Assembly (NCBI GenBank): GCA_937928555.1
Contig: CALFWR010000025.1
Span: forward strand, 1 to 64,000
Length of the DNA: 64,000 bases
Reading direction: 5' to 3'
From: an uncultured Pirellulaceae bacterium
GTDB lineage: Bacteria; Planctomycetota; Planctomycetia; Pirellulales; Pirellulaceae
A program made the translations under genes and the position numbers. This document shows positions 1-64,000 of the stretch, in pieces (position 1 is the first letter of the stretch; each line of letters opens with the position of its first letter). The notes under the pieces were generated by a model. That model saw only the letters and a program-made list of their open reading frames with translations, was not told where the DNA came from and did not search any database.

Positions 1-1
1 A

Positions 2-838
2 GATGAACAAAAACCTTTTAGTGTTGATAACATTTATAGGCATAAAGATGAAGCCTACCAAGACGCTATGATAGATGAGGGGCCGATCGTAACAATCATT
101 ATGACAACTTGGAATTCTGAAGCTACATTGGAATATGCCGCGCAATCCATATTAGATCAAACCTATAAAAACTTGGAATTTATTATTGTTGATGATGCGA
201 GCTCTGATAATACGCCTGCGCTTATTAAAGCAATCGCACAAAAAGATTCCCGAGTTGTTCCCATTTTATTGCAACAAAATGGCGGGACTTATGTAGCAAA
301 AAATCACGGAAGAGCCGTCGCTAAAGGAGAATTTATTACGTGCCAAGATTCCGATGATTGGGCTCACCCCCAAAAGCTAGCTTTGCTTGTGCAAACTTTA
401 ATCGAAGATGATGAATTAGTAGGCGTGGAATGCGGTCATGTGCGGATAGCAAAAGATGCGGGCGTACAACGCCGCGCAGCGGGGGCAATGCGCAGAGATG
501 CTTCGTCATTAATGTACCGCCGCAAAGAAATCGATGAAACTCTTGGATTTTACGATAATGTCAGAGCTGGCGCTGATGGAGAATTTAAGTTTCGGATGCA
601 GAGATATTATGGTGTCGAGAGAACGAGCTATTTAAAAAACCTTTTATCTATAGTCGATTGGGCGGATGGAACTTTATCAGGTCAGGGAAGTGAATACGCT
701 ATTTCGTCATCTGGTGTGTTTTCCCCTGCCAGATTAGCTTATCGCCAAGCATTTTATCGTGACCATGAATATGGTTTATTTGAAGATGGGAAGGCGTCAC
801 TATATAGACCGCATGATGCACCTGCTATTGATGCATAA
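2..838 (+). CDS. Family 2 glycosyltransferase, 5'-truncated by the window edge
   Basis: The reading frame is open from the first base, so the true start lies upstream; the first internal ATG is at 68. The visible part has a GT-A fold: a beta strand VTIIMTTWNSEATL, the nucleotide-binding VDDASSDNT segment, and a DSDDW motif as the metal-binding DxD. It should transfer a sugar from a nucleotide-sugar donor onto a glycan or lipid carrier. A SAM methyltransferase follows on the same strand after 44 bases. Composition is AT-rich, unlike everything after about 3.8 kb. The acceptor cannot be inferred. Confidence 0.85.
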   Translation, partial: DEQKPFSVDNIYRHKDEAYQDAMIDEGPIVTIIMTTWNSEATLEYAAQSILDQTYKNLEFIIVDDASSDNTPALIKAIAQKDSRVVPILLQQNGGTYVAKNHGRAVAKGEFITCQDSDDWAHPQKLALLVQTLIEDDELVGVECGHVRIAKDAGVQRRAAGAMRRDASSLMYRRKEIDETLGFYDNVRAGADGEFKFRMQRYYGVERTSYLKNLLSIVDWADGTLSGQGSEYAISSSGVFSPARLAYRQAFYRDHEYGLFEDGKASLYRPHDAPAIDA

Positions 839-882
839 ATTGAAATATTATAAATTCATCATATCTCTGAGCTATAGAAATT

Positions 883-1452
883 ATGTCTGAAAATGAATAT
901 TGGGACCGCCGAAAAGATATTTTATATTATCAAGTCGTCCGTGTTTTAGCGTCTAAAATAGGTGTTGATGCAAACTCTATCTTAGATGTTGGTTCTTCTG
1001 GGTGTCCGTATTTGGGTTGGTTCGATTGGATTCCAAATAAAACATCTTTGGATATTAATACGCCTTATCAATCTAACGATGTAACGTCATATCAGACCGA
1101 TTTCCTAACATGGGATAAAGATAGGCATTATGATGTTGTTTTATGCTTGCAGGTTTTAGAGCATATAGAGGATGCAAAAACATTCGCCCAAAAATTACTA
1201 AGCGTTGGCGAAGTTCTTATTGTGAGTGTGCCTTATAAATGGCCCGCTAATAAATCTGACGAACATATACATGATCCCGTAGATAGGGAGAAAATGAAAT
1301 CTTGGTTTGGCCGCGATCCAAATTTTGAATACATTTGTACAGAAATCTTAGCGCCTGTAGACCGTTTAATTCAAGTTTATGATAAAATTGACAGGCCTTG
1401 GAGTGGTTTGAAAGCTCGGAAAAATTTGCTTTTGGATAAAAATAAATCTTGA
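883..1452 (+). CDS. Class I SAM-dependent methyltransferase (Methyltransf_11-like)
   Basis: 189 aa. Motif I is ILDVGSSGCPYLGWF at about residues 33-47, and a later DVVLCLQVLEHIED segment is the typical post-motif acidic loop of small-molecule methyltransferases. It follows the glycosyltransferase closely, so methylation of a glycan or a glycan precursor is plausible, but this is inference. AT-rich codon use matches the first 3.6 kb and not the rest of the window. Confidence 0.8.
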   Translation: MSENEYWDRRKDILYYQVVRVLASKIGVDANSILDVGSSGCPYLGWFDWIPNKTSLDINTPYQSNDVTSYQTDFLTWDKDRHYDVVLCLQVLEHIEDAKTFAQKLLSVGEVLIVSVPYKWPANKSDEHIHDPVDREKMKSWFGRDPNFEYICTEILAPVDRLIQVYDKIDRPWSGLKARKNLLLDKNKS

Positions 1453-1474
1453 AACTAAGTTGTATGTGTATTTT

Positions 1475-2143
1475 TTATACACGTTTCAATTTGCCACGAA
1501 GCCTTCCAAACATGTTGTCTTTTTTTTTCTCAAAAACTTCTTCAATGAGTACCCATGCCATACTGTCTTTATATGAAAAGAATGTAAAATCTGCGTGAGG
1601 GAACAGTTTTTTTAATCGTGTGTAATTAAATGATTGAAGGTGATGTTTGGGTAATGGTTCTGCTTCGCTATAGGGTACAGTAATTATAAGCTTTTTCTTA
1701 GCTACGCGCCGTAATTCAGAAATTGCCTTTGTCATATCTTTGTCTTTTAAATGCTCAATAACTTCTAAGCAGGTAACGACATCAAATTCATTATTTCCAA
1801 ACTGCATGTCGATGACGTTATGATAATGCATATCTATATTATCAAACATTTGGATGAACCCAGAATGTGGGCGTATGTCTAAGCCAGAAATTGAGTTTAC
1901 GGGTTTATTGGATAGTGCGAGCATGTTTACGAATTGTCCTGCACCGACACCAATATCTAATATCGAAACGTTATCTTCAATTTTATCTAATATGTATGAC
2001 CATCGTAAATAATCTGTGCGGCGCAATAAGGACTTTTGTGTGTCTTTATAGTGCTGTCTATATGTCTCGAGAACGAACATAGCGTCTTCGTTTAGTTTTG
2101 AACTTTCAATCAAAACAACATTTTTTTCACAATATAGATTCAT
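1475..2143 (-). CDS. Class I SAM-dependent methyltransferase
   Basis: 222 aa. Motif I ILDIGVGAGQFVNML lies near residues 60-74, followed by an acidic DIRPHSG strand and FDVVTCLEVIEHLKD. The ending is basic. It is convergent with the preceding methyltransferase (22 bases between stops) and shares only the fold with it. Substrate unknown; membership of a surface-polysaccharide locus is an inference from the neighbouring glycosyltransferase. Confidence 0.8.
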   Translation of the reverse strand: MNLYCEKNVVLIESSKLNEDAMFVLETYRQHYKDTQKSLLRRTDYLRWSYILDKIEDNVSILDIGVGAGQFVNMLALSNKPVNSISGLDIRPHSGFIQMFDNIDMHYHNVIDMQFGNNEFDVVTCLEVIEHLKDKDMTKAISELRRVAKKKLIITVPYSEAEPLPKHHLQSFNYTRLKKLFPHADFTFFSYKDSMAWVLIEEVFEKKKDNMFGRLRGKLKRV

Positions 2144-2205
2144 AGCTGATTCTTTATTTAAGCCTATATATATTGATTAGGTTTATACACGTAATCGGGT
2201 TGAGC

Positions 2206-3579
2206 CTAGAGAACAAAGACTTTTTCTTCAGTCATTTCTGCTATAGCGGCTTTAATACCTTCTCGGCCAATACCAGATTTTTTTACACCGCCAAAGGGCA
2301 GTGAATCAACGCGAAACCCTGGCCCGCCATTTACAATCACAGCCCCAACGTCTAGCTCATTTCTAAAATGTTTGGCCACGTTGATTGTATTTGTAAAAAT
2401 ACCCGCTTGCAGCCCATAATCAGTGGAATTTATCATTTCGATACAATTCTCTATGTCTTCAAATTCTATGAGCGGCAGAACGGGGCCGAAGGTCTCTTCT
2501 TTGACAAGCATCGTCTCAAAAGGTGTATCATCTACTATAATTGGGGGTAGGATGGCTCCATCGCGATCACCACTCCAAAGCAATTTCGCGCCATCATTTA
2601 TGGCGTCTTTTACAAGCGTTTCTATGTGAATAGCTGCGGCTTAGTTAATCATTGGGCCAATATCCGTTTTGGGATTCAGCGGGTTGCCAATAACGAGGGC
2701 TTTGACTTTGCCGAGGAGAATTTTAGTGAAATCTGCTTTAACAGCCTTGTGAACAAAAAGCCGTTTGACGGCAGTGCATCTTTGCCCGCATGTCCCAAGT
2801 CCTTGATCAATCGCCGTCTGCGCAGCATCATTCAGATTGGCATCGGGCATAACAACTAAGGCTCCATTGCAGCCAAGCTCCATTGTTATTTTTTTCAAGC
2901 CTGTTAATTTTGCGATATGTTCCCCAATCGGAACGCCCCCGGTGAAGCTCACCATTCTAACATCGGGATGCGTGACTAAAGCTTCGCCCGTTTCTTTATT
3001 GCCGTGGATGATTTCTACCATACCGTCAGGCAAGCCAACGGAGCTGAAAATATCACGCAATATTTCTGCGGTTAAAGGGGTTTTTGGAGACGGTTTTAAC
3101 ACACAGCAATTCCCGCCCGCTATGGCGGGGGCTAATTTATGCATGACCGTATTAATCGGAAAATTAAAGGGGGTGATGGCGGCAATTACGCCGATTGGGT
3201 GTCGTTCAACATAGGCTGTTTTGCCAGTATGGGTGTCCAAAATATCGTAAGGGAATATTTCACCGTGGATGCGCTTGACTTCTTCGGCTGCGTAACGTGT
3301 TAATGATACAGCTCTTAGGATCTCGCCTTGGCTATCTCGGATGATTTTTCCAGACTCTCGCGTTATCATCTCGGCGATTTCATCGCGCCGCGCTTCAAAA
3401 GCCTCACATATTTTGGTAAGAATTTCATATCTTTGATATGGGGATAATTTACGAGCTGTTTGCCGGAAACATGTCTTAGCCTTTGCAACGGCGGTGTTGA
3501 CCTTTTTTACCGAGGCAATGGGAACGGAGCCAAGACGGTTTTGGTCAATCGGAGACATGACATCAATATATGTGCTCAT
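2206..3579 (-). pseudogene. NAD(P)-dependent aldehyde dehydrogenase interrupted by one in-frame TAA
   Basis: Two open stretches (2641-3579 and 2206-2583, plus the codons between them) lie in one frame and together make one ~457-residue aldehyde dehydrogenase. Visible are the ITPFNFPIN cofactor and oxyanion segment, FTGGVPIGE, the general-base MELGCNG segment, the catalytic-Cys segment GQRCTAVKR (about residue 265), and the C-terminal EETFGPVLPL and FGGVKKSGIGREG motifs. The break is a TAA at 2641-2643 after GPMIN, where the family usually has Glu (GAA), so one G-to-T change explains it. It could be real decay, a sequencing error or a recoded stop. The family oxidises small aldehydes to acids; the substrate is not determinable. 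Confidence 0.85.
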
Positions 3580-3951
3580 AGTGAAACTTCCAAAAATTTA
3601 CATGGGTTTGGCATGCCGTGTCTTAATTTGTTAGGGGTATATCTAATGACCATTCAAGGGAAATATAATCATAGGTCATAGTCTATGTAAATCAAAGCCA
3701 TAAGATATATTTGCAGGCTTTGGGGGGTGATTAAAAATGAATAAATCGATTCGTGAAATTCGTGGTAGCTTTTCGATTGAAAAGGGGGCCCCGGGTAAGA
3801 ATCAACAGGCAACGCGAGGGTTTCGTTGCCCTTCATATTCAGAGCAAGCGAATCTGTATCCCCTGACGCGAAGCATGCTGCGACATTGGCTGTCACAAGT
3901 AACAAAACGAGGATAAAGAATCCGCGGTCAACGGATGATTTCGTATTTTAG
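3580..3951. other. Gene-free stretch holding an abrupt composition junction
   Basis: No convincing gene. From 3580 to about 3780 the sequence is AT-rich like the first 3.6 kb; from about 3785 (a G/C run GGGGGCCCCGGG) it becomes GC-richer like the rest. On the minus strand, bases ~3800-3955 read as a hydrophobic secretion-signal-like segment (FFILVLLLVTANVAACFASG) that runs into unrelated sequence at the junction, as if a gene were cut there. No ATG opens this frame before a stop at about 3948. Either a recombination breakpoint or an assembly join. Confidence 0.55.
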
Positions 3952-4138
3952 CCCGGATTATTCACGAGGCGTGGGCGTTAGAATCAGTTCCGACCGTGAT
4001 CCGCGACGCTGATGCGATGAAACGATCGCTGTGGTTTTCATCTATCGGATGATTCAAACTTCTTGTTGAAATTCAGTTTTTCCCTTGCTCCTGTTGGCCA
4101 GACGTAGAATCAACGCCCGTCGTCGTGAATAATCCGGG
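3952..4138 (+). mobile_element. MITE-like element, copy 1 (full length, 187 bp)
   Basis: Begins CCCGGATTATTCACGA and ends with its exact reverse complement TCGTGAATAATCCGGG, a 16 bp terminal inverted repeat that continues imperfectly inward for about ten bases (GGCGTGGGCG against CGCCCGTCG). It is flanked by the 5 bp direct repeat TTTAG (3947-3951 and 4139-4143). The right-hand TTTAG contains the stop codon (4140-4142) of the minus-strand membrane-protein gene, so the insertion landed on the stop and regenerated it. No transposase inside. Confidence 0.9.
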
Positions 4139-4139
4139 T

Positions 4140-5336
4140 TTAGGGACTTTCCTTTTCGGCGTGGCTTTTGTCGATTGGAACGGTTTTCTGCTGGCGTCTC
4201 CCGTTGACCGGATGCGAGGGACCAAGTTCGCTGAGTTGCCAGTCGACTTGCGAGTAACGTTGGATCAATCCACGTGCGGCAGGGATTTGGAAACGGCTTT
4301 CGGGGTAGATCGGTGCTCCGAGTTGTTGGAGTGACCATTGGCCCAGGTAGAATCTGGCTGTTTGGCCAAAAGACCGTTCAGTACACAGACTCTGAAGGTT
4401 TTCCGGGAGGCGATCGATGTGTTGAGGCGGGAGTTCAAGCAGAGCCCGGGAGTTGCTTGGTGAGTACAACCCCCACGCCATCCAGTGGTCGCAAAGTCCA
4501 ATCGGTCGAAGTAAGGGAATTAAAAGCACGGCGATTGCGAACCAGCGGACGATGTTGAATTTGAAGCCAGGTTTCGATGCCGGAGGCGGTGGTACACGAT
4601 CCCAGAAAAGCCAAAACACCAGCAGGATTTGCATCGCGTTCCAGATTATGACCGGCGGATGATGCTGAAGCTTGAACAGCAGAGCGATCAGGCAGGTATG
4701 CATGACGATTGCAGCAACTGCGGTCACTTTTCGCGTTCTTGAAAACATCAAACCCAAGCCAATCAGCAATTCGCCGATCGGGAATAGCGCAACGACCTTG
4801 CGATGGTCCGCTGCGGGGTCGAGTTCCATTCCGATCATTGAACAGGCCGCAGCAAGGAAGTCTTTGCCGGTGGTTTGAGTGAATTGAAAATCGAATTTGC
4901 TGATAGCCGAAAACAGGTAGATCGAGATCAGAATGACGCCCATCCATTTTTTTGCATCGCCGCGCGGCATGCCCCACAGCAGGATGGCAAACACAAATGT
5001 CTGCCAGGCCCAGGCTTGCAGACAATGCTGGTTGCAGACGAAGGTTACCCCGAGGCCGACAAACAGAATCGCGAGAAACATGCTTTCGGATCGATTCCTG
5101 ACCGCAATTTCGCCAAGAGCACTAATGATCCCGATCGAGGCCAAGGTCTGGATCCAGACCAGCCACTTTGACGATTCAAAGACCAGCGGCACGCGGGGAA
5201 AATCGGTAAAGCCCGGGATCCAGAGTCGCCATGTCAACACAAACAGGCTGATGCATATCGAGGCCCACAGCGTCAGGCAGATTCGGTCTGTGCGAGACGC
5301 GCCGGGCCCGGGTTGAGTTACGGATTCTCCTTGCAC
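4140..5336 (-). CDS. Polytopic membrane protein, DoxX/HTTM-like
   Basis: 398 aa with about eight hydrophobic segments in the first 290 residues, for example ICISLFVLTWRLWI, FLAILFVGLGVTFV, WMGVILISIYLFSAISKF and ILLVFWLFW. The ISKFDFQF segment after a helix and the later LFPIGELLIGLGLMF segment resemble DoxX/HTTM and MauE-type membrane families. The last ~110 residues are soluble and end in a basic tail. No catalytic motif is evident. The stop codon sits inside the 5 bp target duplication of MITE copy 1. Function unknown; the family link is tentative. Confidence 0.7.
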   Translation of the reverse strand: MQGESVTQPGPGASRTDRICLTLWASICISLFVLTWRLWIPGFTDFPRVPLVFESSKWLVWIQTLASIGIISALGEIAVRNRSESMFLAILFVGLGVTFVCNQHCLQAWAWQTFVFAILLWGMPRGDAKKWMGVILISIYLFSAISKFDFQFTQTTGKDFLAAACSMIGMELDPAADHRKVVALFPIGELLIGLGLMFSRTRKVTAVAAIVMHTCLIALLFKLQHHPPVIIWNAMQILLVFWLFWDRVPPPPASKPGFKFNIVRWFAIAVLLIPLLRPIGLCDHWMAWGLYSPSNSRALLELPPQHIDRLPENLQSLCTERSFGQTARFYLGQWSLQQLGAPIYPESRFQIPAARGLIQRYSQVDWQLSELGPSHPVNGRRQQKTVPIDKSHAEKESP

Positions 5337-5514
5337 TGCACTCTCCGACCAAATGCGGTGGACCCGTGATCCACCAGCGATGTGCCAAAGTTGAATTTTG
5401 GGACGTCGAAAGGGACGACCCCTGTGGGCGTAAACCGGCGAAAACCGAACCCTTCAACGTCCGGTTCGCCAAAGCGGGTTACCACGAGGTCGGGAAGTCC
5501 GCTGCGCAATCGGC

Positions 5515-6420
5515 TTACTTGGTCACCAGACTTTTCAGATGCCCCATGCTCTGTCCGATGCTTGCCAGTGCGTCGGAAGACTGATCCTGTTCGACGTGGC
5601 AGAACTCGGCGCCAATTTCTTCGGACACGGCGAGGACTTTTTGCATGTCGATTGATCCGTCACCGAGTTCTTCAAAGCAATCGTGCGGCACTTTGCCTTC
5701 GTCGTGGCTGACAGCGGCGCCGTTTTTGAGGTCTTTCAGGTGAACTTGCGTGACGCGGCCGTCCAGTTTTCTGAGCGTCTCAAACGGATCCCAGCCACCG
5801 ATCTTTGCCCAGAACACGTCCAGTTCAAACTTGCACATGTCGTCGTCAAATTCATTCATCAGCACGTCAAAGCCGGTTGTTTCGCCATCGATCTTGGCGA
5901 ACTCGAAAGAGTGATTGTGATAACAAAGCTTGATCCCGGCATCGTTGCACATCTTGCCAAACTCGTTGGCTTTGGTGGCGCAGTTTTTCATCAGTTCCAC
6001 GGTTTCGCGTGAGCCCTTGCCGATGTAGCCAAAAACGAGGTGCTTGAGCCCGAACTCGGAGGCTTTCTTGACGATGTCTTTTCGTTTGGGAGCATTGTCG
6101 CGTTGATGAACGACCGAATTCCAGTCAACGAAGGACGAGTTCACACCGAGTCCAAGTTTTTTGGCTTGTTTGACGATATCGTCAGACCCAACGCATCGCA
6201 TCAATTCGATTTGTTTGTAGCCCGCGTCGTGAACCGCTTTGAGCGTCGTCGCGTAGTCTTCCTTTTTCTCGAGATGTTTGCGAACGGTCCACAACTGCAA
6301 ACCGATCGTGTCCATGTATTTCGAAGCTTTGTTCTTTTCTTGCATCGCCATCAGTGGTCTGGCAAGGGAGAGGGTCAATCCGGTGGCCGTTGTGCCGGCG
6401 AGAAAGTTACGACGTTGCAT
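5515..6420 (-). CDS. Tat-exported sugar phosphate isomerase/epimerase-like TIM barrel
   Basis: 301 aa. The N-terminus MQRRNFLAGTTATGLTLSLA is a twin-arginine signal, so the mature protein should act in the periplasm. The body has xylose-isomerase-like TIM-barrel segments: IGLQLWTVRKHL, LCYHNHSFEF (metal-binding His region), MCKFELDVFWAKIGG (Glu and Asp), VTQVHLKDLKNG and EFCHVEQDQSS. Enzymes of this type isomerise, epimerise or dehydrate sugars using a divalent metal, and Planctomycetes carry many exported paralogs. Exact substrate not determinable. The gene stands alone, with the nearest minus-strand gene 84 bases upstream. Confidence 0.85.
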   Translation of the reverse strand: MQRRNFLAGTTATGLTLSLARPLMAMQEKNKASKYMDTIGLQLWTVRKHLEKKEDYATTLKAVHDAGYKQIELMRCVGSDDIVKQAKKLGLGVNSSFVDWNSVVHQRDNAPKRKDIVKKASEFGLKHLVFGYIGKGSRETVELMKNCATKANEFGKMCNDAGIKLCYHNHSFEFAKIDGETTGFDVLMNEFDDDMCKFELDVFWAKIGGWDPFETLRKLDGRVTQVHLKDLKNGAAVSHDEGKVPHDCFEELGDGSIDMQKVLAVSEEIGAEFCHVEQDQSSDALASIGQSMGHLKSLVTK

Positions 6421-6504
6421 GGTTCGGAAGGCTCCGTTTTGAAGACAGGTTGCACGCCCGAAATTATAGCCACGGTTTGTGTTTGGTGTGACGTCGTCCC
6501 CGAT

Positions 6505-6708
6505 TCAATCGGTTTTTTTCGGGACAGCGTTGCGGACGACTTCTTCGGCTGGCAATAGTCGACCGGAATCTGATTCGAAGATCAACCGAGAGTTTTCCGG
6601 GTGTTTGACATGGTTTTCGAATCTGCCGATCAAGCCGTCTAGGTCCACAATGCAGCCACTGGAACCGCGTATCTTTTCCACTAGGTTGACCAGTTGTTGT
6701 TCGTTCAT
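6505..6708 (-). CDS. Small hypothetical protein
   Basis: 67 aa starting MNEQQLVNLVEKIRGSSGCI and ending VRNAVPKKTD. It is soluble and acidic, with a predicted helix at the start and no known motif. Composition fits the surrounding genes and it fills the gap between two confident genes, but no family is recognised. It lies about 180 bases upstream of, and divergent from, the Cys/Met enzyme. A chance ORF cannot be excluded. Confidence 0.5.
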   Translation of the reverse strand: MNEQQLVNLVEKIRGSSGCIVDLDGLIGRFENHVKHPENSRLIFESDSGRLLPAEEVVRNAVPKKTD

Positions 6709-6891
6709 GTCGTGGCTTTTGGTTCTTGTTCTGTGGAGAAAGTAAAGTAGACTCTGGCGTAGGGATTTGATGCCGCTTGCAGCCTTTATCTGCTAAAGAG
6801 CAACTCGACCGTGCCTCCGGTGGGCCAGTCGATCATTCTATGTCAACTCGCTTGTTGGCATCACGTCCAGTTCTGTATGGAGTGTTAAGGA

Positions 6892-8130
6892 ATGTCAACA
6901 GTGTCTGGAAACAAATCAGGTCGACTTTCGACGCGTGCCGCAAAATCAACATCTGACAAGCCCCAAGGGATTTCGACGCTTGCCGTACACGCCGGAGAAG
7001 CAAGACAAAAAGCCCTTAATTCGATCACCGATCCGATCGTGATGGCGTCCACATTCACGTTCGAGAACACGCAGTCGATCATCGACTACATCGAACAGGA
7101 CCAGGAGCGTGGCGAGTACGGTCGCTATGGCGTGCCTGGCGAAAGGGTGGTCGAGAAAAAGATTGCTGCCCTCGAAGGTGCCGAGGAAGGCGTGCTGTTC
7201 AGTACCGGCATGGCCGCGTTTGTCGGGTTGCTCAATACGCGACTGAAGAGCGGCGATGAGATTGTGTTCTTTGACGAGTGTTACCATCGCTCCCGCGACT
7301 ACTGCCGAAGCTGGCTGTCGCGTTACGGGGTTGTGACCCGCGAGGTCAAAATGGGTGACTACGGGGCGATGGAGGCCGCCATCAATGACAATACCCGTTT
7401 GCTGGTGAGCGAATCACCGACCAATCCGCATTTGAGCATTGTGGACCTGGAACGTTTTGCAGCGATTGGAAAAAAGTACGACGTCGAAACAATCATCGAT
7501 GCCACGATTGCGACGCCCTACAATCTTCAGCCAATTTCGTATGGTGTTGATTACGTGATGCATAGTGCGACCAAATACATGAGTGGTCACAACGACCTGC
7601 TGGCAGGCATCGTGCTGGGGAGCAAGGAAAAACTGGACGAAGTCCGCAAGCTTCGTGGCATCATGGGGTCGATCAATACGCCGCACAACTGCTTTTTGCT
7701 TGAACGCGGGCTGAAAACGTTTGAGCTGAGAATGCAGCGGCACAATGAAAACGGTTTGGCGGTCGCGAGGTACCTGGAAAGTCATCCGCGAGTCGAACGT
7801 GTTTTGTACCCCGGGCTCGAATCGCATCCCTACCACGAGGTGGCGCGTTCGACGATGCGGGGCTTTGGCGGGTTGGTGACGTTTGAGGTCAAAGACGCCG
7901 ACTGGAAGCAAACCGCTGCGATTGTGGATGCCGCCAAGCTGGCTCGAATCGCGCCAAGCCTTGGCGGAGTGGAGACCTTGATCGAACAGCCGCTGGTGAT
8001 GAGCTACTTTGAGCGAACGCCGGAGCAGCGGGCCGAGTTCGGGATTACCGACAACATGATTCGCCTGGCCTGCGGCATCGAAAACGCTGAAGATATCATC
8101 GCAGACCTGAGCCAGTGTCTTGAGGCGTAG
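6892..8130 (+). CDS. Cys/Met-metabolism PLP enzyme (cystathionine gamma-synthase/beta-lyase family)
   Basis: 412 aa. The PLP-binding motif HSATKYMSGH places the Schiff-base lysine at residue 228. Other family marks are GRYGVPGERVVEKKIAALEGAE, FSTGMAAFVGLL, SESPTNPHL, IIDATIATPYN (the cofactor Asp) and a C-terminal LGGVETLIEQP. The family makes or cleaves cystathionine, or eliminates thiols from methionine or homocysteine. Residues distinguishing synthase from lyase cannot be read with certainty, so no gene symbol is given. The ~40-residue N-terminal extension looks disordered and the true start may be internal. Confidence 0.88.
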   Translation: MSTVSGNKSGRLSTRAAKSTSDKPQGISTLAVHAGEARQKALNSITDPIVMASTFTFENTQSIIDYIEQDQERGEYGRYGVPGERVVEKKIAALEGAEEGVLFSTGMAAFVGLLNTRLKSGDEIVFFDECYHRSRDYCRSWLSRYGVVTREVKMGDYGAMEAAINDNTRLLVSESPTNPHLSIVDLERFAAIGKKYDVETIIDATIATPYNLQPISYGVDYVMHSATKYMSGHNDLLAGIVLGSKEKLDEVRKLRGIMGSINTPHNCFLLERGLKTFELRMQRHNENGLAVARYLESHPRVERVLYPGLESHPYHEVARSTMRGFGGLVTFEVKDADWKQTAAIVDAAKLARIAPSLGGVETLIEQPLVMSYFERTPEQRAEFGITDNMIRLACGIENAEDIIADLSQCLEA

Positions 8131-8162
8131 GGGGCGTAGGGAGCGAATCGGCGCGAGAAGCC

Positions 8163-8192
8163 CGTGAGCCAACGCGCTCGGGGGCCGGCGCG
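8163..8192 (+). repeat. Degenerate GTGAGCC intergenic repeat
   Basis: Contains CGTGAGCCAACGCGCTCGG between the stops of two convergent genes. It is a weak match to the GTGAGCCGYTGGCCG palindromic family seen better at 17.66, 48.17 and 59.39 kb. Confidence 0.35.
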
Positions 8193-8209
8193 TGGCTGGT
8201 TGGGAGGCT

Positions 8210-9529
8210 CTAATTCAAATCCGGAATGACGATTTCAACGCCGCCGGGAATGTTGGTGATCCCGTCCAGAACCCTTCGATTGGCTTTGTAAAGTTCGATG
8301 TAGCGATCTGGAGTCCCGTAGAACTTTTGCGAAATCGATTGCAGGCGATCACCGGGTTGAATTCGGTAAGTCCGCTGCTGTTGTTGGTTTTGCAGCGGGG
8401 CAAAATTGGAACGCGATTGGGTGTTTGTATTCCAACGCTGCGGCGGTTGCTGAGTTTCAGGTTGAGGTGGATCGGCCCGTGGCTTGGGAGGGGCTTGCCA
8501 GTTCGTTTCGAAATCGTGGGGAGTTCGGACGGTTTCGCGTCCCGAAGAGAATCGCCGGCCAGGATCGTCCCGGTCCAAGCTTTTGCGAAGTTCGGCAAAG
8601 CTTGGTGCAGAGACTGATTGTGGGTAGTGGTTGGCCTGCTGGCCAGGCAGCGGCGGGTCCGCGAATTGAGCGGGCTCGGATGCTCTGGGCGTTTCGGGAA
8701 ACTGAGCCTGGTACGGGGCCGCTTGCAAAGGAGGTTCCGTGACCGAAGTCACACTCTGCGCGGCAGCCCCGTCCCGGAACTCAACTGTTTCGTCACGAAG
8801 GTAGTCTGCTGATTTCTGATTGTAAATGTCGTCGATGGTCTGCGGCTGATCGTTGCGGTAGCCGGGACGACTGACCCGCCATTGTCCTTTGACCGACGAA
8901 AACGTATCGCCTGATTGCGGTTTTTGTTTTGGGAAACGATCGCCGACAAAGCCGTTCGCCGGGGTGTCGTTTGCAAACGAACCGATTCCGGTCTGGTTGA
9001 AGCGATCGCGTTGATCGATGACTCGCCGGATGGAAACGGTTTGCTTTGGTTGCCGAATGACAAGTTGCGGGGGCGTCGCATTGAGGAGCTTCGGTGGCTG
9101 GCTGTTTGATTGTCCATTTGTCAGGTTGTTGCCCGTTCCGAGTTCAAGCGGCGAGTTGCGAAACCGCGCAGCGAGTTCGGAAAAGTCCGGTGTGACGGAT
9201 TTCGTCTGGGGGCCTTGGGGTCGGGCTGTGACAGGGTTTTGGCTTGAAGAACGGTCGGCAGGCACGCTTTGGGCTGATGTGACCTGCTGCGAAAGCGGTA
9301 TAAGTTCCGCAGAGGGAGGCGCGAATTGGGGCGTTGCGGGCGCGGGCTGAGCCGCAGGCTGGGCCTGTCCGCCGGCCAAAAACGATTCGATTGGGTCGAC
9401 GTTTTGAACTTGATGCGGCTGGTCAATTTCCGCCGGGCGGTTGTGGATGTAGCGTCCAAACAAGAACGCTGCCGCGAGGCACGTTAGACCCATCAAAACC
9501 TGTTGCAAGGAATTCATACTCATACCCAT
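8210..9529 (-). CDS. Membrane-anchored LysM-domain protein
   Basis: 439 aa. An N-terminal hydrophobic segment (MNSLQQVLMGLTCLAAAFLF) anchors the protein. Residues ~40-380 are low-complexity, rich in Pro, Gln and Ser, and probably disordered. The last ~55 residues form one LysM domain: YRIQPGDRLQSISQKFYG, then RYIELYKANRRVLDG and PGGVEIVIPDLN. LysM binds GlcNAc-containing glycans such as peptidoglycan, so an envelope role is likely; no enzymatic domain is visible. Convergent with the Cys/Met enzyme. The start could also be at the second or third Met. Confidence 0.85.
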   Translation of the reverse strand: MGMSMNSLQQVLMGLTCLAAAFLFGRYIHNRPAEIDQPHQVQNVDPIESFLAGGQAQPAAQPAPATPQFAPPSAELIPLSQQVTSAQSVPADRSSSQNPVTARPQGPQTKSVTPDFSELAARFRNSPLELGTGNNLTNGQSNSQPPKLLNATPPQLVIRQPKQTVSIRRVIDQRDRFNQTGIGSFANDTPANGFVGDRFPKQKPQSGDTFSSVKGQWRVSRPGYRNDQPQTIDDIYNQKSADYLRDETVEFRDGAAAQSVTSVTEPPLQAAPYQAQFPETPRASEPAQFADPPLPGQQANHYPQSVSAPSFAELRKSLDRDDPGRRFSSGRETVRTPHDFETNWQAPPKPRADPPQPETQQPPQRWNTNTQSRSNFAPLQNQQQQRTYRIQPGDRLQSISQKFYGTPDRYIELYKANRRVLDGITNIPGGVEIVIPDLN

Positions 9530-10038
9530 GGATTGCCCAGGCAGCTTTGGTCATCAAGTGCTGGGGGACCGAAAAACGAGCCAATCCATGGCCGGCGAAA
9601 GTATCCTTTGACTCCAAGAAGTGGTAACCACTCCCGAAGGCGTCGAAGTATTGCACCGCGTGCAGAGGCAGTACGCGGTTTTGGGCACAAAGGATCGCAG
9701 TGGATCAAAAAAATATCTGGTTGTTAGTGTCAGTGAATGCTTGCAGGCAAATGATCAGCAGAAGATCGGAATAACTGGAGAGGTTTGACAGCTCGACCTG
9801 TTCAGATGCTGGCGAAGTATGCGGGACGTGTCGGAACATTTGGGTGCCGCAGGGTTTTGATAGACCCAAAATTGGCCGCTGGTTCAACATGTTCACCGAT
9901 TCAACGAAAGAAGGAGGCACCAAGCCTCCTTCATGTTGGTTTCGAATTGTCAGGTGGCTTGGTCCTTGAAAGCTGAAGAACCTCGTTCTGCAACCAAGGT
10001 AACTTGCGGCCTTCAGCACTCTCAGCGCGCTCTCAGCG
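9530..10038. other. Intergenic stretch upstream of the LysM gene and downstream of secDF
   Basis: Apart from the hairpin at 9910-9932 I see no gene, tRNA or mobile element here. Several short frames are open but none has a convincing start or protein character. Confidence 0.5.
9910..9932 (-). terminator. Candidate terminator hairpin downstream of secDF
   Basis: A perfect 9 bp stem GAAGGAGGC/GCCTCCTTC with a 5-base loop, about 107 bases past the secDF stop. On the minus strand it is followed only by TTTCGTTG, a weak U-tract, so termination efficiency is uncertain. Confidence 0.5.
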
Positions 10039-13000
10039 TTAGACGGTTCCGGCCTCTGCGACCTTTTCAACGGGCTCGGGCGAAAGTCCAACGGTGTTCA
10101 TCAGCCACAGCAGAGCTGGCGAGGCGATGAAGATCGAACTGTAGGTACCCACAACCACGCCGATCACCAGCGAGAAAGCAAACCCGTGAATCGCGTCACC
10201 ACCGAAGCAGTAAAGGATGAACACCACGACAAACGTCGTCACCGATGTCAGGATCGTGCGCGAGAGCGTTTGCGAGATGCTGGTGTTGATCATGTCGGCG
10301 GTAATCTGCTTTCGTTTGCCGCGGACTTCGCGGATTCGGTCAAACACGACGATCGTATCGTTGAGTGAGTAACCGATCACCGTCAGCAGTGCCGCGATAA
10401 TCTCCAGACTGATTTTGAACTTTTGCACGCCCAGAATTCCAAGGAATCCGGCCACGTAGTGCGAAAGCGCGATCATTCCCAAGACAAACAGAACGTCGTG
10501 AAGCAGGGCCACAACGGCCGCCAGGCCAAAGGCAATGTTTTGGAATCGAGCCCAAATGTAGGCAATGATTCCCAGCAGGCTGAACACAATCGCGAGCAAG
10601 GCGTTGAAACGCATCGTCGAAGCGATCTGGCTACCGACTTTGCTGGACGTCGGGAAGTAAGGCTGCGTGTTGAAGTCCTTGGACCACTCTTCGATCACCA
10701 GGGCACCGTCGCTTTGCTGCGGCACTTTCAGGCCGATCGTCCAGTTGGCAGAAACGGTTCCGTCGGCGGCTTCGTCTTGAGCGATGTCGGACGAGTAAAG
10801 CGTGACGTCCTTGGGGTCGAGTTCAATATTCTGACGCAACGCCGCGTCCACCAATTCGGCACGAAGCGACTTGCCCAAAATTCTTGGTTCGATTTCGACG
10901 ACGGTTTCGGTGGTGGCTCGCTCACGCATGCCCTGAACCGAAGCCCCGGCGTTGGTGTCGAAGGCTTTTTCATCAAGGTCCGCACCGCCGGGTAACAGGT
11001 CGTCACCGCCCTGCTCTGCCGGTTCGGTATCGGAACCTTCGCTGGCAGGCATTTCCTTGTCGGCCATTTCCTTGTCGGCCATTTCTTTATCGGCCATTTC
11101 AGCGGTTTGCTCTTCGGTTTCCATCTTCTTGTCCGCAGCACCTTCGTCCTGAAGTAACAGCGTTGGATTTCCGGAAAGAATCGAAGCCACAGTGGGTACC
11201 GGGTTCCAGGATGCATTCTGAAATCCACCAAAGTCATCATTGTCGACTTTGGGTAAATTGGCTGCCACGCCAGCACCACTGACCAGTTTGACTTTGTGAA
11301 GCTTCAGTTTCGAGCCAAAGACATCGGTCATGACTTCGTCGAGTTGCCGCCAGCGTTCTTCCGGGTTTCCGCCCTCCCACGCTGGCAGGTTAGAGTCGAT
11401 CTTGAAGACACGATCCTTCATCGAAGAATTTTCGTCGCTGGAGAAGCCGGTAACGGCAAATTCGATTTTCTCGTTTTTGACTTCGATGTTTTGGCTTTCG
11501 AGCGTCTCGCGAATCTCTTGGATGTCCTGGGCTTCGTTGAAGACCACCCGGATCGTGGATCCACCCCGCAAGTCGTGATCAAGGATTCTTGAGCCCAGCG
11601 TGAACATGCCCACGATGCCCAATCCAATGATCAGAGCCGACAGGACTCCCGTGATCGAGATCTTGCTGATGAAGTCAAACTTTTGCTTGTCGAGAATCTT
11701 GGTCATCGAAAGCTTGCTCAGCCAACGCTTTCGCTCCCAGATGTCGAACACCAGTCGCGAGCAGAAGATCGCGGTGAACATACTCATCAGGATGCCCAGG
11801 ACCAGCGTCACGGCAAAGCCTTTGACTTGTTCGGTACCCAAAGCGTAAAGAACCAATGCCGTGATCAACGTGGTCAGGTTGGCGTCGACGATCGTCGTGC
11901 GGGCTTTGTCGAAACCGTTTCGAATCGCCATCCGAAGCGTCGAACCGCGTTCCATCTCTTCGCGGATACGTTCAAAGATCAGTACGTTGGCATCCACCGC
12001 CATACCGACGGTGAGCACCAGACCGGCAAGACCCGTCAACGTCAGCGGTTGCTTGATCGCCATCACCACGGCAAGAATCAGGATAATGTTCAGAACCAGA
12101 GCCATGGCAGCGACAATGCCGGCAAAGCGGTAATAGTAGATCATGAACACCAAAACCAGCAGCAAGGAGATGCCGATAGCCCACACGCCTTGTTGCTGAA
12201 GCTCTTTTCCGAGCAGAGACTCCACGAAGTCCTTACTGATCGGGTTCTTGTTCAGAGCCGCGTCCAGTTTTCCGGACCGCAGTTTGTTGGTCAGGTCGTT
12301 GACTTCACGCATCGAGAAGTTACCCGAAATTTCACCGCGGTTGGTGATGCGACCGTTGATCGACGGAGCCGAGTGAAGCTTGCCGTCGAGCACGATGCCG
12401 AGCAGCTTTTTGTTATCTTCGGCGTCGGGTTCGTTCAGTCCTGTCAGCATGCCCATCCGCGAAGCGCCGTCAGGCTTTGTTTCGAAATTGACGTTGGGGC
12501 TACCGTTCTGGTCGGTTCCGGCGGTGACGTTGGCGAGGTGTTTACCTTCGACGTTTTCGTCTTCGCGTGGTTCCATGACGAGGATCTGTGGACGGATGCC
12601 GCGAGCGTTGAGGTATTCCGTGAATGCCCTCGAATTAAGCTTTGCATTTGTTGGATACTGAAAGTCATTGATGTTAAAGAGTTGGTTTGTTTCCCGGTTG
12701 CGAAGCAGATGGCTGCGTGCAGGAACGAACTTGTAGGCTGGCAATCCGTCGACGATATCACGCGGTTTGCACTCGCGAGCATCCAGTCTGGCCAGAGGAA
12801 CCCAGTAGGCGAGGGTTTTCCCGTCCTTGTCAACGACTTTCGGGCTACGTGAGCCCTGTTCGGTTTGTTGACGGGCAAGATCGAGCGTTGAACTGTGGAA
12901 ACGCGAATCAGCAACGATACGGAATTCGAGTTTTCCGGCGCTAACAAGACGTTCCCAGATGATGTCAGCTTCCGCCATCTCCACGTCGGGAATGGTGACT

Positions 13001-13449
13001 TCGATTTTGTCGTCTCCCAGCGGCCGGATGACAATTTCCAGGGTACCCGACGGGTTCACGCGCTGGTTCAGTTGGCTGATGATCGATTCGGCGGTGGGCG
13101 GGTTTTCCTCACCCTCGTACTGAGCGAGGTTAAGCGATCCAACAAAGTTGACGCCCCCGCGCAGGTCAACGCCGAAACGAAGGTCTCCGTAGAGGATCAT
13201 CAGCAGGGCCACAAACAGTGGCACCAAGACCATCGTCATGCGACCGCGGAACTCGGGCAGTCGCAGCGAATTGCAAACGACTTTCGAGGCGAACGAGCCA
13301 ACAAAGATCGTCAGCAGCAAGGCCGCAAAAATAAAGAACGGGTTTTGCCAGATGGGAAGATCTTTAGCGACGTCGGCAACGCCCTGGGCAGCTTTTTCGG
13401 CTTGCGCCAGTGGAAGATATGCACTCTGGAGAAAGTTAACGCCAAACAT
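10039..13449 (-). CDS. secDF: SecDF fusion: protein-export RND subunit
   Basis: About 1136 aa from the ATG at 13449. An upstream TTG at 13524 is possible but only adds a non-conserved 25 residues. SecD and SecF are fused. The first half has the LRFGVDLRGGVNFVGSL motif, a large periplasmic P1 domain and five more helices including GLAGLVLTVGMAVDANVLIFERIREE. The second half repeats this with DHDLRGGSTIRVVF and LTVIGYSLNDTIVVFDRIRE. The complex uses the proton gradient to help release and pull secreted proteins through SecYEG. The SecF periplasmic loop (about residues 740-850) carries an acidic insertion with three MADKE units. It follows yajC and tgt in the common tgt-yajC-secD-secF order. Confidence 0.95.
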   Translation of the reverse strand: MFGVNFLQSAYLPLAQAEKAAQGVADVAKDLPIWQNPFFIFAALLLTIFVGSFASKVVCNSLRLPEFRGRMTMVLVPLFVALLMILYGDLRFGVDLRGGVNFVGSLNLAQYEGEENPPTAESIISQLNQRVNPSGTLEIVIRPLGDDKIEVTIPDVEMAEADIIWERLVSAGKLEFRIVADSRFHSSTLDLARQQTEQGSRSPKVVDKDGKTLAYWVPLARLDARECKPRDIVDGLPAYKFVPARSHLLRNRETNQLFNINDFQYPTNAKLNSRAFTEYLNARGIRPQILVMEPREDENVEGKHLANVTAGTDQNGSPNVNFETKPDGASRMGMLTGLNEPDAEDNKKLLGIVLDGKLHSAPSINGRITNRGEISGNFSMREVNDLTNKLRSGKLDAALNKNPISKDFVESLLGKELQQQGVWAIGISLLLVLVFMIYYYRFAGIVAAMALVLNIILILAVVMAIKQPLTLTGLAGLVLTVGMAVDANVLIFERIREEMERGSTLRMAIRNGFDKARTTIVDANLTTLITALVLYALGTEQVKGFAVTLVLGILMSMFTAIFCSRLVFDIWERKRWLSKLSMTKILDKQKFDFISKISITGVLSALIIGLGIVGMFTLGSRILDHDLRGGSTIRVVFNEAQDIQEIRETLESQNIEVKNEKIEFAVTGFSSDENSSMKDRVFKIDSNLPAWEGGNPEERWRQLDEVMTDVFGSKLKLHKVKLVSGAGVAANLPKVDNDDFGGFQNASWNPVPTVASILSGNPTLLLQDEGAADKKMETEEQTAEMADKEMADKEMADKEMPASEGSDTEPAEQGGDDLLPGGADLDEKAFDTNAGASVQGMRERATTETVVEIEPRILGKSLRAELVDAALRQNIELDPKDVTLYSSDIAQDEAADGTVSANWTIGLKVPQQSDGALVIEEWSKDFNTQPYFPTSSKVGSQIASTMRFNALLAIVFSLLGIIAYIWARFQNIAFGLAAVVALLHDVLFVLGMIALSHYVAGFLGILGVQKFKISLEIIAALLTVIGYSLNDTIVVFDRIREVRGKRKQITADMINTSISQTLSRTILTSVTTFVVVFILYCFGGDAIHGFAFSLVIGVVVGTYSSIFIASPALLWLMNTVGLSPEPVEKVAEAGTV
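11049..11101 (-). repeat. 15 bp tandem repeat encoding MADKE x3 inside secDF
   Basis: Three near-identical 15 bp units (CATTTCCTTGTCGGC on the plus strand, the last with one T-for-C change) code for consecutive Met-Ala-Asp-Lys-Glu blocks, about residues 783-800 of SecDF. The repeat is in phase with the reading frame, so copy number could vary without a frameshift. Confidence 0.85.
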
Positions 13450-13536
13450 TCGATTGTTTCTGTTTTGGGTTGGGTATTGGTTCAGCCGTGAGACGCAGAT
13501 GGTCCGGGCACGAATCTGTCGCAAGAGATGACGAAG

Positions 13537-13980
13537 CTACTTTGATTTGGCTTTGTCTTCGTCGTTCAGTTTTCTGACGATCGATGATGTCATTAACTGC
13601 ATTTTGGTGCCCGCCGAATCGTCGACACGAAGCGTGGTGTAGTCGGCACCGTCGTTGAGGTTGACTACCGTTCCAACGATCCCACCCGCGGTGACGACGC
13701 GGTCGTTTTTCTTCAGATCAAGACTGGAGCCTCCACCCTTTCCGCTGGCTTCGCCCGGCTTTGGCCGGTTAAGCATCATGAAGACCAACATCATGGCCAT
13801 CATTAAAGGAAGGAACATCAGCATTTGGTCAAAGAACGTCGGTTCCTTGGCCTGCGGGGTAGCGGCTGCTGCAGCTGTTTTTCCGGCAGTGGCAATTTCC
13901 TTGACAGCACCGTCAGCGACGGAACTGGCGCGGTTTTGCACCAAGATTAACAGGTACAGAAGGTATTCAAGATAGTACAT
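13537..13980 (-). CDS. yajC: Preprotein translocase subunit YajC
   Basis: 147 aa. One membrane helix (MLMFLPLMMAMMLVFMMLNRP, about residues 52-72), then the conserved cytoplasmic LKKNDRVVTAGGIVGTVVNL segment typical of YajC. The N-terminus is extended compared with the usual ~110 residues and has its own hydrophobic start, MYYLEYLLYLLILVQ. YajC associates with SecDF at the translocon. It lies directly upstream of secDF on the same strand. Confidence 0.92.
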   Translation of the reverse strand: MYYLEYLLYLLILVQNRASSVADGAVKEIATAGKTAAAAATPQAKEPTFFDQMLMFLPLMMAMMLVFMMLNRPKPGEASGKGGGSSLDLKKNDRVVTAGGIVGTVVNLNDGADYTTLRVDDSAGTKMQLMTSSIVRKLNDEDKAKSK

Positions 13981-14358
13981 TGGCTTGCAATTTTGCAGAC
14001 AAAACGACAGCGGAATGGTCGCCGAAATTGGCCACGAATCCAGCCCGAAAGTCTAAATTCTGGGCAAATTACCGGCAAGAGCAGTGCGGAAATATCAACC
14101 TGTGTCAGATCGGCGATGTTGAGACCTCCATTTGAGCTCACTTGACCAGCAGGATTCGTGCCCAGATAGGAGCGAATCGCAGAAAGTTTCCGGTTCTGGG
14201 TTGGCAATTCTTGGAGGCTGTGAATCTTTCCGCTGCGTTTTCGTACCGCCGTTTGCAGAACCGCCCTTAGGCGCAATCGGAGGCAATCAGGCGCAGCGAG
14301 GCGAGAATTTCCGGCTAAAGCCCGTACCACCCACAACCGGGACTGCGAACGTAATTGC
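13981..14358. other. Gap inside the tgt-yajC-secDF gene string
   Basis: 378 bases between tgt and yajC on the minus strand with no convincing gene. Near 14301-14330 it contains GAGAATTTCCGGCTAAAGCCC, a distant look-alike of the palindrome at 53.13 kb. The length suggests that yajC-secDF may have its own promoter here, but I cannot point to a clear one. Confidence 0.45.
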
Positions 14359-15486
14359 TCAATCCGCAGCCTTGCCGCTTGCCCATCCTGCCATCCTTTC
14401 CTTGTGGAAATCCAAAAAACGGTCCGCAGCGATCGCTTCGCGGGCTTGCCGCATCAACCGCTGGTAGTAGCCGACGTTGTGCAGCGAAAGCAAAGTGCCT
14501 GCCAACATTTCCTTGGACATGAAAAGATGGCGGATGTAGCCACGTGACAAATCGGCATAGGGCGTGTGCATTCCGGGCTGGATTGGGCGTGGGTCACGTT
14601 CATGGACCAGATTTTTCATCTTCAGGAAGCCTTTGTCGGTGAAGGCCATCGCATTTCGCCCGTTTCTGGTCGGCATCACGCAGTCGAACATATCCACCCC
14701 GCGCAGGACCGATTCGAGCAAGTCCTCTGGCCTTCCGACACCCATTAGGTATCGGGGCCGATCTGTCGGCATGTGAGGTGTGACGGCTTGGATGATGCGA
14801 TACATCTCCGCTGGAGGCTCGCCGACCGAAAGCCCACCGATGGCGTAGCCGGGAAAGTCGAGTTTTCCAAGTTCCCCGGCGCACTCGATTCGCAGGCTTT
14901 CGTCAAGCCCTCCCTGGAGGATGCCGAATTGAATTTGTGAATCAAGCGTGTGGGCATCGCGGCTACGCTCTGCCCATCTCAGCGAACGCTCCATCGCATC
15001 GCGAACTTTTTCCTGGCTGCTGGGTAATTCGATCACGTGGTCGAACACCATCGCGATGTCACTGCCGAGATCCTGTTGGATTTGTACGCTGATTTCTGGA
15101 GTGATTGTGATCTCGCTGCCGTCGATGTGCGAGCGGAACGTTGCGCCCTGTTCATTGACGACGGTTCGCTGCGCCAGTGAGAACACCTGGAATCCCCCGC
15201 TGTCAGTGAGAATCGGTTTCTCCCAGCCCATGAACTTGTGGAGCCCGCCCAGTTCGGCGACAACGTCTTCGCCGGGACGAAGATGCAGATGATACGTGTT
15301 GCCTAAGAGAATTTGCGATCCGGTAGCGTCGACCATATCGGTGGTCAGGCCTTTGACCGTCCCGCAAGTTCCCACCGGCATGAACGTGGGCAGATCGATC
15401 ACACCACGGGGCGTTGTCAGTCGTCCGAGCCTGGCACCGCAATGTTGATCGACATGCAAAAGCTCAAATTGGAATCCGTCTTTCAT
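14359..15486 (-). CDS. tgt: Queuine/preQ1 tRNA-guanine transglycosylase, zinc cysteines missing
   Basis: 375 aa, the usual bacterial length. The enzyme swaps guanine-34 of GUN-anticodon tRNAs for a 7-deazaguanine base. Visible are FMPVGTCGTVKGLT, LGNTYHLHLRPG, ILTDSGGFQVFSL (catalytic Asp), YAIGGLSVGEP, YLMGVGRPEDLLESV and DCVMPTRNGRNAM (nucleophile Asp). The zinc site of characterised bacterial TGTs is CxCxxC plus His; here the DPRPI segment is followed by QPGMHTPYADLSRGY, with no cysteine, while the later His in LSLHNVGYY is kept. First gene of the tgt-yajC-secDF string. Confidence 0.93.
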   Translation of the reverse strand: MKDGFQFELLHVDQHCGARLGRLTTPRGVIDLPTFMPVGTCGTVKGLTTDMVDATGSQILLGNTYHLHLRPGEDVVAELGGLHKFMGWEKPILTDSGGFQVFSLAQRTVVNEQGATFRSHIDGSEITITPEISVQIQQDLGSDIAMVFDHVIELPSSQEKVRDAMERSLRWAERSRDAHTLDSQIQFGILQGGLDESLRIECAGELGKLDFPGYAIGGLSVGEPPAEMYRIIQAVTPHMPTDRPRYLMGVGRPEDLLESVLRGVDMFDCVMPTRNGRNAMAFTDKGFLKMKNLVHERDPRPIQPGMHTPYADLSRGYIRHLFMSKEMLAGTLLSLHNVGYYQRLMRQAREAIAADRFLDFHKERMAGWASGKAAD

Positions 15487-15568
15487 TTTGCTCAGCTTAC
15501 CGTTTGAGCGGCGGCTTCAGTAGCCGTCAGGCCCGCTGGAATCGGGTTCAGCACAGAAGTTGCAAAGC

Positions 15569-15595
15569 GAAAAAAAGCCGACTCTCGGAGTCGGC
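15569..15595 (-). terminator. Intrinsic terminator for the PEP-CTERM gene, now displaced
   Basis: On the minus strand GCCGACTC-CGA-GAGTCGGC is followed by seven T. It lies downstream of the minus-strand PEP-CTERM gene ending at 15816, with MITE copy 2 inserted between the stop codon and this hairpin. It is upstream of tgt, so it should also insulate tgt from read-through. Confidence 0.8.
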
Positions 15596-15605
15596 CTGCT
15601 TTCAT

Positions 15606-15791
15606 CCCGGATTATTTACGAGGCGTGGGCGTCAGAATCAGTTGAGACAGTGATCCGCGACTCTGATGCGATCAAACGATCGCGTGGTTTTCATCTACCG
15701 GGTGATTTTCATTTCTCGTTAAAGTTCAGCTTTTCCCTTGCTCCTGTCGGCCAGGCGTAGAATCAACGCCCGTCGTCGTGAACAATCCGGG
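15606..15791 (+). mobile_element. MITE-like element, copy 2 (full length, 186 bp)
   Basis: Same orientation as copy 1, with ends CCCGGATTATTTACGA and TTGTTCACGACG as read in from the right; each end has one substitution from the consensus. It is flanked by a perfect 5 bp duplication TTCAT (15601-15605 and 15792-15796), different from that of copy 1. It lies 24 bases downstream of the PEP-CTERM stop codon and upstream of that gene's terminator. Confidence 0.9.
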
Positions 15792-15815
15792 TTCATGAAT
15801 TGTAAATCCGGCTTT

Positions 15816-16397
15816 CTAGCGTTTACGACGCGTCAACAGCATGCCAAATCCGGCCGCGAGCAACGCCAGAGAACCGGGCTCGGGAACGACGCTGATGTTG
15901 AGCTGGTAATTCGCGTCCACGGGGCCGGTCTCGTTGAAGAACACGACGTAGTCGCCGGCACCCAATGTTGTCGGAACTCCCTGTCCGCCGAACGAACCGC
16001 CACCGCCACCAAGAAGTTCAATGGGAGCCGAACCGGCAGTGACATTGACCAGACCGGCGAAAAGAAAGTCTCCCGCGTTAGCTGATGCGATGTTGTCGTT
16101 GTCGAAACCAAAAAAGCTTCCGACTCCCGCTGATGGATCGAATTCAATAATTTCAAGCGACGTTACTTGCTGGCCTGCGGCGATGCTGAAGGTAACGAGA
16201 TCATTGTCGCCTGGCCCCGTGGTGCTTGTGCCGATGATCGAATTGACCCCGGTTAAAAGCGTTCCAAGCGATGTGGGGGCAGCAGAATCCCCGGAAAAAT
16301 CACCCAGTGCAGCTTCGTCAAAAATCTGTCCATTTGCTGGAATAGCGGTCAGGGAAAGCAACGCCAAAACGAGACAGGTCAAAGTCAATTTCTTCAT
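15816..16397 (-). CDS. PEP-CTERM sorting-domain secreted protein
   Basis: 193 aa from the ATG at 16397 (a TTG 12 bases upstream is less likely). The Sec signal is MKKLTLTCLVLALLSLTAIPANG. The C-terminal anchor VPEPGSLALLAAGFGMLLT is followed by RRKR: the PEP motif, a hydrophobic helix and a basic tail that exosortase recognises. The middle is a glycine-rich beta-type domain with no catalytic motif. PEP-CTERM proteins are usually surface or exopolysaccharide-associated. No exosortase gene is in this window. Confidence 0.9.
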   Translation of the reverse strand: MKKLTLTCLVLALLSLTAIPANGQIFDEAALGDFSGDSAAPTSLGTLLTGVNSIIGTSTTGPGDNDLVTFSIAAGQQVTSLEIIEFDPSAGVGSFFGFDNDNIASANAGDFLFAGLVNVTAGSAPIELLGGGGGSFGGQGVPTTLGAGDYVVFFNETGPVDANYQLNISVVPEPGSLALLAAGFGMLLTRRKR

Positions 16398-16557
16398 GAT
16401 GTTGTGCAAGTGTTCAAATGTGTTAGTCGGATAAAAGCGGACATCTTAAAAGGCCACCCGATTTTTATGAACAAAGCAAACGTGAATAAATCGAATTGTC
16501 AAAAGCGGAAGTCGAAATTTGCATTTTTTTCCGAGTATCTGTTTGCTCAGGAGAAAG

Positions 16558-17565
16558 TTATTTTTCCTCCAGTGGAGCCAGCATGGTGGCCTGCCTTACA
16601 TTTGATTTGGTGGCCGAACTTTTTGTGTTGGTTCCGCTATTGGCGTCGACCGGATCGATGACCAGCTTTTCGGTTCGCTTGGCACGGTAAACGAGGAAGC
16701 TATCGGGGGTGTCAAAGCCAACGACTTTTTCGTTCCAGCGAACTTCGCGGTGCAGGATCATCCCGCGAGCGATGTCAAACACCGCGATGCCACGTGTCAT
16801 ATGGTTGATGATTTGCGAGTGAACCTTTTCGCTGTTCATCGGAGTCAACACGTCTGTTGTAAATGAAATATAAGCCTTGCCTTTGACGACTTTGTCCAGT
16901 TCGTAGCGCACGCGAAGGTTGAGCGTTTTGTAAACGCCGTACTCGTCGCGAGCACGCAGCGTATCGTTGATGTCCCATTGATGCCCCACGGCGATGGCTT
17001 CTTTGGGAAATGCGATAACCGGGGCGTCGCCAATGCCGCCAAGGTTCACACTGGGGTAGTTCGATTTCTTGGCAGAGATGGTGCCGTTGGGTAAAACGGA
17101 AAAGCTCGCGACCGCGCGACCGATTCGCTCGTGGTAGGCGCGGCATGAATCGGGAACGTCTTCGACCTCGTCGGGCTTGAAGTCCTTGCTGTTGTAGGTG
17201 ACCGGTTTGTCTTCGCCGATTTTTGACCAGACTTTGATGTTGTCCAGGGAGATGTCAAAGCGAGCCTTTTTAAGGGCATCGACTGCTTGGACTTCCCAGA
17301 CAAACTCCGATTGCGTGCGAGTGGAGGTCGTTTCTTCCTCGCTACCGCCGACGCGGCCCTTGTTGAGAATCTGATGGTCCTGCTTCCAGCGAATTTTGTC
17401 GCCGGGGGCAAGTTTGTAGGCCAGCAGGTACTTTTGCGTTTTGGTTTTGCGTTTTGAGAAGGCCTTGATCTTGTCCGCGACCGAGTCTTCTTGGGCTGTT
17501 GCCTGGGAGCAAAGCCCCACCCAGAGAACCGTGGCCAGAATAAAAATGCAGCGAAGGTTGAGCAT
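16558..17565 (-). CDS. Secreted hypothetical protein
   Basis: 335 aa from the ATG at 17565, chosen because a good ribosome site AAGGAGA lies about ten bases upstream and a Sec signal begins exactly there (MLNLRCIFILATVLWVGLC, cleavage near SQATAQ). The mature part is soluble and beta-rich, with YKLAPGDKIRWKQDHQI, GHQWDINDTL and IARGMILHREVRWNEKVVG. This layout resembles secreted planctomycetal proteins of unknown function; no catalytic residues stand out. Its stop is 160 bases upstream of the PEP-CTERM gene on the same strand. Confidence 0.8.
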   Translation of the reverse strand: MLNLRCIFILATVLWVGLCSQATAQEDSVADKIKAFSKRKTKTQKYLLAYKLAPGDKIRWKQDHQILNKGRVGGSEEETTSTRTQSEFVWEVQAVDALKKARFDISLDNIKVWSKIGEDKPVTYNSKDFKPDEVEDVPDSCRAYHERIGRAVASFSVLPNGTISAKKSNYPSVNLGGIGDAPVIAFPKEAIAVGHQWDINDTLRARDEYGVYKTLNLRVRYELDKVVKGKAYISFTTDVLTPMNSEKVHSQIINHMTRGIAVFDIARGMILHREVRWNEKVVGFDTPDSFLVYRAKRTEKLVIDPVDANSGTNTKSSATKSNVRQATMLAPLEEK

Positions 17566-17657
17566 CGCGATCGTCTCCTTACGAATGCAGATGAAATCAA
17601 AATATTTGCCGATACCAGACCCAAGGCCAGCCCCAAAGGCGACACCAACTCGCAGCA

Positions 17658-17686
17658 AAGTGAGCCGTTGGCCGCTAGGCCTCGGG
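17658..17686 (+). repeat. GTGAGCCG palindromic intergenic repeat
   Basis: AAGTGAGCCGTTGGCCGCTAG followed by GCCTCGGG. The core GTGAGCCGYTGGCCG followed by a GGCC recurs at 48.17, 48.2, 48.3 (inverted) and 59.39 kb, always between genes. Confidence 0.65.
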
Positions 17687-17781
17687 TACCTGCACGCTGA
17701 CGAACGTGTGGCGGGAGTAAGTTAGAGTTTCCACTTACTCACGACGGGCGCTGGTACTGCATCGAATCGCGAAATAGGACT

Positions 17782-18651
17782 CTAGGATGAGACCCGTTTG
17801 AACTGGCCGCGCCAGCCAAGCTTTTCGCGAAGCGTCTGGTAGTAATTATTGCCGCTAACTTCGATTAGCTGAAAGATCGATTTGGCCCGGGAAATGCGAA
17901 TCCGGTCATTTGCTTGCAGTTCGGTCATGATTTGCCCGTCCAGCACCACGCAAGCCGACTGATTTGGCCGAACCGCCACAAATTCGTAGATCCGGTCCGC
18001 CGAATCGACCACCGGACGAACGGTGAGCGTGTGGGGGCTGATCGGAGCGATCACAAACGCCTGAAGGTCTTTCCGCAAAATCGGACCGCCAGCGGAAAGG
18101 TTGTGGGCCGTCGAACCCACCGGAGTGCTGATGATCAGCCCGTCGCAGCTGTACGATGTCGCCGTCTGGCCGTCCACCGAAAGGTCAATCTGCTGCATTT
18201 CAAACGGCGGCCCGCCCAAAATCGCGACTTCGTTCAGGCCGGTGTCTTCGGCGATCTGTTTGCCATCGCGGATGACTTGTGCTTGCATCATCAGGTGGTC
18301 GATCAGCTCAAAGCTGCCTTTGTTGATGCAAGCGAGTGCCGCTTCAATTTCGGCAGGATTGACGTCGGCAAGGAAACCAAGCTTGCCCAGATTGACGCCA
18401 AGGACGGGAATCTGGTTTTCCTTCATCAGTTTGGCGCTACGCAGAATCGATCCGTCACCGCCAAGCACGATCGCAAAGTCGGCTCCCATTTGAGAGGGGC
18501 AATCCGAGTAGTCAAAGTTTTCACCAATGACTTCGACGTGGTTTTCGATCAGTGGCCGAAGAGATTTTGCCTGCTGCACCGATTTGGGTCGGCGGTCACC
18601 GGAACCGATCAGGGCGACGCGATATTGATTGTTGTCGCCGGATTTTTTCAT
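17782..18651 (-). CDS. nadK: NAD kinase
   Basis: 289 aa. Phosphorylates NAD to NADP in the cytoplasm. The FAIVLGGDGSILRSA segment (about residue 67) carries the GGDG motif, followed by PVLGVNLGKLGFLADV, the LNEVAI NAD-contact loop, and SCDGLIISTPVGSTAHNLSAGGPI, which holds the second conserved glycine-rich site. Full family length. A standalone gene with about 400 gene-free bases upstream. Confidence 0.95.
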   Translation of the reverse strand: MKKSGDNNQYRVALIGSGDRRPKSVQQAKSLRPLIENHVEVIGENFDYSDCPSQMGADFAIVLGGDGSILRSAKLMKENQIPVLGVNLGKLGFLADVNPAEIEAALACINKGSFELIDHLMMQAQVIRDGKQIAEDTGLNEVAILGGPPFEMQQIDLSVDGQTATSYSCDGLIISTPVGSTAHNLSAGGPILRKDLQAFVIAPISPHTLTVRPVVDSADRIYEFVAVRPNQSACVVLDGQIMTELQANDRIRISRAKSIFQLIEVSGNNYYQTLREKLGWRGQFKRVSS

Positions 18652-19049
18652 GGTCTTGTTGGCTGGAGAAATTGCCTTTTAAGTAAGTAGCACGCAAGTA
18701 AGTAGCACGCCTACACTAAAGTAGCACGCCAAAGCTAAGCTAAGTGAGGCGCAAAAAAGCAGCTCTGCGAGGCGTGAAAAATCGAATTTGAGAGGCTGTA
18801 ACTTTACTCACCGTAATGCCAACGCTCTCCCTTTGGCAATGTCAGTCGCGAAACCCTCCCCGGCGGTGAGCGACCGCCCCGCCCCAGTGGGGGTGGTCGA
18901 ATAAATCACAGACTTGAAGAGTCGAGCGACGTGACTCTAACGATTGAAATTTACCAACTGGAGTTCGGTGTTTGTAGTCTCATTGAGTCGGTTGGGCACG
19001 ATTCCACCTAACGCCGGAGCCACAAACAAACATCGCGTCGCTGAAAAAT
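18652..19049. other. Intergenic stretch between dxs and nadK
   Basis: Holds the AAGTAGCACGC direct repeats (18681-18729) and, near 18858-18898, a GC-rich GGCGGTGAGCGACC...CCCAGTGGGGGTGG segment able to fold. I see no gene. Confidence 0.5.
18681..18729 (+). repeat. Short direct repeats AAGTAAGTAGCACGC
   Basis: Two perfect abutting 15 bp copies (18681-18695 and 18696-18710) and, after 7 bases, a third partial copy AAAGTAGCACGC (18718-18729). It lies just upstream of nadK on the side where its promoter must be, so the units could be binding sites or simply replication slippage. Confidence 0.7.
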
Positions 19050-20960
19050 CTAGCCAAGCGTCTTTTCGGACTGCATCTTACCCGATTTGGCGAACACTTC
19101 GCGACAGGTGTTTGCAATTCCTGCGGCGTCAAGCTTGAGGTCGGCCAACAGGCTTTCGCGATCTCCATGCTGAACGAATTCGTCCGGGATGCCGATGCGG
19201 TGGACTTTGGTTGCATCGACTCGCAGTTCGTTGGCCGCTTCAAGGAAGGCACTTCCGAAACCGCCCTGCAGCATGGCTTCCTCGACGGTGACAACGAATC
19301 CGTGATTCTCAATCGAATCGCGAACCATGTCGGTATCGATTGGCTTAACGAACCTCGCGTTGACGACGCCCACGTCGATGCCTTCTTCGGCTAGCTGATC
19401 CGCCGCCGCGATGCAGTCGATCAGCGGAGTTCCCGCACAAACGATCACGCCGTCGCGGCCACTGCGGATGGTCTCTGATTTGCCCATCTCAATCGGTTGC
19501 AGCTCCCGATCAATTTCGGCGGCACTGAGTTTGGGATAACGAATAGCACAGGCCGTGTCATGAGATATGGAAAAATCCAACATCGCGCCGATGTCGTTGG
19601 CATCGCCCGGGGCCATTACGACCATGTTGGGAAAGATCCGCATGTAGCCGTAGTCAAACGTGCCGTGGTGCGTTGGGCCATCGTTGGCCGTCAATCCCGC
19701 GCGGTCCATCATGAAAGTCACCGGAAGGCCCTGCAGACAAACTTCCTGAAAGATATGGTCAAAGCTTCGTTGCAGGAACGTGCTGTAAATGTCAACGATC
19801 GGCCGCATCCCGACTTTGGCTTGTCCGGCAGCGAACGCCACCGCGTGGGCTTCGCAAATCCCAACGTCAAAGAACCGTTCCGGGAATTCCTCGCGGACTT
19901 GTTCCAGTTTATTGCCCTGGCACATTGCGGCGGTGATCACCGTCACTCGCGAATCGTGGCGCATCTGATCGGCGATCGCGTCGGAGGCGTGCTGGGTGTA
20001 GGGTTTTGAGGATGACTTGGACAGAACCACGGGCTCGCCGTCGTCGGACCGTTTGAATGCTGGTGGTGTGTGAAAGTAAACCGGATCTTCAGCAGCGGGC
20101 TTGTAACCGTGGCCTTTGTTGGTGATCACGTGAAGCAAAACCGGTCCGTCGATCTCGCGGACCATTTTCAGGTATTTCTTCACAAGGCCAATGTTGTGAC
20201 CGTCGATCGGACCGAAGTACTTGAACCCGAATTCCTCAAACATCATCCCGCCATGAAGTCCAGCTTTGACGCCTTCCTTGATCTGGAACAGGAGCTTTTC
20301 GGCCGGGTCGCCCAACACGGGGACTTTGTTGAGGATACTGACGACTTCGGATTTGACGCCGGTGTAAATCGGATTGCTACGCAGGCGGTCAAGGTAATCT
20401 GCGACTCCGCCGACTCGCGGGCAGATCGACATTTCGTTGTCGTTAAGGATCACCAGCATTTTGCTGTTAAGTTCCCCCGCGTTGTTGATCGCTTCGTAGA
20501 CAACGCCCGACGGAAAGGCCCCATCACCAATCACGGCAACGCTGTAGTTGTCGCGGCCCATCAGTTGGTCGCCACTGCGCAAGCCGACTGCGGTAGAAAC
20601 ACTTGCTCCCGCGTGACCGGTGACGAACAGGTCGTAGTCGCTTTCGTTGGGGTTGGGGTAGCCCATCAAGCCACCCTTGGTGCGGATCGTGTCAAATTGG
20701 TGGAATCGACCGGTGACCAGTTTCTGCGGATAAATCTGGTGGCCGGTGTCCCAGATCAGGCGATCCTGGAGAAAGTCAAACGTGCTGTGCAGGGCGAGGG
20801 TGAGTTCGACCACGCCAAGGTTCGACGCAAAGTGCGCCGCACGTTTAGAAAGCAGATTGCACAGCGTTTCGCGGATCTCGTTGGCAACCTGTTTGAGGTC
20901 TTCGACGGACATCTCATGAAGGTCACGAGCGTCGCGGATGTTTGGCAGAAAGTTCGACAT
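19050..20960 (-). CDS. dxs: 1-deoxy-D-xylulose-5-phosphate synthase
   Basis: 636 aa, full length. Condenses pyruvate and glyceraldehyde-3-phosphate, the first step of the MEP isoprenoid pathway, with thiamine diphosphate. Visible are DTGHQIYPQKLVTGR, GHAGASVSTAVGL, the ThDP motif VIGDGAFPSGVVYEAINNAG, FGPIDGHN, the transketolase pyrimidine-domain ITAAMCQG and ICEAHAVAFAAG, and a C-terminal transketolase domain with VTVEEAMLQGGFGSAF. It is 42 bases downstream of a prenyl synthase on the same strand, so the two probably form an isoprenoid operon. Confidence 0.96.
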   Translation of the reverse strand: MSNFLPNIRDARDLHEMSVEDLKQVANEIRETLCNLLSKRAAHFASNLGVVELTLALHSTFDFLQDRLIWDTGHQIYPQKLVTGRFHQFDTIRTKGGLMGYPNPNESDYDLFVTGHAGASVSTAVGLRSGDQLMGRDNYSVAVIGDGAFPSGVVYEAINNAGELNSKMLVILNDNEMSICPRVGGVADYLDRLRSNPIYTGVKSEVVSILNKVPVLGDPAEKLLFQIKEGVKAGLHGGMMFEEFGFKYFGPIDGHNIGLVKKYLKMVREIDGPVLLHVITNKGHGYKPAAEDPVYFHTPPAFKRSDDGEPVVLSKSSSKPYTQHASDAIADQMRHDSRVTVITAAMCQGNKLEQVREEFPERFFDVGICEAHAVAFAAGQAKVGMRPIVDIYSTFLQRSFDHIFQEVCLQGLPVTFMMDRAGLTANDGPTHHGTFDYGYMRIFPNMVVMAPGDANDIGAMLDFSISHDTACAIRYPKLSAAEIDRELQPIEMGKSETIRSGRDGVIVCAGTPLIDCIAAADQLAEEGIDVGVVNARFVKPIDTDMVRDSIENHGFVVTVEEAMLQGGFGSAFLEAANELRVDATKVHRIGIPDEFVQHGDRESLLADLKLDAAGIANTCREVFAKSGKMQSEKTLG

Positions 20961-21002
20961 GTTGCGTTTCCTTTTTTAGGATGCGTTTGTCAGGAGGTGG
21001 GA

Positions 21003-21887
21003 TTAGTGAGTTCGATTAACAACGAACCGGGCAAGGTTTTCGAGTGGGGTGGCGAGGTCGCCAAATATTTCCAGTGCGGCGATGGACTCTTCGGCAAGCT
21101 GATGAAGCCGCATTTCGCTTTCGGTTTCGCCCAGCACCGACGGGTAAGTCATCTTTCCGCGATCAGCGTCTTTGCCGATGCGTTTTCCCATTTTGGTTTG
21201 GGAACCGCGAAAGTCCAACAGGTCATCGGCAATTTGAAACGCCAAACCCAGTTTTTGACCGTATTCCACCAGCCGATTTCGCTGTTGTGTGCCGGCGTTG
21301 GCTGAAACGGCCCCCAATTCCAGCGACGCGGTCAGCAATGCCCCGGTCTTGCGGCGGTGAATTTTTTCCAGGACTCCGACGTCACGATCCGCAAACTCGG
21401 CCGCAAGGTCATCCACCTGGCCGCCGACCAGTCGGCTCGCCCCCGCCGCGCGAGCAAGGACTTTGCAGGACTCTGCGGCAACCGACACGTCGTCGATCGA
21501 TGAAAGAATCTCGAACGCCAGAGGGATCATCGCGTCGCCGGCCAGGATCGCAGTGGCTTCGTCGAACTGAATGTGACAGGTGGGCCTTCCACGCCTGAGT
21601 CCATCATCGTCCATCGCCGGAAGGTCGTCATGAATTAACGAGTAGTTGTGAATCAGTTCCACCGCACAGGCAGCGGGGATGGCTTGTTGGACATCACCAG
21701 AGCAGGCTTCGGTCGCGGCCAGAACGAGCAGCGGTCGAATGCGTTTTCCGGGAGCAAGAACGACGTAGCGGATGGCTTCGGCGAGACGCTGCGGGCAGTC
21801 AGAATCGAACTCGCAGTAACCGGACAACGCGTCGTCAACAAGCTGACGTTTCGAATTGAGCTCAGGTGGAAACAGGGCTGTGGCCAT
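21003..21887 (-). CDS. ispA: Polyprenyl (farnesyl/geranylgeranyl) diphosphate synthase
   Basis: 294 aa from the ATG at 21887; a TTG at 21947 would add 20 residues with no family match. Elongates allylic diphosphates with isopentenyl diphosphate. Both aspartate-rich motifs are present: HDDLPAMDDD near residue 87 and DDLLDFRG near residue 222, with GKRIRPLLVLAA, FQIADD and a GKDADRGKMTYPSVLG C-terminal segment. The extra residues in the first Asp motif (DDLPAMDDD) are the bacterial short-chain type. Directly upstream of dxs. Chain length cannot be fixed by eye. Confidence 0.92.
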   Translation of the reverse strand: MATALFPPELNSKRQLVDDALSGYCEFDSDCPQRLAEAIRYVVLAPGKRIRPLLVLAATEACSGDVQQAIPAACAVELIHNYSLIHDDLPAMDDDGLRRGRPTCHIQFDEATAILAGDAMIPLAFEILSSIDDVSVAAESCKVLARAAGASRLVGGQVDDLAAEFADRDVGVLEKIHRRKTGALLTASLELGAVSANAGTQQRNRLVEYGQKLGLAFQIADDLLDFRGSQTKMGKRIGKDADRGKMTYPSVLGETESEMRLHQLAEESIAALEIFGDLATPLENLARFVVNRTH

Positions 21888-22020
21888 AACGCTTTGACGG
21901 TGGAGCAGCAGGTCGATACGAAAACCGTTTCCCCTAGTGGGTTTCAACCTGATTAAACCCCCGCATTCTAGCTAAATGCAGAATTCGGTCCATCTGGGGC
22001 TCAAATCGTGCCAAATTGGC

Positions 22021-22716
22021 TCAAGTTTTCTCCACCCGACCGAACATCGGAAAGTGATCCGACAAATGAAAGGAATATTTGTCGTCGACGATGGGTTGGT
22101 CCAAAACTTGAACCCGGCTGACGTTGAGGTTTTCGGTGTGAAAGTATCGGGTGTAGTAAGCCGTGAATTCGCGGCCTCCGCTGCGAAACCGATTGGTCCG
22201 CGAGTCCCAGGTGGGTTTGGGTGGTTTGTCACCGACCATCCCGACTTGGGCAATCTTTTCCGATTCGGTCAATCGTGTGTTGGTGTCGCCGATGATTAGC
22301 ACCGCGTCGGTGTTGGCGGCTTGTTTGATATCGTTGATGTTGGCAACGCGATGCCACGTGCCTTCGCCGCCGGGGCGCAGGTGGACGTTGGCCAGGGTGA
22401 TGCCTGCCGATCGGATTTCGCTCATGACGGCACCTTTGGCGGTCCAGCTTTTCAGATCCTGCATCAGTTCCTTTTTGGCCAGCGTCGCCATGTCGCCGGA
22501 GTGTGATTTGCAATTGGCCGGCACCATGTCATGGGTTTCGACGAAGGGGACCAGTCCGGGAAGCTCCTGGAAAAAGACAAAGTCCGGTGCGTGCTTGAGC
22601 ACCAGCTCCCGCACCGCCGCTTCGGCCTGGTCAGTCCGCCAGAACGGCGGTGCCTCGTCAGAGCGCTGCAGTAGGCACAGGTTCCATGAAAGAAAGGTAA
22701 ACGAAGTCCGAGGCAT
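22021..22716 (-). CDS. Endonuclease/exonuclease/phosphatase-family protein
   Basis: 231 aa with no signal peptide. EEP-fold marks are FLSWNLCL (Asn), PDFVFFQELPG (metal-binding Glu), a later ITLANVHLRPGGEG (catalytic His), VLIIGDTNTRL (Asp and Asn) and a C-terminal LSDHFPMFG (catalytic Asp-His). It may be a nuclease, a phosphodiesterase or a lipid or inositol phosphatase; fold alone does not decide. It is about 11 bases downstream of the aromatic amino acid hydroxylase on the same strand, so probably co-transcribed. Confidence 0.82.
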   Translation of the reverse strand: MPRTSFTFLSWNLCLLQRSDEAPPFWRTDQAEAAVRELVLKHAPDFVFFQELPGLVPFVETHDMVPANCKSHSGDMATLAKKELMQDLKSWTAKGAVMSEIRSAGITLANVHLRPGGEGTWHRVANINDIKQAANTDAVLIIGDTNTRLTESEKIAQVGMVGDKPPKPTWDSRTNRFRSGGREFTAYYTRYFHTENLNVSRVQVLDQPIVDDKYSFHLSDHFPMFGRVEKT

Positions 22717-22727
22717 CAGGCGAAGTT

Positions 22728-24056
22728 CTAACCCAAAGAAGGCAACATGGCAGTCAGTTCATCCCGGTTGGCATCGAACCATTTTAGCGACTTCTGCGGC
22801 GGGTCCGGTGGCGCGACGCGAAACTGATTCAGCAGTTCACCGTCAAAGCCATCACGGTACATCGCGAGGTTTCGGATCGCCGTGCGGCGCAGGCATTGGT
22901 CCATTTCCTGACCGGCCATCAAGCGATAGTATTTTTCGTTGACGCTCGTCGCGATAGTGCCAACGTTGAGCACCCGATCCCCGGGCACGATTTCCCGCCA
23001 GGTGAAATCAGGAAGGCTCATCGCCCGTTGACTGGCTTCAAGGATCCGCTGCGGAGTGATCGAATCCAGCAGGTCGAAGCTTTCGGAGACAAAGTAGGTT
23101 TTTTGGAATTCGCTGATCAGGTAGTCGGTGTTGGCCAGTCGCAAGAGGTCGGCGTCCAGGTTCGGGTCGATCAGGATTCGATTGGATTCGTGGTCTTCGA
23201 TGCTGTACTTTGTTTCGCCGGGCGATGAGAGAATTCCTGCACCGAAATCCCGGACTTCTCCGTCTTGCATCACCAGTCCAAATTCGACGGTGAACCAGTA
23301 GATTCGCCCGGCGTAGGTCAGCAGTTGATCGGCTTTGGCTTTGATTGCCGCGATTTCTTCGGGGTCGTCGACGCCGGTAAGGGCCCGCTCTCGCTGATCG
23401 TAAATCAGGTCTCGGGCTTTGCCGTGGTGCTGCATCACATTGGCCACCGCAGGAATCGTAAAAGTCGCGACATGGCCAGCAACGTCGTGCCCGATGTCGG
23501 GTTCTTCGAGGTAGTCGGTGCCGAGGGGGCGCATGAACGTCGTCACCGGAAAAAATCGCCGCGAGTGACAGGTAAAGAACAGTTCGGCGGGAATGATTTC
23601 GCTGACGGTTGCAAGTTGCCAACCGGTTTGCTGAAAGATCCTTGCGTTGAGCAGGTAGTAGTTCGGGATCATCGCCGCCCCGATCTCGAACAGGGCTTCG
23701 CCGGCAAGGTATTCGCGGCAGGCGAACTGGTGTTTGGTTTTTTGCTGTTGCGCCACCAGGCAGGCCCAACTGAGATGCTCTTCGAAAGAGTACTGCGAGT
23801 AGGTCTGCGAGTTGGTGAACTGTTTCAGGTCAACTGTTTCGTCAGAGAATTCGCCAATCGAAAACGGCACGCCGGTGTGGAAAGCCGTCAAATAGGGCTC
23901 ACGTTTGGCCGGTTCAATCGGGTAGGGAACGTCGTCGTTGTTGACAACGCGTTCCAATTCTGCGGCGAACTGTTCTGTCGATAGCGGGCCGACATTTTCC
24001 AGTTCGATTCCGTTCTCTTTGGCGAATCGCTGGTGTGTGGATGTAAGTTCTGTCAT
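22728..24056 (-). CDS. phhA: Pterin-dependent aromatic amino acid hydroxylase (phenylalanine-4-hydroxylase type)
   Basis: 442 aa. The iron-binding motif EPDIGHDVAGHVATF supplies two His (about residues 185-194) and WFTVEFGLV the Glu ligand (about 255), followed by the conserved GAGILSSPGE segment. The enzyme hydroxylates Phe to Tyr with tetrahydropterin and O2. It is longer than the ~300-residue proteobacterial PhhA because of an N-terminal ~120-residue region. No pterin-4a-carbinolamine dehydratase is nearby. Phe specificity is likely but not proven by sequence; the tryptophan-degradation genes at 57-60 kb show a wider aromatic catabolism. Confidence 0.88.
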   Translation of the reverse strand: MTELTSTHQRFAKENGIELENVGPLSTEQFAAELERVVNNDDVPYPIEPAKREPYLTAFHTGVPFSIGEFSDETVDLKQFTNSQTYSQYSFEEHLSWACLVAQQQKTKHQFACREYLAGEALFEIGAAMIPNYYLLNARIFQQTGWQLATVSEIIPAELFFTCHSRRFFPVTTFMRPLGTDYLEEPDIGHDVAGHVATFTIPAVANVMQHHGKARDLIYDQRERALTGVDDPEEIAAIKAKADQLLTYAGRIYWFTVEFGLVMQDGEVRDFGAGILSSPGETKYSIEDHESNRILIDPNLDADLLRLANTDYLISEFQKTYFVSESFDLLDSITPQRILEASQRAMSLPDFTWREIVPGDRVLNVGTIATSVNEKYYRLMAGQEMDQCLRRTAIRNLAMYRDGFDGELLNQFRVAPPDPPQKSLKWFDANRDELTAMLPSLG

Positions 24057-24096
24057 TTGGTGGCAGTGGTTTGCAGTGATTTGCAGCGGCAGTCAG

Positions 24097-25026
24097 TCAT
24101 TGAGAGGATTCATGGCCAAGCAGCTTGTCCGCTCCGCCGGCGATAAGGGCTTCGGCGACTTCGATGCCAAGGGCTTCGAACTGATCGACCGGTCGCGAGC
24201 GTTGGGCGCTGACGACGGTTGCTCCGTCAGGGCTTAGCACGACGCCCTCAAGCGAAACTTTTCCCCCATCAATTGTGGTCTTTGCGCCGACCGGGGCAAG
24301 GCACCCTGCGAACAGGCGGCGCAGCATGTGTCGCTCGGCCATGGCGCGGGAAAAGGAATCGGCGTGGTTCAGTGATTCGATTGCGGTTCCGATGGCGTCG
24401 TCTGCGTCCTTGCGGGCTTCGATTCCCAGCGCCCCCTGCCCTACGGCGGGATAAAGCTGGTCGGTTTCGAAGCGCTGCGTGATTCGCGAATCAAGCTCCA
24501 GGCGATTCAGCCCCGCCGCCGCGAGGATGATCGCATCGAACTGGCCGGAGTCCAATTTTTCCAGACGCGTGTCAACGTTGCCGCGGATATCTTTGATGTT
24601 CAGGTCGCCACGAAGATGCAAAAGCTGAGCCGCCCGCCGGACGCTTCCGGTTCCAACGATCGCGCCTTGAGGGAGGTCAGCGAAGGATTTGTATTTGTCA
24701 CTGACCAGTGCGTCCTGTGTACTCTCCCGCTCGGGTATCGCGCGGATCGCAAGGCCAGGGATATCGTTGGTGGGCAAGTCCTTGAGGCTGTGGACGGCGA
24801 TGTCGATCTCGTTTTCCAGTAGCGCCACCTGGAGGGCTTTGGTGAACAGCCCCTGGCCCCCGATTTGCGCCAGCGGCCCCGTTTTGATGTCGCCCTGGGT
24901 TTTGATTTGAATCAGCTCGACGGTGTGGCCTGCCGATTCAAGCTGAGCTTTGACCCAGTTGCTCTGCCACATCGCGAGCTTGCTGCCGCGGGTGCCCAGT
25001 CGGATTTTGGTTTGATCGTTGGTCAT
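24097..25026 (-). CDS. hemC: Porphobilinogen deaminase (hydroxymethylbilane synthase)
   Basis: 309 aa, family length. Joins four porphobilinogens into hydroxymethylbilane for haem and other tetrapyrroles. It starts IRLGTRGSKLAMWQSNWVK and has GLFTKALQVALLENEIDIAVHSLKDLP, VGTGSVRRAAQL, DIRGNVDTRLEKLDSGQFDAIILAAAGL and the dipyrromethane-cofactor Cys in RRLFAGCLAPVGA (about residue 240). Tandem with the aromatic hydroxylase (40 bases between them), same strand. Confidence 0.96.
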   Translation of the reverse strand: MTNDQTKIRLGTRGSKLAMWQSNWVKAQLESAGHTVELIQIKTQGDIKTGPLAQIGGQGLFTKALQVALLENEIDIAVHSLKDLPTNDIPGLAIRAIPERESTQDALVSDKYKSFADLPQGAIVGTGSVRRAAQLLHLRGDLNIKDIRGNVDTRLEKLDSGQFDAIILAAAGLNRLELDSRITQRFETDQLYPAVGQGALGIEARKDADDAIGTAIESLNHADSFSRAMAERHMLRRLFAGCLAPVGAKTTIDGGKVSLEGVVLSPDGATVVSAQRSRPVDQFEALGIEVAEALIAGGADKLLGHESSQ

Positions 25027-25255
25027 CCATTGAGCTTATCGCGAAATCAATTCTGGAACAGGACTGTAGGGGCACTGAGGTACGGTTTGGGTGAGTTTTG
25101 GCAAAGCAGATGTTGCTGGCGGACCTGTGAGCCAAGACGCGTAAGCGGCCGGGTGGCGTCGGAGATAGTGCGGCGATTTTTGGAAGGTTGGGGGCGGGCA
25201 GAGGTGCAAGGGGTTGGCAGAGGACGTCACGATTCAGCCCCGAGGGCCTCACGGT

Positions 25256-25359
25256 GAATCATCCGGAAGATGAAAACCACAGCGATCGTTTCATCGCATC
25301 AGAGTCGCGGATCACTGTCTCAACTGATTCTGACGCCCACGCCTCGTGAATAATCCGGG
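25256..25359 (-). mobile_element. MITE-like element, copy 3 (truncated, ~104 bp)
   Basis: Reverse orientation relative to copy 1. Only the half ending CCTCGTGAATAATCCGGG is present; similarity begins at ATCATCCGGAAGATGAAAACC and the other terminal repeat is missing, so no target duplication can be found. Its intact end lies inside the comF reading frame and provides that gene's last codons and stop. Confidence 0.85.
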
Positions 25360-26136
25360 CTCAAGATCGGAATCCTGGTAGTTGCCCGTTGCTCTGCCCG
25401 CCACCGCAGAATTAACCTGGGCTGCGCCTGCCTTTTTGAGAATCTTCGCCAGTTCGCTGATCGTCGCTCCGGAGGTCATCACGTCGTCAATGATGACAAT
25501 GTTGGCTCCATCGACTCGTGTAAGTGATTTGAGGCCAAAAGAGTTTTTCACATTCTCGAATCGTTTGTGGCCGGTGAGCTTTCCCTGCTTTTGAGTCAAC
25601 CGCTTGCAGGACAACAGGTTGTTTTGGACGGGAATTCGAAGCACCGAGGCGGCACCTTCGGCGATCACGTGCGATGCGTGGAAGCCACGTTTAAGTCTTC
25701 GCCACCAGTGGATCGGGACGGGCACGAGCATGTCGGCTGTTTTGGCAAAGCCACTGTGGCTCAATCGGTGGCCCAGCATGCGGCCGATATGCAATGCGAG
25801 GACTTCGTCCATGTCGCGTTTGGTACGCAAAATCAGAAGCTTGAGCAAGCCCCGATAGCTTCCCACCGACACGTTGCGACCAAAATGCAGCCGGCTGTCG
25901 AAGCACAACGCACAGCGGTCGCCGAATGTAACAGGCCGTTTGATGTAGCTGCCACACTTTGGGCAGCCATCGTTACGATGGTTAGGCAGGGCTTTCCAGC
26001 AGGGGCCACAAAACTGTTGACCAAACTCGGAATCGACGTTGCTGTCGGTCGCGACGATGCGCGATTCGCACCCCAAGCAGGTCGCCGGATAAATCAGCGA
26101 AACGAGCGAATGTCCACATTTGGCGTAAGGGATCAA
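25312..26136 (-). CDS. comF: ComF-family phosphoribosyltransferase with a MITE-derived tail
   Basis: 274 aa. The N-terminal zinc-ribbon-like cysteines (CLGCES, CGPCW, CPKCGS, CALC) are followed by a type I phosphoribosyltransferase domain with VPVPIHWWRRLKRGFHASHVIAEG and the PRPP loop VIIDDVMTSGATI. ComFC-type proteins take part in DNA uptake or single-stranded DNA handling after natural transformation. The last 16 residues, EPGLFTRRGRQNQLRQ, are read from MITE copy 3, which also gives the stop; the native protein probably ended near SAVAGRATG. Other competence genes are absent here. Confidence 0.88.
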   Translation of the reverse strand: MIPYAKCGHSLVSLIYPATCLGCESRIVATDSNVDSEFGQQFCGPCWKALPNHRNDGCPKCGSYIKRPVTFGDRCALCFDSRLHFGRNVSVGSYRGLLKLLILRTKRDMDEVLALHIGRMLGHRLSHSGFAKTADMLVPVPIHWWRRLKRGFHASHVIAEGAASVLRIPVQNNLLSCKRLTQKQGKLTGHKRFENVKNSFGLKSLTRVDGANIVIIDDVMTSGATISELAKILKKAGAAQVNSAVAGRATGNYQDSDLEPGLFTRRGRQNQLRQ

Positions 26137-26304
26137 CTTGACGTTCCATGTTCGAGCTGCAGATTTGCGTGAGTCGCGAGGCCTATTAGAAGCCGAAAAC
26201 CTTGCCGCGAAAAGACGGCGCTGCTAGCAATCAACTGCTCTGCGTTGAATTAGCACGGGTATCTAAAATTCGGTGGGCTCGAGCGACCAATGGCTCACAT
26301 TTAT

Positions 26305-26327
26305 CCCGGATTATGAACGTGAACGCC
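26305..26327 (+). mobile_element. Isolated MITE-like end upstream of the LptF/G gene
   Basis: CCCGGATTATGAACGTGAAC shares the terminal CCCGGATTAT of the MITE family and a nearby ACG, then diverges. Preceded by TTTAT. A facing end lies at 27,599-27,608, followed by TTCAT (4 of 5 match). Together they bracket the LptF/G gene. Confidence 0.4.
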
Positions 26328-26375
26328 AACAATAACACAAACTCAAAGGTGCTGTGACCAACGCACCGATACGCT

Positions 26376-27509
26376 GTGACCATACTGGACCGATATTTAC
26401 TGTTTCTATTTCTGCGAATCTTTTTGATTTGCTTCGCCAGCTTTGTTGGTCTGTTTATCGTTGTGCACCTGTTCAGCAACCTCGACGAGCTTTCCGCGTT
26501 GGCGGAACCTGCCGGTGGTTGGGGAAGTTTGCTGCTTGATTTTTACTGGCCGCGCGTGGCGGAGCTATTTGACAAAACGGCGGCGGTGCTGGTGCTGATC
26601 AGCGGGATTTTTGCTGTCAACATGATGCAGAAACGTCGGGAGATTTTGGCGATTGAAGCAGGCGGGGTAACGCCGCTTCGGGCGATCCGCCCGATTCTTG
26701 TTGGCGGCTTGGCGATCATTGCTCTGACGGTCTGGAATCGTGAGAACGTGATCCCCAGGTTCAAGGAAAGCCTTGTCCGCACGCCGCAGAACTGGATGGA
26801 CAAAGGCCGCGTTGACATGTCGGCCCAAGTGGATAACGAAACAGGAGTCCGTTTTCGCGGCCGAGAGATATATCTTGGTGATCGAAAAATTGTCCAGCCC
26901 AACGTGCAGTTGCCTTCGGAGGTTTACCCGGGACATTCACGGATCGAATCGGAGAACGGCTTTTTCGAACCCGAAACCGAAGAACACCCTGCGGGCATTC
27001 GCTTGGTCGGCGTGACTCAGCCTTCGCCAAAGCTGCGACTTGCGTCGGCGGTCATTGGAGAGAAGCCAACGGTCTTCTACCCGTCAGATCAAAAGTGGCT
27101 GGGTGAAAAAGAGGCCTTTGTCGCGACGTCGCTTTCGATGGAACAGGTTGCATTTGGTAGCCGTCTTTCTCAGTATCGCACCACCCCGGAAATGATGGCC
27201 GCGGTTCGTCAGCCACAGAAGTGGTTCGGCAACAATCAGCGAGTTGGCTTGCACACGCGAATCCTGCAGCCGTTTTTGGATCTGACGCTACTGTTGCTTG
27301 GTCTGCCGTTGGCGATGTCCAATTCGGACCGCAATATCTTCGTCGCCGCAGGTGTCAGTTTCTTGGTCGTCGCCGGTGTTTCAGTCGTCACACTAACCGC
27401 GCAGTCCCTGGGCGCGTACAACATTGTCCGGCCCGCTGCCCTGGCCGCGTGGTTGCCTTTGTTGGTGTTCACGCCCCTGGCGATTCTTTCGATGGGTCGG
27501 CTGAAGTAA
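26376..27509 (+). CDS. LptF/LptG-family permease (YjgP/YjgQ)
   Basis: 377 aa from a GTG start; MTILDRYLLFLFLRIFLICF is the typical family opening with the first helix. Three helices near the N-terminus, a periplasmic jellyroll-like domain (about residues 125-285), and three C-terminal helices ending PLAILSMGRLK. LptF/G form the membrane part of the ABC transporter that extracts lipopolysaccharide from the inner membrane. No LptB or second permease gene is adjacent. Possible MITE-like ends flank the gene at 26,305 and 27,608. Confidence 0.88.
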   Translation: MTILDRYLLFLFLRIFLICFASFVGLFIVVHLFSNLDELSALAEPAGGWGSLLLDFYWPRVAELFDKTAAVLVLISGIFAVNMMQKRREILAIEAGGVTPLRAIRPILVGGLAIIALTVWNRENVIPRFKESLVRTPQNWMDKGRVDMSAQVDNETGVRFRGREIYLGDRKIVQPNVQLPSEVYPGHSRIESENGFFEPETEEHPAGIRLVGVTQPSPKLRLASAVIGEKPTVFYPSDQKWLGEKEAFVATSLSMEQVAFGSRLSQYRTTPEMMAAVRQPQKWFGNNQRVGLHTRILQPFLDLTLLLLGLPLAMSNSDRNIFVAAGVSFLVVAGVSVVTLTAQSLGAYNIVRPAALAAWLPLLVFTPLAILSMGRLK

Positions 27510-27598
27510 CCGATTTTCGTTTGCGTGTTTCGGTGGTTCGATTTTTTCGCAAGCCAGCCTCGCGACACCTTGCGATTGCCGTAGCGTCGTACGTACAG

Positions 27599-27608
27599 AT
27601 AATCCGGG
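27599..27608 (-). mobile_element. Isolated MITE-like end downstream of the LptF/G gene
   Basis: ATAATCCGGG followed by TTCAT. This is the terminal 10 bases of the MITE inverted repeat in the outward-facing orientation; further inward the sequence does not match. It pairs with the end at 26,305. Confidence 0.4.
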
Positions 27609-27800
27609 TTCATGGCAGTTTCTTAATTGCATTATTGCAGTGTCAATGCAATTTCGAAGGTTCTTGCTCCGGCAATGTCCAATGGGTGTCGGTATCTTTT
27701 CAACCTTGTCAACGCCAAAGTCTGGTCGTAGTGGACGGGCTTGCGTGTCGCTTTGGTTTGACGCGGTTCCGCGGGGCAGCGATTGCGGTTTACGGTTTGC

Positions 27801-28460
27801 TTATCGTCTTCGACGGACCAGCGTGACCATGATCAGAACCGAAAGAGCCACCGCTGCGGTCGGTTCAGGAACAGCAGTAAGTGTGACGGTGAAGTCGCCT
27901 TGCAGATTGGCCCCTTGGAAACTGTTTAGAACAAAAAACTCAATGGTATTGTTGCCGGCGACCAGCAGGCTGGAGAAGTCCTCGGGTGTAAAGACCGGCG
28001 TGTAAGGAGTAACCGCAGTGTCACCCACAAACGTCGCCCCGCTGAACGTTGTGCCGGCCGACGTAGCATCGATCGTTAAACGCGGAAGGCCATTGTCATT
28101 TGGGCTGAATGGCAGATTCACTCCGCCCCCGCCTGATTCGCCGGTATTGAGAAAAACGCTTTCCGGACCGAACTGTGAAATGTCATCGTAAAGCGGGAAA
28201 AGGGACGTGCCATTGATCACGACATTCACCCCGGCATCAACAATCGTCAGGTTGGCAAGGAGTTCCACGTTTGGAATTTCTGCGGCAGAAACATTGAACA
28301 TCGCGGTTCCCGCCAAAAAACCGCCTCCTGAAGGTTGGGAAACTGAAATAGGGCCAGCGTCCAGGATGGTATCAGCAAAGCTATTGCCAGCGACCAGAGC
28401 AAGCACAAGAATTGAAACGGCAAACGCGGGCACAAGTCGTGACGGAGAACTGCTGTTCAT
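27801..28460 (-). CDS. PEP-CTERM sorting-domain secreted protein
   Basis: 219 aa from the ATG at 28460, where a Sec signal begins (MNSSSPSRLVPAFAVSILVL, cleavage after NSFA). The C-terminus VPEPTAAVALSVLIMVTLV followed by RRRR is a PEP-CTERM anchor for exosortase. The body is a beta-rich, Gly/Asn-containing extracellular domain without catalytic motifs. It is not closely similar to the other PEP-CTERM protein at 15.8 kb beyond the anchor. Confidence 0.88.
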   Translation of the reverse strand: MNSSSPSRLVPAFAVSILVLALVAGNSFADTILDAGPISVSQPSGGGFLAGTAMFNVSAAEIPNVELLANLTIVDAGVNVVINGTSLFPLYDDISQFGPESVFLNTGESGGGGVNLPFSPNDNGLPRLTIDATSAGTTFSGATFVGDTAVTPYTPVFTPEDFSSLLVAGNNTIEFFVLNSFQGANLQGDFTVTLTAVPEPTAAVALSVLIMVTLVRRRR

Positions 28461-28807
28461 AGCACTATTCCAGAAGAGAGCGTAAATGGAGCAGGAAACG
28501 AAAGGCATCTCTCGAAGGAGAGTTTCCCTACGAGATCATCGGATCGCGACCTGCATTGCGGCAACCAAAAGAAACGGCCTTGGCCGCCTTAACCGATTGT
28601 TGGAGAGAGAAATCGGCAAACGCCTTATAGCCGGTTGAGGCAAATTCGTATCGTAGCAATCACAGCAGTAAGAGCAGCAAAACCGTGGGCAAACAGAGTT
28701 GCTGGCAACCGACGGTTGTCACCGTTGTACCGGTCTCAGTAGCTGGACAAGGTGCTTCGGAAATGGACTTTCTGAGGTTAAACTCATCTTTATTTTGTAA
28801 GAGCCAG
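28461..28807. other. Divergent promoter region of the PEP-CTERM gene and xseA
   Basis: 347 bases with no gene. It must hold promoters in both directions, but no clear -35/-10 pair could be assigned. A small self-complementary CTCTCGAAGGAGAG lies near 28,511. Confidence 0.4.
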
Positions 28808-30010
28808 ATGAATTCCAACGAACCTGTCTCAGTCTCGGTCCTCACCGACGCCCTCAAGCACACGCTCAACCAGACCTTTAGTCGGGTCTGGGTTCAGGGC
28901 GAGATCTCCACCTTGACGCGGCCGCGATCGGGACACATCTACTTTTCGATCAAGGACGAATTCGCACAGTTAAGTGCGGTGATTTGGCGGACCGATGCCG
29001 AGCGGCTTACTTTCGATCCCAGACAGGGCCAAAAAGTTATCTGCGGAGGCTTTGTCGATGTTTACTCGCAGCGCGGCGTCTATCAACTGGTCGTCAAGCA
29101 ACTGCAGCCGATTGGAATCGGAGCCATCGAACTGGCTTACCGGCAACTGCACGAGAAACTTAAATCCGAAGGCCTGTTCGATCCGGATTCAAAAAAAACG
29201 TTGCCGAGACTTCCCAGAAAGGTGGCTGTCATCAGCAGCCCTACCGGAGCCGCGATTCGGGACTTTCTTCAGGTCCTCGGCCGGCGTTGGAAAGACATCG
29301 AACTGGTGGTGTTGCCGGTCAAAGTCCAGGGACAAGGTGCTGCAGATGAAATCGCGGGGGCGTTTGCCAAACTTGCCAAGCTGAATGACAGGCCGGATGT
29401 TGTGGTGCTGACGCGGGGCGGTGGGAGCAAGGAAGATTTGTGGAGCTTCAGTGAGGAAAAAGTCTGCCGCGCGGTGTACGCATGCGAGATCCCGGTGGTT
29501 TGCGGCGTGGGGCATGAGATCGATGTTTCTCTGGCTGACCTGGTGGCCGACAAGCGAGCTTTGACTCCCTCCGAAGCCGCCGAACTGATCGTGCCTGATC
29601 GCAACGAGCTGGTGCAGAACCTGATTGCTGCCAAATCCAGAATTGCAAGGATCGTGCACCAGGGGTACTTGCGCGCCAAAGAAGACCTGCACCAAATCGC
29701 CAGTCGCCCCGCATTGGCGCGCCCGACCGACATCATTGATCGCTACGTCCAGGAAGTTGACCAGCTCGAACCTCGCTTGCGAGAAAGTGCTGCTTCGATG
29801 CTGCGGTTGGCCGAACGAGACCTCTCGGGGGCTGCCCGCCAACTGGAGGCGGTCAACCCACTGGCTGTGCTTGCTCGTGGCTACAGCATGGCGATGAAGG
29901 GTTCGGCGGTGATCGTTTCGGCGGATCAGGTATCAGAAGGCGATGTGATCAAGACGCGATTGCACAGCGGCACCGTCACAAGCACCGTTGATGGTGTCGC
30001 ACAACAATAG
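28808..30010 (+). CDS. xseA: Exodeoxyribonuclease VII large subunit
   Basis: 400 aa from the ATG at 28808, where the family opening begins (EPVSVSVLTDALKHTLNQ); the frame is open for 41 more codons upstream to a GTG, but that part is not family-like. It has the OB-fold VWVQGEISTLTRPRSGHIYFSIKD, then RLPRKVAVISSPTGAAIRDFL, VLTRGGGSKEDLWSFSEE, and VGHEIDVSLADLVADKRALTPSEAAE. It degrades single-stranded DNA in both directions with XseB, encoded far away at 49.7 kb. Convergent with mutS. Confidence 0.94.
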   Translation: MNSNEPVSVSVLTDALKHTLNQTFSRVWVQGEISTLTRPRSGHIYFSIKDEFAQLSAVIWRTDAERLTFDPRQGQKVICGGFVDVYSQRGVYQLVVKQLQPIGIGAIELAYRQLHEKLKSEGLFDPDSKKTLPRLPRKVAVISSPTGAAIRDFLQVLGRRWKDIELVVLPVKVQGQGAADEIAGAFAKLAKLNDRPDVVVLTRGGGSKEDLWSFSEEKVCRAVYACEIPVVCGVGHEIDVSLADLVADKRALTPSEAAELIVPDRNELVQNLIAAKSRIARIVHQGYLRAKEDLHQIASRPALARPTDIIDRYVQEVDQLEPRLRESAASMLRLAERDLSGAARQLEAVNPLAVLARGYSMAMKGSAVIVSADQVSEGDVIKTRLHSGTVTSTVDGVAQQ

Positions 30011-30082
30011 AAAACGCCGTGTCGGCTGGTTGTGAATTATTCGGATTGGGGCAGCGCGATCGTGTCCTGCCGACGCGAGGAG

Positions 30083-32698
30083 TTACTCGGCGACTTCTTC
30101 CTTGAACTGTTGCAGCATCTCTAGGGCGGCGATGGGAGTCAGGTGGTTGGGATCAAGGGTGCGGATTCGTTCGATCAGTGGGTGCTCGACTTCGAACAGT
30201 GTCATCTGCATTCCGCTTTGGCTTTTTCGCGATGAACTGGCTCCGGCGGCAGCGACGGTCTCGCGGCTTTTTTCCAAATCGTTTTCGGTTTCCAGTCGAC
30301 CAAGGATTTGCTCAGCGCGTTGATGGACCCAGGCGGGAACTCCGGCGAGTCTGGAGACGTGGATCCCGTAGCTTTTGTCGGCACTGCCCGGCACAATTTT
30401 GTGCAGAAAGACAATCTTCTCTTCCCATTCGCGAACCGAAACGTTGTAGTTCGCGACACCGCCAAAGTCCTGTTCTAACGCCGTAAGCTCATGGTAATGC
30501 GTCGCAAACAGTGTCCGGCAACCGATCTGGTCGTGAAGGTATTCAACAATCGCCCACGCCAGTGAGACTCCATCGTAAGTGCTTGTGCCTCGTCCGATTT
30601 CGTCAAGGATCACCAGTGAACGCGATGTCGCCGTATTGAGAATCCGGGCCGTTTCGGTCATTTCGACCATGAAGGTACTTTGGCCGCGGGACAATTCATC
30701 ATTGGCACCGACACGGGCAAAGATCTGATCGACGATTCCAATCCGCGCCCTTGTCGCCGGGACAAAACTGCCCACATGAGCCAGTAGCGTCATCAAAGCC
30801 ACCTGACGGATGTAGGTGCTTTTACCGGCCATGTTGGGGCCGGTGATCAGGTGCAAAAAGCCATGGTCTTCGTCGACCGATGTGTCGTTGGGAACAAAGG
30901 CTCCCAGCGGCTGCATGATATCGAGCACCGGGTGGCGGCCTTCGGCGATCTCAAGCGTTGATTCGGTAACCATCTCGGGGCGACAGTAGTTTTGCTCTGC
31001 AGCCAACTGGGCAAAACCGGCTAGGGTATCGAGCGTCGCGATGACATCTGCATTGCTCTTCAGCCGAGCAATGTGAGTTCGGGCAAGTTCGCGAAGTCCA
31101 TCGAAAATGGCAAGTTCTGCTTCGGTTGCTTTTTCATCCGCGGAGAGGACTTTTTCTTCGTACTCCTTGAGTTCGGGCGTGATAAAGCGTTCCGCATTCT
31201 TCAAAGTTTGTTTGCGAATAAAGTTGTCCGGGACTTTGTCGCGATGCGTGTGGGTTACTTCGACGTAATAGCCAAAGACTCTGTTGAAGCCAACTTTGAG
31301 GCTGGGGATGCCGGTCGATTCGCAGATCTCCTGTTGATAATTCGCGATCCACTGCTTCCCGCCGGCCGAAAGCTCACGCAGTCGATCCAGATTCTCGTCG
31401 TAATGGTCACGGATAAAGTTACCGTCACGCGTGTGCGGAGGGCATGATTCAATCAACGCCTGCTCCAACTCGTCACACAACTCTGAGCACGGATCGAGTT
31501 CACGTGTCAAGCTGACAAGTAGCGGGGACTTGCTGTCGGCCAGGTGCAATTTGAGGTCCGGCAGTTGTGAAAGGGTCAGGGCGATGCCCTTGAGGTCGCG
31601 GGGCGAGACCCGGCCGGTCGCGATTTTTGCAATCAAACGCTGTAAATCATGAATGCCTTTGAGTGCGTCACGGACTTGCGAGCGGACCGGCGAGTCGGCA
31701 CGCAATTCAGCAACCGCATCGTGACGCTGACCGATCTTCTCGACATCAATTAGTGGTGCCAACAGCCACTGTCCAAGTAGCCGGCTGCCCATGGGTGTCT
31801 GGCACCGATCCATGACTCCAAGCAAACTGCCTTCGCGGTTTCCGGTCCGCAATGTCTGATTGATTTCGAGGCTTCGCCACGTCGCGACATCGATGCGAAC
31901 GTGTTCGTTGACGTGGAACGGCTTTACATGATCAAAGTGCTCAAGGGCTGACTTTTGCGTCTCTCGCAGATACTCAATCACCGCCCCGGCGGCGCAGACA
32001 GCAGCCGGCCCAAAGTCTTCGATCCCGAAACCGTCCAGTGAGTTCACGTTGAGCTGTTTGAGCAAGAGTGAATGAGAAGCTTCCAGGCCGAACGCCCAAT
32101 CGGGCCGATGCGTGGTGATGAATTCACCCCAGGAAAATTGCTGTTCGAACAGCTCCGCCAGTTGCTGAGGGACGAGAATTTCGGAGGGGCCGATTTTCTG
32201 CAACAGGTCTTCGACTTGCTGTTGCGAAACGGTCGTTACATGAAAAGCACCGGTGGAAACATCTGCCCATGCAACCGCGACCACATTCGGTAGCTTGCGA
32301 TCGTGAAGAGATGCCGGAAAGAAGGCGCAGAGATAGTTGCTGTGTGTCGGTTCGAGCAGGTCCGAATCGACAATTGTGCCCGGGGTCACAAGCTGAGTGA
32401 TCTCGCGTTTGACCAGGCCCTTGGCCTTTTTTGGGTCTTCCACTTGCTCGCAAACGGCAACACGGTGACCTTTCTTGATCAACTTGGCAAGATAACTGTC
32501 CAGTTGATGGTGTGGAAATCCCGCCATTGGAACGGTGTTGGCTTTGTCGCGGCTTGTCAGTGTCAAGCCAAGCACTTTGGCGGCCGCTTTGGCGTCTTCG
32601 TGAAAGAGTTCGTAAAAATCACCCATTCGAAAAAAAAGCAAAGCGTCACCGCATGCTTCTTTGGCTTGGTGATACTGTTTCATCATGGGCGTCGTCAT
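30083..32698 (-). CDS. mutS: DNA mismatch repair protein MutS
   Basis: 871 aa. The mismatch-reading motif FRMGDFYELF is at residues ~22-32. Then come connector, core and clamp domains and the ABC-type ATPase with Walker A TGPNMAGKSTYIRQV (about residue 620), LSRGQSTFMVEM, and Walker B SLVILDEIGRGTSTYDG. A short C-terminal dimerisation tail follows. It detects base mismatches and starts repair with MutL, which is not in the window. Convergent with xseA. Confidence 0.97.
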   Translation of the reverse strand: MTTPMMKQYHQAKEACGDALLFFRMGDFYELFHEDAKAAAKVLGLTLTSRDKANTVPMAGFPHHQLDSYLAKLIKKGHRVAVCEQVEDPKKAKGLVKREITQLVTPGTIVDSDLLEPTHSNYLCAFFPASLHDRKLPNVVAVAWADVSTGAFHVTTVSQQQVEDLLQKIGPSEILVPQQLAELFEQQFSWGEFITTHRPDWAFGLEASHSLLLKQLNVNSLDGFGIEDFGPAAVCAAGAVIEYLRETQKSALEHFDHVKPFHVNEHVRIDVATWRSLEINQTLRTGNREGSLLGVMDRCQTPMGSRLLGQWLLAPLIDVEKIGQRHDAVAELRADSPVRSQVRDALKGIHDLQRLIAKIATGRVSPRDLKGIALTLSQLPDLKLHLADSKSPLLVSLTRELDPCSELCDELEQALIESCPPHTRDGNFIRDHYDENLDRLRELSAGGKQWIANYQQEICESTGIPSLKVGFNRVFGYYVEVTHTHRDKVPDNFIRKQTLKNAERFITPELKEYEEKVLSADEKATEAELAIFDGLRELARTHIARLKSNADVIATLDTLAGFAQLAAEQNYCRPEMVTESTLEIAEGRHPVLDIMQPLGAFVPNDTSVDEDHGFLHLITGPNMAGKSTYIRQVALMTLLAHVGSFVPATRARIGIVDQIFARVGANDELSRGQSTFMVEMTETARILNTATSRSLVILDEIGRGTSTYDGVSLAWAIVEYLHDQIGCRTLFATHYHELTALEQDFGGVANYNVSVREWEEKIVFLHKIVPGSADKSYGIHVSRLAGVPAWVHQRAEQILGRLETENDLEKSRETVAAAGASSSRKSQSGMQMTLFEVEHPLIERIRTLDPNHLTPIAALEMLQQFKEEVAE

Positions 32699-32947
32699 CG
32701 CCGAAATTTAACAGCTTAAGGGGCGACATTCGAGCCCCGTCGCGGCTGACGCGAGGAAAATCATGCCCTCTTGCATCCGCCGGTTTTCCCCTATCGCGAG
32801 AATCGGAGAATAAGTCAAAAGCCGCAAAGTTAACTTGATCCCAAAGGACACTTTCGAAGGCTGATATCAGTTGGTTCAAATTTGGAAACTTGACCGTGTT
32901 TTCGCATCGTCACGGTCGATTTCGCAAAAAGAACCAAATTTGAATTC

Positions 32948-32975
32948 TTGAGGGTTCGATAGGCTCTGTTATAGT
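32948..32975 (+). promoter_or_regulatory. Candidate sigma-70-type promoter for the BY-kinase gene
   Basis: TTGAGG (32948-32953), 16-base spacer, then TATAGT (32970-32975). It lies in the 385-base gene-free stretch upstream of the GTG start at 33084, leaving a leader of about 100 bases. Predicted from consensus only. Confidence 0.45.
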
Positions 32976-33083
32976 AGATGACGCGAACGCGCGAGTTCCC
33001 GTTTACGTGGATCAACTCGTAGGCATTCTCGAAGTTACTCTTCGCACCTGTTTTGCATCGCTGAATTTTCTGGAGAACGTATC

Positions 33084-35483
33084 GTGGAACAACAACCCAA
33101 TCAAATTGGCCAGTTTCAGAGCTCGCCCATGGGCGTAGGACCGATGCCCGGCATGGCACCGATGAACATGTCACAGGAAGAAGAGTCCGCTTTTGACTTT
33201 TGGGGCGTTCTGAATCGCCGCAAGTGGTTGGTCTTTTTGGGGCTCGTGACGGGCATCGCGGTTGGGGCGTTGGTTTATGCCAAAAGCGAAACGATCTACG
33301 AAAGCGTGGCGTTCATCCAGATCGAACCCAAGATCAGCCCGATCGTAACGCAGACTAACGGTAACGCTTACGCTCCCAAGGTCAGTGAGGGGGTCGCGCA
33401 CGAAAAATTGATCGGCCAAAAATTGATGGTCGAGAGATGCCTTAGTCGCGAGAACAGCAAACTGAAGAATCTTGAGTCCTTCGAGGAAATCCCGATGGAC
33501 GAAATCGCAGACGAGGTGATGGGTAATCTTGCTGTCACTGCCGACCGCGAAGCCAAATATATTTATCAGCTTCGTTACAAATCAACTGACAAAACTGATA
33601 GCTACACAATTCTCAACAATCTGATCGCGACCTATGAAGAGCATTTGATTGAACAGTACAAACAGGATCAGGGTGATTTTGTCAGAACGCTTCGCGATTA
33701 CATCGACACGTTCAACAACAAGTACGAAGTCGCGAACAAAGAGCTCGAAGCACTAAACAAGGAGTACACCGCTTTGCCGCTTCCCAATGGCGGATCGATC
33801 TACGCAATTTTTGTCGTTGAAACGGGTAAGTCGATTGAGGCCCTTAACGGCGAACTTGGAGTCCTTCAGCGGGATCAGGCAATGAACCGGGAGGCTTTTG
33901 AAGGAGGTGAGCAAGCAATCGCAGCTCGCGTTTGGGAACTGCGAAATGCAAAGCAGCTTCCACAGCTCTCCCGGAACATCAACAACGGTAGTTTTTTGCA
34001 AGGCCTCCAGTCGCGGGTTCTTGAAGCAGAGGCAAACTACGACACGATTCGAAGACGCCTTGGCCCCGGTCACCCTGACTCGATTGCCGTCGAATCGCAA
34101 ATCTCATTTCTTAAAAAGCAGTTGGAAGAGGCCAAAGCACAGTTGGCCCAAGAAGGCCAGGACAATCTGGCACTCCCGGATAACATTGTGCTTGAACGAA
34201 TCCAAGACCAGACCACTCGAAGAATTACAGACTTGACCGAGTTGATTCAGGAAAAGAACGCCGCTTGGGAACGGAACAACACCGAAGCTACGCGGCTTTC
34301 GAAAATCAACCAGAGGATCATGGACAAGAAACGTCAAATCGATGACATCCGTGAAGTACTCAAGTTTACTGAGCAAAAGGTGATGGAACTGAATCCACGA
34401 GGCAAAATAGATGGCAGTTTCACCGAAGGCTACCGCTTTGACAAACTACAGAACGCTCAGGAAGGCCAACAAATTTGGCCAAACCTGCCCATCCTTCTTG
34501 GTCTTGGCGGGATCCTTGGTTCACTTTTCGGTTTCGGGGTCGGTTGCTTGGTAGAACTTGCGGACAAGACCTTTCACAATCCATCAGAGATCACTCGTCA
34601 GCTGAACGTTCCGCTGATCGGACACATTCCGGTTATCGGTCAAAGCAAACGATACCTGGTTGAAGGTTCAGCGATCGAACCGATCGTCTGTTCCTACCAC
34701 CGGCCCAAGTCCCAGGTGTCCGAAGCATTCAGGGCGGTTCGAACTTCTCTGTTTTTCAACACCCAAGGCAAGAAACACCAGGTGATCCAAGTCACCAGTC
34801 CTACGCCGGGTGATGGAAAGTCGACTCTCTCGTCGAACCTCGCGGTTTCGATTGCCCAGTCAGGCAAACGAGTCCTATTGGTCGATGGTGACATGCGTCG
34901 TCCACGTCAAAACGGAACCTTTGGCGTAACCTCCAAAGAAGGGTTCTCAACCGTCCTTGCTGGTCAGTCCCACTGGCGTGACTGTGTCTTCGAGGTAGCA
35001 GAAATCGAAGGCCTTTCGTTGATGCCTTGCGGCTCAAAACCTCAGAACCCGGCTGAGCTTTGCTCGTCACCTGTGGTCCAGGAACTGATTGACCAAATGC
35101 GGGTTGAGTATGACTTTGTGATTATTGACACGCCTCCTCTTCTTGCGGTAACTGATGCCTGTCCAATCGCGGCGCGTGTTGATGGCGTGGTTCTGTGTAT
35201 CCGCATCAAGAAGAACGTTCGGGTCAGTGCAGAACGAGCCACCGAGATGCTTCGGAATCTTGGTGCGAGCTGTCTTGGGCTTGTGGTCAACGGAGTCGGC
35301 CAACAGTCTGGTTACGGAAGTCAGTACACTTACGGTGCCTACCGAGCCGGCTACTCTTACAACGGCTACGGCTATGGTTATGGGTACGGTTACGGATACG
35401 GCAGCGGAAAGTACTACGACGAAGACCAAAAAGGTCGAAAAGTCAAACCGGAAGTCGCTCAGCGGATCGAAGCCCAAGGTTAG
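33084..35483 (+). CDS. Wzz/BY-kinase fusion (polysaccharide tyrosine autokinase)
   Basis: 799 aa from a GTG with GGAGA eight bases before it. A Wzz-like chain-length domain (helix at ~47-66, long coiled coil, second helix ~463-490) is fused to a cytoplasmic tyrosine kinase: Walker A TSPTPGDGKSTLSSNLA (~572), Walker A' VLLVDGDMRRP (~597), Walker B FVIIDTPP (~678). The tail (~745-785) is an uncommonly regular Tyr-Gly run for autophosphorylation. Such proteins regulate export and length of capsule or exopolysaccharide. No Wza, Wzx, Wzy or phosphatase gene is adjacent. A strong terminator follows. Confidence 0.93.
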   Translation: MEQQPNQIGQFQSSPMGVGPMPGMAPMNMSQEEESAFDFWGVLNRRKWLVFLGLVTGIAVGALVYAKSETIYESVAFIQIEPKISPIVTQTNGNAYAPKVSEGVAHEKLIGQKLMVERCLSRENSKLKNLESFEEIPMDEIADEVMGNLAVTADREAKYIYQLRYKSTDKTDSYTILNNLIATYEEHLIEQYKQDQGDFVRTLRDYIDTFNNKYEVANKELEALNKEYTALPLPNGGSIYAIFVVETGKSIEALNGELGVLQRDQAMNREAFEGGEQAIAARVWELRNAKQLPQLSRNINNGSFLQGLQSRVLEAEANYDTIRRRLGPGHPDSIAVESQISFLKKQLEEAKAQLAQEGQDNLALPDNIVLERIQDQTTRRITDLTELIQEKNAAWERNNTEATRLSKINQRIMDKKRQIDDIREVLKFTEQKVMELNPRGKIDGSFTEGYRFDKLQNAQEGQQIWPNLPILLGLGGILGSLFGFGVGCLVELADKTFHNPSEITRQLNVPLIGHIPVIGQSKRYLVEGSAIEPIVCSYHRPKSQVSEAFRAVRTSLFFNTQGKKHQVIQVTSPTPGDGKSTLSSNLAVSIAQSGKRVLLVDGDMRRPRQNGTFGVTSKEGFSTVLAGQSHWRDCVFEVAEIEGLSLMPCGSKPQNPAELCSSPVVQELIDQMRVEYDFVIIDTPPLLAVTDACPIAARVDGVVLCIRIKKNVRVSAERATEMLRNLGASCLGLVVNGVGQQSGYGSQYTYGAYRAGYSYNGYGYGYGYGYGYGSGKYYDEDQKGRKVKPEVAQRIEAQG
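35365..35402 (+). repeat. 6 bp tandem repeat GGNTAY coding the Tyr-Gly tail
   Basis: About six in-frame copies of GGCTAT/GGTTAC-type hexamers encode alternating Gly-Tyr near the kinase C-terminus. Third positions vary, so this is protein-level selection or old duplication rather than a recent perfect expansion. Confidence 0.8.
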
Positions 35484-35505
35484 TCCGACTGGTCAAACGA
35501 AGAAC

Positions 35506-35533
35506 GCCGCTGTGTTTCGCAGCGGCTTTTTTT
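35506..35533 (+). terminator. Intrinsic terminator of the BY-kinase gene
   Basis: A 7 bp stem GCCGCTG/CAGCGGC with loop TGTTTCG and seven T immediately after, 22 bases past the stop codon. MITE copy 4 lies 25 bases further on, so here the terminator stays between gene and element. Confidence 0.92.
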
Positions 35534-35558
35534 GTGCCTGGCCTTCTGTCACTCTCAT

Positions 35559-35745
35559 CCCGGATTATTCACGAGGCGTGGGCGTCAGAATCAGTTGAGA
35601 CAGTGATCCGCGACTCAGATGCGATGAAACGATCGCTGTGGTTTTCATCTACCGGATGATTTACATTTCTTGTTGAAATTCAGCGTTTCCCTTGCTCCTG
35701 TTGGCCAAGCGTAGAATCAACGCCCGTCGTCGTGAATAATCCGGG
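35559..35745 (+). mobile_element. MITE-like element, copy 4 (full length, 187 bp)
   Basis: Perfect 16 bp inverted ends CCCGGATTATTCACGA / TCGTGAATAATCCGGG with a perfect flanking duplication CTCAT (35554-35558 and 35746-35750). Same orientation as copies 1 and 2. An internal inverted repeat GATGAAA/TTTCATC could form a hairpin. It sits between the kinase terminator and the HEAT lipoprotein gene. Confidence 0.92.
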
Positions 35746-35859
35746 CTCATAGGGCACTTCTTTCGGACGCCCAAAGTGCTGTCACTTTCACCCAGTGACA
35801 TTCTCGCTGCGGGCCACATTTGCTACCGTCGCTGAACTTCTCTCACATGGATCGCTCGC

Positions 35860-36606
35860 ATGCCCAAGGTTCACCGAATCCCAACAATTTTGCTGGTCGT
35901 TGCCGCCGTTGTGATTTGCGGCTGTGCCGAAGGACAATTCTGGCAGACCGGAAAGTACGCCCCTTGGGTGCAGGAAAAGTGGGCCGCCGAAGAGAAAATC
36001 GCCGACACACTTTTCGCCAGAAAGCGTCGAATGTCGGCAGCAGTTGAATCGGTCCTGAACGCTCCGGTAGAGCGGCAGCAGGAAGTCGCTACGAAACTTT
36101 CGGATGTCGTCCTCAGGGATCCAGTGCTTTTGCTGCGGCTTCACGCCCTCAAGCTGATCACCTCGCTTAACTGTCCAAAAACACTCGAAACATTGACGAT
36201 CTCGTCTTCAGATCCGTCTTCAGACATTCGAATTGCGACCGTCAAAGCTCTCCAGACGGTCGGCTCAAATGACGCTTTATTCCAACTACAGGAAGTGTTG
36301 GCCAACGACACCGACGATGATGTCCGCCTTGCTGCAACCCGGGCACTGAGCAGTTTCCGCTCTCAGCAGTCTGTCAAAGCCCTCGGAATCGCGTTGGCGG
36401 ACAGAAATCCGGCACTGCAAATCAGTGCCACGGAGTCTCTCGCGGCGGTTACTGGAAACATTGAAATTGGTCGCGATGTCGTCGCATGGCGGAACTATGT
36501 CGAGCGAACACAAGGCAACGCTTTGCCAGCGGAGACCGGGGCGCCGTTGTCAGCATCGGATCCCACCGAACGCATTGCTGATTCAAATGAGTCTCTGTAT
36601 CGATAA
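35860..36606 (+). CDS. HEAT-repeat lipoprotein
   Basis: 248 aa. The signal peptide IPTILLVVAAVVICGC ends in a lipobox (VICGC), so the protein should be lipid-anchored. Residues ~60-205 hold three to four HEAT-like helix pairs, such as DIRIATVKALQTVGSNDALFQL and DVRLAATRALSSFRSQQSVKAL, a protein-interaction scaffold. The C-terminus is Ala/Glu-rich and probably flexible. It lies 75 bases upstream of the diadenylate cyclase gene on the same strand and may be co-transcribed; a functional link is not established. Confidence 0.82.
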   Translation: MPKVHRIPTILLVVAAVVICGCAEGQFWQTGKYAPWVQEKWAAEEKIADTLFARKRRMSAAVESVLNAPVERQQEVATKLSDVVLRDPVLLLRLHALKLITSLNCPKTLETLTISSSDPSSDIRIATVKALQTVGSNDALFQLQEVLANDTDDDVRLAATRALSSFRSQQSVKALGIALADRNPALQISATESLAAVTGNIEIGRDVVAWRNYVERTQGNALPAETGAPLSASDPTERIADSNESLYR

Positions 36607-36681
36607 TCAGTCAGCCCTGTTGAAAAGAGACAGGTAAAAATGCTATCTTGTGAGGTCAACGCAAGTTAGTGGAACGTATAA

Positions 36682-37626
36682 ATGGTACCCGCGGTCAAGG
36701 ATCAAAAGAACTTCTTTGCTTTCCTTGATGCTGCCATCAAACTGTACAAATCCACAGACGCCGAAGCGATTCTTGTCCTGATTGAAACGAAAGTCGACTG
36801 GATCAGGCTTCTCAAGAAAACCAACTCGGTTGAAAAGACAGTCGTTGCCACCCATTCTGACGATGTTCACGCTTCGGCAGTTGAGAAAAACGTCAACGCC
36901 GTTCTGCTTGACTCGACGCTCCTTGCCAGTCGTGACAAACTCCCCCAAGCCGTCCTTGCCAGTGTCGCTGAAAATCTAATTCACAGCGGTTCAAGGATCG
37001 TAGCACTGTTCAGTAGCCACGATAGCGAAAGCGACGCCATCGACACCATTACGTCGCTTAGCCTGAACGAGAAACTTGGCCGCCTGACATCCCGTGACCT
37101 TCGCCAACTCAAAACCAAAGTCCCATTGGAAACGCTTAAGGTCGTTGTTGACTTGGCCGTCGCCATTGGACGCGAAGGCCGTGAGGGCAAGTCCGTCGGA
37201 ACCATGTTCGTTGTCGGCGACCACCGAAAAGTTCTTGAGCAAAGCCGCCCGGGCGGTTTCGATTTCGTCAAAGGCTACTCCCGAAAGGAACGCAGTCTGC
37301 ACGACGGTCGAACTCGCGAGGGCCTGAAAGAGATTGCGCAGTTGGATGGCATGTTTGTCGTATCCGCAGATGGCACCATCGAAGCGACTGCGCGAATCGT
37401 GGACACGCTGCCTGTTGAAATCACTATGACCAAGGGGCTCGGTTCAAGGCATTTTGCCGGGGCAGCGATTAGCAAGAACACCAAAGCCATTGCGGTCGTG
37501 GTAAGCCAGTCTAACGGCACCGTCCGCATTTTTCAGGACGGCGAAGTGGTGCTACGCATCGAGCCGCTACAAAAAACGCTCAAATGGAAAGAGCCACCCG
37601 AAGGAACCGGTGGCGAAAGCGCGTAG
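36682..37626 (+). CDS. DacZ-like diadenylate cyclase with variant motifs
   Basis: 314 aa with no membrane helix. The C-terminal part (from about residue 153, VPLETLKVVVDLAV) matches the DAC domain that makes cyclic di-AMP from two ATP: GTMFVVGDHRKVL, QLDGMFVVSADGTI, GLGSRHFAGAAISKNT, AIAVVVSQSNGTVRIF. The usual DGA motif reads DGM, and RHR-A-A reads RHF-A-G. The first ~150 residues look like an alpha/beta domain comparable to that of archaeal DacZ, not the membrane or DNA-binding parts of CdaA or DisA. Assignment to the DAC fold is fairly safe; activity is not certain. Confidence 0.75.
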   Translation: MVPAVKDQKNFFAFLDAAIKLYKSTDAEAILVLIETKVDWIRLLKKTNSVEKTVVATHSDDVHASAVEKNVNAVLLDSTLLASRDKLPQAVLASVAENLIHSGSRIVALFSSHDSESDAIDTITSLSLNEKLGRLTSRDLRQLKTKVPLETLKVVVDLAVAIGREGREGKSVGTMFVVGDHRKVLEQSRPGGFDFVKGYSRKERSLHDGRTREGLKEIAQLDGMFVVSADGTIEATARIVDTLPVEITMTKGLGSRHFAGAAISKNTKAIAVVVSQSNGTVRIFQDGEVVLRIEPLQKTLKWKEPPEGTGGESA

Positions 37627-37730
37627 TGCTTTGTGGCTTCCACAATTTCGCGTTGGCAAAGGGCGCATCTTGCCGCTCACGGTAACTTCCGTCGATCGTC
37701 AACCCGAACAGCGAGTCGTGACAAAGCACT
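37625..37730. repeat. 10 bp inverted repeat between convergent genes
   Basis: AGTGCTTTGT at 37625-37634 and its exact reverse complement ACAAAGCACT at 37721-37730, about 86 bases apart, between the stops of the cyclase gene and the NAD(P)HX epimerase gene. It could form the base of a long hairpin in either transcript. Confidence 0.45.
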
Positions 37731-37781
37731 TGTTTCTCCAATTGAAGACAAAAGTGGTTGCGAGGTGTGCGAATGCCTTCC

Positions 37782-38477
37782 TCAGGCTCTGTTCTGTACC
37801 GCGACTCGCTCGAGGATTTCTCGCGGGGCACCGATGTCAATGACTTCGACCTCTCCGAGCCAACGTCCGGCACCATCGACCTCAAAGCCAACTTTTCGGG
37901 CAACGAATGTTAACGTCAGTTCGGCTTCGAAACCGACTCCCTTGACAATTCCTTTATCGCCGTCGAGCCCGGATGGAATATCGATTGCGACTCGAAACGA
38001 ATTCAGTTCGTTCGATGCGCTCACCGCCGCAGCAAAGGGGGCACGCAGGGCCCCAGTTGCTCCTGTTCCCAGCATGGCATCGATAACCATCGACGGGTCC
38101 TCACCGCCCTCTCGCATCGCGGCGAAAAAGCTCTTTTTGCCCCAACCCGAATCTGCCTCGACTATCTCAAACGACGCCTTGCGAAGGATCTGAAGATTGA
38201 CCAATGCGTCGCCGGAATACCTTGAGTCAGTAGCCAACTTGATCAGCTTTAACGGAATCCCGACATTGCTCAAATGGCGGGCAATAACAAAACCATCGCC
38301 CCCGTTGTTGCCAGAACCAGCCAGGATACAAACGTGTCTACCCTGGTGTCGGGCCGAAATTTTGCGAGCACAAGCCGCACCGGCATTCTCCATCAGGGCG
38401 ATGCCGGGCATGCTAAATTCTTCAATTGCAATCTGATCGAACTGGCGGCATTGCTGACATGTAAGTAGCATTTGCAA
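37782..38477 (-). CDS. nnrE: NAD(P)H-hydrate epimerase (YjeF N-terminal domain only)
   Basis: 231 aa. Epimerises damaged R-NAD(P)HX to the S form for repair by a dehydratase. Visible are MPGIALMENAGAACA, CILAGSGNNGGDGFVIARHL (glycine-rich loop), VIDAMLGTGATGALRAPF and VAIDIPSGLDGDKGIVKG. The C-terminal ATP-dependent dehydratase domain found in fused bacterial YjeF proteins is absent, and no separate copy is in the window. Divergent from the FmdB gene, with 39 bases between start codons. Confidence 0.93.
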   Translation of the reverse strand: MQMLLTCQQCRQFDQIAIEEFSMPGIALMENAGAACARKISARHQGRHVCILAGSGNNGGDGFVIARHLSNVGIPLKLIKLATDSRYSGDALVNLQILRKASFEIVEADSGWGKKSFFAAMREGGEDPSMVIDAMLGTGATGALRAPFAAAVSASNELNSFRVAIDIPSGLDGDKGIVKGVGFEAELTLTFVARKVGFEVDGAGRWLGEVEVIDIGAPREILERVAVQNRA

Positions 38478-38516
38478 TAATTCGGGGAACCAAAAAGGAA
38501 ACTTAAAAGGGAATTC

Positions 38517-38732
38517 ATGCCAATTTACGAATATCTCTGCCAGGGCTGCAACTCACAATTCGAATATCTGATCGAAGGAAGCGACAAAGCTGCCTGCCCG
38601 TCTTGCGAAAGCAGGAAAGTCGAGCGGCAGTTAAGCGTTATTTCTTCGCCACAGTCCAAAACGGCAGGAAGCGGTGCTCCCATGCCGTCGGCGAATTGCG
38701 GACTGCCAAGATGTGGTACCGGCGGTGGCTGA
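38517..38732 (+). CDS. FmdB-type zinc-ribbon protein
   Basis: 71 aa. MPIYEYLCQGCNSQFEYL with a second CPSC pair (ACPSCESRKVERQLS) forms a small zinc ribbon characteristic of the FmdB putative regulatory family. The tail is Ser/Gly-rich and ends GLPRCGTGGG, also usual in this family. Biological role poorly defined. Confidence 0.9.
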   Translation: MPIYEYLCQGCNSQFEYLIEGSDKAACPSCESRKVERQLSVISSPQSKTAGSGAPMPSANCGLPRCGTGGG

Positions 38733-38809
38733 GGATAACTGCTCGTTGGCAAGGTCTTGCCACATACCCTACAACAATTTGTCACCGTCGTTCAGTGAAC
38801 AGGTCACGA

Positions 38810-39289
38810 ATGAAAATGAAGAACTTCGAGTTCGAAGAGCATCCTCTTTCAGGGGCCCGCCTGACCGTGCCGTTTTCTCTGCTGGGGGCGATTGGGCCCA
38901 AGCACCACGCGGTGGTCATTGGATTCAACCAGGCGGACGACCTGCTCTGGGTTGCGGAGCTTTCCCGTAAATTCGGGTACCGACTTGTGTCTGCAAAAGA
39001 ATGGTTCGCCGATAACCAGAAGTATCTTGGCGGCTTGAAAATCGCTCAAAACCCCGGCCCGCGCACCAACCTGCAAGTTGCACAAAGCGCCGTGGACGAA
39101 GTTCTCGCAAAGTCCGCCAGAAAAACGGACTACAACGTGGTGCTAAACAACTGTGAGTCCTTTGCCGAACGCCACACGAATGGAAAAAGGGAACTCAGCC
39201 CTCAGGTACGCAGTGCATTCAAGGCCGCAGGGATCGTCATCGCCGCAGGTGCGATCGTGCTCGGTAACAGAACAAACAGTAAGGGTTAG
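38810..39289 (+). CDS. LRAT-like / permuted NlpC-P60 papain-fold protein
   Basis: 159 aa from the ATG at 38810 (another ATG lies at 38816); the frame is open upstream but overlaps the FmdB gene. HHAVVIGF supplies the catalytic His and NNCESFAER the nucleophilic Cys, in the H-then-NC order of lecithin:retinol acyltransferase-like proteins. A hydrophobic Gly/Ala/Ile helix (AAGIVIAAGAIVLG) at the C-terminus would anchor it, as in H-rev107-type enzymes. These act as thiol acyltransferases or phospholipases on lipids. Substrate unknown; only the general fold is claimed. Confidence 0.8.
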   Translation: MKMKNFEFEEHPLSGARLTVPFSLLGAIGPKHHAVVIGFNQADDLLWVAELSRKFGYRLVSAKEWFADNQKYLGGLKIAQNPGPRTNLQVAQSAVDEVLAKSARKTDYNVVLNNCESFAERHTNGKRELSPQVRSAFKAAGIVIAAGAIVLGNRTNSKG

Positions 39290-39384
39290 ATGGCGAATGG
39301 CGGAGCGGCCGACGTCGTTCGAAGCCAGCAGTCATGCAGTCGCTTGCGTGGTACACGGACGGCACACGGAGTGTGCCTACTACT

Positions 39385-40788
39385 TTAAGCGATGATCTCC
39401 GGGATCAGCTCGCCGCCGAACTGCGAAAGCTGTTTGTAGCGGCCGCCGTGGAAGTAAGTCAGCTTGTTGTCATCGAGTCCAAGCAGGTGCATGATCGTGA
39501 CGTGAACGTCGCGAATCGGATGCACAACATCGACCGCTTCGGCACCGATCTCGTCGGTTGCCCCAATTACATGACCGGCTTTGGTGCCGCCACCGGCGAA
39601 CCACATGTTCATCGCATCAGCATTGTGGCCGCGGCCCAGTGAGGTCACCCCGCCTCGATAGTTGTTGTCCGGCGTACGACCGAACTCGCCGGTCCAGATA
39701 ACCAACGTATCGTCCAGCATCCCACGTTGCTTGAGATCCTTGATCAAGGCAGCGATCGGCTGGTCCACACTCGCGATACGCGACGAGTGGCCTTTTTCAA
39801 GATAGTCGTGACTATCCCAACCGCCCGAAAAGATCTGCACAAAGCGGACGCCTTTTTCGACCAGACGCCGGGCCATCATGCACTGCCGACCGAACTCTGC
39901 GGTTTCTTTGCGATCGAAACCGTAAGCCTGCCGCAAATGTTCGGGCTCACTGTCAAGATCCACAACTCCCGGAACAGATATCTGCATCCGGTACGCCAAT
40001 TCGTAGCTTTCCATGCGAGCTTTGAGGTCTTCGTGCTCCGGGTGCTGAGCGGCGTGCTGGGCGTTGAGCTTGCCGAGCATGTCAAGGGCTTTGCGTTGAT
40101 GCGATCGGGACTTGAATCCCGGCGGGTTCAGATCAAGAATCGGCGAACCCTGCGAACGCAAGCGGGTACCTTGATAGTAAGCCGGCAGAAATCCATTGGT
40201 CCAGTTGGCCGGTCCCGCCTGCGGCAAAGCTAACTCGGTCATCACGACGTAGCCAGGCAAGTTCTGATTTTCGGAACCCAAACCGTACGTAACCCACGAA
40301 CCAAGGCCCGGGTCGCCACCAAGTCGGCTGCCGGTGTTCATGTGCAGCAGAGCTTCCGGGTGGTTCAGCGATTCTGCTTTGCATCCGCGATAGATACAAA
40401 GCTCATCCGCGATCTCCGGATCGGCCAAAAATTGCCACTGATCCGACATCTCGATTCCGGACTGGCCGACCTTACGAGTCTTGAACGGGCTTCCGACATA
40501 GAAACGCTTGCCAGTCGCTAGGCCGGCGGTTCGTTTTGACTCCTTGAGGTGCAGCCGGTTCAATTCGGGCTTGGGGTCAAAAGTATCCACGTGGCTGGGA
40601 CCGCCTTCCATGAATAGCATGATCACGTTTTTCGCACGTGGCTTGAGCAAAGGAACTTTGGGGGCCAGCGGCGCCTGTTCGGCAATCGCTTTGGCTACCT
40701 TTTGTTCGTCTGCATGGAGCATCGAAGACAACGCAACGGAGCCTAGTGAAGCGCCAAGGCCATACATGAATTCGCGTCGGTTATTCAT
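39385..40788 (-). CDS. DUF1501 protein (sulfatase/phosphatase-like), Tat-type leader
   Basis: 467 aa from the ATG at 40788. The start MNNRREFMYGLGASLGSVAL is a twin-arginine-like leader. Features are VIMLFMEGGPSHVDTFDPKPELN (the DUF1501 opening), MNTGSRLGGDPGLGSWVTYGLGS, GVRFVQIFSGGWDSHDYL and LVIWTGEFGRTPDNN, with His and Asp positions reminiscent of the alkaline phosphatase/sulfatase superfamily. DUF1501 genes in Planctomycetes usually follow DUF1549/DUF1553 cytochrome genes, as here. Enzymatic function is undetermined. Confidence 0.9.
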   Translation of the reverse strand: MNNRREFMYGLGASLGSVALSSMLHADEQKVAKAIAEQAPLAPKVPLLKPRAKNVIMLFMEGGPSHVDTFDPKPELNRLHLKESKRTAGLATGKRFYVGSPFKTRKVGQSGIEMSDQWQFLADPEIADELCIYRGCKAESLNHPEALLHMNTGSRLGGDPGLGSWVTYGLGSENQNLPGYVVMTELALPQAGPANWTNGFLPAYYQGTRLRSQGSPILDLNPPGFKSRSHQRKALDMLGKLNAQHAAQHPEHEDLKARMESYELAYRMQISVPGVVDLDSEPEHLRQAYGFDRKETAEFGRQCMMARRLVEKGVRFVQIFSGGWDSHDYLEKGHSSRIASVDQPIAALIKDLKQRGMLDDTLVIWTGEFGRTPDNNYRGGVTSLGRGHNADAMNMWFAGGGTKAGHVIGATDEIGAEAVDVVHPIRDVHVTIMHLLGLDDNKLTYFHGGRYKQLSQFGGELIPEIIA

Positions 40789-40901
40789 TGTGATCTCTCG
40801 AAAAGGAGGTGTGGCTGTGGTTTCCAGCCGCAATCATTTCTGGTTTTTTAGTCACTTTTCAAGCAACAACGACTGCGACTGGAAGCCACAACCGCGTATT
40901 G

Positions 40902-43736
40902 CTAGTAAACGTACAAAAACTCATTGGAGTTCATCAACAGCAGGCAAACGTCTGCCAATGCACGAGTGTTACCCGAAACGGTCCACGGTTTGGCGTCGGG
41001 AACGTAATCTTTGTAGACGTTCAGAATTTCGATGAACTCAAAAGGCTCGCCAGTGAATTCTTCCACCAGAGACCGCACGACCTGAGTCGGGTATTTGACT
41101 TCCTCGGGTTTGTTTTTCGCATGGTAACCCTGCATCTCTTTGAGGTACTTCACGAGTGCGGACTTTTCCGAATCAGTTGCCTGTCGATTGAACGCCAATT
41201 CAATCGCCCGCACAATCTGTGCCTGTTCGTCGTCAGGATTTTCCTCCTGCAGGCGATTCGCCAGAGCGATCGAGCGATCGGTCATCGCATCGCTGTTGAG
41301 CAATGTAAATGCCTGCGGCGTGACCGCCGCCGAATCGCGGACTTCGCAAGACTCGTTGGGGTTCGGTTGATTCATAATCTCAAGCATCGGGTCGGCTTGA
41401 CCGCGAACCCGATACGCGTAGATCGTACGCCGGTTACGCTCGGCCGGAGTCCGCGATGGCTGGTGAGCCGGTGCGATTGAAAACTGAATCATCCGAGGCT
41501 GAAGTGCAACCTCCATGTTGATTTCGGGCATGATGGGAACGCCTCCCATTTCCCGATTCAGCTCGCCACTGATTTGCAGCGTGCTGTCACGGAGTTCTTC
41601 GGCCGTCAGGCGTCGAGGTTTCCACGATGCGAGGAGCTTGTTGTCGGGATCCTTTGCTGCCTGCTTTTCCGCTGCGGCGGGTTTGCCGGATCGTCGGTAC
41701 ACATCAGAATTCATGATCAGGCGATGAAGCCGTTTGACTTTCCAACCATTGTCGATGAAATCCTGAGTCAACCAGTCGAGCAGCTCCGGGTGCGTCGGCT
41801 TGTTACCTTTGACGCCAAAGTTGTTCGCCGTTTTTACAATTCCCGTTCCAAAGTGGTACTGCCAGATTCGGTTAACAAATGACCGTGCGGTCAGCGGATT
41901 ACGATCGTCCGCAACCCATTTGGCAAACGCCAGCCTTCGCCCCTCAAGTTCGTCAGTAATGGCCCAGGGGTCTTCAGCGTCGGGATTGACTGGCAAGCCA
42001 ACCGGGCTAAGCACTCCGGGTTTGACGGCATCCCCTTTGGCCTCAAGTGAGCCGCCGGCAAGGATAAAGTTTTCCGGCCGCCAATCCTTTTTGATCTTCT
42101 TTGCCACACGAAGTTTACGACCGTTTTTCTTGTCGTCCTGTCCGTTGTAAACACCCTGCACCATGGGCTGATACCGCTCCATGCGGCGTTTCCAGATCCA
42201 GACGTCCTGCTCACGGACCTTTTTCTTGCCTTGCTCTTCGTGAGTCAAGCCCACGTGACGAGGTGGCTTTTGATCTTCCGGATCTTTCTGACGGGCCTTT
42301 TCATTTTTGTAAGGCAGTTCGTGCTCTTTGTACCATTTCATGGCAGCCGCTTCCTGCTTGTTGATGATTTCGTCACGTTTTTCAGTGGCGTAATCAAGCA
42401 ACTCCTTCACCAGTTTTCTCTTTTCATCAAAGCCTTTCAGGTTTTCACCGGGCAGGAACTCAACCTCCATCTCAGCCGGTTGAGTCGTCGCAAAAGCCGC
42501 ATACATCCGGTAGTAATCCCGCGTCGGCATGGGATCGAATTTGTGATCGTGGCACTTGCAACATCGCATCGGCATCGACAGGAATGATTGCCCCACGTTG
42601 TGAACCAAGTCGTCAAGATATGTCTGACGGGATTCTTCTTGTGGAATCATCTGGGTGCCCCACGGTCCCATCCGCAACATTCCCGTCGCGATCCTGGCTT
42701 CCGGATCCTCAGGACGCAGTTCATCACCGGCGATCTGCTCCAAAACAAATTCGTTGAATGGTTTGTCATCATTAAATGAACGAATCACGTAGTCACGATA
42801 CCGCCACGCGTTGGATCGCTCATAGTCGTTCGAAAATCCTGCCGTATCTGCGTAGCGAACCACGTCCAACCAGTGCTGAGCCCATCGCTCGCCGTAGTGG
42901 TCGCTGTCGATCAGGCGATCAAGCAAATCAGTCCAAGCGGTGTCCGAGTTGGCCTCCCATGCCTGCTGGAAATCTTTGACTTCATCGGGAGTCGGAGGCA
43001 AGCCCGTCAAATCAAAGGTCGCACGGCGAATCAGCGTCCGCGGGTCTGCAGCATCGGCTGCCGGAATTTCGGCTTCGTCCAATTTCCTGTCGATGAACCA
43101 GTCAACCGGGCTTTGATTTTCCCTTTCAAGTTTCGGCTGCACTTTTTCAACAGAACGGAACGCCCAGATGTCATCCTTTTGGTAGCGACGATACGTCCAA
43201 TCGTCTCCCGTTCCGCCACTGCTGTCGACGATAATACCGTCGGCGTTTTCCCTGATTTTCCATTGCTCCTTTTGAATCTCAAGCTGACGTTCCTTGCTGG
43301 GCCATGGAGCGCCCGCGACAATCCACCGTTTGAAGTACTCGATCTCTTCCTCGTTGAGTCGATCGTTTTCCTTGGGAGGCATCTCAAGATCTTCCCAGCG
43401 AATCGCGTGGTACAGCGGGCTTTCGTCCGGTTCGCCGGGCACAATTGCCTCGCCGCTGGGCCCTTCAATCAGCGCTTCACGCGTCATCATGTCGTAGTCG
43501 CCGCGAATATCATCGCGGTCCTGCCCGTGACAGCCAAAGCACTTTTCTTTCATCAACGGCAACACGCGCAGTGTGAACAGCGTGTCGGCGTCTTGTTGTG
43601 CAGCGACTTGGCCGCATGGCAGCAGGCTCAACGCCATCGCGACCAGAACCAGCGGAGCGGTCAAAGCTCGTCGTCGGCGTCGGCCAACCACGGGACTAAC
43701 GTTAAATCGGAAAAAACTAGGGTTTGCCATTTTCAT
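40902..43736 (-). CDS. PSCyt1-DUF1549-DUF1553 protein (planctomycete cytochrome c type)
   Basis: 944 aa. A signal region rich in Arg (GRRRRRALTAPLVLVAMALSL) is followed by a c-type haem motif CFGCH (Cys66, Cys69, His70) in a PSCyt1 domain. Then come DUF1549 (DWFIDRKLDEAEI, TFDLTGLPPTPDEVKDF, RWAQHWLDVVRYADT, MRCCKCHDHKFDP with a second CxxCH) and DUF1553 from about residue 640 (FVNRIWQYHFGTGIV, HPELLDWLTQDFIDNGWKVKRLHRLIM). Large exported proteins of unknown activity, abundant in Planctomycetes and suspected in polysaccharide breakdown. Its 5' end overlaps the FecR/LamG gene by 20 bases, showing one operon. Confidence 0.93.
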   Translation of the reverse strand: MKMANPSFFRFNVSPVVGRRRRRALTAPLVLVAMALSLLPCGQVAAQQDADTLFTLRVLPLMKEKCFGCHGQDRDDIRGDYDMMTREALIEGPSGEAIVPGEPDESPLYHAIRWEDLEMPPKENDRLNEEEIEYFKRWIVAGAPWPSKERQLEIQKEQWKIRENADGIIVDSSGGTGDDWTYRRYQKDDIWAFRSVEKVQPKLERENQSPVDWFIDRKLDEAEIPAADAADPRTLIRRATFDLTGLPPTPDEVKDFQQAWEANSDTAWTDLLDRLIDSDHYGERWAQHWLDVVRYADTAGFSNDYERSNAWRYRDYVIRSFNDDKPFNEFVLEQIAGDELRPEDPEARIATGMLRMGPWGTQMIPQEESRQTYLDDLVHNVGQSFLSMPMRCCKCHDHKFDPMPTRDYYRMYAAFATTQPAEMEVEFLPGENLKGFDEKRKLVKELLDYATEKRDEIINKQEAAAMKWYKEHELPYKNEKARQKDPEDQKPPRHVGLTHEEQGKKKVREQDVWIWKRRMERYQPMVQGVYNGQDDKKNGRKLRVAKKIKKDWRPENFILAGGSLEAKGDAVKPGVLSPVGLPVNPDAEDPWAITDELEGRRLAFAKWVADDRNPLTARSFVNRIWQYHFGTGIVKTANNFGVKGNKPTHPELLDWLTQDFIDNGWKVKRLHRLIMNSDVYRRSGKPAAAEKQAAKDPDNKLLASWKPRRLTAEELRDSTLQISGELNREMGGVPIMPEINMEVALQPRMIQFSIAPAHQPSRTPAERNRRTIYAYRVRGQADPMLEIMNQPNPNESCEVRDSAAVTPQAFTLLNSDAMTDRSIALANRLQEENPDDEQAQIVRAIELAFNRQATDSEKSALVKYLKEMQGYHAKNKPEEVKYPTQVVRSLVEEFTGEPFEFIEILNVYKDYVPDAKPWTVSGNTRALADVCLLLMNSNEFLYVY

Positions 43737-45372
43737 AAATCTCCTTGACCTCTTCCGCCGACAGGGCAGACGACATGATTATGAACTCATCGATACTGCC
43801 GTTCAAATTCCTGACAGCATATTCGGCGTCGGGCTTTAATGGGATCGACCAGTTGCCGATCGAAGCCGCACCAATTCGTGTTTTTTCTACCACCAGGTTG
43901 GCAGGAAGCTTTTCCTGGTGAAGCATCTCTCCGTCGAGAAAATGCGTGATTGTTCCGTCGTTCGCATTGTACGTGGTCGCAAGATGAATCCACCGACCGC
44001 TCATCGAAGGATTCCAGAACGTTGGCGAGACAATCTCCTGGTGAGTCGGACCCTTGAATTCTTTTCCGCCGCTGCCATCGCGCTTGTGCCGAACCGAAAA
44101 GAACAACTGGCCGGTATCGAGAATCTGCCAGTGAGGCTCGCCCTGATTGTAGCCGTCGGTCAAAAAAAGTGAGTTGTACCATCGATCGAGACTGTCGATT
44201 CGCGCCCAACAAGCGAAAGTCAACGAACTGTACTCGCCCGGAATCTGCACGCGAACCCGGTCGCCAGGCCGTTTGAACTCCAAAGCAGATTTCGCAGGCC
44301 AGCGTCCTTCGACCCGTCTGGCACCCACAATCGCGCCGTCAAGCTCATCATCGTCCGGCTGCAAACTGCTGTGCAACTTGCGGTCGCCTTTTTCGTCAAA
44401 CGAATAGTAAGCAACGAGTCTCGGATCCCCACTTAGCAAATCCGAATGGGATTGCCAAACCTTGAATCTCTCCTCGCGTCGCCCGTCTGACCGCGACTTG
44501 ATCGCCGCGATGTCAACAAACTGATCCGGAGTCACCTGGCCCGGCTCAAACTCCCCGCTCGCATTTTGACGAATGGACTTGCCAGAAGTGATCAACCTTT
44601 TGCCAGCCGCCGGTAGAATCAGTTCGACTTCTCCATCAAACACCTGGATGTCTGCGACGCCCCCGGAAACCGAAACCCCAAATTCAGTTCCCAGATCGAC
44701 GACCTTCATGTCGTTCACTTCCAGTGAAAACCCGCGTGCCGCAGGAGGCACCTGAGCTCGCATTCGCCCCGAAAAAACGCGTGCCAAACTGGCCGACTTC
44801 AACTCAAACTCGGCCGGCCCTTCGATCACCAGCGTGGCTCCGCAGAAGAATTCGATCTGAGCCAAACCCGACTGAATATTAAATTTGCCGGTCGAAAGTG
44901 CATCGCCGACATCGAATCCGGCGTTTGGCCGGGCGAACTCCACATCCACCAAACGCGTCACCAACGCCACACCCGAAGACGTCACCTCGGGCGACTTCGC
45001 GCCTCGTTGCCCCGAGCCACCAGGGCCAACGGCAACCACGTTCTCTCCAAAGAACATCTGAAACAGAACACCGCTTGCCAACCCGCACAGAACCAGACCG
45101 GTCGCTGCGATCGCCAGCAGACCCGTTATTCTCGAGCGACTGTTCTTCTTTCGACCAGTCGATCCGGGAGCAACTTCCGCCGCATTCAGTCCCGCTTCGG
45201 CATCGAACTGCAGCGCCGCACCAATCAATTGATGCTCGACATAGTACGCTCTTGCCGACTCATCAGACCGGAGCAGGTATCGCACGCGATCAATGCCGAC
45301 CTGATCCAGCTCTCCGCTTTCCCAATCAAAAAGTAATCCAGCCAATTCCTGGTGGCCCGAACTCGAATTCAT
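43717..45372 (-). CDS. FecR/LamG-domain transmembrane protein, likely anti-sigma
   Basis: 551 aa. The cytoplasmic N-terminus (residues 1-80) resembles planctomycetal anti-sigma regions (LLFDWESGELDQVGIDRVRYLL). One helix at about 84-108 crosses the membrane. Residues ~180-255 are FecR-like (VVDLGTEFGVSVSGGVADIQVFDGEVEL), and ~330-545 is a LamG/concanavalin-type domain (LTFACWARIDSLDRWYNSLF, GRWIHLATTYNANDGTI) that typically binds carbohydrate. It starts on ATGA shared with the sigma gene. It may sense an external glycan and release the ECF factor; this is inference. Confidence 0.88.
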   Translation of the reverse strand: MNSSSGHQELAGLLFDWESGELDQVGIDRVRYLLRSDESARAYYVEHQLIGAALQFDAEAGLNAAEVAPGSTGRKKNSRSRITGLLAIAATGLVLCGLASGVLFQMFFGENVVAVGPGGSGQRGAKSPEVTSSGVALVTRLVDVEFARPNAGFDVGDALSTGKFNIQSGLAQIEFFCGATLVIEGPAEFELKSASLARVFSGRMRAQVPPAARGFSLEVNDMKVVDLGTEFGVSVSGGVADIQVFDGEVELILPAAGKRLITSGKSIRQNASGEFEPGQVTPDQFVDIAAIKSRSDGRREERFKVWQSHSDLLSGDPRLVAYYSFDEKGDRKLHSSLQPDDDELDGAIVGARRVEGRWPAKSALEFKRPGDRVRVQIPGEYSSLTFACWARIDSLDRWYNSLFLTDGYNQGEPHWQILDTGQLFFSVRHKRDGSGGKEFKGPTHQEIVSPTFWNPSMSGRWIHLATTYNANDGTITHFLDGEMLHQEKLPANLVVEKTRIGAASIGNWSIPLKPDAEYAVRNLNGSIDEFIIMSSALSAEEVKEIYENGKP

Positions 45373-45902
45373 CGCGTACCCTCCGCTGCTGCGCGGGTGC
45401 GGACACAGTCAGCAAGCGACTGCCTGATTCTCAACAAGGCAACTTTGACCGCGCCTGCCGATCGCCCGGAGGATTCAGCGACCTGCGAAATGCTGCGATG
45501 GCGAAAGTAACGCAACTCGACCAGCTCACGATTCTTTGGCGTTAGCTCATGAAGGCAGCTTCGCAGCGCCGTGTGCATGGAATCGAACTGCGCCGAAGCC
45601 GTTTCGATTTGCGAGCTGAGCGATTCAGCCAGTTCGGCATCGAGCAACAGCCGATCTCTCTTGGAATCGCGCAAGTGAGCCAAGACTTGCATTCGAGCGA
45701 TCGCAAACGCCCACGGAAGAAACGGTCTGGACGAATCAAATTCGCCAATCTTTCGCCACAGAACAAGATTCACTTCCTGAACCACGTCTGCACTTCGGCT
45801 GTGATCCCCCAGCAAGGAATACACGTAGCCGTAGATCCGATTTTGGCTTTCGGTCAGCTGTCGAACAAACTGCTCTGATTGTCGAGGAAGTTCTGATGCC
45901 AT
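45369..45902 (-). CDS. ECF-type RNA polymerase sigma factor
   Basis: 177 aa from the ATG at 45902. Region 2 is at about 20-85 (RIYGYVYSLLGDHSRSADVVQEVNLVLW, FLPWAFAIARMQVLAHLRDSKR) and region 4 at about 118-165 (LTPKNRELVELRYFRHRSISQVAESSGRSAGAVKVALLRIRQSL). The stop overlaps the FecR/LamG start by four bases, showing translational coupling. It likely directs transcription of this operon, DUF1501 gene included, and perhaps others. No consensus autoregulatory promoter could be assigned. Confidence 0.93.
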   Translation of the reverse strand: MASELPRQSEQFVRQLTESQNRIYGYVYSLLGDHSRSADVVQEVNLVLWRKIGEFDSSRPFLPWAFAIARMQVLAHLRDSKRDRLLLDAELAESLSSQIETASAQFDSMHTALRSCLHELTPKNRELVELRYFRHRSISQVAESSGRSAGAVKVALLRIRQSLADCVRTRAAAEGTR

Positions 45903-46015
45903 CAAATTACTCGGGAAATGCTCCAGAGAGGGTTACCGGAGCTTTTCCAAAGGTTACATCAAAAAAACGCTCTCCGACCAAATTCGCCCGTTTCCCGGCG
46001 TTTCTGGCCTGTTGG

Positions 46016-47479
46016 CTACTGCTGTGGGCGGATCAAGTCCTGTTCCGTGACGCGGACCAACTGGGCTTTTGTGCCCTGAAAGTACAGTACCCCGACGAGT
46101 TTTGCGGTTTCTTCAGACACCACCGGAGCCCCGTGCCAGACGTCGCGATCGCCCGCAAAGCCATCCACTGGCCACGTTGTCGCTACCTCTCCCTGGCCTG
46201 CCTCGCTGTCCTGAGCCCGTTTGCCACCAGCAGGAATCTCGCTGTGAAGGCAACTGGCATCGACCGCCGGCCTTCGGATCGCAAGCAATTTTTGATCGTC
46301 AGAAATTTCTCCGGCCTGTTCTGCAAAATCAAACCCGCTGACTTGATTGAATGTTGCGTCCGCCAACGGGATCGTCACAAACCGTTTGCCTTCGATGAAA
46401 AAAGGTCTTGGATCGATTGCGTTGCCGGCAATCTCAAACCTCGCCTTGTCGTTCTTCGCAAGCTCCATCAGTGCGTCCGCCGGAAACACAGCCAAAGGCT
46501 CTCCCTTGAATCGGATCGCAAAGCCATTGCACTTGGATTCCTTTTCCCAAATGCCCCACCGCGGTTTCCAGGTCGCATTGATCGCCAGAGCCCCATTTAA
46601 TTGTAAGTTGGTTCTCTGAAAGTTAGACGGCTTCAACCACGCATCGTCCACCACCGCATGAAGCTTGAACAAATGACCGGGCGCGACCTGTTTTCCCTGT
46701 CCGGTCGTGATCATCGAAACGCCGCCGCGAGCAAGTTGCTCAAGCGACTCGGTGTCCAGATTGAACCCGCCTCCCAGTTGCCATTTGAAATCTAATCCAG
46801 AGCTGGCCCAGAATTTGGACTCGGACGTCAGCAGGTTGCGAAACTCTTCGAGGACTCGCACCCTGATGTGGACTTCGCCGGCATCTCCCGACAGGCCAGA
46901 GTCCAGGACGGTGCCGACTTCGACGCCGCGATACGTCAGCGGCGCGCCTTTGCCGACGCTGAAGCTCTTTTCTCCTCGCAAGATGATTTCGATCCCTGAA
47001 CTCGCCAGCGTGTCGACGGGAACATTCGAAAGCCCCTCAAAGGTATACTGCTTCTTCGGCTTGCCTTCTCCGGTTACCGGTTGCACCCCGATGTACTTGT
47101 GGCCGATCGCCGTTTCCAAACCCGAAATCCGTGTCAGGCTCAGTTCCGGCCGCACGATCCAGAACCTGGTCCCCTCCGACGCCAACCTCGAAGCAAACGG
47201 TTTGAGCAAAACTTCGACTTCCACGCCCTCCAGGTTGTGGCCAAGCTCAACCGATTCGACGGTTCCGACTTCGATGCCACGATAGCGGACGGTGTCTTCC
47301 TTCTGCAGCCCGTGGCCGTCGGGAAAGCTAACCGTGATCATCGTTCCCTGCTGTGGCAGTGACCACCAGGCGAGCCCTATCGCAAATAATAGGCAAACCA
47401 GCGTCAGGAGCCACAGTTTTGAGCCGCCGACAAGTTTTTTCGCGGTTTGAATTTCGGCAATGGGTGGGGAATCAGTCAA
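46016..47479 (-). CDS. pqiB: PqiB-like MCE-domain protein
   Basis: 487 aa. One N-terminal helix (LWLLTLVCLLFAIGLAWW) is followed by at least two MCE repeats, each with a strand such as TVRYRGIEVGTVESVELG and PLTYRGVEVGTVLDSGL; the third repeat is divergent. MCE proteins form hexameric channels for phospholipids between the two membranes. The start is a TTG, the only one that keeps the membrane helix. Downstream of pqiA on the same strand. C-terminal residues 340-487 are less typical. Confidence 0.86.
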   Translation of the reverse strand: MTDSPPIAEIQTAKKLVGGSKLWLLTLVCLLFAIGLAWWSLPQQGTMITVSFPDGHGLQKEDTVRYRGIEVGTVESVELGHNLEGVEVEVLLKPFASRLASEGTRFWIVRPELSLTRISGLETAIGHKYIGVQPVTGEGKPKKQYTFEGLSNVPVDTLASSGIEIILRGEKSFSVGKGAPLTYRGVEVGTVLDSGLSGDAGEVHIRVRVLEEFRNLLTSESKFWASSGLDFKWQLGGGFNLDTESLEQLARGGVSMITTGQGKQVAPGHLFKLHAVVDDAWLKPSNFQRTNLQLNGALAINATWKPRWGIWEKESKCNGFAIRFKGEPLAVFPADALMELAKNDKARFEIAGNAIDPRPFFIEGKRFVTIPLADATFNQVSGFDFAEQAGEISDDQKLLAIRRPAVDASCLHSEIPAGGKRAQDSEAGQGEVATTWPVDGFAGDRDVWHGAPVVSEETAKLVGVLYFQGTKAQLVRVTEQDLIRPQQ

Positions 47480-47545
47480 TTTCGTTACCAGCTACAAAAC
47501 AGAGTTCAAACATTTCTCGCGTGACGCGCGCCACAAAATTAAAAC

Positions 47546-48130
47546 TTACTCTTGGTCCCAAATCGCGTGTGGATCGAAAGACAGCGAAGCCAGCATGCTC
47601 ATTGCGACACAAAAAACAAACGCCACGATCGCCGGTCCAAAATGAAATTCGACCATGTCACCAAGCTTCACCAGCATCACCAGAAACGCCAGCAACATCA
47701 CGTCCATCATGCTCCACTTACCGAGGTGTTCCATCAGTCGCAGCGTGATGGCTTTGTGTTTGCGGTGGAGGATCTCCAGCCAGCTCAGTTCGATCAACAT
47801 GATGATTTTGGTTAACGGAAAGACAATCGAAAACAGCAGCACGACGATTCCCACGAACCAGCTACCGTGGCGAAACAACTCCAGGGTCCCGCCAAGGATG
47901 CTGCTTTGATGGCTCAAGCCAAGCTGATCGATGCGCAAAATCGGCAGCAGGATTGCTGGCCAGAAAAGCACAAAAGCGCCCACCGCTGCGGCCGCCGTTC
48001 GGCTTGCCGATCGATCGCGGTTGACTTCTTCGGCGAAGCGAGTCCCGCAGCGCGTACACAAAGCATGTTGATCTTCACCAACGGCAGGAATTTCATGAAT
48101 CAAGCCACAGCAGTGGCAGGCTTTGAGCAT
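47546..48130 (-). CDS. pqiA: PqiA-like membrane protein, single-module form
   Basis: 194 aa from the ATG at 48130; the frame is open upstream only through repeat sequence. The zinc-binding CHCCGLIH and CTRCG motifs are at the N-terminus, then four helices including AAAVGAFVLFWPAILLPIL, FVGIVVLLFSIVFPLTKIIML and WSMMDVMLLAFLVMLVKLG. E. coli PqiA has two such modules; this one has one. It is the membrane partner of the MCE protein in lipid transport. Confidence 0.85.
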   Translation of the reverse strand: MLKACHCCGLIHEIPAVGEDQHALCTRCGTRFAEEVNRDRSASRTAAAAVGAFVLFWPAILLPILRIDQLGLSHQSSILGGTLELFRHGSWFVGIVVLLFSIVFPLTKIIMLIELSWLEILHRKHKAITLRLMEHLGKWSMMDVMLLAFLVMLVKLGDMVEFHFGPAIVAFVFCVAMSMLASLSFDPHAIWDQE

Positions 48131-48166
48131 GTGATCTTTGTCTGAGTTTGGAAGTGAAAATCGCAA

Positions 48167-48328
48167 CACGTGAGCCGCTGGCCGTGAGGCCGTGGGTGTC
48201 AGCACGTGAGCCGTTGGACCCAAACGCTGCGCCATCGAGCCAGTGTCAACTCGCCAGCCCTATCCAGCTTTCGCCTGACAGAACACGAACCGAAATTCAC
48301 CCCCGAGGCCTCGCGGCCAACGGCTCGC
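48167..48328. repeat. Cluster of GTGAGCCG palindromic repeats
   Basis: CACGTGAGCCGCTGGCCGTG at 48167, a second CACGTGAGCCGTTGG at 48203, and an inverted copy CCCCGAGGCCTCGCGGCC at 48301 followed by AACGGCTCGC. The inverted arrangement between the pqiA and bioA starts could fold into a long hairpin. Same family as the 17.66 and 59.39 kb copies. Confidence 0.7.
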
Positions 48329-48440
48329 TATCAGTCGCTCAAGATTTATCGATGGGTTTCGACCAGCACCCCTTAAGGATATTCTTGTTCGCACCGATCT
48401 TGCAACATGACCCCGAAAAACGGTTCCTGGTTTCAAACAA

Positions 48441-49682
48441 ATGAACCTTTGGCTTCCCTATACCCAAATGAAAACCGCGAACCGGCCGATCGAAGTCATC
48501 GCTACCGAAGGTTCAACGATCACCCTAGCCGATGGTCGCGTCCTGATCGACGGGATATCTTCGTGGTGGACGGCCTGTCACGGATACCGCCACCCGGCGA
48601 TCGTGAACGCCATCGAAGACCAGGCTCGGCGAATGCCACACGTGATGCTCGGCGGCATCGTGCACCCGCCTGTGCTCCGCCTGGGCGAAAGACTTGCCGC
48701 CTTGCTTCCCGGTCGGGGCAACAAAGTTTTCTTTTGCGATTCGGGTTCGGTCGCGGTCGAAGTCGCAATGAAGATGTCGGTACAACACTGGGCCAACCGC
48801 TCTTCCACCGGCCGCACATCAAAAACCCGCTTCCTCACTTTCCGCGACAGCTACCACGGCGACACCAGCGGCGCGATGAGCCTTTGCGATCCGGTCGACA
48901 GCATGCACGCGAACTTTCGCGGTTTCTTTGTGGAGCAGTTTCCGCGTGAGATCCCGGAAACCGATGACGCCCAAGGGCAGCTTGAGAAGTTTATCGAAAG
49001 CCAAATCAATTCTCTGGCCGCTGTGGTCATTGAACCGTTGGTGCAGATGGCTGGCGGCATGCGATTCCATTCCCCTGCGGCACTGAAACGAATCGAGAAC
49101 GTCTGCCGAAAGTTCGACGTGTTGCTGATCGTGGACGAAGTCGCCACCGGGTTCGGCCGCACCGGCAGCATGTTCGCGCACCAACAAGCCGACGTTGTTC
49201 CCGACATCATGTGCGTCGGCAAAGGCCTGACCGGTTGCAGCGTGGGACTGGCGGCGACGATTGCGTCGGCCGAGGTTTACGAGCCGTTTCACAGCGACCG
49301 CGCGGAGGCCGCATTGATGCATGGCCCAACGTTCATGGGCAATCCCATCGCTTGCGCGGCCGCGAATGCGTCGCTGGATCTGTTCGAAACCGAATCGCGA
49401 CTTGAGCAGGTTGCAGCGGTCGAAGCCCAACTAAGCGATCGCTTGTCGCCGCTTTCGCAGTTGGATCACGTTCACAGCGTGACTTGCAAGGGAGCCATTG
49501 GAGCGGTGCGGATGAATCAGTCCGTCGATGTCCAGGCAGCGATCAAGTTCTTTCTCCAGCAAAGCGTCTGGATCCGTCCCCTTCGCGATACGGTCTACAT
49601 CGCTCCGGCGTTCACGATCACCGAGCAGGAACTGGGGCGTCTTTGCGATGCGATCAAAGCCTTTGTCAGTGGTGGCAGTTAA
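48441..49682 (+). CDS. bioA: Adenosylmethionine-8-amino-7-oxononanoate aminotransferase
   Basis: 413 aa. Makes 7,8-diaminopelargonate from KAPA in biotin synthesis, using S-adenosylmethionine as amino donor. Family marks are MNLWLPYTQMKTANRPI, WWTACHGYRHPAI, FCDSGSVAVEVAMKMS, FRDSYHGDTSGAMSLCD, IVDEVATGFGRTGSMFA and the PLP lysine at residue 261 in MCVGKGLTGC. Other bio genes are not in the window, so the pathway is scattered. Confidence 0.93.
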   Translation: MNLWLPYTQMKTANRPIEVIATEGSTITLADGRVLIDGISSWWTACHGYRHPAIVNAIEDQARRMPHVMLGGIVHPPVLRLGERLAALLPGRGNKVFFCDSGSVAVEVAMKMSVQHWANRSSTGRTSKTRFLTFRDSYHGDTSGAMSLCDPVDSMHANFRGFFVEQFPREIPETDDAQGQLEKFIESQINSLAAVVIEPLVQMAGGMRFHSPAALKRIENVCRKFDVLLIVDEVATGFGRTGSMFAHQQADVVPDIMCVGKGLTGCSVGLAATIASAEVYEPFHSDRAEAALMHGPTFMGNPIACAAANASLDLFETESRLEQVAAVEAQLSDRLSPLSQLDHVHSVTCKGAIGAVRMNQSVDVQAAIKFFLQQSVWIRPLRDTVYIAPAFTITEQELGRLCDAIKAFVSGGS

Positions 49683-49702
49683 TTGGCGAACCGACTGATC
49701 GC

Positions 49703-50074
49703 CTAAAACAAACCGCCATCCCAATTCGGATCCGATTCATCGACATCTTCTTCGTCGTCGCCATCGTCACCGGCTTCATCATCGGCCAAAGCCACATCAG
49801 CCACGGTGGCCTTGTGTTCAAATGGTTCGGTGACCGGATTGCCTTTCTCGTCGACCTTCAGCAACATCTCGATTTTGGTCCGGGCTTTGCCAAGCTTCTC
49901 ATGGCAGACCCGCAGCAGCCCGATGCCTTCTTCGTACTTCGCCATCGATTCGGTCAGTGACAGCTTTCCGCCTTCCATTTCGGCCAGGACTTCACGTAAC
50001 GAGGCAAAGGACTCTTCAAAGGACGCCTCTTTGCTGCCTGCCGCCGATTTTTTTGTAACCTTCTTTTTTGCCAT
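49703..50074 (-). CDS. xseB: Exodeoxyribonuclease VII small subunit
   Basis: 123 aa from the ATG at 50074. The core SFEESFASLREVLAEMEGGK and LSLTESMAKYEEGIGLLRVC is the family signature. Unusual are a Lys-rich N-terminus and a long acidic tail (about residues 90-123 with DDEAGDDGDDEEDVDESD), giving a protein longer than the typical ~80 residues. Partner of xseA, 21 kb away. Convergent with bioA. Confidence 0.9.
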   Translation of the reverse strand: MAKKKVTKKSAAGSKEASFEESFASLREVLAEMEGGKLSLTESMAKYEEGIGLLRVCHEKLGKARTKIEMLLKVDEKGNPVTEPFEHKATVADVALADDEAGDDGDDEEDVDESDPNWDGGLF

Positions 50075-50259
50075 AGTGGCAGAATACCAACTAATCTGCG
50101 TTTCGTCACCGACGGCAAAAAACACAAAGATTCCCGCGATTTGGACGAATAACCGGAAAGGATTGGGCTGCAACGAATCCAATTGGAAATATTCGATCCA
50201 TTCGATGATCCATCTTTCCGATCCTATAATGGGGAATCATCCTTTTGATAAGGGGCGTC

Positions 50260-51426
50260 ATGATGAACAGACAATCGAACTCAATTCTGATCCTGCTGGT
50301 CGTCGCTTTGGGGGCCTGCTTTGCCCACGCGCAAACCGAAGAAGTCCTCGAACAGGAACGCGCCGAAGTCGCACGCTATTTTGAGCAAACCCACAACGCG
50401 CTCTCCGAAGCCCTCGAGATGTTCGACGACAAGGGCAACCTTCGCGAAGCCAAAGACATCGCGTTTTATGATTTTCTCAGTCGCTCAAAAGAAACGCAGG
50501 AACAAAAAATCGAATCCTACCTAGACGCCGCTGCTTCGGCACTGGGTGTTTCGAGCATCAGCGACCAACGACAAACAGTCGCGGAATTGCGAGGGAAAAT
50601 CGACCAGGCTCGCAAAGACCTGACCGTTTACCAGCGCAAGAAAATTTCGGCACCGGAAAAGTCTTACAACCCTTTGGCCACCACACGCAAAGGCTACCAG
50701 GACAAAATCGCTGCCACCAAAGCCGCCATCGAACAGCACACCGCCGACATCCAGGCCGAAAAAGACAAGCTTGTCAGCCAGCTTGGCAGAATTGGCCTGA
50801 AGCTGGACAAGGATCAGATCGACATTCTTCTCGAATCGATCACCGGTGACGAGTTCATCCGCGTTTCGATCATCTTTGACAACGCGAAAAATTTTGCCTT
50901 GGAACTTGAATCGTTAACCGAAAAGACCGGCGAAGACCTCGACGCGGCCAAACGTTACTACGGGGTCTACCTGATGCTCCTCAAAAGCGTCAATCGATTG
51001 CAAAACAAGTTCATCGAAAAAGTTGACGATGAGTACTACCCAAAACTTGAAGCGTTTGCCGAACAAGCCCAGCAGAACATTATCGAAGCCGAAAAAGCGA
51101 TCGCGGCCGGTGGTGACCCAAACATCCTTGAGAACAACATCGCCAGCAACCGGGTGACCTACGACGCGGTGATGCTCTACAAGTCCGGCCTCGCCCATCA
51201 AAAGCACCAAATGATGACCGCCAATCTCGAATGCAAACGCAACATTCTGACCGCAGTCAACACCTACCGCACTGCTTCGCTAAGCAAAGACGTTGCGTCG
51301 CTATTGGCCACCAGTCGGCGTGCCTTCGATTCGATCACCAACCTGACGGTGCCCGATTTGAGGCCGTTTGAGAATCTGAAAGTCAAAGAGGCTTTCGTTG
51401 AAATCACCAGAGACCTTCGCAAGTAA
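50260..51426 (+). CDS. Secreted coiled-coil hypothetical protein
   Basis: 388 aa. The ATG at 50260 was chosen because AGGGG lies six bases upstream and a Sec signal follows (NSILILLVVALGACFAHAQ). The mature protein is almost entirely helical, with heptad-like segments such as DIQAEKDKLVSQLGRIGLKL and AEQAQQNIIEAEKAIAAGG. It has no cysteine pattern or catalytic motif. It lies 41 bases upstream of the ABC permease. Structural or periplasmic adaptor role is only a guess. Confidence 0.72.
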   Translation: MMNRQSNSILILLVVALGACFAHAQTEEVLEQERAEVARYFEQTHNALSEALEMFDDKGNLREAKDIAFYDFLSRSKETQEQKIESYLDAAASALGVSSISDQRQTVAELRGKIDQARKDLTVYQRKKISAPEKSYNPLATTRKGYQDKIAATKAAIEQHTADIQAEKDKLVSQLGRIGLKLDKDQIDILLESITGDEFIRVSIIFDNAKNFALELESLTEKTGEDLDAAKRYYGVYLMLLKSVNRLQNKFIEKVDDEYYPKLEAFAEQAQQNIIEAEKAIAAGGDPNILENNIASNRVTYDAVMLYKSGLAHQKHQMMTANLECKRNILTAVNTYRTASLSKDVASLLATSRRAFDSITNLTVPDLRPFENLKVKEAFVEITRDLRK

Positions 51427-51467
51427 AGGACCGGATTGAGCAGCCGCAGTCTCCGGAACGACACACG

Positions 51468-53078
51468 ATGCAGGATCAACGCCGTGGCTTTTGGCCGTTT
51501 GCTTTCTGGTGCCTGATCACCGCCGTCGTCCTCGCGGCAGCGACCCAGCTGCAATCCTCCGACTTCAACATCGTGGTCCGAACGGTGGCTCTTGGCGCAG
51601 CAGCAGCTTTAATCGCCGTTCCCCTGGGTGCCTTTCTCGCCTGGACGGCCAGCAAACGGGGCGTCGTTCCAATGCTGGCCCGAATGTTCTGCCTGTTCGG
51701 AATCCTGCTGCCGGTCTTTGCCCAGGTTAGTTCCTGGGATGCGGCCTTTGGCAAGCTTGGCTGGATTACCAGCGCGTCCGGGGAAACGCTCAAGCCCATC
51801 ATCGGTCGTTGGCAAGCCGCAATCTGGATCCATGCCATGATCGCGACGCCACAAATCGCCTTGTTGTTCCTTGCCGCGATCCGCAGCGGCAGGCTGGCCT
51901 GGCAAGACGCCCTAGAACTTGAAAGCCCACCGTTGCTCGCGGCGATGCGAAGTGGCTGGTGGCGATTTTCGCCGTTCGTGTTTGCCGCGATTCTCTGGAC
52001 GATCGTTTCTGCGGCCAGAGAAATCGGAGTCACCGACATTTATCAAATCGGAACTCTCGCCGAACAGGTTTACCTTGGCTATTCCTTGGGCCAGTTGGGT
52101 TCGATCGGTACCGTCTGGACCGCAGACCAGATCGCCCAAGCCGAAAGGCTTGGCGTGGCGGTGTCGCTCTTGATCGTAGCCTGGATGGCCGGCACCGCGA
52201 CGGTTGCTTTTCTGCATGCGGCGGCCTCCCGGCAACCTCGCTTTGCGACCGCGAATCGTCAAAGCGAAAAAGTAACCGCTGGGCAATCCGCGTGCTGCTG
52301 CATCGTCCTGCTTTTGCTCGTTGCGGTCCCGGTTGCCAACCTACTTGTCAAAGTCGGCTTTACCGTGGTCCAGGAAAACGGCCAGCCTACGGCCACATGG
52401 AGCTTGGATGGTGCCCGGTTCGCGATCCAAAAAATTGTCACCAACTTCCAGTCCGAGTTCCGCTGGACGGCGTTGATCGCAATCGGGTCGACGTTGCTGA
52501 TCACCGCCATTGCGATTCCACTGACGTGGGCGGCCAATCGATCGCGTGGCGCAGGGATCTGCCTGGCGGTTGCCTTTGGGATCCTTGTTGCGATTCCCGG
52601 CCCGTCGATTGGCATCGGCATTGGCAGAACCTTTACCAATCTGAACTTTTCATGGACCAACTATCTTTACGATCGAACGATTTTTGCTCCGGTGATTGCC
52701 AACACACTTTATTGCCTGCCGCTGGCGTTGCTGTTTCATTACTTTCTGGCCAGTCAGGCCAGCACCAGCGAGCGTGAGCTTGCCAGAATCGACGGCATCA
52801 AGGGCATCGGTGCGATTTGGCTTTTGAATCTGCGTCCGCGCTGGAAGTCTCACTTGATTTGCACCTTGTTGGTGCTGGCGATTTCTTTTGGAGAACTGTC
52901 GGCAACGCAAATGGTATTGCCACCGGGAATCGACACAGTGTCCAGGCTGGCGTTGGGTTTGCTGCATTCCGGGGTGAGCGAAACCGTCGCCGCGTTGACG
53001 CTTGTGAGCCTTGTTCCCATCCTGGCTGTAGCGGCTTTCACAGAATTCCTTGTCTGGCACGCAAAACTTGGCGATTGA
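51468..53078 (+). CDS. Two-domain ABC transporter permease, iron/thiamine type
   Basis: 536 aa with about twelve helices in two binding-protein-dependent permease modules (residues ~40-240 and ~290-530). EAA-like cytoplasmic loops are in DALELESPPLLAAMRSGWW and ELARIDGIKGIGAIWLLNLRP. Single-chain two-module permeases are typical of the FbpB/ThiP group (ferric iron, thiamine). Neither a periplasmic binding protein nor an ATPase gene is adjacent, so the substrate cannot be assigned. Confidence 0.82.
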   Translation: MQDQRRGFWPFAFWCLITAVVLAAATQLQSSDFNIVVRTVALGAAAALIAVPLGAFLAWTASKRGVVPMLARMFCLFGILLPVFAQVSSWDAAFGKLGWITSASGETLKPIIGRWQAAIWIHAMIATPQIALLFLAAIRSGRLAWQDALELESPPLLAAMRSGWWRFSPFVFAAILWTIVSAAREIGVTDIYQIGTLAEQVYLGYSLGQLGSIGTVWTADQIAQAERLGVAVSLLIVAWMAGTATVAFLHAAASRQPRFATANRQSEKVTAGQSACCCIVLLLLVAVPVANLLVKVGFTVVQENGQPTATWSLDGARFAIQKIVTNFQSEFRWTALIAIGSTLLITAIAIPLTWAANRSRGAGICLAVAFGILVAIPGPSIGIGIGRTFTNLNFSWTNYLYDRTIFAPVIANTLYCLPLALLFHYFLASQASTSERELARIDGIKGIGAIWLLNLRPRWKSHLICTLLVLAISFGELSATQMVLPPGIDTVSRLALGLLHSGVSETVAALTLVSLVPILAVAAFTEFLVWHAKLGD

Positions 53079-53128
53079 CAAACTAGGTGCTAATATTCGC
53101 TTGGCAATCGAAAAACGTTAACTGCCAG

Positions 53129-53163
53129 CGTGGGTAGCGGGTTTCGCCAGAATTCCCGGCTAC
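53129..53163. repeat. Intergenic palindrome GGTAGCGGG...CCCGGCTACC
   Basis: GGTAGCGGG and CCCGGCTACC are separated by TTTCGCCAGAATT and can pair with one bulged G. It lies between the ABC permease and the DUF1570 gene. It may be a terminator-like or dispersed palindromic unit; a distant look-alike lies near 14.3 kb. Confidence 0.5.
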
Positions 53164-53269
53164 CAAAAGACTACGACAGCAGTTGTTTCGCCGATGCGTG
53201 GTCGGGTTGGTTTGAATTGACGTTTTCGCCACCGACACAATAGCAAAAACCAAACGGGGCAAGAGTTGG

Positions 53270-54460
53270 TTGAGCAAATCGCTTGTTCGACTTCAGAGCA
53301 GAAACGGATTCACCTTGCCAAATCTCATTTTCAAAACATTGCTTCCTGCCTTATTGGTGTGCCTGATTGCGCCACTCGCTGTTGCGGACGAAGTCGTCAT
53401 TCAAAAGGGTGAAAAGCAATTGACCCTTGCGGGCAAGATCCTTGTCGAAGCCCAGGACGAAAGCATCCTGTTTCAAACCCGCGTTGGCGAGCTGTTGATT
53501 TTGACTGCGGACCAGATCAAATCCAAAACCGAATCGATTGAAGTGGTGGAGGCACTTTCCAAAGAAAAAATCGGCGAGCAGCTACTCAAGGAGCTTCCTG
53601 CTGGTTTCAAAATCCGGATCAGCAAGCACTACGTCATCGCCTATCAGAACGAAGACGCCTACGCCAAATGGATTGAAGACCTGTACGAGGACCGTCTGTT
53701 CAAAGAGTTTCAGAAGTTCGCGAAAAAGAAACTCAAAATGGAACTCAGCGAACCCGAGTTTCCGCTTGTGGCAATTGTGTTTGCGTCCAAACCCGAATTC
53801 GCCCGGCACGTCCGGCGGACTTTGGGAGACGAAGCCAGCGTTGACGACATGATTGCCTACTACAATCAGATGACCAACCGTGTCGTGATGTACGACCTTA
53901 CGTTTGACCTTCATGGCGGCGATTTGGACGATCGGCGGATCAAGGAAATCCTCTCACGCCGCGCGGCAATTCCGATGGTCGCGACGATCATCCACGAAGC
54001 CACTCATCAGTTGATGCACAACCGGGGTCTGCAAACGCGAATGGCCGACCGGCCTCTGTGGATCAATGAGGGCCTCGCGATATACTTCGAAGCACCCGAT
54101 TTGGATAACCGAAAAGGCTGGCACCATCCGGGGCTTGTTCATTACGATCGCCTGATTGCCTTTCGCGACTATTTGCGTACTCAACGACAACCCGGTTCGA
54201 TCGAAAGCCTCGTGGCGACCGACATCAGGTTCCATGGTGAGACTTCATTGAATGCCTATGCCGAAGCATGGGCACTGGTGCATTTTCTGATGCGTAAGTA
54301 CCCCAAGCAGATGGCTTCCTACCTGAAAGCCACCGCATCGATGCCACGCTGCAAAACGATCGACGGCCCTGCAAGGCTGACGGAATTCAAGAAGCACTTC
54401 GGCGACGACCTGCAGAAACTTGACCAGCAGTTCTTGAAATACATCAGCAGGCTCAAATAA
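53270..54460 (+). CDS. DUF1570 putative metallopeptidase
   Basis: 396 aa from a TTG; no ATG precedes the Sec signal (FKTLLPALLVCLIAPLAVA). The peptidase-MA-like centre IIHEATHQLMHN gives HEATH as the zinc-binding HExxH variant, and PLWINEGLAIYFE supplies the third ligand Glu. DUF1570 proteins are common in Planctomycetes and unstudied. No target is known. It lies 11 bases upstream of the GDPD-like frame. Confidence 0.85.
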   Translation: MSKSLVRLQSRNGFTLPNLIFKTLLPALLVCLIAPLAVADEVVIQKGEKQLTLAGKILVEAQDESILFQTRVGELLILTADQIKSKTESIEVVEALSKEKIGEQLLKELPAGFKIRISKHYVIAYQNEDAYAKWIEDLYEDRLFKEFQKFAKKKLKMELSEPEFPLVAIVFASKPEFARHVRRTLGDEASVDDMIAYYNQMTNRVVMYDLTFDLHGGDLDDRRIKEILSRRAAIPMVATIIHEATHQLMHNRGLQTRMADRPLWINEGLAIYFEAPDLDNRKGWHHPGLVHYDRLIAFRDYLRTQRQPGSIESLVATDIRFHGETSLNAYAEAWALVHFLMRKYPKQMASYLKATASMPRCKTIDGPARLTEFKKHFGDDLQKLDQQFLKYISRLK

Positions 54461-54483
54461 TTTCACACCTCTTGTTGGGATCG

Positions 54484-55182
54484 ATGAACAGGAAACTGGC
54501 TCGCACTGCGGCAATCACCGCTTGCCTGATCGCGATTTTCGTTGCTCTGGTTGTCGGATGGTGGCGGCCGGGGTTGTTGCGTGGCATGCCCAACGATGGC
54601 CATCAACTTGGCGGCGACCTTTTCGACGACATCCCGGGGAATACTGTCGAAGCTTTCACCAAAGCAATTCAAACCCTTGAGCAGAACGAGACCTACCTCT
54701 ATTCAGAATTTGACGTCCGCGAAACAAGCGATGGCGAACTGGTGGTGTTTCACGACTGGGACGTTTCGGCGCTGCCCAACACGAAACGGAACCGCGAGAT
54801 CCTGGGCGACGATGTCGGGAATCAGGCGATCTGCGAGTTGACCTTCCAGCAAATTCAGTCACTTGAGCTTCAAGGCAACTACAAAATTCCGTCGCTCGCC
54901 GATGTCCTCGAGGCCGCCAAAGAACTCAAGCCCACCAAACCGATCTTGGTTGAAGTAAAATTCCTGCAAACCGACCGGGCCAGAAACAAACTGCTCGAAT
55001 TGGTTTCGCGGTGCCGCGATGAAAGTGGCCTTGAGATTCACTTTCTTGCCTTCGTGCGCAACATCAAGAGGTCGTATCCCAATCCCCGCCGATGGCTGCA
55101 AAATTTCTCGGACTCCGGGTTCCGCGTCTACCAGGTGTACCGCCCCAAAACCGAACAGCATGACCTTTGTCGCACGTGGTAG
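54484..55182 (+). CDS. GDPD-like phosphodiesterase with altered HR motif
   Basis: 232 aa from the ATG at 54484. An N-terminal helix (ITACLIAIFVALVVGWW) anchors it. Then come glycerophosphodiester phosphodiesterase motifs NTVEAFTKAIQ, SEFDVRETSDGELVVFHD (metal-binding E and D and the catalytic His) and ILVEVKF. The usual opening H-R-G reads HQLGG, so the Arg is missing. The C-terminus is short (ends at QHDLCRTW). Activity is therefore uncertain. MITE copy 5 begins 38 bases after the stop. Confidence 0.78.
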   Translation: MNRKLARTAAITACLIAIFVALVVGWWRPGLLRGMPNDGHQLGGDLFDDIPGNTVEAFTKAIQTLEQNETYLYSEFDVRETSDGELVVFHDWDVSALPNTKRNREILGDDVGNQAICELTFQQIQSLELQGNYKIPSLADVLEAAKELKPTKPILVEVKFLQTDRARNKLLELVSRCRDESGLEIHFLAFVRNIKRSYPNPRRWLQNFSDSGFRVYQVYRPKTEQHDLCRTW

Positions 55183-55220
55183 CCACAACGCCACGACAAT
55201 AGAACCGATCACAAAGTGAT

Positions 55221-55405
55221 CCCGGATTATTCACGACGACGGGCGCTAATTCTACGTCTGGTCAACAAGAGCAAAGGAAAAGCTGAAATTCAACAAAGAG
55301 GAAATCATCGGGTAGATGAAAACCACAGCGATCGTTTCATCGTGTCTGAGTCGCGGATCATTGTCGGAACTGATTCTGACGCCCACGCCTCGTGAACAAT
55401 CCGGG
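55221..55405 (-). mobile_element. MITE-like element, copy 5 (full length, 185 bp)
   Basis: Reverse orientation relative to copy 1: starts CCCGGATTATTCACGACGAC and ends CGAGGCGTGGGCG as read in from its right end, with one substitution in the last repeat (GTGAACAATCCGGG). Flanks GTGAT (55216-55220) and CTGAT (55406-55410) match at four of five bases. It lies just downstream of the GDPD-like gene. Confidence 0.88.
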
Positions 55406-55458
55406 CTGATAAACAAAAAAAGCGCACGTATACCACACCGCACAGCAGTTACTCCGAG

Positions 55459-55917
55459 TTACTCCGAGTCGTCAGTCGCGAACTTGCCTTCTGCAAACAC
55501 AACCTCGCCGTCCAGTTGGACTTCCAAATGCAAACTTACAAACGGATGCAGAAACGGCAACCTCGTCCGGATCCTCAGAAAATGAACCGGGTGATCCCCC
55601 ATCAGATCCAGCACCGCGATCATCGTGTCGTCTTCTGGGATCCAGCGAGCGGTCGATTTGATAACCGACGACGCGCCATCGATTTTGATGCCCGAGGGCG
55701 CGACGACCAAAATGGCATCGAATCGCCCGCTAATCTTCAGCACGCGGCGCGAGAGTATCAGCCATTCGGTCCATTGAGTAAAACCGTTTTGCCTGAGAAG
55801 CTCGACCTTCAAATCGCGGCCAGTGTCGATTTGTTTGCGAATCGAATTCTCGATTTCCCTAGCCGGTTCAGCGGCGGGAGTTCGAAAAGCGTCTTCCACA
55901 GAAGCCTGATTTACCAT
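55459..55917 (-). CDS. Hypothetical protein
   Basis: 152 aa from the ATG at 55917 (a GTG at 55956 is an alternative). No signal peptide. The C-terminal half contains LEVQLDGEVVFAEG and FLRIRTRLPFLHPFVSLHL, suggesting a beta-sheet domain, but no family is recognised. Composition resembles the neighbours and it has its own unit between convergent GDPD-like and divergent Gfo/Idh/MocA genes. Likely real. Confidence 0.6.
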   Translation of the reverse strand: MVNQASVEDAFRTPAAEPAREIENSIRKQIDTGRDLKVELLRQNGFTQWTEWLILSRRVLKISGRFDAILVVAPSGIKIDGASSVIKSTARWIPEDDTMIAVLDLMGDHPVHFLRIRTRLPFLHPFVSLHLEVQLDGEVVFAEGKFATDDSE

Positions 55918-56021
55918 TTTGAATCCGCAAAAGAAGACAGTGGTCCACGCGATCACTTGTGGTACGGCGGCAACCGGGTCACACTTATGGAACTTCCGCA
56001 GTCCATTATTGCAGATAAATC

Positions 56022-57311
56022 ATGGCCGACAAACCGAAGCAACCCACCAAGCCTTCCCGTCGCAAGTTTTTGGCGACTGGAACAACCGCTGCAGGGGCTG
56101 TAACGCTGGGAACTTTTGCCAGCCCCGCACTGGGCTTTCACGCCAGCGTCGACGACACTTTGAAAGTCGGCCTGATCGGCTGCGGTGGTCGCGGCACCGG
56201 AGCGGTCCAAGATATTCTCGAAGCGGACTCGCGAGCCAAAGTCACCGCTCTTGCCGATGCCTTCATTGATCGCGTCAATATCACCAAAGACATTCTTCAA
56301 ACCGATGTCGCGGACAAGTACGCGGTTGCGGAGGAAAATATCTTTACCGGTATCAGCTGCCACGAGGAAATCGTCAAAACGGATATCGACGTGGTCCTGC
56401 TGGCCACGCCACCGCACTTTCGCCCGGCACAAATGGAAGCCGCCGTGCGAGCGGGCAAGCATGTGTTCTGCGAGAAACCCGTTGCTGTCGATGTCCCCGG
56501 AGCCAAACGTGTGCTCGCTGCCTGTGAAGAAGCCGAATCCAAAGGACTCAGCGTTGTCTCGGGGTTGTGCTGGCGATATGACACAGCGGTCAACGAAGTC
56601 ATCGACAGAGTCCTTGGTGGCGACATTGGAGAGATTGTTTCGATCGAATCCAACTACCTCACTGGCACCCTCTGGCATCGCATCCCCAAGCCCGATCAAG
56701 TCTGGTCGCCGCTGGAACAGCAGCTTCGCAACTGGCTGTACTACAACTGGCTAAGCGGCGACCACATCACCGAACAGCACATCCATTCGATCGACAAAGT
56801 CGCGTGGCTTTACGGTGACACTCCTCCTGAATCCTGTTACGGCGTCGGAGGCCGATTGGCACGCACCGAAAAAAAGTGGGGCAACGTCTACGATCACTTT
56901 ACGACGGTGTATCAATGGGCCGACGGCAGAAAAGCATTTTGTCATTGCCGGCAGATGGATCATTGCTTTAACCAGACCGATGATTTTGCCTACGGTACCG
57001 AAGGAGTCGCCGGGATCCTGTCTCGCAAGATCGAAAACGGTGCCGGGACATGGTCCACCAAACGGACCAGTAATCGCATGTATGTCAACGAGCACATCAA
57101 ACTGACACAAAGCATCCGTGGTGACGGGCCGATCAACAACGGACACTATATGGTGAACAGTACTTTGATGGCGTTGTTTGGGCGCGATGCGGCGTACTCT
57201 GGCAAAAAACTCGAATGGGACCAGTTCATGCAATCCGAAGTCGTGCTTGGCCCCGAATCCTGGGCGGACCAAGATTATGTTCCCGATCCGGTTGCCATCC
57301 CAGGCCGCTAG
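56022..57311 (+). CDS. Tat-exported Gfo/Idh/MocA-family oxidoreductase
   Basis: 429 aa. A twin-arginine signal SRRKFLATGTTAAGAVTLG precedes the Rossmann motif VGLIGCGGRGTGAVQDIL (about residues 47-64), then VLLATPPHFRP, HVFCEKPVAVDVPGAK and GLCWRYDTAVNEVIDRV. The family oxidises or reduces sugars or inositols with NAD(P). An exported form is typical in Planctomycetes, where the cofactor is probably bound before export. Sits 59 bases upstream of the tryptophan dioxygenase frame on the same strand; the substrate is unknown. Confidence 0.92.
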   Translation: MADKPKQPTKPSRRKFLATGTTAAGAVTLGTFASPALGFHASVDDTLKVGLIGCGGRGTGAVQDILEADSRAKVTALADAFIDRVNITKDILQTDVADKYAVAEENIFTGISCHEEIVKTDIDVVLLATPPHFRPAQMEAAVRAGKHVFCEKPVAVDVPGAKRVLAACEEAESKGLSVVSGLCWRYDTAVNEVIDRVLGGDIGEIVSIESNYLTGTLWHRIPKPDQVWSPLEQQLRNWLYYNWLSGDHITEQHIHSIDKVAWLYGDTPPESCYGVGGRLARTEKKWGNVYDHFTTVYQWADGRKAFCHCRQMDHCFNQTDDFAYGTEGVAGILSRKIENGAGTWSTKRTSNRMYVNEHIKLTQSIRGDGPINNGHYMVNSTLMALFGRDAAYSGKKLEWDQFMQSEVVLGPESWADQDYVPDPVAIPGR

Positions 57312-57384
57312 AGCGTTCCCTTTCGCAAAAATGCATTTTCAATCATCGCCGCATTTTCTGCACCTTTAATTGCCTGTTGCTGAT

Positions 57385-58485
57385 ATGCCTCAACCCGGTT
57401 CCGTTTACTATCGCGAGTACCTTCGGCTGGACAAAATCCTCGAAGCCCAGGAACTCGAAAGCGCGAAACACGGAAAGCCTGCTCATGACGAGATGCTTTT
57501 CATCATCACGCACCAAACCTACGAACTGTGGTTCAAGCAGATCGTGTTTGAACTCGAAGCCATCATCGACATCCTTGACGATCCCGTCGTGCAGGACAAA
57601 AAGATCGGTCGGGTGCTGCACATGCTGGCCCGGATTACAAAGATCCAGCGGATCCTGATCGAACAGATCGAAGTCATCGAAACCATCACGCCCCTGGACT
57701 TTCTCGAATTTCGTGACTTGCTGGTGCCCGCGTCGGGTTTTCAGAGCATCATGTTCAAGCAGATCGAAATCCTGATGGGGATCCGCAAAGAGAATCGCAT
57801 CGCCGCCGATTGCGAATTCTTCAAAACGCGGCTTTCCTTTTCCGACCAGGCACTCCTGGAAGAAGTCGAAGAACGCACCAACCTGCTGGAGTTGGTTGAC
57901 CGCTGGCTGACCAAGGGCCCCTTTGATCGCTTCGAAGGATTCACGTTCTGGAAAATGTATCGTGATGCTGTGGACAAAATGTTCAAGTCCGATGAAGACA
58001 TCATCCGCTCCAACCGCACACTCACCGATCGGGAAAAAGACTCCCAGGTCGAAGAGATGCTCAAGACGCGAGACCGATTTGACAGCCTGCTGGACAAAGA
58101 CAAATTCGAGTGCCGACGAGCCCAGGGCGAGTTTCGACTTTCGCATTCGGGATTTCTTGCGGCCCTGTTTATCCATCTTTATCGCGACGAACCGCTGCTG
58201 TACACCGCTTTCCGTTTGCTGACCCTGCTGGCAGACGTGGATGGCCTGTTTACCCGTTGGCGGCAACGTCACATGGTGATGGTGCAGCGGATGCTGGGAA
58301 CCAAAATCGGCACCGGTGGATCTTCCGGCCAGGACTACCTGAGCCAGACGACCAACCAGAATCGGGTCTTTCTGGATCTGTTCAACATCTCCACGTTTCT
58401 GATCCCGCGCGAAGACCTTCCGCCGCTTCCGGCGAACGTCCGCCGTGAACTGGGATTCTTTTTTCGCGGCCCCGACGCCAGTTGA
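57385..58485 (+). CDS. kynA: Tryptophan 2,3-dioxygenase
   Basis: 366 aa from the ATG at 57385, longer than the ~280-residue proteobacterial enzyme and closer to animal TDO in size. The haem enzyme opens the tryptophan indole ring to N-formylkynurenine. Typical are YREYLRLDKILEAQ, HDEMLFIITHQTYELWFKQI (active-site His), RFRDLL-like FLEFRDLLVPASGFQS, and the C-terminal GTGGSSGQDYL loop. With the kynurenine 3-monooxygenase 1 kb away it points to the kynurenine route; kynurenine formamidase, kynureninase and 3-HAA dioxygenase are not in the window. Confidence 0.93.
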   Translation: MPQPGSVYYREYLRLDKILEAQELESAKHGKPAHDEMLFIITHQTYELWFKQIVFELEAIIDILDDPVVQDKKIGRVLHMLARITKIQRILIEQIEVIETITPLDFLEFRDLLVPASGFQSIMFKQIEILMGIRKENRIAADCEFFKTRLSFSDQALLEEVEERTNLLELVDRWLTKGPFDRFEGFTFWKMYRDAVDKMFKSDEDIIRSNRTLTDREKDSQVEEMLKTRDRFDSLLDKDKFECRRAQGEFRLSHSGFLAALFIHLYRDEPLLYTAFRLLTLLADVDGLFTRWRQRHMVMVQRMLGTKIGTGGSSGQDYLSQTTNQNRVFLDLFNISTFLIPREDLPPLPANVRRELGFFFRGPDAS

Positions 58486-58618
58486 TTCAGCGACGGCAAA
58501 CCGCAGGAAATCGCCCCGGTTTGCGGCTGTGTCCTAAAAACCGTTGTACAAGCGCGTTCGCCCAATTACGATCAAGCCTTCCCAACGAACACAAATTCTG
58601 TTTTTGAATCGAGAAAGA

Positions 58619-59299
58619 ATGAACATCAAAAAAGGAACTTTTTGGACGCTGCTGATTGCTGCAACGACCATCATGGCGGCTTCTGCTGAAGCTCAAATTC
58701 GGCAGACCTATCCGCAGCAGAGAGCTTACGGTTCAGCCACTCGCCAGGTCGTTCCTCAAGTTCAGACGCCTTCGTACCAGAATGTAACGCTCAGCAAAGA
58801 GCAGATGGCCCAGTCGACGCTTGGCGCGTCTTTCGCTGACTCGGCAGCAGGGGTTGTCGTACGGTCTGTCTTCACCAACAGTCCCGCCCACAAAGCCGGC
58901 CTCAACACTGGCGACGTCATCAGCAAGCTCAACGGCAACGCCGTCCCCAACGCGGCGTCAATGGGCGCCGCGATAAACGGCATGTCCGAGGGCGATGTCA
59001 TCAAACTCACTCGCAGGAACAGTGTTGGCAAAGTTGCCGATGTCGATTGCAGTGTTTCGACGATGGGCGCTGTCCTCAAAGCCAGCAACGTTCCTGAAGC
59101 AGGTGTCTACGGTCCGGCGATCGCCCAAGCTCAGGTGACTTTGAAAAAGATGGAAGTCGACATCCGCAATGCGACTCAGGAACTCGAAGCGATGAAAAAG
59201 CAGTATGCGGATCTTCAGAAAAGAACTGGTGAGCTCAAGATGAAAGCGGAAGAAGTCCGCAAGCAGGAACAAGCTAGGAAAGCTGAAGAAAAGAATTGA
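58619..59299 (+). CDS. Secreted PDZ-domain protein with C-terminal coiled coil
   Basis: 226 aa from the ATG at 58619, which opens a Sec signal (GTFWTLLIAATTIMAASAEA). A single PDZ domain is at about residues 62-145: LGASFADSAAGVVVRSVFTNS, AHKAGLNTGDVISKLNGNAV, GDVIKLTRR. The last ~55 residues are a charged helix (TQELEAMKKQYADLQKRTGEL). No protease domain is attached, so it is likely a periplasmic adaptor. A clear terminator follows. Confidence 0.85.
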   Translation: MNIKKGTFWTLLIAATTIMAASAEAQIRQTYPQQRAYGSATRQVVPQVQTPSYQNVTLSKEQMAQSTLGASFADSAAGVVVRSVFTNSPAHKAGLNTGDVISKLNGNAVPNAASMGAAINGMSEGDVIKLTRRNSVGKVADVDCSVSTMGAVLKASNVPEAGVYGPAIAQAQVTLKKMEVDIRNATQELEAMKKQYADLQKRTGELKMKAEEVRKQEQARKAEEKN

Positions 59300-59330
59300 T
59301 TCAGATCGTCATTCGATCACGAATTCGATG

Positions 59331-59374
59331 TCCCGATGCAGAACCCCTCGTGGTTTTGAATCGGGATTTTTTTT
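59331..59374 (+). terminator. Intrinsic terminator of the PDZ gene
   Basis: Stem TCCCGAT/ATCGGGA with inner AACC/GGTT pairing, then eight T, about 32 bases past the stop codon. Confidence 0.85.
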
Positions 59375-59390
59375 GGCGACGTGAGACTTC

Positions 59391-59444
59391 CCCGTGAGCC
59401 GCTGGCCTCACGGCGCGCCAAAACCCGACGCCTCACAGCGCGCC
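59391..59444 (+). repeat. GTGAGCCG palindromic intergenic repeat
   Basis: CCCGTGAGCCGCTGGCCTCA followed by CGGCGCGCC and a second CCTCACAGCGCGCC. Between the convergent PDZ and kmo genes. Same family as at 17.66 and 48.17 kb. Confidence 0.6.
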
Positions 59445-59458
59445 ACCGACGGCACAAC

Positions 59459-60823
59459 TCAACCCGAAACGGGAACCAGTCGCTCCCGCAACAACTTCGC
59501 GGCCAGCGAATAGTCCATCTGCTCAATTGAATCGATATCCTGCGTCAGGTCATCTAAGATCTTTCTCTGAATCACACCCAACTGCTTTGCTTTGGCGTAG
59601 GGAATCGTGTGAAACATCACGCGCGAGTATCGCGGAATGAAAAGCTCCGGATAGCGGCGTTCCAACTCGAAACCGACTTCTTTTTTCAAGTGGTACTTGG
59701 GATCGATCACACCCTGTTGCATCATCTCGTGGTTTTCAATCGCCATGTCCGCGATCGCTTCGGCGTTGGGTTTTCGAATTCGACTAAAGTCCTCGAGGGT
59801 TTTGGCCCAGTCCTCGTTGTTTTCGTCCAGCAGTCGTACCAGCTCGCTGCAATCTTCGAACCCCGAGTTCATTCCCTGCCCATGAAAGGGCACGATCGCG
59901 TGAGCGGCATCCCCCACGATCAATCCACAATCAGAATAATGAAACGGCGAGCATCGAATCGTGCCCAGCCGACCGGTCGGATGTTCGAAAAAGTCTTCCA
60001 GCAGGTCGGGCATCAACTTCATCGCGCTGGCAAAGTGTGCCTCAAAAAACTCGACCAGTTTCTCGCGGTTGGTCAGCGTTGCGAAACTGGGCTCTCCGGT
60101 CTTTGGCAAAAACAGAGTCACGGTGAAGCTGCCGCCAGGGTTTGGCAGCGCAATCAGCATAAATCTGCCGCGTGGCCAGATGTGCAGCGCTTCCTTTTCG
60201 ATTTCCCAGTCACCATTTTTTGACGCTGGAATCTCAAGCTCTTTGTAGTCGTGCTCCAGGAAAGTCGACTTGCTCTGACCGCCGGTTGCTTCGACCAGTT
60301 CGCGGCGAACCCGCGACCCCGCGCCGTCGGCTCCGATGACCAAATCAAACGCATGCGAATTGCTGCTTCCGTCGGCAGATTCAAAGACCGCTTTGCGGTT
60401 CGCAAAATCAACCGAAGTGCATTTCTGTTCAAACACAACATCGACCGCGTCGGCCAACAGGGCCTCGTTGACCAACAGTCTGTTTAACCCGTCGCGAGGC
60501 ACCGAGTAGTTGACTTCATGGTCGCGTTGGCCGTAGGGGGAAAAACGTTGACCTCCGTCTGCGGTGTGCAGCATGCGTCCACGCATCGGTATCAGCAGCG
60601 GTTTCACTTTGTTGTACAACCCCGCAGACTTTAGGGCGTGGATCCCTCGCGAGCACAAGGCAAGGTTAATCGAACGCCCGGAATCTTCGGCAACCTTACG
60701 CCCGTCTTTGCGGCGTTCAAACAGGCGGATCGAATAGCCGCGTTGGCCAAGCATGACGCCCAGCAAGGACCCGACCAAACCTGCACCCACGATGACAATA
60801 TTTTTGTCAGACCGGTTCTTCAA
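59459..60823 (-). CDS. kmo: Kynurenine 3-monooxygenase
   Basis: 454 aa. FAD enzyme that hydroxylates kynurenine to 3-hydroxykynurenine with NADPH and O2. It has NIVIVGAGLVGSLLGVML (FAD Rossmann), GRSINLALCSRGIHALKSAG, VIGADGAGSRVRRELV, and CGLIVGDAAHAIVPFHGQGMNSGFEDC, a combination specific to KMO among flavin hydroxylases. The C-terminus carries no obvious membrane anchor. Its 140-base upstream region holds a promoter-like pair, a mini-ORF and a terminator hairpin, all on the same strand. Confidence 0.93.
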   Translation of the reverse strand: MKNRSDKNIVIVGAGLVGSLLGVMLGQRGYSIRLFERRKDGRKVAEDSGRSINLALCSRGIHALKSAGLYNKVKPLLIPMRGRMLHTADGGQRFSPYGQRDHEVNYSVPRDGLNRLLVNEALLADAVDVVFEQKCTSVDFANRKAVFESADGSSNSHAFDLVIGADGAGSRVRRELVEATGGQSKSTFLEHDYKELEIPASKNGDWEIEKEALHIWPRGRFMLIALPNPGGSFTVTLFLPKTGEPSFATLTNREKLVEFFEAHFASAMKLMPDLLEDFFEHPTGRLGTIRCSPFHYSDCGLIVGDAAHAIVPFHGQGMNSGFEDCSELVRLLDENNEDWAKTLEDFSRIRKPNAEAIADMAIENHEMMQQGVIDPKYHLKKEVGFELERRYPELFIPRYSRVMFHTIPYAKAKQLGVIQRKILDDLTQDIDSIEQMDYSLAAKLLRERLVPVSG

Positions 60824-60854
60824 TTTCGAAACTCAACTACGATGATCTGCTTAA

Positions 60855-60965
60855 TTAGAACTTGAACGCCTGTTGAAGCGCATGAAAAAACCCCACCGAT
60901 TGCAAAGCAACACGGCGGGGCCGGAACAGAAAAGAGGCCGAATCGAAATAAGCCCGTTCCTTCAT
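60855..60965 (-). CDS. Putative 36-residue Phe-rich leader ORF upstream of kmo
   Basis: ATG at 60963-60965, TAA at 60855-60857. The peptide starts MKERAYFDSASFLF and ends ALQQAFKF; 7 of 36 residues are Phe. The terminator-like hairpin lies inside the frame. The ATG is only about three bases from the transcription start predicted from the upstream promoter. No ribosome site is visible. It may be a leader peptide or a chance ORF. Confidence 0.3.
   Translation of the reverse strand: MKERAYFDSASFLFRPRRVALQSVGFFHALQQAFKF
60885..60920 (-). terminator. Terminator-like hairpin in the kmo leader (possible attenuator)
   Basis: On the minus strand CCCCGCCG...CGGTGGGG, with inner TTGC/GCAA pairing, is followed by six T. 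It points toward kmo and sits 62 bases before its start codon; no minus-strand gene ends upstream (suhB is on the other strand). It would therefore stop transcription entering kmo. Confidence 0.7.
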
Positions 60966-60974
60966 GATGGCGAT

Positions 60975-61003
60975 ATGGTAGCACCCATCACCTGACGTTT
61001 CAA
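60975..61003 (-). promoter_or_regulatory. Candidate promoter for kmo
   Basis: Minus strand TTGAAA (61003-60998), 17-base spacer, TACCAT (60980-60975): five of six and four of six consensus bases at ideal spacing. It lies between kmo and the divergent suhB. Confidence 0.5.
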
Positions 61004-61032
61004 GCAATTAGTGCCCAACCAGTTTACTTTGC

Positions 61033-61842
61033 ATGACCATAAGTTTAGCTAATCCCGAGCTTCAGCCCTATCTCAACGCTGCGATTCATGCCGCAAAACT
61101 CGGCGGCGAGCAACTCCTTTCGCGGATGGGCAAGGTAAAGGTCAACGAAAAGAAGCCTCGTGACCTCGTCACCGAAGCCGACTTGGCGTCGCAAAAAGCG
61201 ATCGAGGATTACTTGCTGGGTGAGTTTCCCGAGCATCGTTTTTTGGGGGAGGAATCAGACGTCCACAACCTTGAGATCAATCAGGATGAAGTCTGCTGGA
61301 TCGTGGATCCGCTTGATGGAACGGTCAACTATGTCCATCAGCTGAATTCATTTTCGGTTTCGATCGCACTTCGACGCGGAGACGAAACGATTGTCGGCGT
61401 CGTCTACGATCCGGTTATCGATGAAATGTTCTGCGCCGCCAGAGGACAGGGAGCTTTTCTCAATGGCCAACCTGTCTGTCACTCGGACTGCACTGATTTG
61501 CACAAGGCGTTGGTTGTTTGCAGTTTTTCAAGCAGTGTCGATCGCCACCATCCGGAAGTCGAGAGGTTCCTGCGCGTACTGGGCCAGGCCGGCAGCATTC
61601 GCCGACTGGGTTCTGCGGCCCTGAACCTGTGCTTTGTCGCCTGCGGACGTTCGGACGCGTACTGGGCCACGGGTCTTAATTGCTGGGACGTTGCCGCCGG
61701 GATGTTGATTCTTGACGAAGCCGGCGGCGTTGCGAAAACGATTGAAGGAGGTGAAGTCGATTTGTTTGCGCCAAAATTCTGTGCCGCTGCCACAAACGAA
61801 ATGTTCTCGCAAATGCAGAAACTCCTGGACCTTGATATGTAA
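61033..61842 (+). CDS. suhB: Inositol-1-monophosphatase family phosphatase
   Basis: 269 aa. Metal-binding motifs are FLGEESDV (Glu), WIVDPLDGTVNYVHQ (the DPLDGT signature, about residue 95) and the C-terminal NCWDVAAGMLILDEAGG. Hydrolyses inositol monophosphate and related sugar phosphates; some homologs act in transcription antitermination or in NADP/PAP hydrolysis, so the substrate is not fixed. Family length is normal. Divergent from kmo. Confidence 0.9.
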   Translation: MTISLANPELQPYLNAAIHAAKLGGEQLLSRMGKVKVNEKKPRDLVTEADLASQKAIEDYLLGEFPEHRFLGEESDVHNLEINQDEVCWIVDPLDGTVNYVHQLNSFSVSIALRRGDETIVGVVYDPVIDEMFCAARGQGAFLNGQPVCHSDCTDLHKALVVCSFSSSVDRHHPEVERFLRVLGQAGSIRRLGSAALNLCFVACGRSDAYWATGLNCWDVAAGMLILDEAGGVAKTIEGGEVDLFAPKFCAAATNEMFSQMQKLLDLDM

Positions 61843-61874
61843 CGTGGCATGCGCTGGTCCAATGTGCACTCGCC

Positions 61875-62063
61875 GTGGATCCTCTTGTGGAGATCGCGCG
61901 TTTGGTCAGCAAATCTTCGCTTTCGGAATCGATCAAGGAAAAGTTGATCGCCTGTTTGCGTTTGATCCCGGATTATTCACGACGACGGGCGTTGATTCTA
62001 CGTCTGGCCAACCGCAGCAAGGGAAAAGCTGAATTTCATCGAGAATTGCGAATCATCCGATAG
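61875..62063 (+). CDS. Small ORF with its C-terminal half read from a MITE
   Basis: 62 codons from a GTG. The first ~33 residues (MDPLVEIARLVSKSSLSESI then KEKLIACLRLIPD) look like an amphipathic helix. The last ~29 residues (DYSRRRALILRLANRSKGKA onward) are the translation of MITE copy 6. It may be the remnant of a small gene disrupted by the element, or a chance frame. Confidence 0.35.
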   Translation: MDPLVEIARLVSKSSLSESIKEKLIACLRLIPDYSRRRALILRLANRSKGKAEFHRELRIIR

Positions 62064-62153
62064 ATGAAAACCACGGCGATCGTTTCATCGCATCAGAGTC
62101 GCAGATCACTGTCGCAACTGATTCTGACGCCCACGCCTCGTGAATAATCCGGA
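61967..62153 (-). mobile_element. MITE-like element, copy 6 (full length, 187 bp)
   Basis: Reverse orientation. Starts with the perfect CCCGGATTATTCACGA; the other end is CCTCGTGAATAATCCGGA, with the last base changed. Flanks are TTGAT and TTAAG, so no clear target duplication remains. It is about 125 bases downstream of suhB and probably an older insertion. Confidence 0.85.
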
Positions 62154-62831
62154 TTAAGATTGCGTCAAACGGGCTCGCCAACATCAGGTTGCCCGGCGTT
62201 CTGTGTGCGAGGCTGCGCTGAAGGTCAGCTGAGTTTTTGGTTGACTCGGTCAATCGCCAGTCCTGACAATTTGCAAAGCTGTCTGGTCCGGCGGGCATTG
62301 TTCGCATCAAGCATTTCTGCCGTCGAGGCTTGCGTTTCGCTCGGTTGAGGTCAGTTGAAGGAGTGTCGAACTGTAATTTGAGATAATTCTGGAACTTCTT
62401 TGGCTTCCAGGACAATTGGTCTAATTGGGGCGATCGATACAGCCAGGAACATGCAAGTTCGGGAGTCCTCGGATTGGATTCAATCAATATGGGTTCGGTA
62501 TTGATTCAAACAGAATAGAAGCTGATCGCTTTGAACAGCAAAAAGGTGAGGCCAAGGCTGACAGTACGGTTGTGTTTGTAGGTTTTATCATCGCATTTCG
62601 CTTGCAAACGTGTCTTTCGATTGCGAATTGGAAGATTCGGTACAGTCCGAATCGTTTTTAGCGACACCGCTTGAAACTATTGTGTTGTTGTGTAGACTTC
62701 CACCATGCGACATACAGACGCGGCACTGATAGCAATGCATTTCTTCCCTGCGTTTTAGGCGTCTCCGGTGTCCTCGCTCTTTAACCCACCCTTTATTTCT
62801 CCCACTCAGGCTCACGAAAGAGGATTATTCT
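62154..62831. other. Long gene-free stretch upstream of the DUF1559 pseudopilin
   Basis: About 680 bases with no convincing gene. A minus-strand frame (62053-62487) is open but its end is MITE sequence and the rest has no protein character. A TTGAAA - 16 bases - TAGACT pair near 62,669-62,696 could be the pseudopilin promoter (weak). The size of the gap suggests a long 5' leader or a decayed gene. Confidence 0.4.
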
Positions 62832-63860
62832 GTGAAGAATATCAAAAAAACGAACGGATTTACGCTGGTTGAACTTTTGGTCGTGATTGCGATCATCGGA
62901 ATTCTGATAGGTATGCTCTTGCCAGCCGTGCAAGCGGTTCGTGAAGCCGCTCGCCGCACGCAGTGCATGAACAACTTGCGTCAAGTTGCTTTGGCAGCAC
63001 TCAATGTTGAATCAGCTACGATGAATTTTCCGACATCAGGCCTCCAGTCTGCCGGATTTGATGCGGGTGGGCTTCTTCGAGCCAACTCCGGTCGCGAGAA
63101 CTTCGGTTGGGGTTTTCAAATCCTCGCTCAAATCGAGCAGGCCAACCTGAGACAACTTCGTTCGATTGCAGTTGGTCCGGGTTCGGCTTTCTCCGCATCT
63201 CAGGTTCCAGCATTCAGTTGCCCATCTCGTGGTACGAGAGTCCTCACAGAAGCGGGCACGAATGATACCGCTCTTGGTGACTACGCTGGATTTTTCGTTG
63301 GAGTCGATTTCCCTAACTTCGTGAACCAGATTCAGATTCCATTCGATGGAGCTGATGACTTTCAGCCTGCTCTGGCCGACGAATTCCAGCCTGAGCAAAG
63401 CCGGGTTTGGCTTGGTGCGATTGCAAAAGCAGGTCATCTGCTGAGCGACGGCACGCTGGTAACCCAGCCTCGAATTGGTTTCGGGCAGCTTGCTGACGGA
63501 TCTTCGAACACGGTTATGTTCGGTGAGAAAGCCGCTGCCGTGGCACAGTACAATCCGCTTGGGACCTACGACGAGATCTTCTGGGAAGGTCAAGGTTACT
63601 TTGGTTCAAGCAACTTTGCTACGATGAGAACTCTGGGTCCTGCGGGTTCAATGGTCGCCGACAATGATACTTCGTTTATCGACAGTACCGGAGTTTCGGT
63701 TGCTCACCAAAAGGGATTCGGTTCGGCTCATCCTGGCACCGTGAACTTCTCATTGTGCGACGGTTCAACGCATGCCCTAACAATGGGCATTCAAGCTCTG
63801 AATCTGTACCAGTTGGGTCATCGCTCAGACGGATCCATTGTTGACGTAACCGAGTTCTAA
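62832..63860 (+). CDS. DUF1559 prepilin-like protein
   Basis: 342 aa from a GTG. The type IV prepilin leader is [20 protein letters not shown], cleaved after Gly before Phe, with Glu at +5 and a hydrophobic helix. The H-rich tail motifs [11 protein letters not shown] and [12 protein letters not shown] are characteristic of the DUF1559 family, which is expanded in Planctomycetes. It probably forms pseudopilus or fibre structures through a type II secretion-like system; such machinery is not in the window. Confidence 0.94.
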
Positions 63861-63897
63861 TTCTGACTCGATTGCGATTCAATTCAAAACCAAATCA

Positions 63898-63930
63898 AAC
63901 GCAGATCATTTTTTTGTTCTGCGTTTTTTT
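63898..63930 (+). terminator. Intrinsic terminator of the DUF1559 gene
   Basis: Stem AACGCAGA/TCTGCGTT with a 12-base loop containing a T run, then further T, about 38 bases past the stop codon. Confidence 0.88.
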
Positions 63931-64000
63931 CGTTGTCCGACATTGGACAGCGTCGAATCCAAACAAAGTTCGTTCAAGTTCTGTACCGTCGATTGACCGC

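Follow-up and report, generated by a model that had tools for sequence, protein, structure and literature searches.

A very abundant family of 187-bp MITEs confined to one species of Pirellulaceae

The genome of an uncultured Pirellulaceae bacterium carries several hundred copies of an element that is short and non-coding, has terminal inverted repeats (TIRs), is flanked by target-site duplications (TSDs) and inserts precisely, and that is therefore a MITE. MITEs are already known as a kind; the present family, comprising subfamilies A to E, is a new, very abundant and unusually heavy case. Its members are non-autonomous TIR transposons, probably orphan (type II) MITEs moved in trans by an unseen IS1380-like transposase.

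Copies in the window

The window, the whole 64-kb stretch of DNA that was analysed, contains six copies of the subfamily A element, five of them full and one truncated, all at the places given in the preliminary description except that the truncated copy begins at about 25254 rather than 25256. Three full copies lie on the forward strand, at 3952..4138 (187 bp, with the TSD TTTAG on both flanks), 15606..15791 (186 bp, TTCAT on both flanks) and 35559..35745 (187 bp, CTCAT on both flanks). Two others lie on the reverse strand, at 55221..55405 (185 bp, flanks GTGAT/CTGAT, with one mismatch) and 61967..62153 (187 bp, flanks TTGAT/TTAAG, with two), as does the truncated copy (element positions 1-106, about 25254..25359). 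The 3' end of a ComF-like open reading frame (25312-26136, reverse strand; Pfam DZR_2 and Pribosyltran) extends into the truncated copy. A search of the window for the 16-bp end, tolerating up to 3 mismatches, gave 13 matches, against 0.52 expected, and two of the 13 (at 2003 and 26305) are not copies of the element.

The consensus is 187 bp long with TIRs of 16 bp, and the full copies in the window range from 185 to 187 bp. Since its longest stop-to-stop run is 36 codons, the consensus has no sizeable reading frame, and the interior is non-coding, as had been claimed. The five subfamilies do not differ in length and hardly differ in their ends. The left end (27 bp, exemplified by 3952..3978, forward strand), which is the 16-bp TIR followed by GGCGTGGGCGT, is invariant in the consensuses of A to E. 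At the right end (exemplified by 4111..4138, forward strand, CAACGCCCGTCGTCGTGAATAATCCGGG), the 25 bp up to AATAAT are likewise invariant, and the last 5 bp vary among the five consensuses.

Abundance and restriction to one species

The search of the whole genome that the preliminary description had called for was made on a 4.87-Mb draft, 91% complete and in 168 contigs. It established a genome-wide family: there are 677 matches to the 24-bp left end when up to 3 mismatches are allowed (control 0), and 672 and 653 matches to the 16-bp ends when up to 2 are allowed (controls 1 and 0). One congener (G015) has 5 such left ends and 239 further genomes of Pirellulaceae have none, nor did a 23-mer of the element have any exact match in viral contigs. 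The short elements of G015 have a subterminal part in common with the MITE, and none of the three end pairs checked there had a TSD. The MITE family is thus restricted to one species, where it has several hundred copies, and nearly all congeners lack it. Several hundred copies in one genome, set against five related ends in 240 others, amount to a natural experiment on non-autonomous amplification in bacteria, and on the part played in it by the conserved ends and by a length fixed at about 187 bp.

Evidence for transposition

An exact 5-bp TSD flanks 106 of the 194 full A copies for which flanks are available, compared with 637 of 37442 mismatched pairings (1.7%); the remaining 88 have no exact TSD, and the share that do drops from 73% to 44% as the copies diverge. 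The 16-bp inverted ends and 5-bp duplications first noticed in the window extend to the genome at large. The target of A may be written NTNAN: of the 106 exact duplications, 103 have T as the second base and 101 have A as the fourth. Matches to subfamily B and its kin behave in the same way: 16 of 41 have an exact TSD, and in these the second base is T in all 16 and the fourth is A in 15.

Some copies of A, the largest subfamily, are inserted in copies of B, of E and of A itself. All six such nested copies have an exact TSD, and when A and one TSD are deleted by script, the full-length host element is restored. A RidA-like gene interrupted by A gave a seventh empty site by the same means, the restored reading matching PF01042 with 101.7 bits as opposed to 34.4 bits for the interrupted one. 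Transposition of A is real, then, and its insertion precise. None of 41 copies of B to E and others lies within another element of the family, which, at the rate of A (6 in 194), is no strong sign of the order in which the subfamilies arose; at least five of them, of one length and nearly one set of ends, would have arisen in this species.

These observations bear directly on whether the repeats might instead be a structural RNA or a regulatory element, conserved and present at many loci, a reading that the preliminary description had already set aside in favour of transposition. One copy (35559..35745) does fold better than shuffled sequences on both strands (z of -3.6 and -4.3). Much of the predicted fold, however, consists of the inverted repeats, and two-sided changes were found in only 3 of 46 pairs across the five consensuses, so little covariation that the internal hairpin was rejected as a selected RNA. 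Rfam, at the gathering threshold, had no matches in the window. The TSDs, the precise nested insertions with their empty sites and the near-complete lack of the element in congeners contradict a structural RNA, and we consider it most improbable.

Called genes contain only 20 of the 194 full copies, whereas 71.8% of 5000 NTNAN sites drawn at random fall within them. The copies sit mostly in the gaps between genes, probably because most insertions within genes have been removed by selection. Repeats that are mostly intergenic and fold well also call to mind REP-like palindromes moved by RAYT (Y1) transposases, and open reading frames that we take to be RAYT-like lie near related ends at two loci in other genomes (L296 and L033), although the one at L033 has no Pfam match. 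REP sequences are short palindromes without target duplications, served by a cognate Y1 transposase, and neither long TIRs nor exact 5-bp duplications are expected of Y1 transposition. The present element, at 187 bp, is much longer than a REP, and its long TIRs, exact 5-bp TSDs and empty sites contradict such an origin, to which we give hardly any credence.

Ends shared with IS1380 elements

On the strength of its ends and 5-bp duplications, the family had been guessed to resemble IS1380, and a search for full-length insertion sequences with the same ends was proposed. Such elements exist in relatives. An IS1380-family element in the relative G076 (L137; PF13701, 331.8 bits) agrees with the MITE at 16 of 16 bases at both ends, and four further elements (L302-L305), in Planctomycetes bacterium CA13 and Stieleria sedimenti, have the same CCCGGATTATTCACGA ends with 0-2 mismatches per end. 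These elements differ from the MITE in being about 1.68 kb long and in having a transposase (those of L302-L305 are 58-84% identical to that of L137), and the likeness, judged by eye, ends after about 17 bp at each end. They differ also in their duplications, CTAG, TTAG or CTAA: in 8 end pairs examined, the duplication was of 4 bp in 6 and of 5 bp in none.

Short elements of 112-224 bp in other genera (e.g., L130, L131, L281, L284 and L291) are MITE-like, with similar ends, but their subterminal sequence differs from that of A, and they have fewer end matches per genome. Of 14 such pairs, 8 have a 4-bp duplication (CTAG, CTAA or TTAG in 7 of the 8), 2 have one of 5 bp and 4 have neither. Both 5-bp duplications (CTAAG at L284 and CTCAG at L291) conform to NTNAN, and a 5-bp duplication is in print for one member of IS1380, ISEcp1, in the account of PMC2887853. 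The guess has thus held as regards the ends, and duplications of 5 bp are on record in the wider group, but the same-ended IS1380 elements themselves go against it in the length of their duplication. Judged from sequence, the affiliation of the MITE with IS1380 is plausible but not proved.

One might suppose instead that the driver belongs to some other family of DDE transposases, the resemblance to IS1380 ends being due to chance or to distant descent. This is favoured by the duplication, which is of 5 bp at NTNAN in the MITE but of 4 bp in IS1380 elements with the same ends, and by a draft host genome in which no IS1380 transposase bearing these ends was found. Against it are the full agreement at both ends of the G076 element, the similar target core (T and A around the centre), the coexistence of 4-bp and 5-bp duplications among short same-ended elements within the family and the fact that an IS4-like candidate in the host was inspected and set aside (see below). 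We regard another DDE family as unlikely, though worth keeping in mind. Because the ends are equal while the duplications are of 4 bp or 5 bp, the stagger of an IS1380-type transposase is directly testable.

The search for a driver

The preferred reading, with an IS1380-like driver, would have an IS1380-type DDE transposase act in trans from an element outside the searched sequence, whether lost, unassembled or foreign. It would recognise the CCCGGATTATTCACGA ends, probably together with the common subterminal parts, and insert the element at NTNAN sites to give a 5-bp duplication. The preliminary description had likewise supposed an unseen autonomous element, and the draft agrees: no transposase with these ends was found, either by searches of the whole draft with PF13701 and PF01609 or by reading end pairs in 44% of the genome. 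Among the latter, 10 pairs lie 700-5000 bp apart, none with a TSD and none with a transposase-like open reading frame among those listed. In the same 44%, multi-copy repeats of IS length, once those mostly within A were dropped, numbered 86, the longest 975 bp among the 60 listed. An autonomous partner with common ends in the same genome, such as a type I MITE would have, was thus not found in the draft by these searches.

Three matches to PF13701 in the host were rejected as drivers. An IS1380 copy (contig C119) has ends (C)CCTAGTCCTTAA, and an IS1380 fragment (C30) has an end CCCGAATATTTCATC adjoining CTAG, both unlike those of the MITE. The third is an IS4-like transposase gene (C96), itself interrupted by A, with an end-like CCCGGATTATTCATCA about 140 bp beyond its stop. 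Three of six scanned relatives of this gene (L073, L077 and L078) carry GAATGSCAY-type ends, and GAATGGCACT intervenes between the stop and the end-like site, which for these reasons is probably outside the insertion sequence. Elsewhere in the genus, the IS1380 elements L164 and L165 have ends CCCGGATATTTCAT and CCCGGATATTGCAT adjoining CTAG, again unlike the MITE ends, and the sole PF13701 match in G015 fell under the cut-off.

Relation to known repeats and recent activity

High-copy, non-autonomous repeats of bacteria that are comparable to A by description include ERIC elements, with 711 copies in Photorhabdus luminescens according to one review, and Correia elements, for which the same review gives more than 120 in Neisseria gonorrhoeae (PMC10969869). 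Also alike by description are the type II MITEs that Anabaena sp. 90 carries in a genome without an IS of the same ends; the figure reported for that strain is 147 MITEs in all (PMC3542288). On a bolder reading, to which we give a little less than even odds, the driver was an undescribed lineage of IS1380-related transposases whose cuts at NTNAN are staggered by 5 bp. This lineage would have raised one length-locked MITE subfamily after another, to nearly 700 copies in a single species, and would since have been lost or be hidden. Few bacterial MITE loads on record would then be heavier, and this one would be without its driver.

A version of the same explanation, not exclusive of it, holds that an active driver does exist, concealed on a contig that was not assembled or not binned, and that the family is still amplifying. 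This is a real possibility, if one to which we incline a little less than to its opposite. None of the 194 resolved copies has a 141-mer in common with another, and, as noted, 88 have no exact TSD; both facts count against it, and the first against the claim of recent or ongoing mobilisation in the preliminary description. Both gain from the assembly, an incomplete draft in many contigs that break at near-identical copies. Since MITE repeats break short-read assembly, comparable loads may be under-reported in other genomes, and in this one the youngest copies are probably concealed at the breaks: A lies within 250 bp of 36 of 96 contig ends, compared with 5.2% of random windows, and of the 28 contig-terminal fragments that measure 131 bp or more, 10 are matched by an identical copy in the sampled sequence.

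Copy number and sequence evidence for transposition

The MITE family is real, very abundant and restricted to one species. Its ends are IS1380-like, its target is a 5-bp NTNAN site, and no driver was found. All five full copies and the one truncated copy in the window have the positions, ends and flanks given in the preliminary description. Their genome, of which the window is contig C25, is a draft of 4,869,169 bp in 168 contigs, 91% complete, and in it the 16-bp end has 672 + 653 matches, against 1 + 0 for a reversed control (at most two mismatches). The left end, as a 24-mer with up to three mismatches, is found 331 + 346 = 677 times (control 0). A sample of the genome (2,156,599 bases, or 44%, 2833 of them N) contains 198 full-length and 142 partial matches to the main subfamily, A; many of the partial matches are ends alone, common to other subfamilies. 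Scaled up, the sample would imply about 450 full A copies in the whole genome. (Contig C12, of 2833 bp, appears to read N throughout, which matches the N in the sample.)

In the sample, 194 full A copies have sequence on either side, and exact 5-bp duplications bracket 106 of these, versus 1.7% expected by chance (637 of 37442 mismatched flank pairings). The remaining pairs differ by one base (31), two (21), three (20), four (14) or five (2). Since T occupies position 2 in 103 of the exact duplications and A position 4 in 101, the target is NTNAN. Grouped by divergence, the copies of the lowest class keep exact duplications in 73% of cases (11/15) and those of the two highest classes in 44%, as predicted if duplications decay after insertion. 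Six of the 194 copies lie within another family element (the hosts being three A, two B and one E), each flanked by an exact duplication, and scripted removal of the nested copy with one duplication leaves a host that aligns end to end at 85-96% identity. Similarly, a RidA-like gene on contig C14 interrupted by one A copy scores 34.4 bits against PF01042 but 101.7 bits when joined. These hosts and the gene are empty sites internal to the genome and, together with the duplications, bear out the claim of real transposition.

Two side observations concern the window. An ORF at 25312-26136 (-), which we take to be ComF-like, carries DZR_2 and phosphoribosyltransferase domains; its final 16 or so codons fall in the truncated MITE (25254-25359), the apparent source of its terminal residues and stop. 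At 26305-26320, the end-like CCCGGATTATGAACGT (three mismatches) stands without a MITE interior and with no partner end within 420 bp.

Subfamilies

Queries with A and B collected 233 distinct full-length elements: A 192, B 20, C 6, D 5, E 4 and six others. Exact duplications flank 106 of the 192 A elements (nine more if the boundary shifts by one base), 9/20 of B (two more), 3/6 of C, 0/5 of D (one more), 3/4 of E and 0/6 of the others (one more). Among 41 matches to B and its kin, 16 have exact duplications; T occupies position 2 in all 16 of these and A position 4 in 15. None of 41 non-A copies lies inside a family element, a number too small to date the subfamilies. The A-E consensuses are 186-188 bp long, with the left 27 bp and 25 right-end bases invariant, the last five bases variable and the middle widely different. 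Because length and ends stay constant while the middle changes, these features suggest that the transposition machinery constrains the element, leaving its middle to drift. Shorter elements also occur; the smallest, of 36 and 39 bp, are flanked by exact duplications (TTGAG and TTGAA). One A copy (C16:97327, 489 bp) is itself interrupted by a different repeat of about 300 bp, whose ends are AGGGTGTAATCTCGCTG...CAGCGAGACTACACCCT and which has a second copy 90% identical (C16:66115-66406).

Age and location of the copies

The suggestion of recent mobilization is sustained only in part. Resolved A copies differ from consensus by a median of 5.4%, and no 141-mer is common to any two of the 194. That result is biased, however, because A sits at many contig ends: it lies within 250 bp of 36 of the 96 ends examined, versus 5.2% of 5000 random windows. 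Moreover, when contig-terminal fragments of 131 bp or more were compared with the rest of the sample, 10 of the 28 matched another copy there exactly (a 26-bp fragment was dropped). Near-identical copies therefore exist in the genome, and they probably break the assembly. Variation along A is uneven (3.0% in bases 1-20, 2.1% in 161-180, 4.2-9.1% between them, 5.4% in the last seven), so part of the divergence is probably older than insertion.

Genes were called on the 44% sample by a home-made codon-model caller, with A left out. Only 20 of 194 A insertions fall within called genes (in five cases the gene end is over 60 bp away), as compared to 71.8% of random NTNAN sites (n=5000). The scarcity fits selection removing harmful insertions. 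In tandem gaps 55 copies have the same orientation and 37 the opposite one, which is no strong signal.

Distribution and the search for a driver

The 187-bp query matches 2 of 40 genomes, the window's own and that of a congener, G015, where the match covers 25-29 bp only; the left 24-mer occurs in the same two among 241 genomes of the family (677 and 5 times). The 16-bp end by itself is commoner, with at least one match (up to two mismatches) in 181 of 199 genomes, mostly few. Larger counts include 204 (G138), 186 (G173) and 90 (G195), and similar ends number about 80 to 200 per genome in G138, G173, G195 and G141, all of other genera.

Among 25 end pairs examined in a capped set of loci outside the window's genome, 14 have a 4-bp duplication, two a 5-bp and nine neither. 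Eight are IS1380-like (L302-L306, L137, L139, L151; the left flank of L302 is partly masked, and L151 has been shortened to 538 bp by deletion): six duplicate 4 bp, none 5 bp, two neither. Short pairs from other genera (14) divide into eight, two and four, and three short pairs from G015 have neither. Both 5-bp cases are short elements that fit NTNAN, L284:420-593 (G080, CTAAG) and L291:1354-1516 (G138, CTCAG); most of the others examined in these genomes duplicate 4 bp.

PF13701, the IS1380-type transposase profile, matches in 8 of 10 end-rich genomes, G195 and G161 giving no match. A full-length element with the same ends, which the preliminary description had proposed to look for, is present in G076 (CCCGGATTATTCACGA at both ends, CTAG duplications); none was found in the searched sequence of the window's own genome. 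The G076 transposase finds five loci, four in Planctomycetes bacterium CA13 and one in Stieleria sedimenti (Pirellulaceae); this suggests, short of proof, that Pirellulaceae is the family of the window. The three own-genome PF13701 matches were rejected as drivers: C119 has other ends, C30 is a fragment with another end, and C96 is an IS4-like gene, below cut-off and broken by A. The last (L034:2275), also the single PF01609 match, is split by an A copy close to a contig end. Within the sample, ten pairs of ends are spaced 700-5000 bp; no duplication flanks any of them, and no transposase-like frame is among the longest ones listed for them. Since no such match or end pair qualifies, we infer that a transposase unseen in the searched genome moves A. 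MITEs lacking a same-ended IS in their genome are called type II in the accessible part of PMC3542288.

The guess of IS1380 finds support in the identical ends, but same-ended IS1380 elements duplicate 4 bp in six of eight pairs and 5 bp in none. Judged from sequence, a putative IS1380 driver is favoured by those ends together with the two 5-bp elements in other genera, and the 4-bp duplications of the IS1380 elements themselves point to a separate lineage or to a stagger that varies. The available text of PMC2887853 reports a 5-bp duplication, TATGA, for ISEcp1, an IS1380 member.

What is new is this MITE family; its kind is already known, and its odd feature is the stagger. No title or abstract start listed for planctomycete or Pirellulaceae MITEs reports this family, an absence that is weak evidence. 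Its load is near the top of the bacterial repeats listed in the accessible part of a 2024 review (PMC10969869), where the highest figure is 711 copies of ERIC in Photorhabdus luminescens.

In two genomes, ORFs that we presume to be RAYT-like lie near IS1380-type ends: L033:1635-2534, the one scanned, with no Pfam match, and another at L296.
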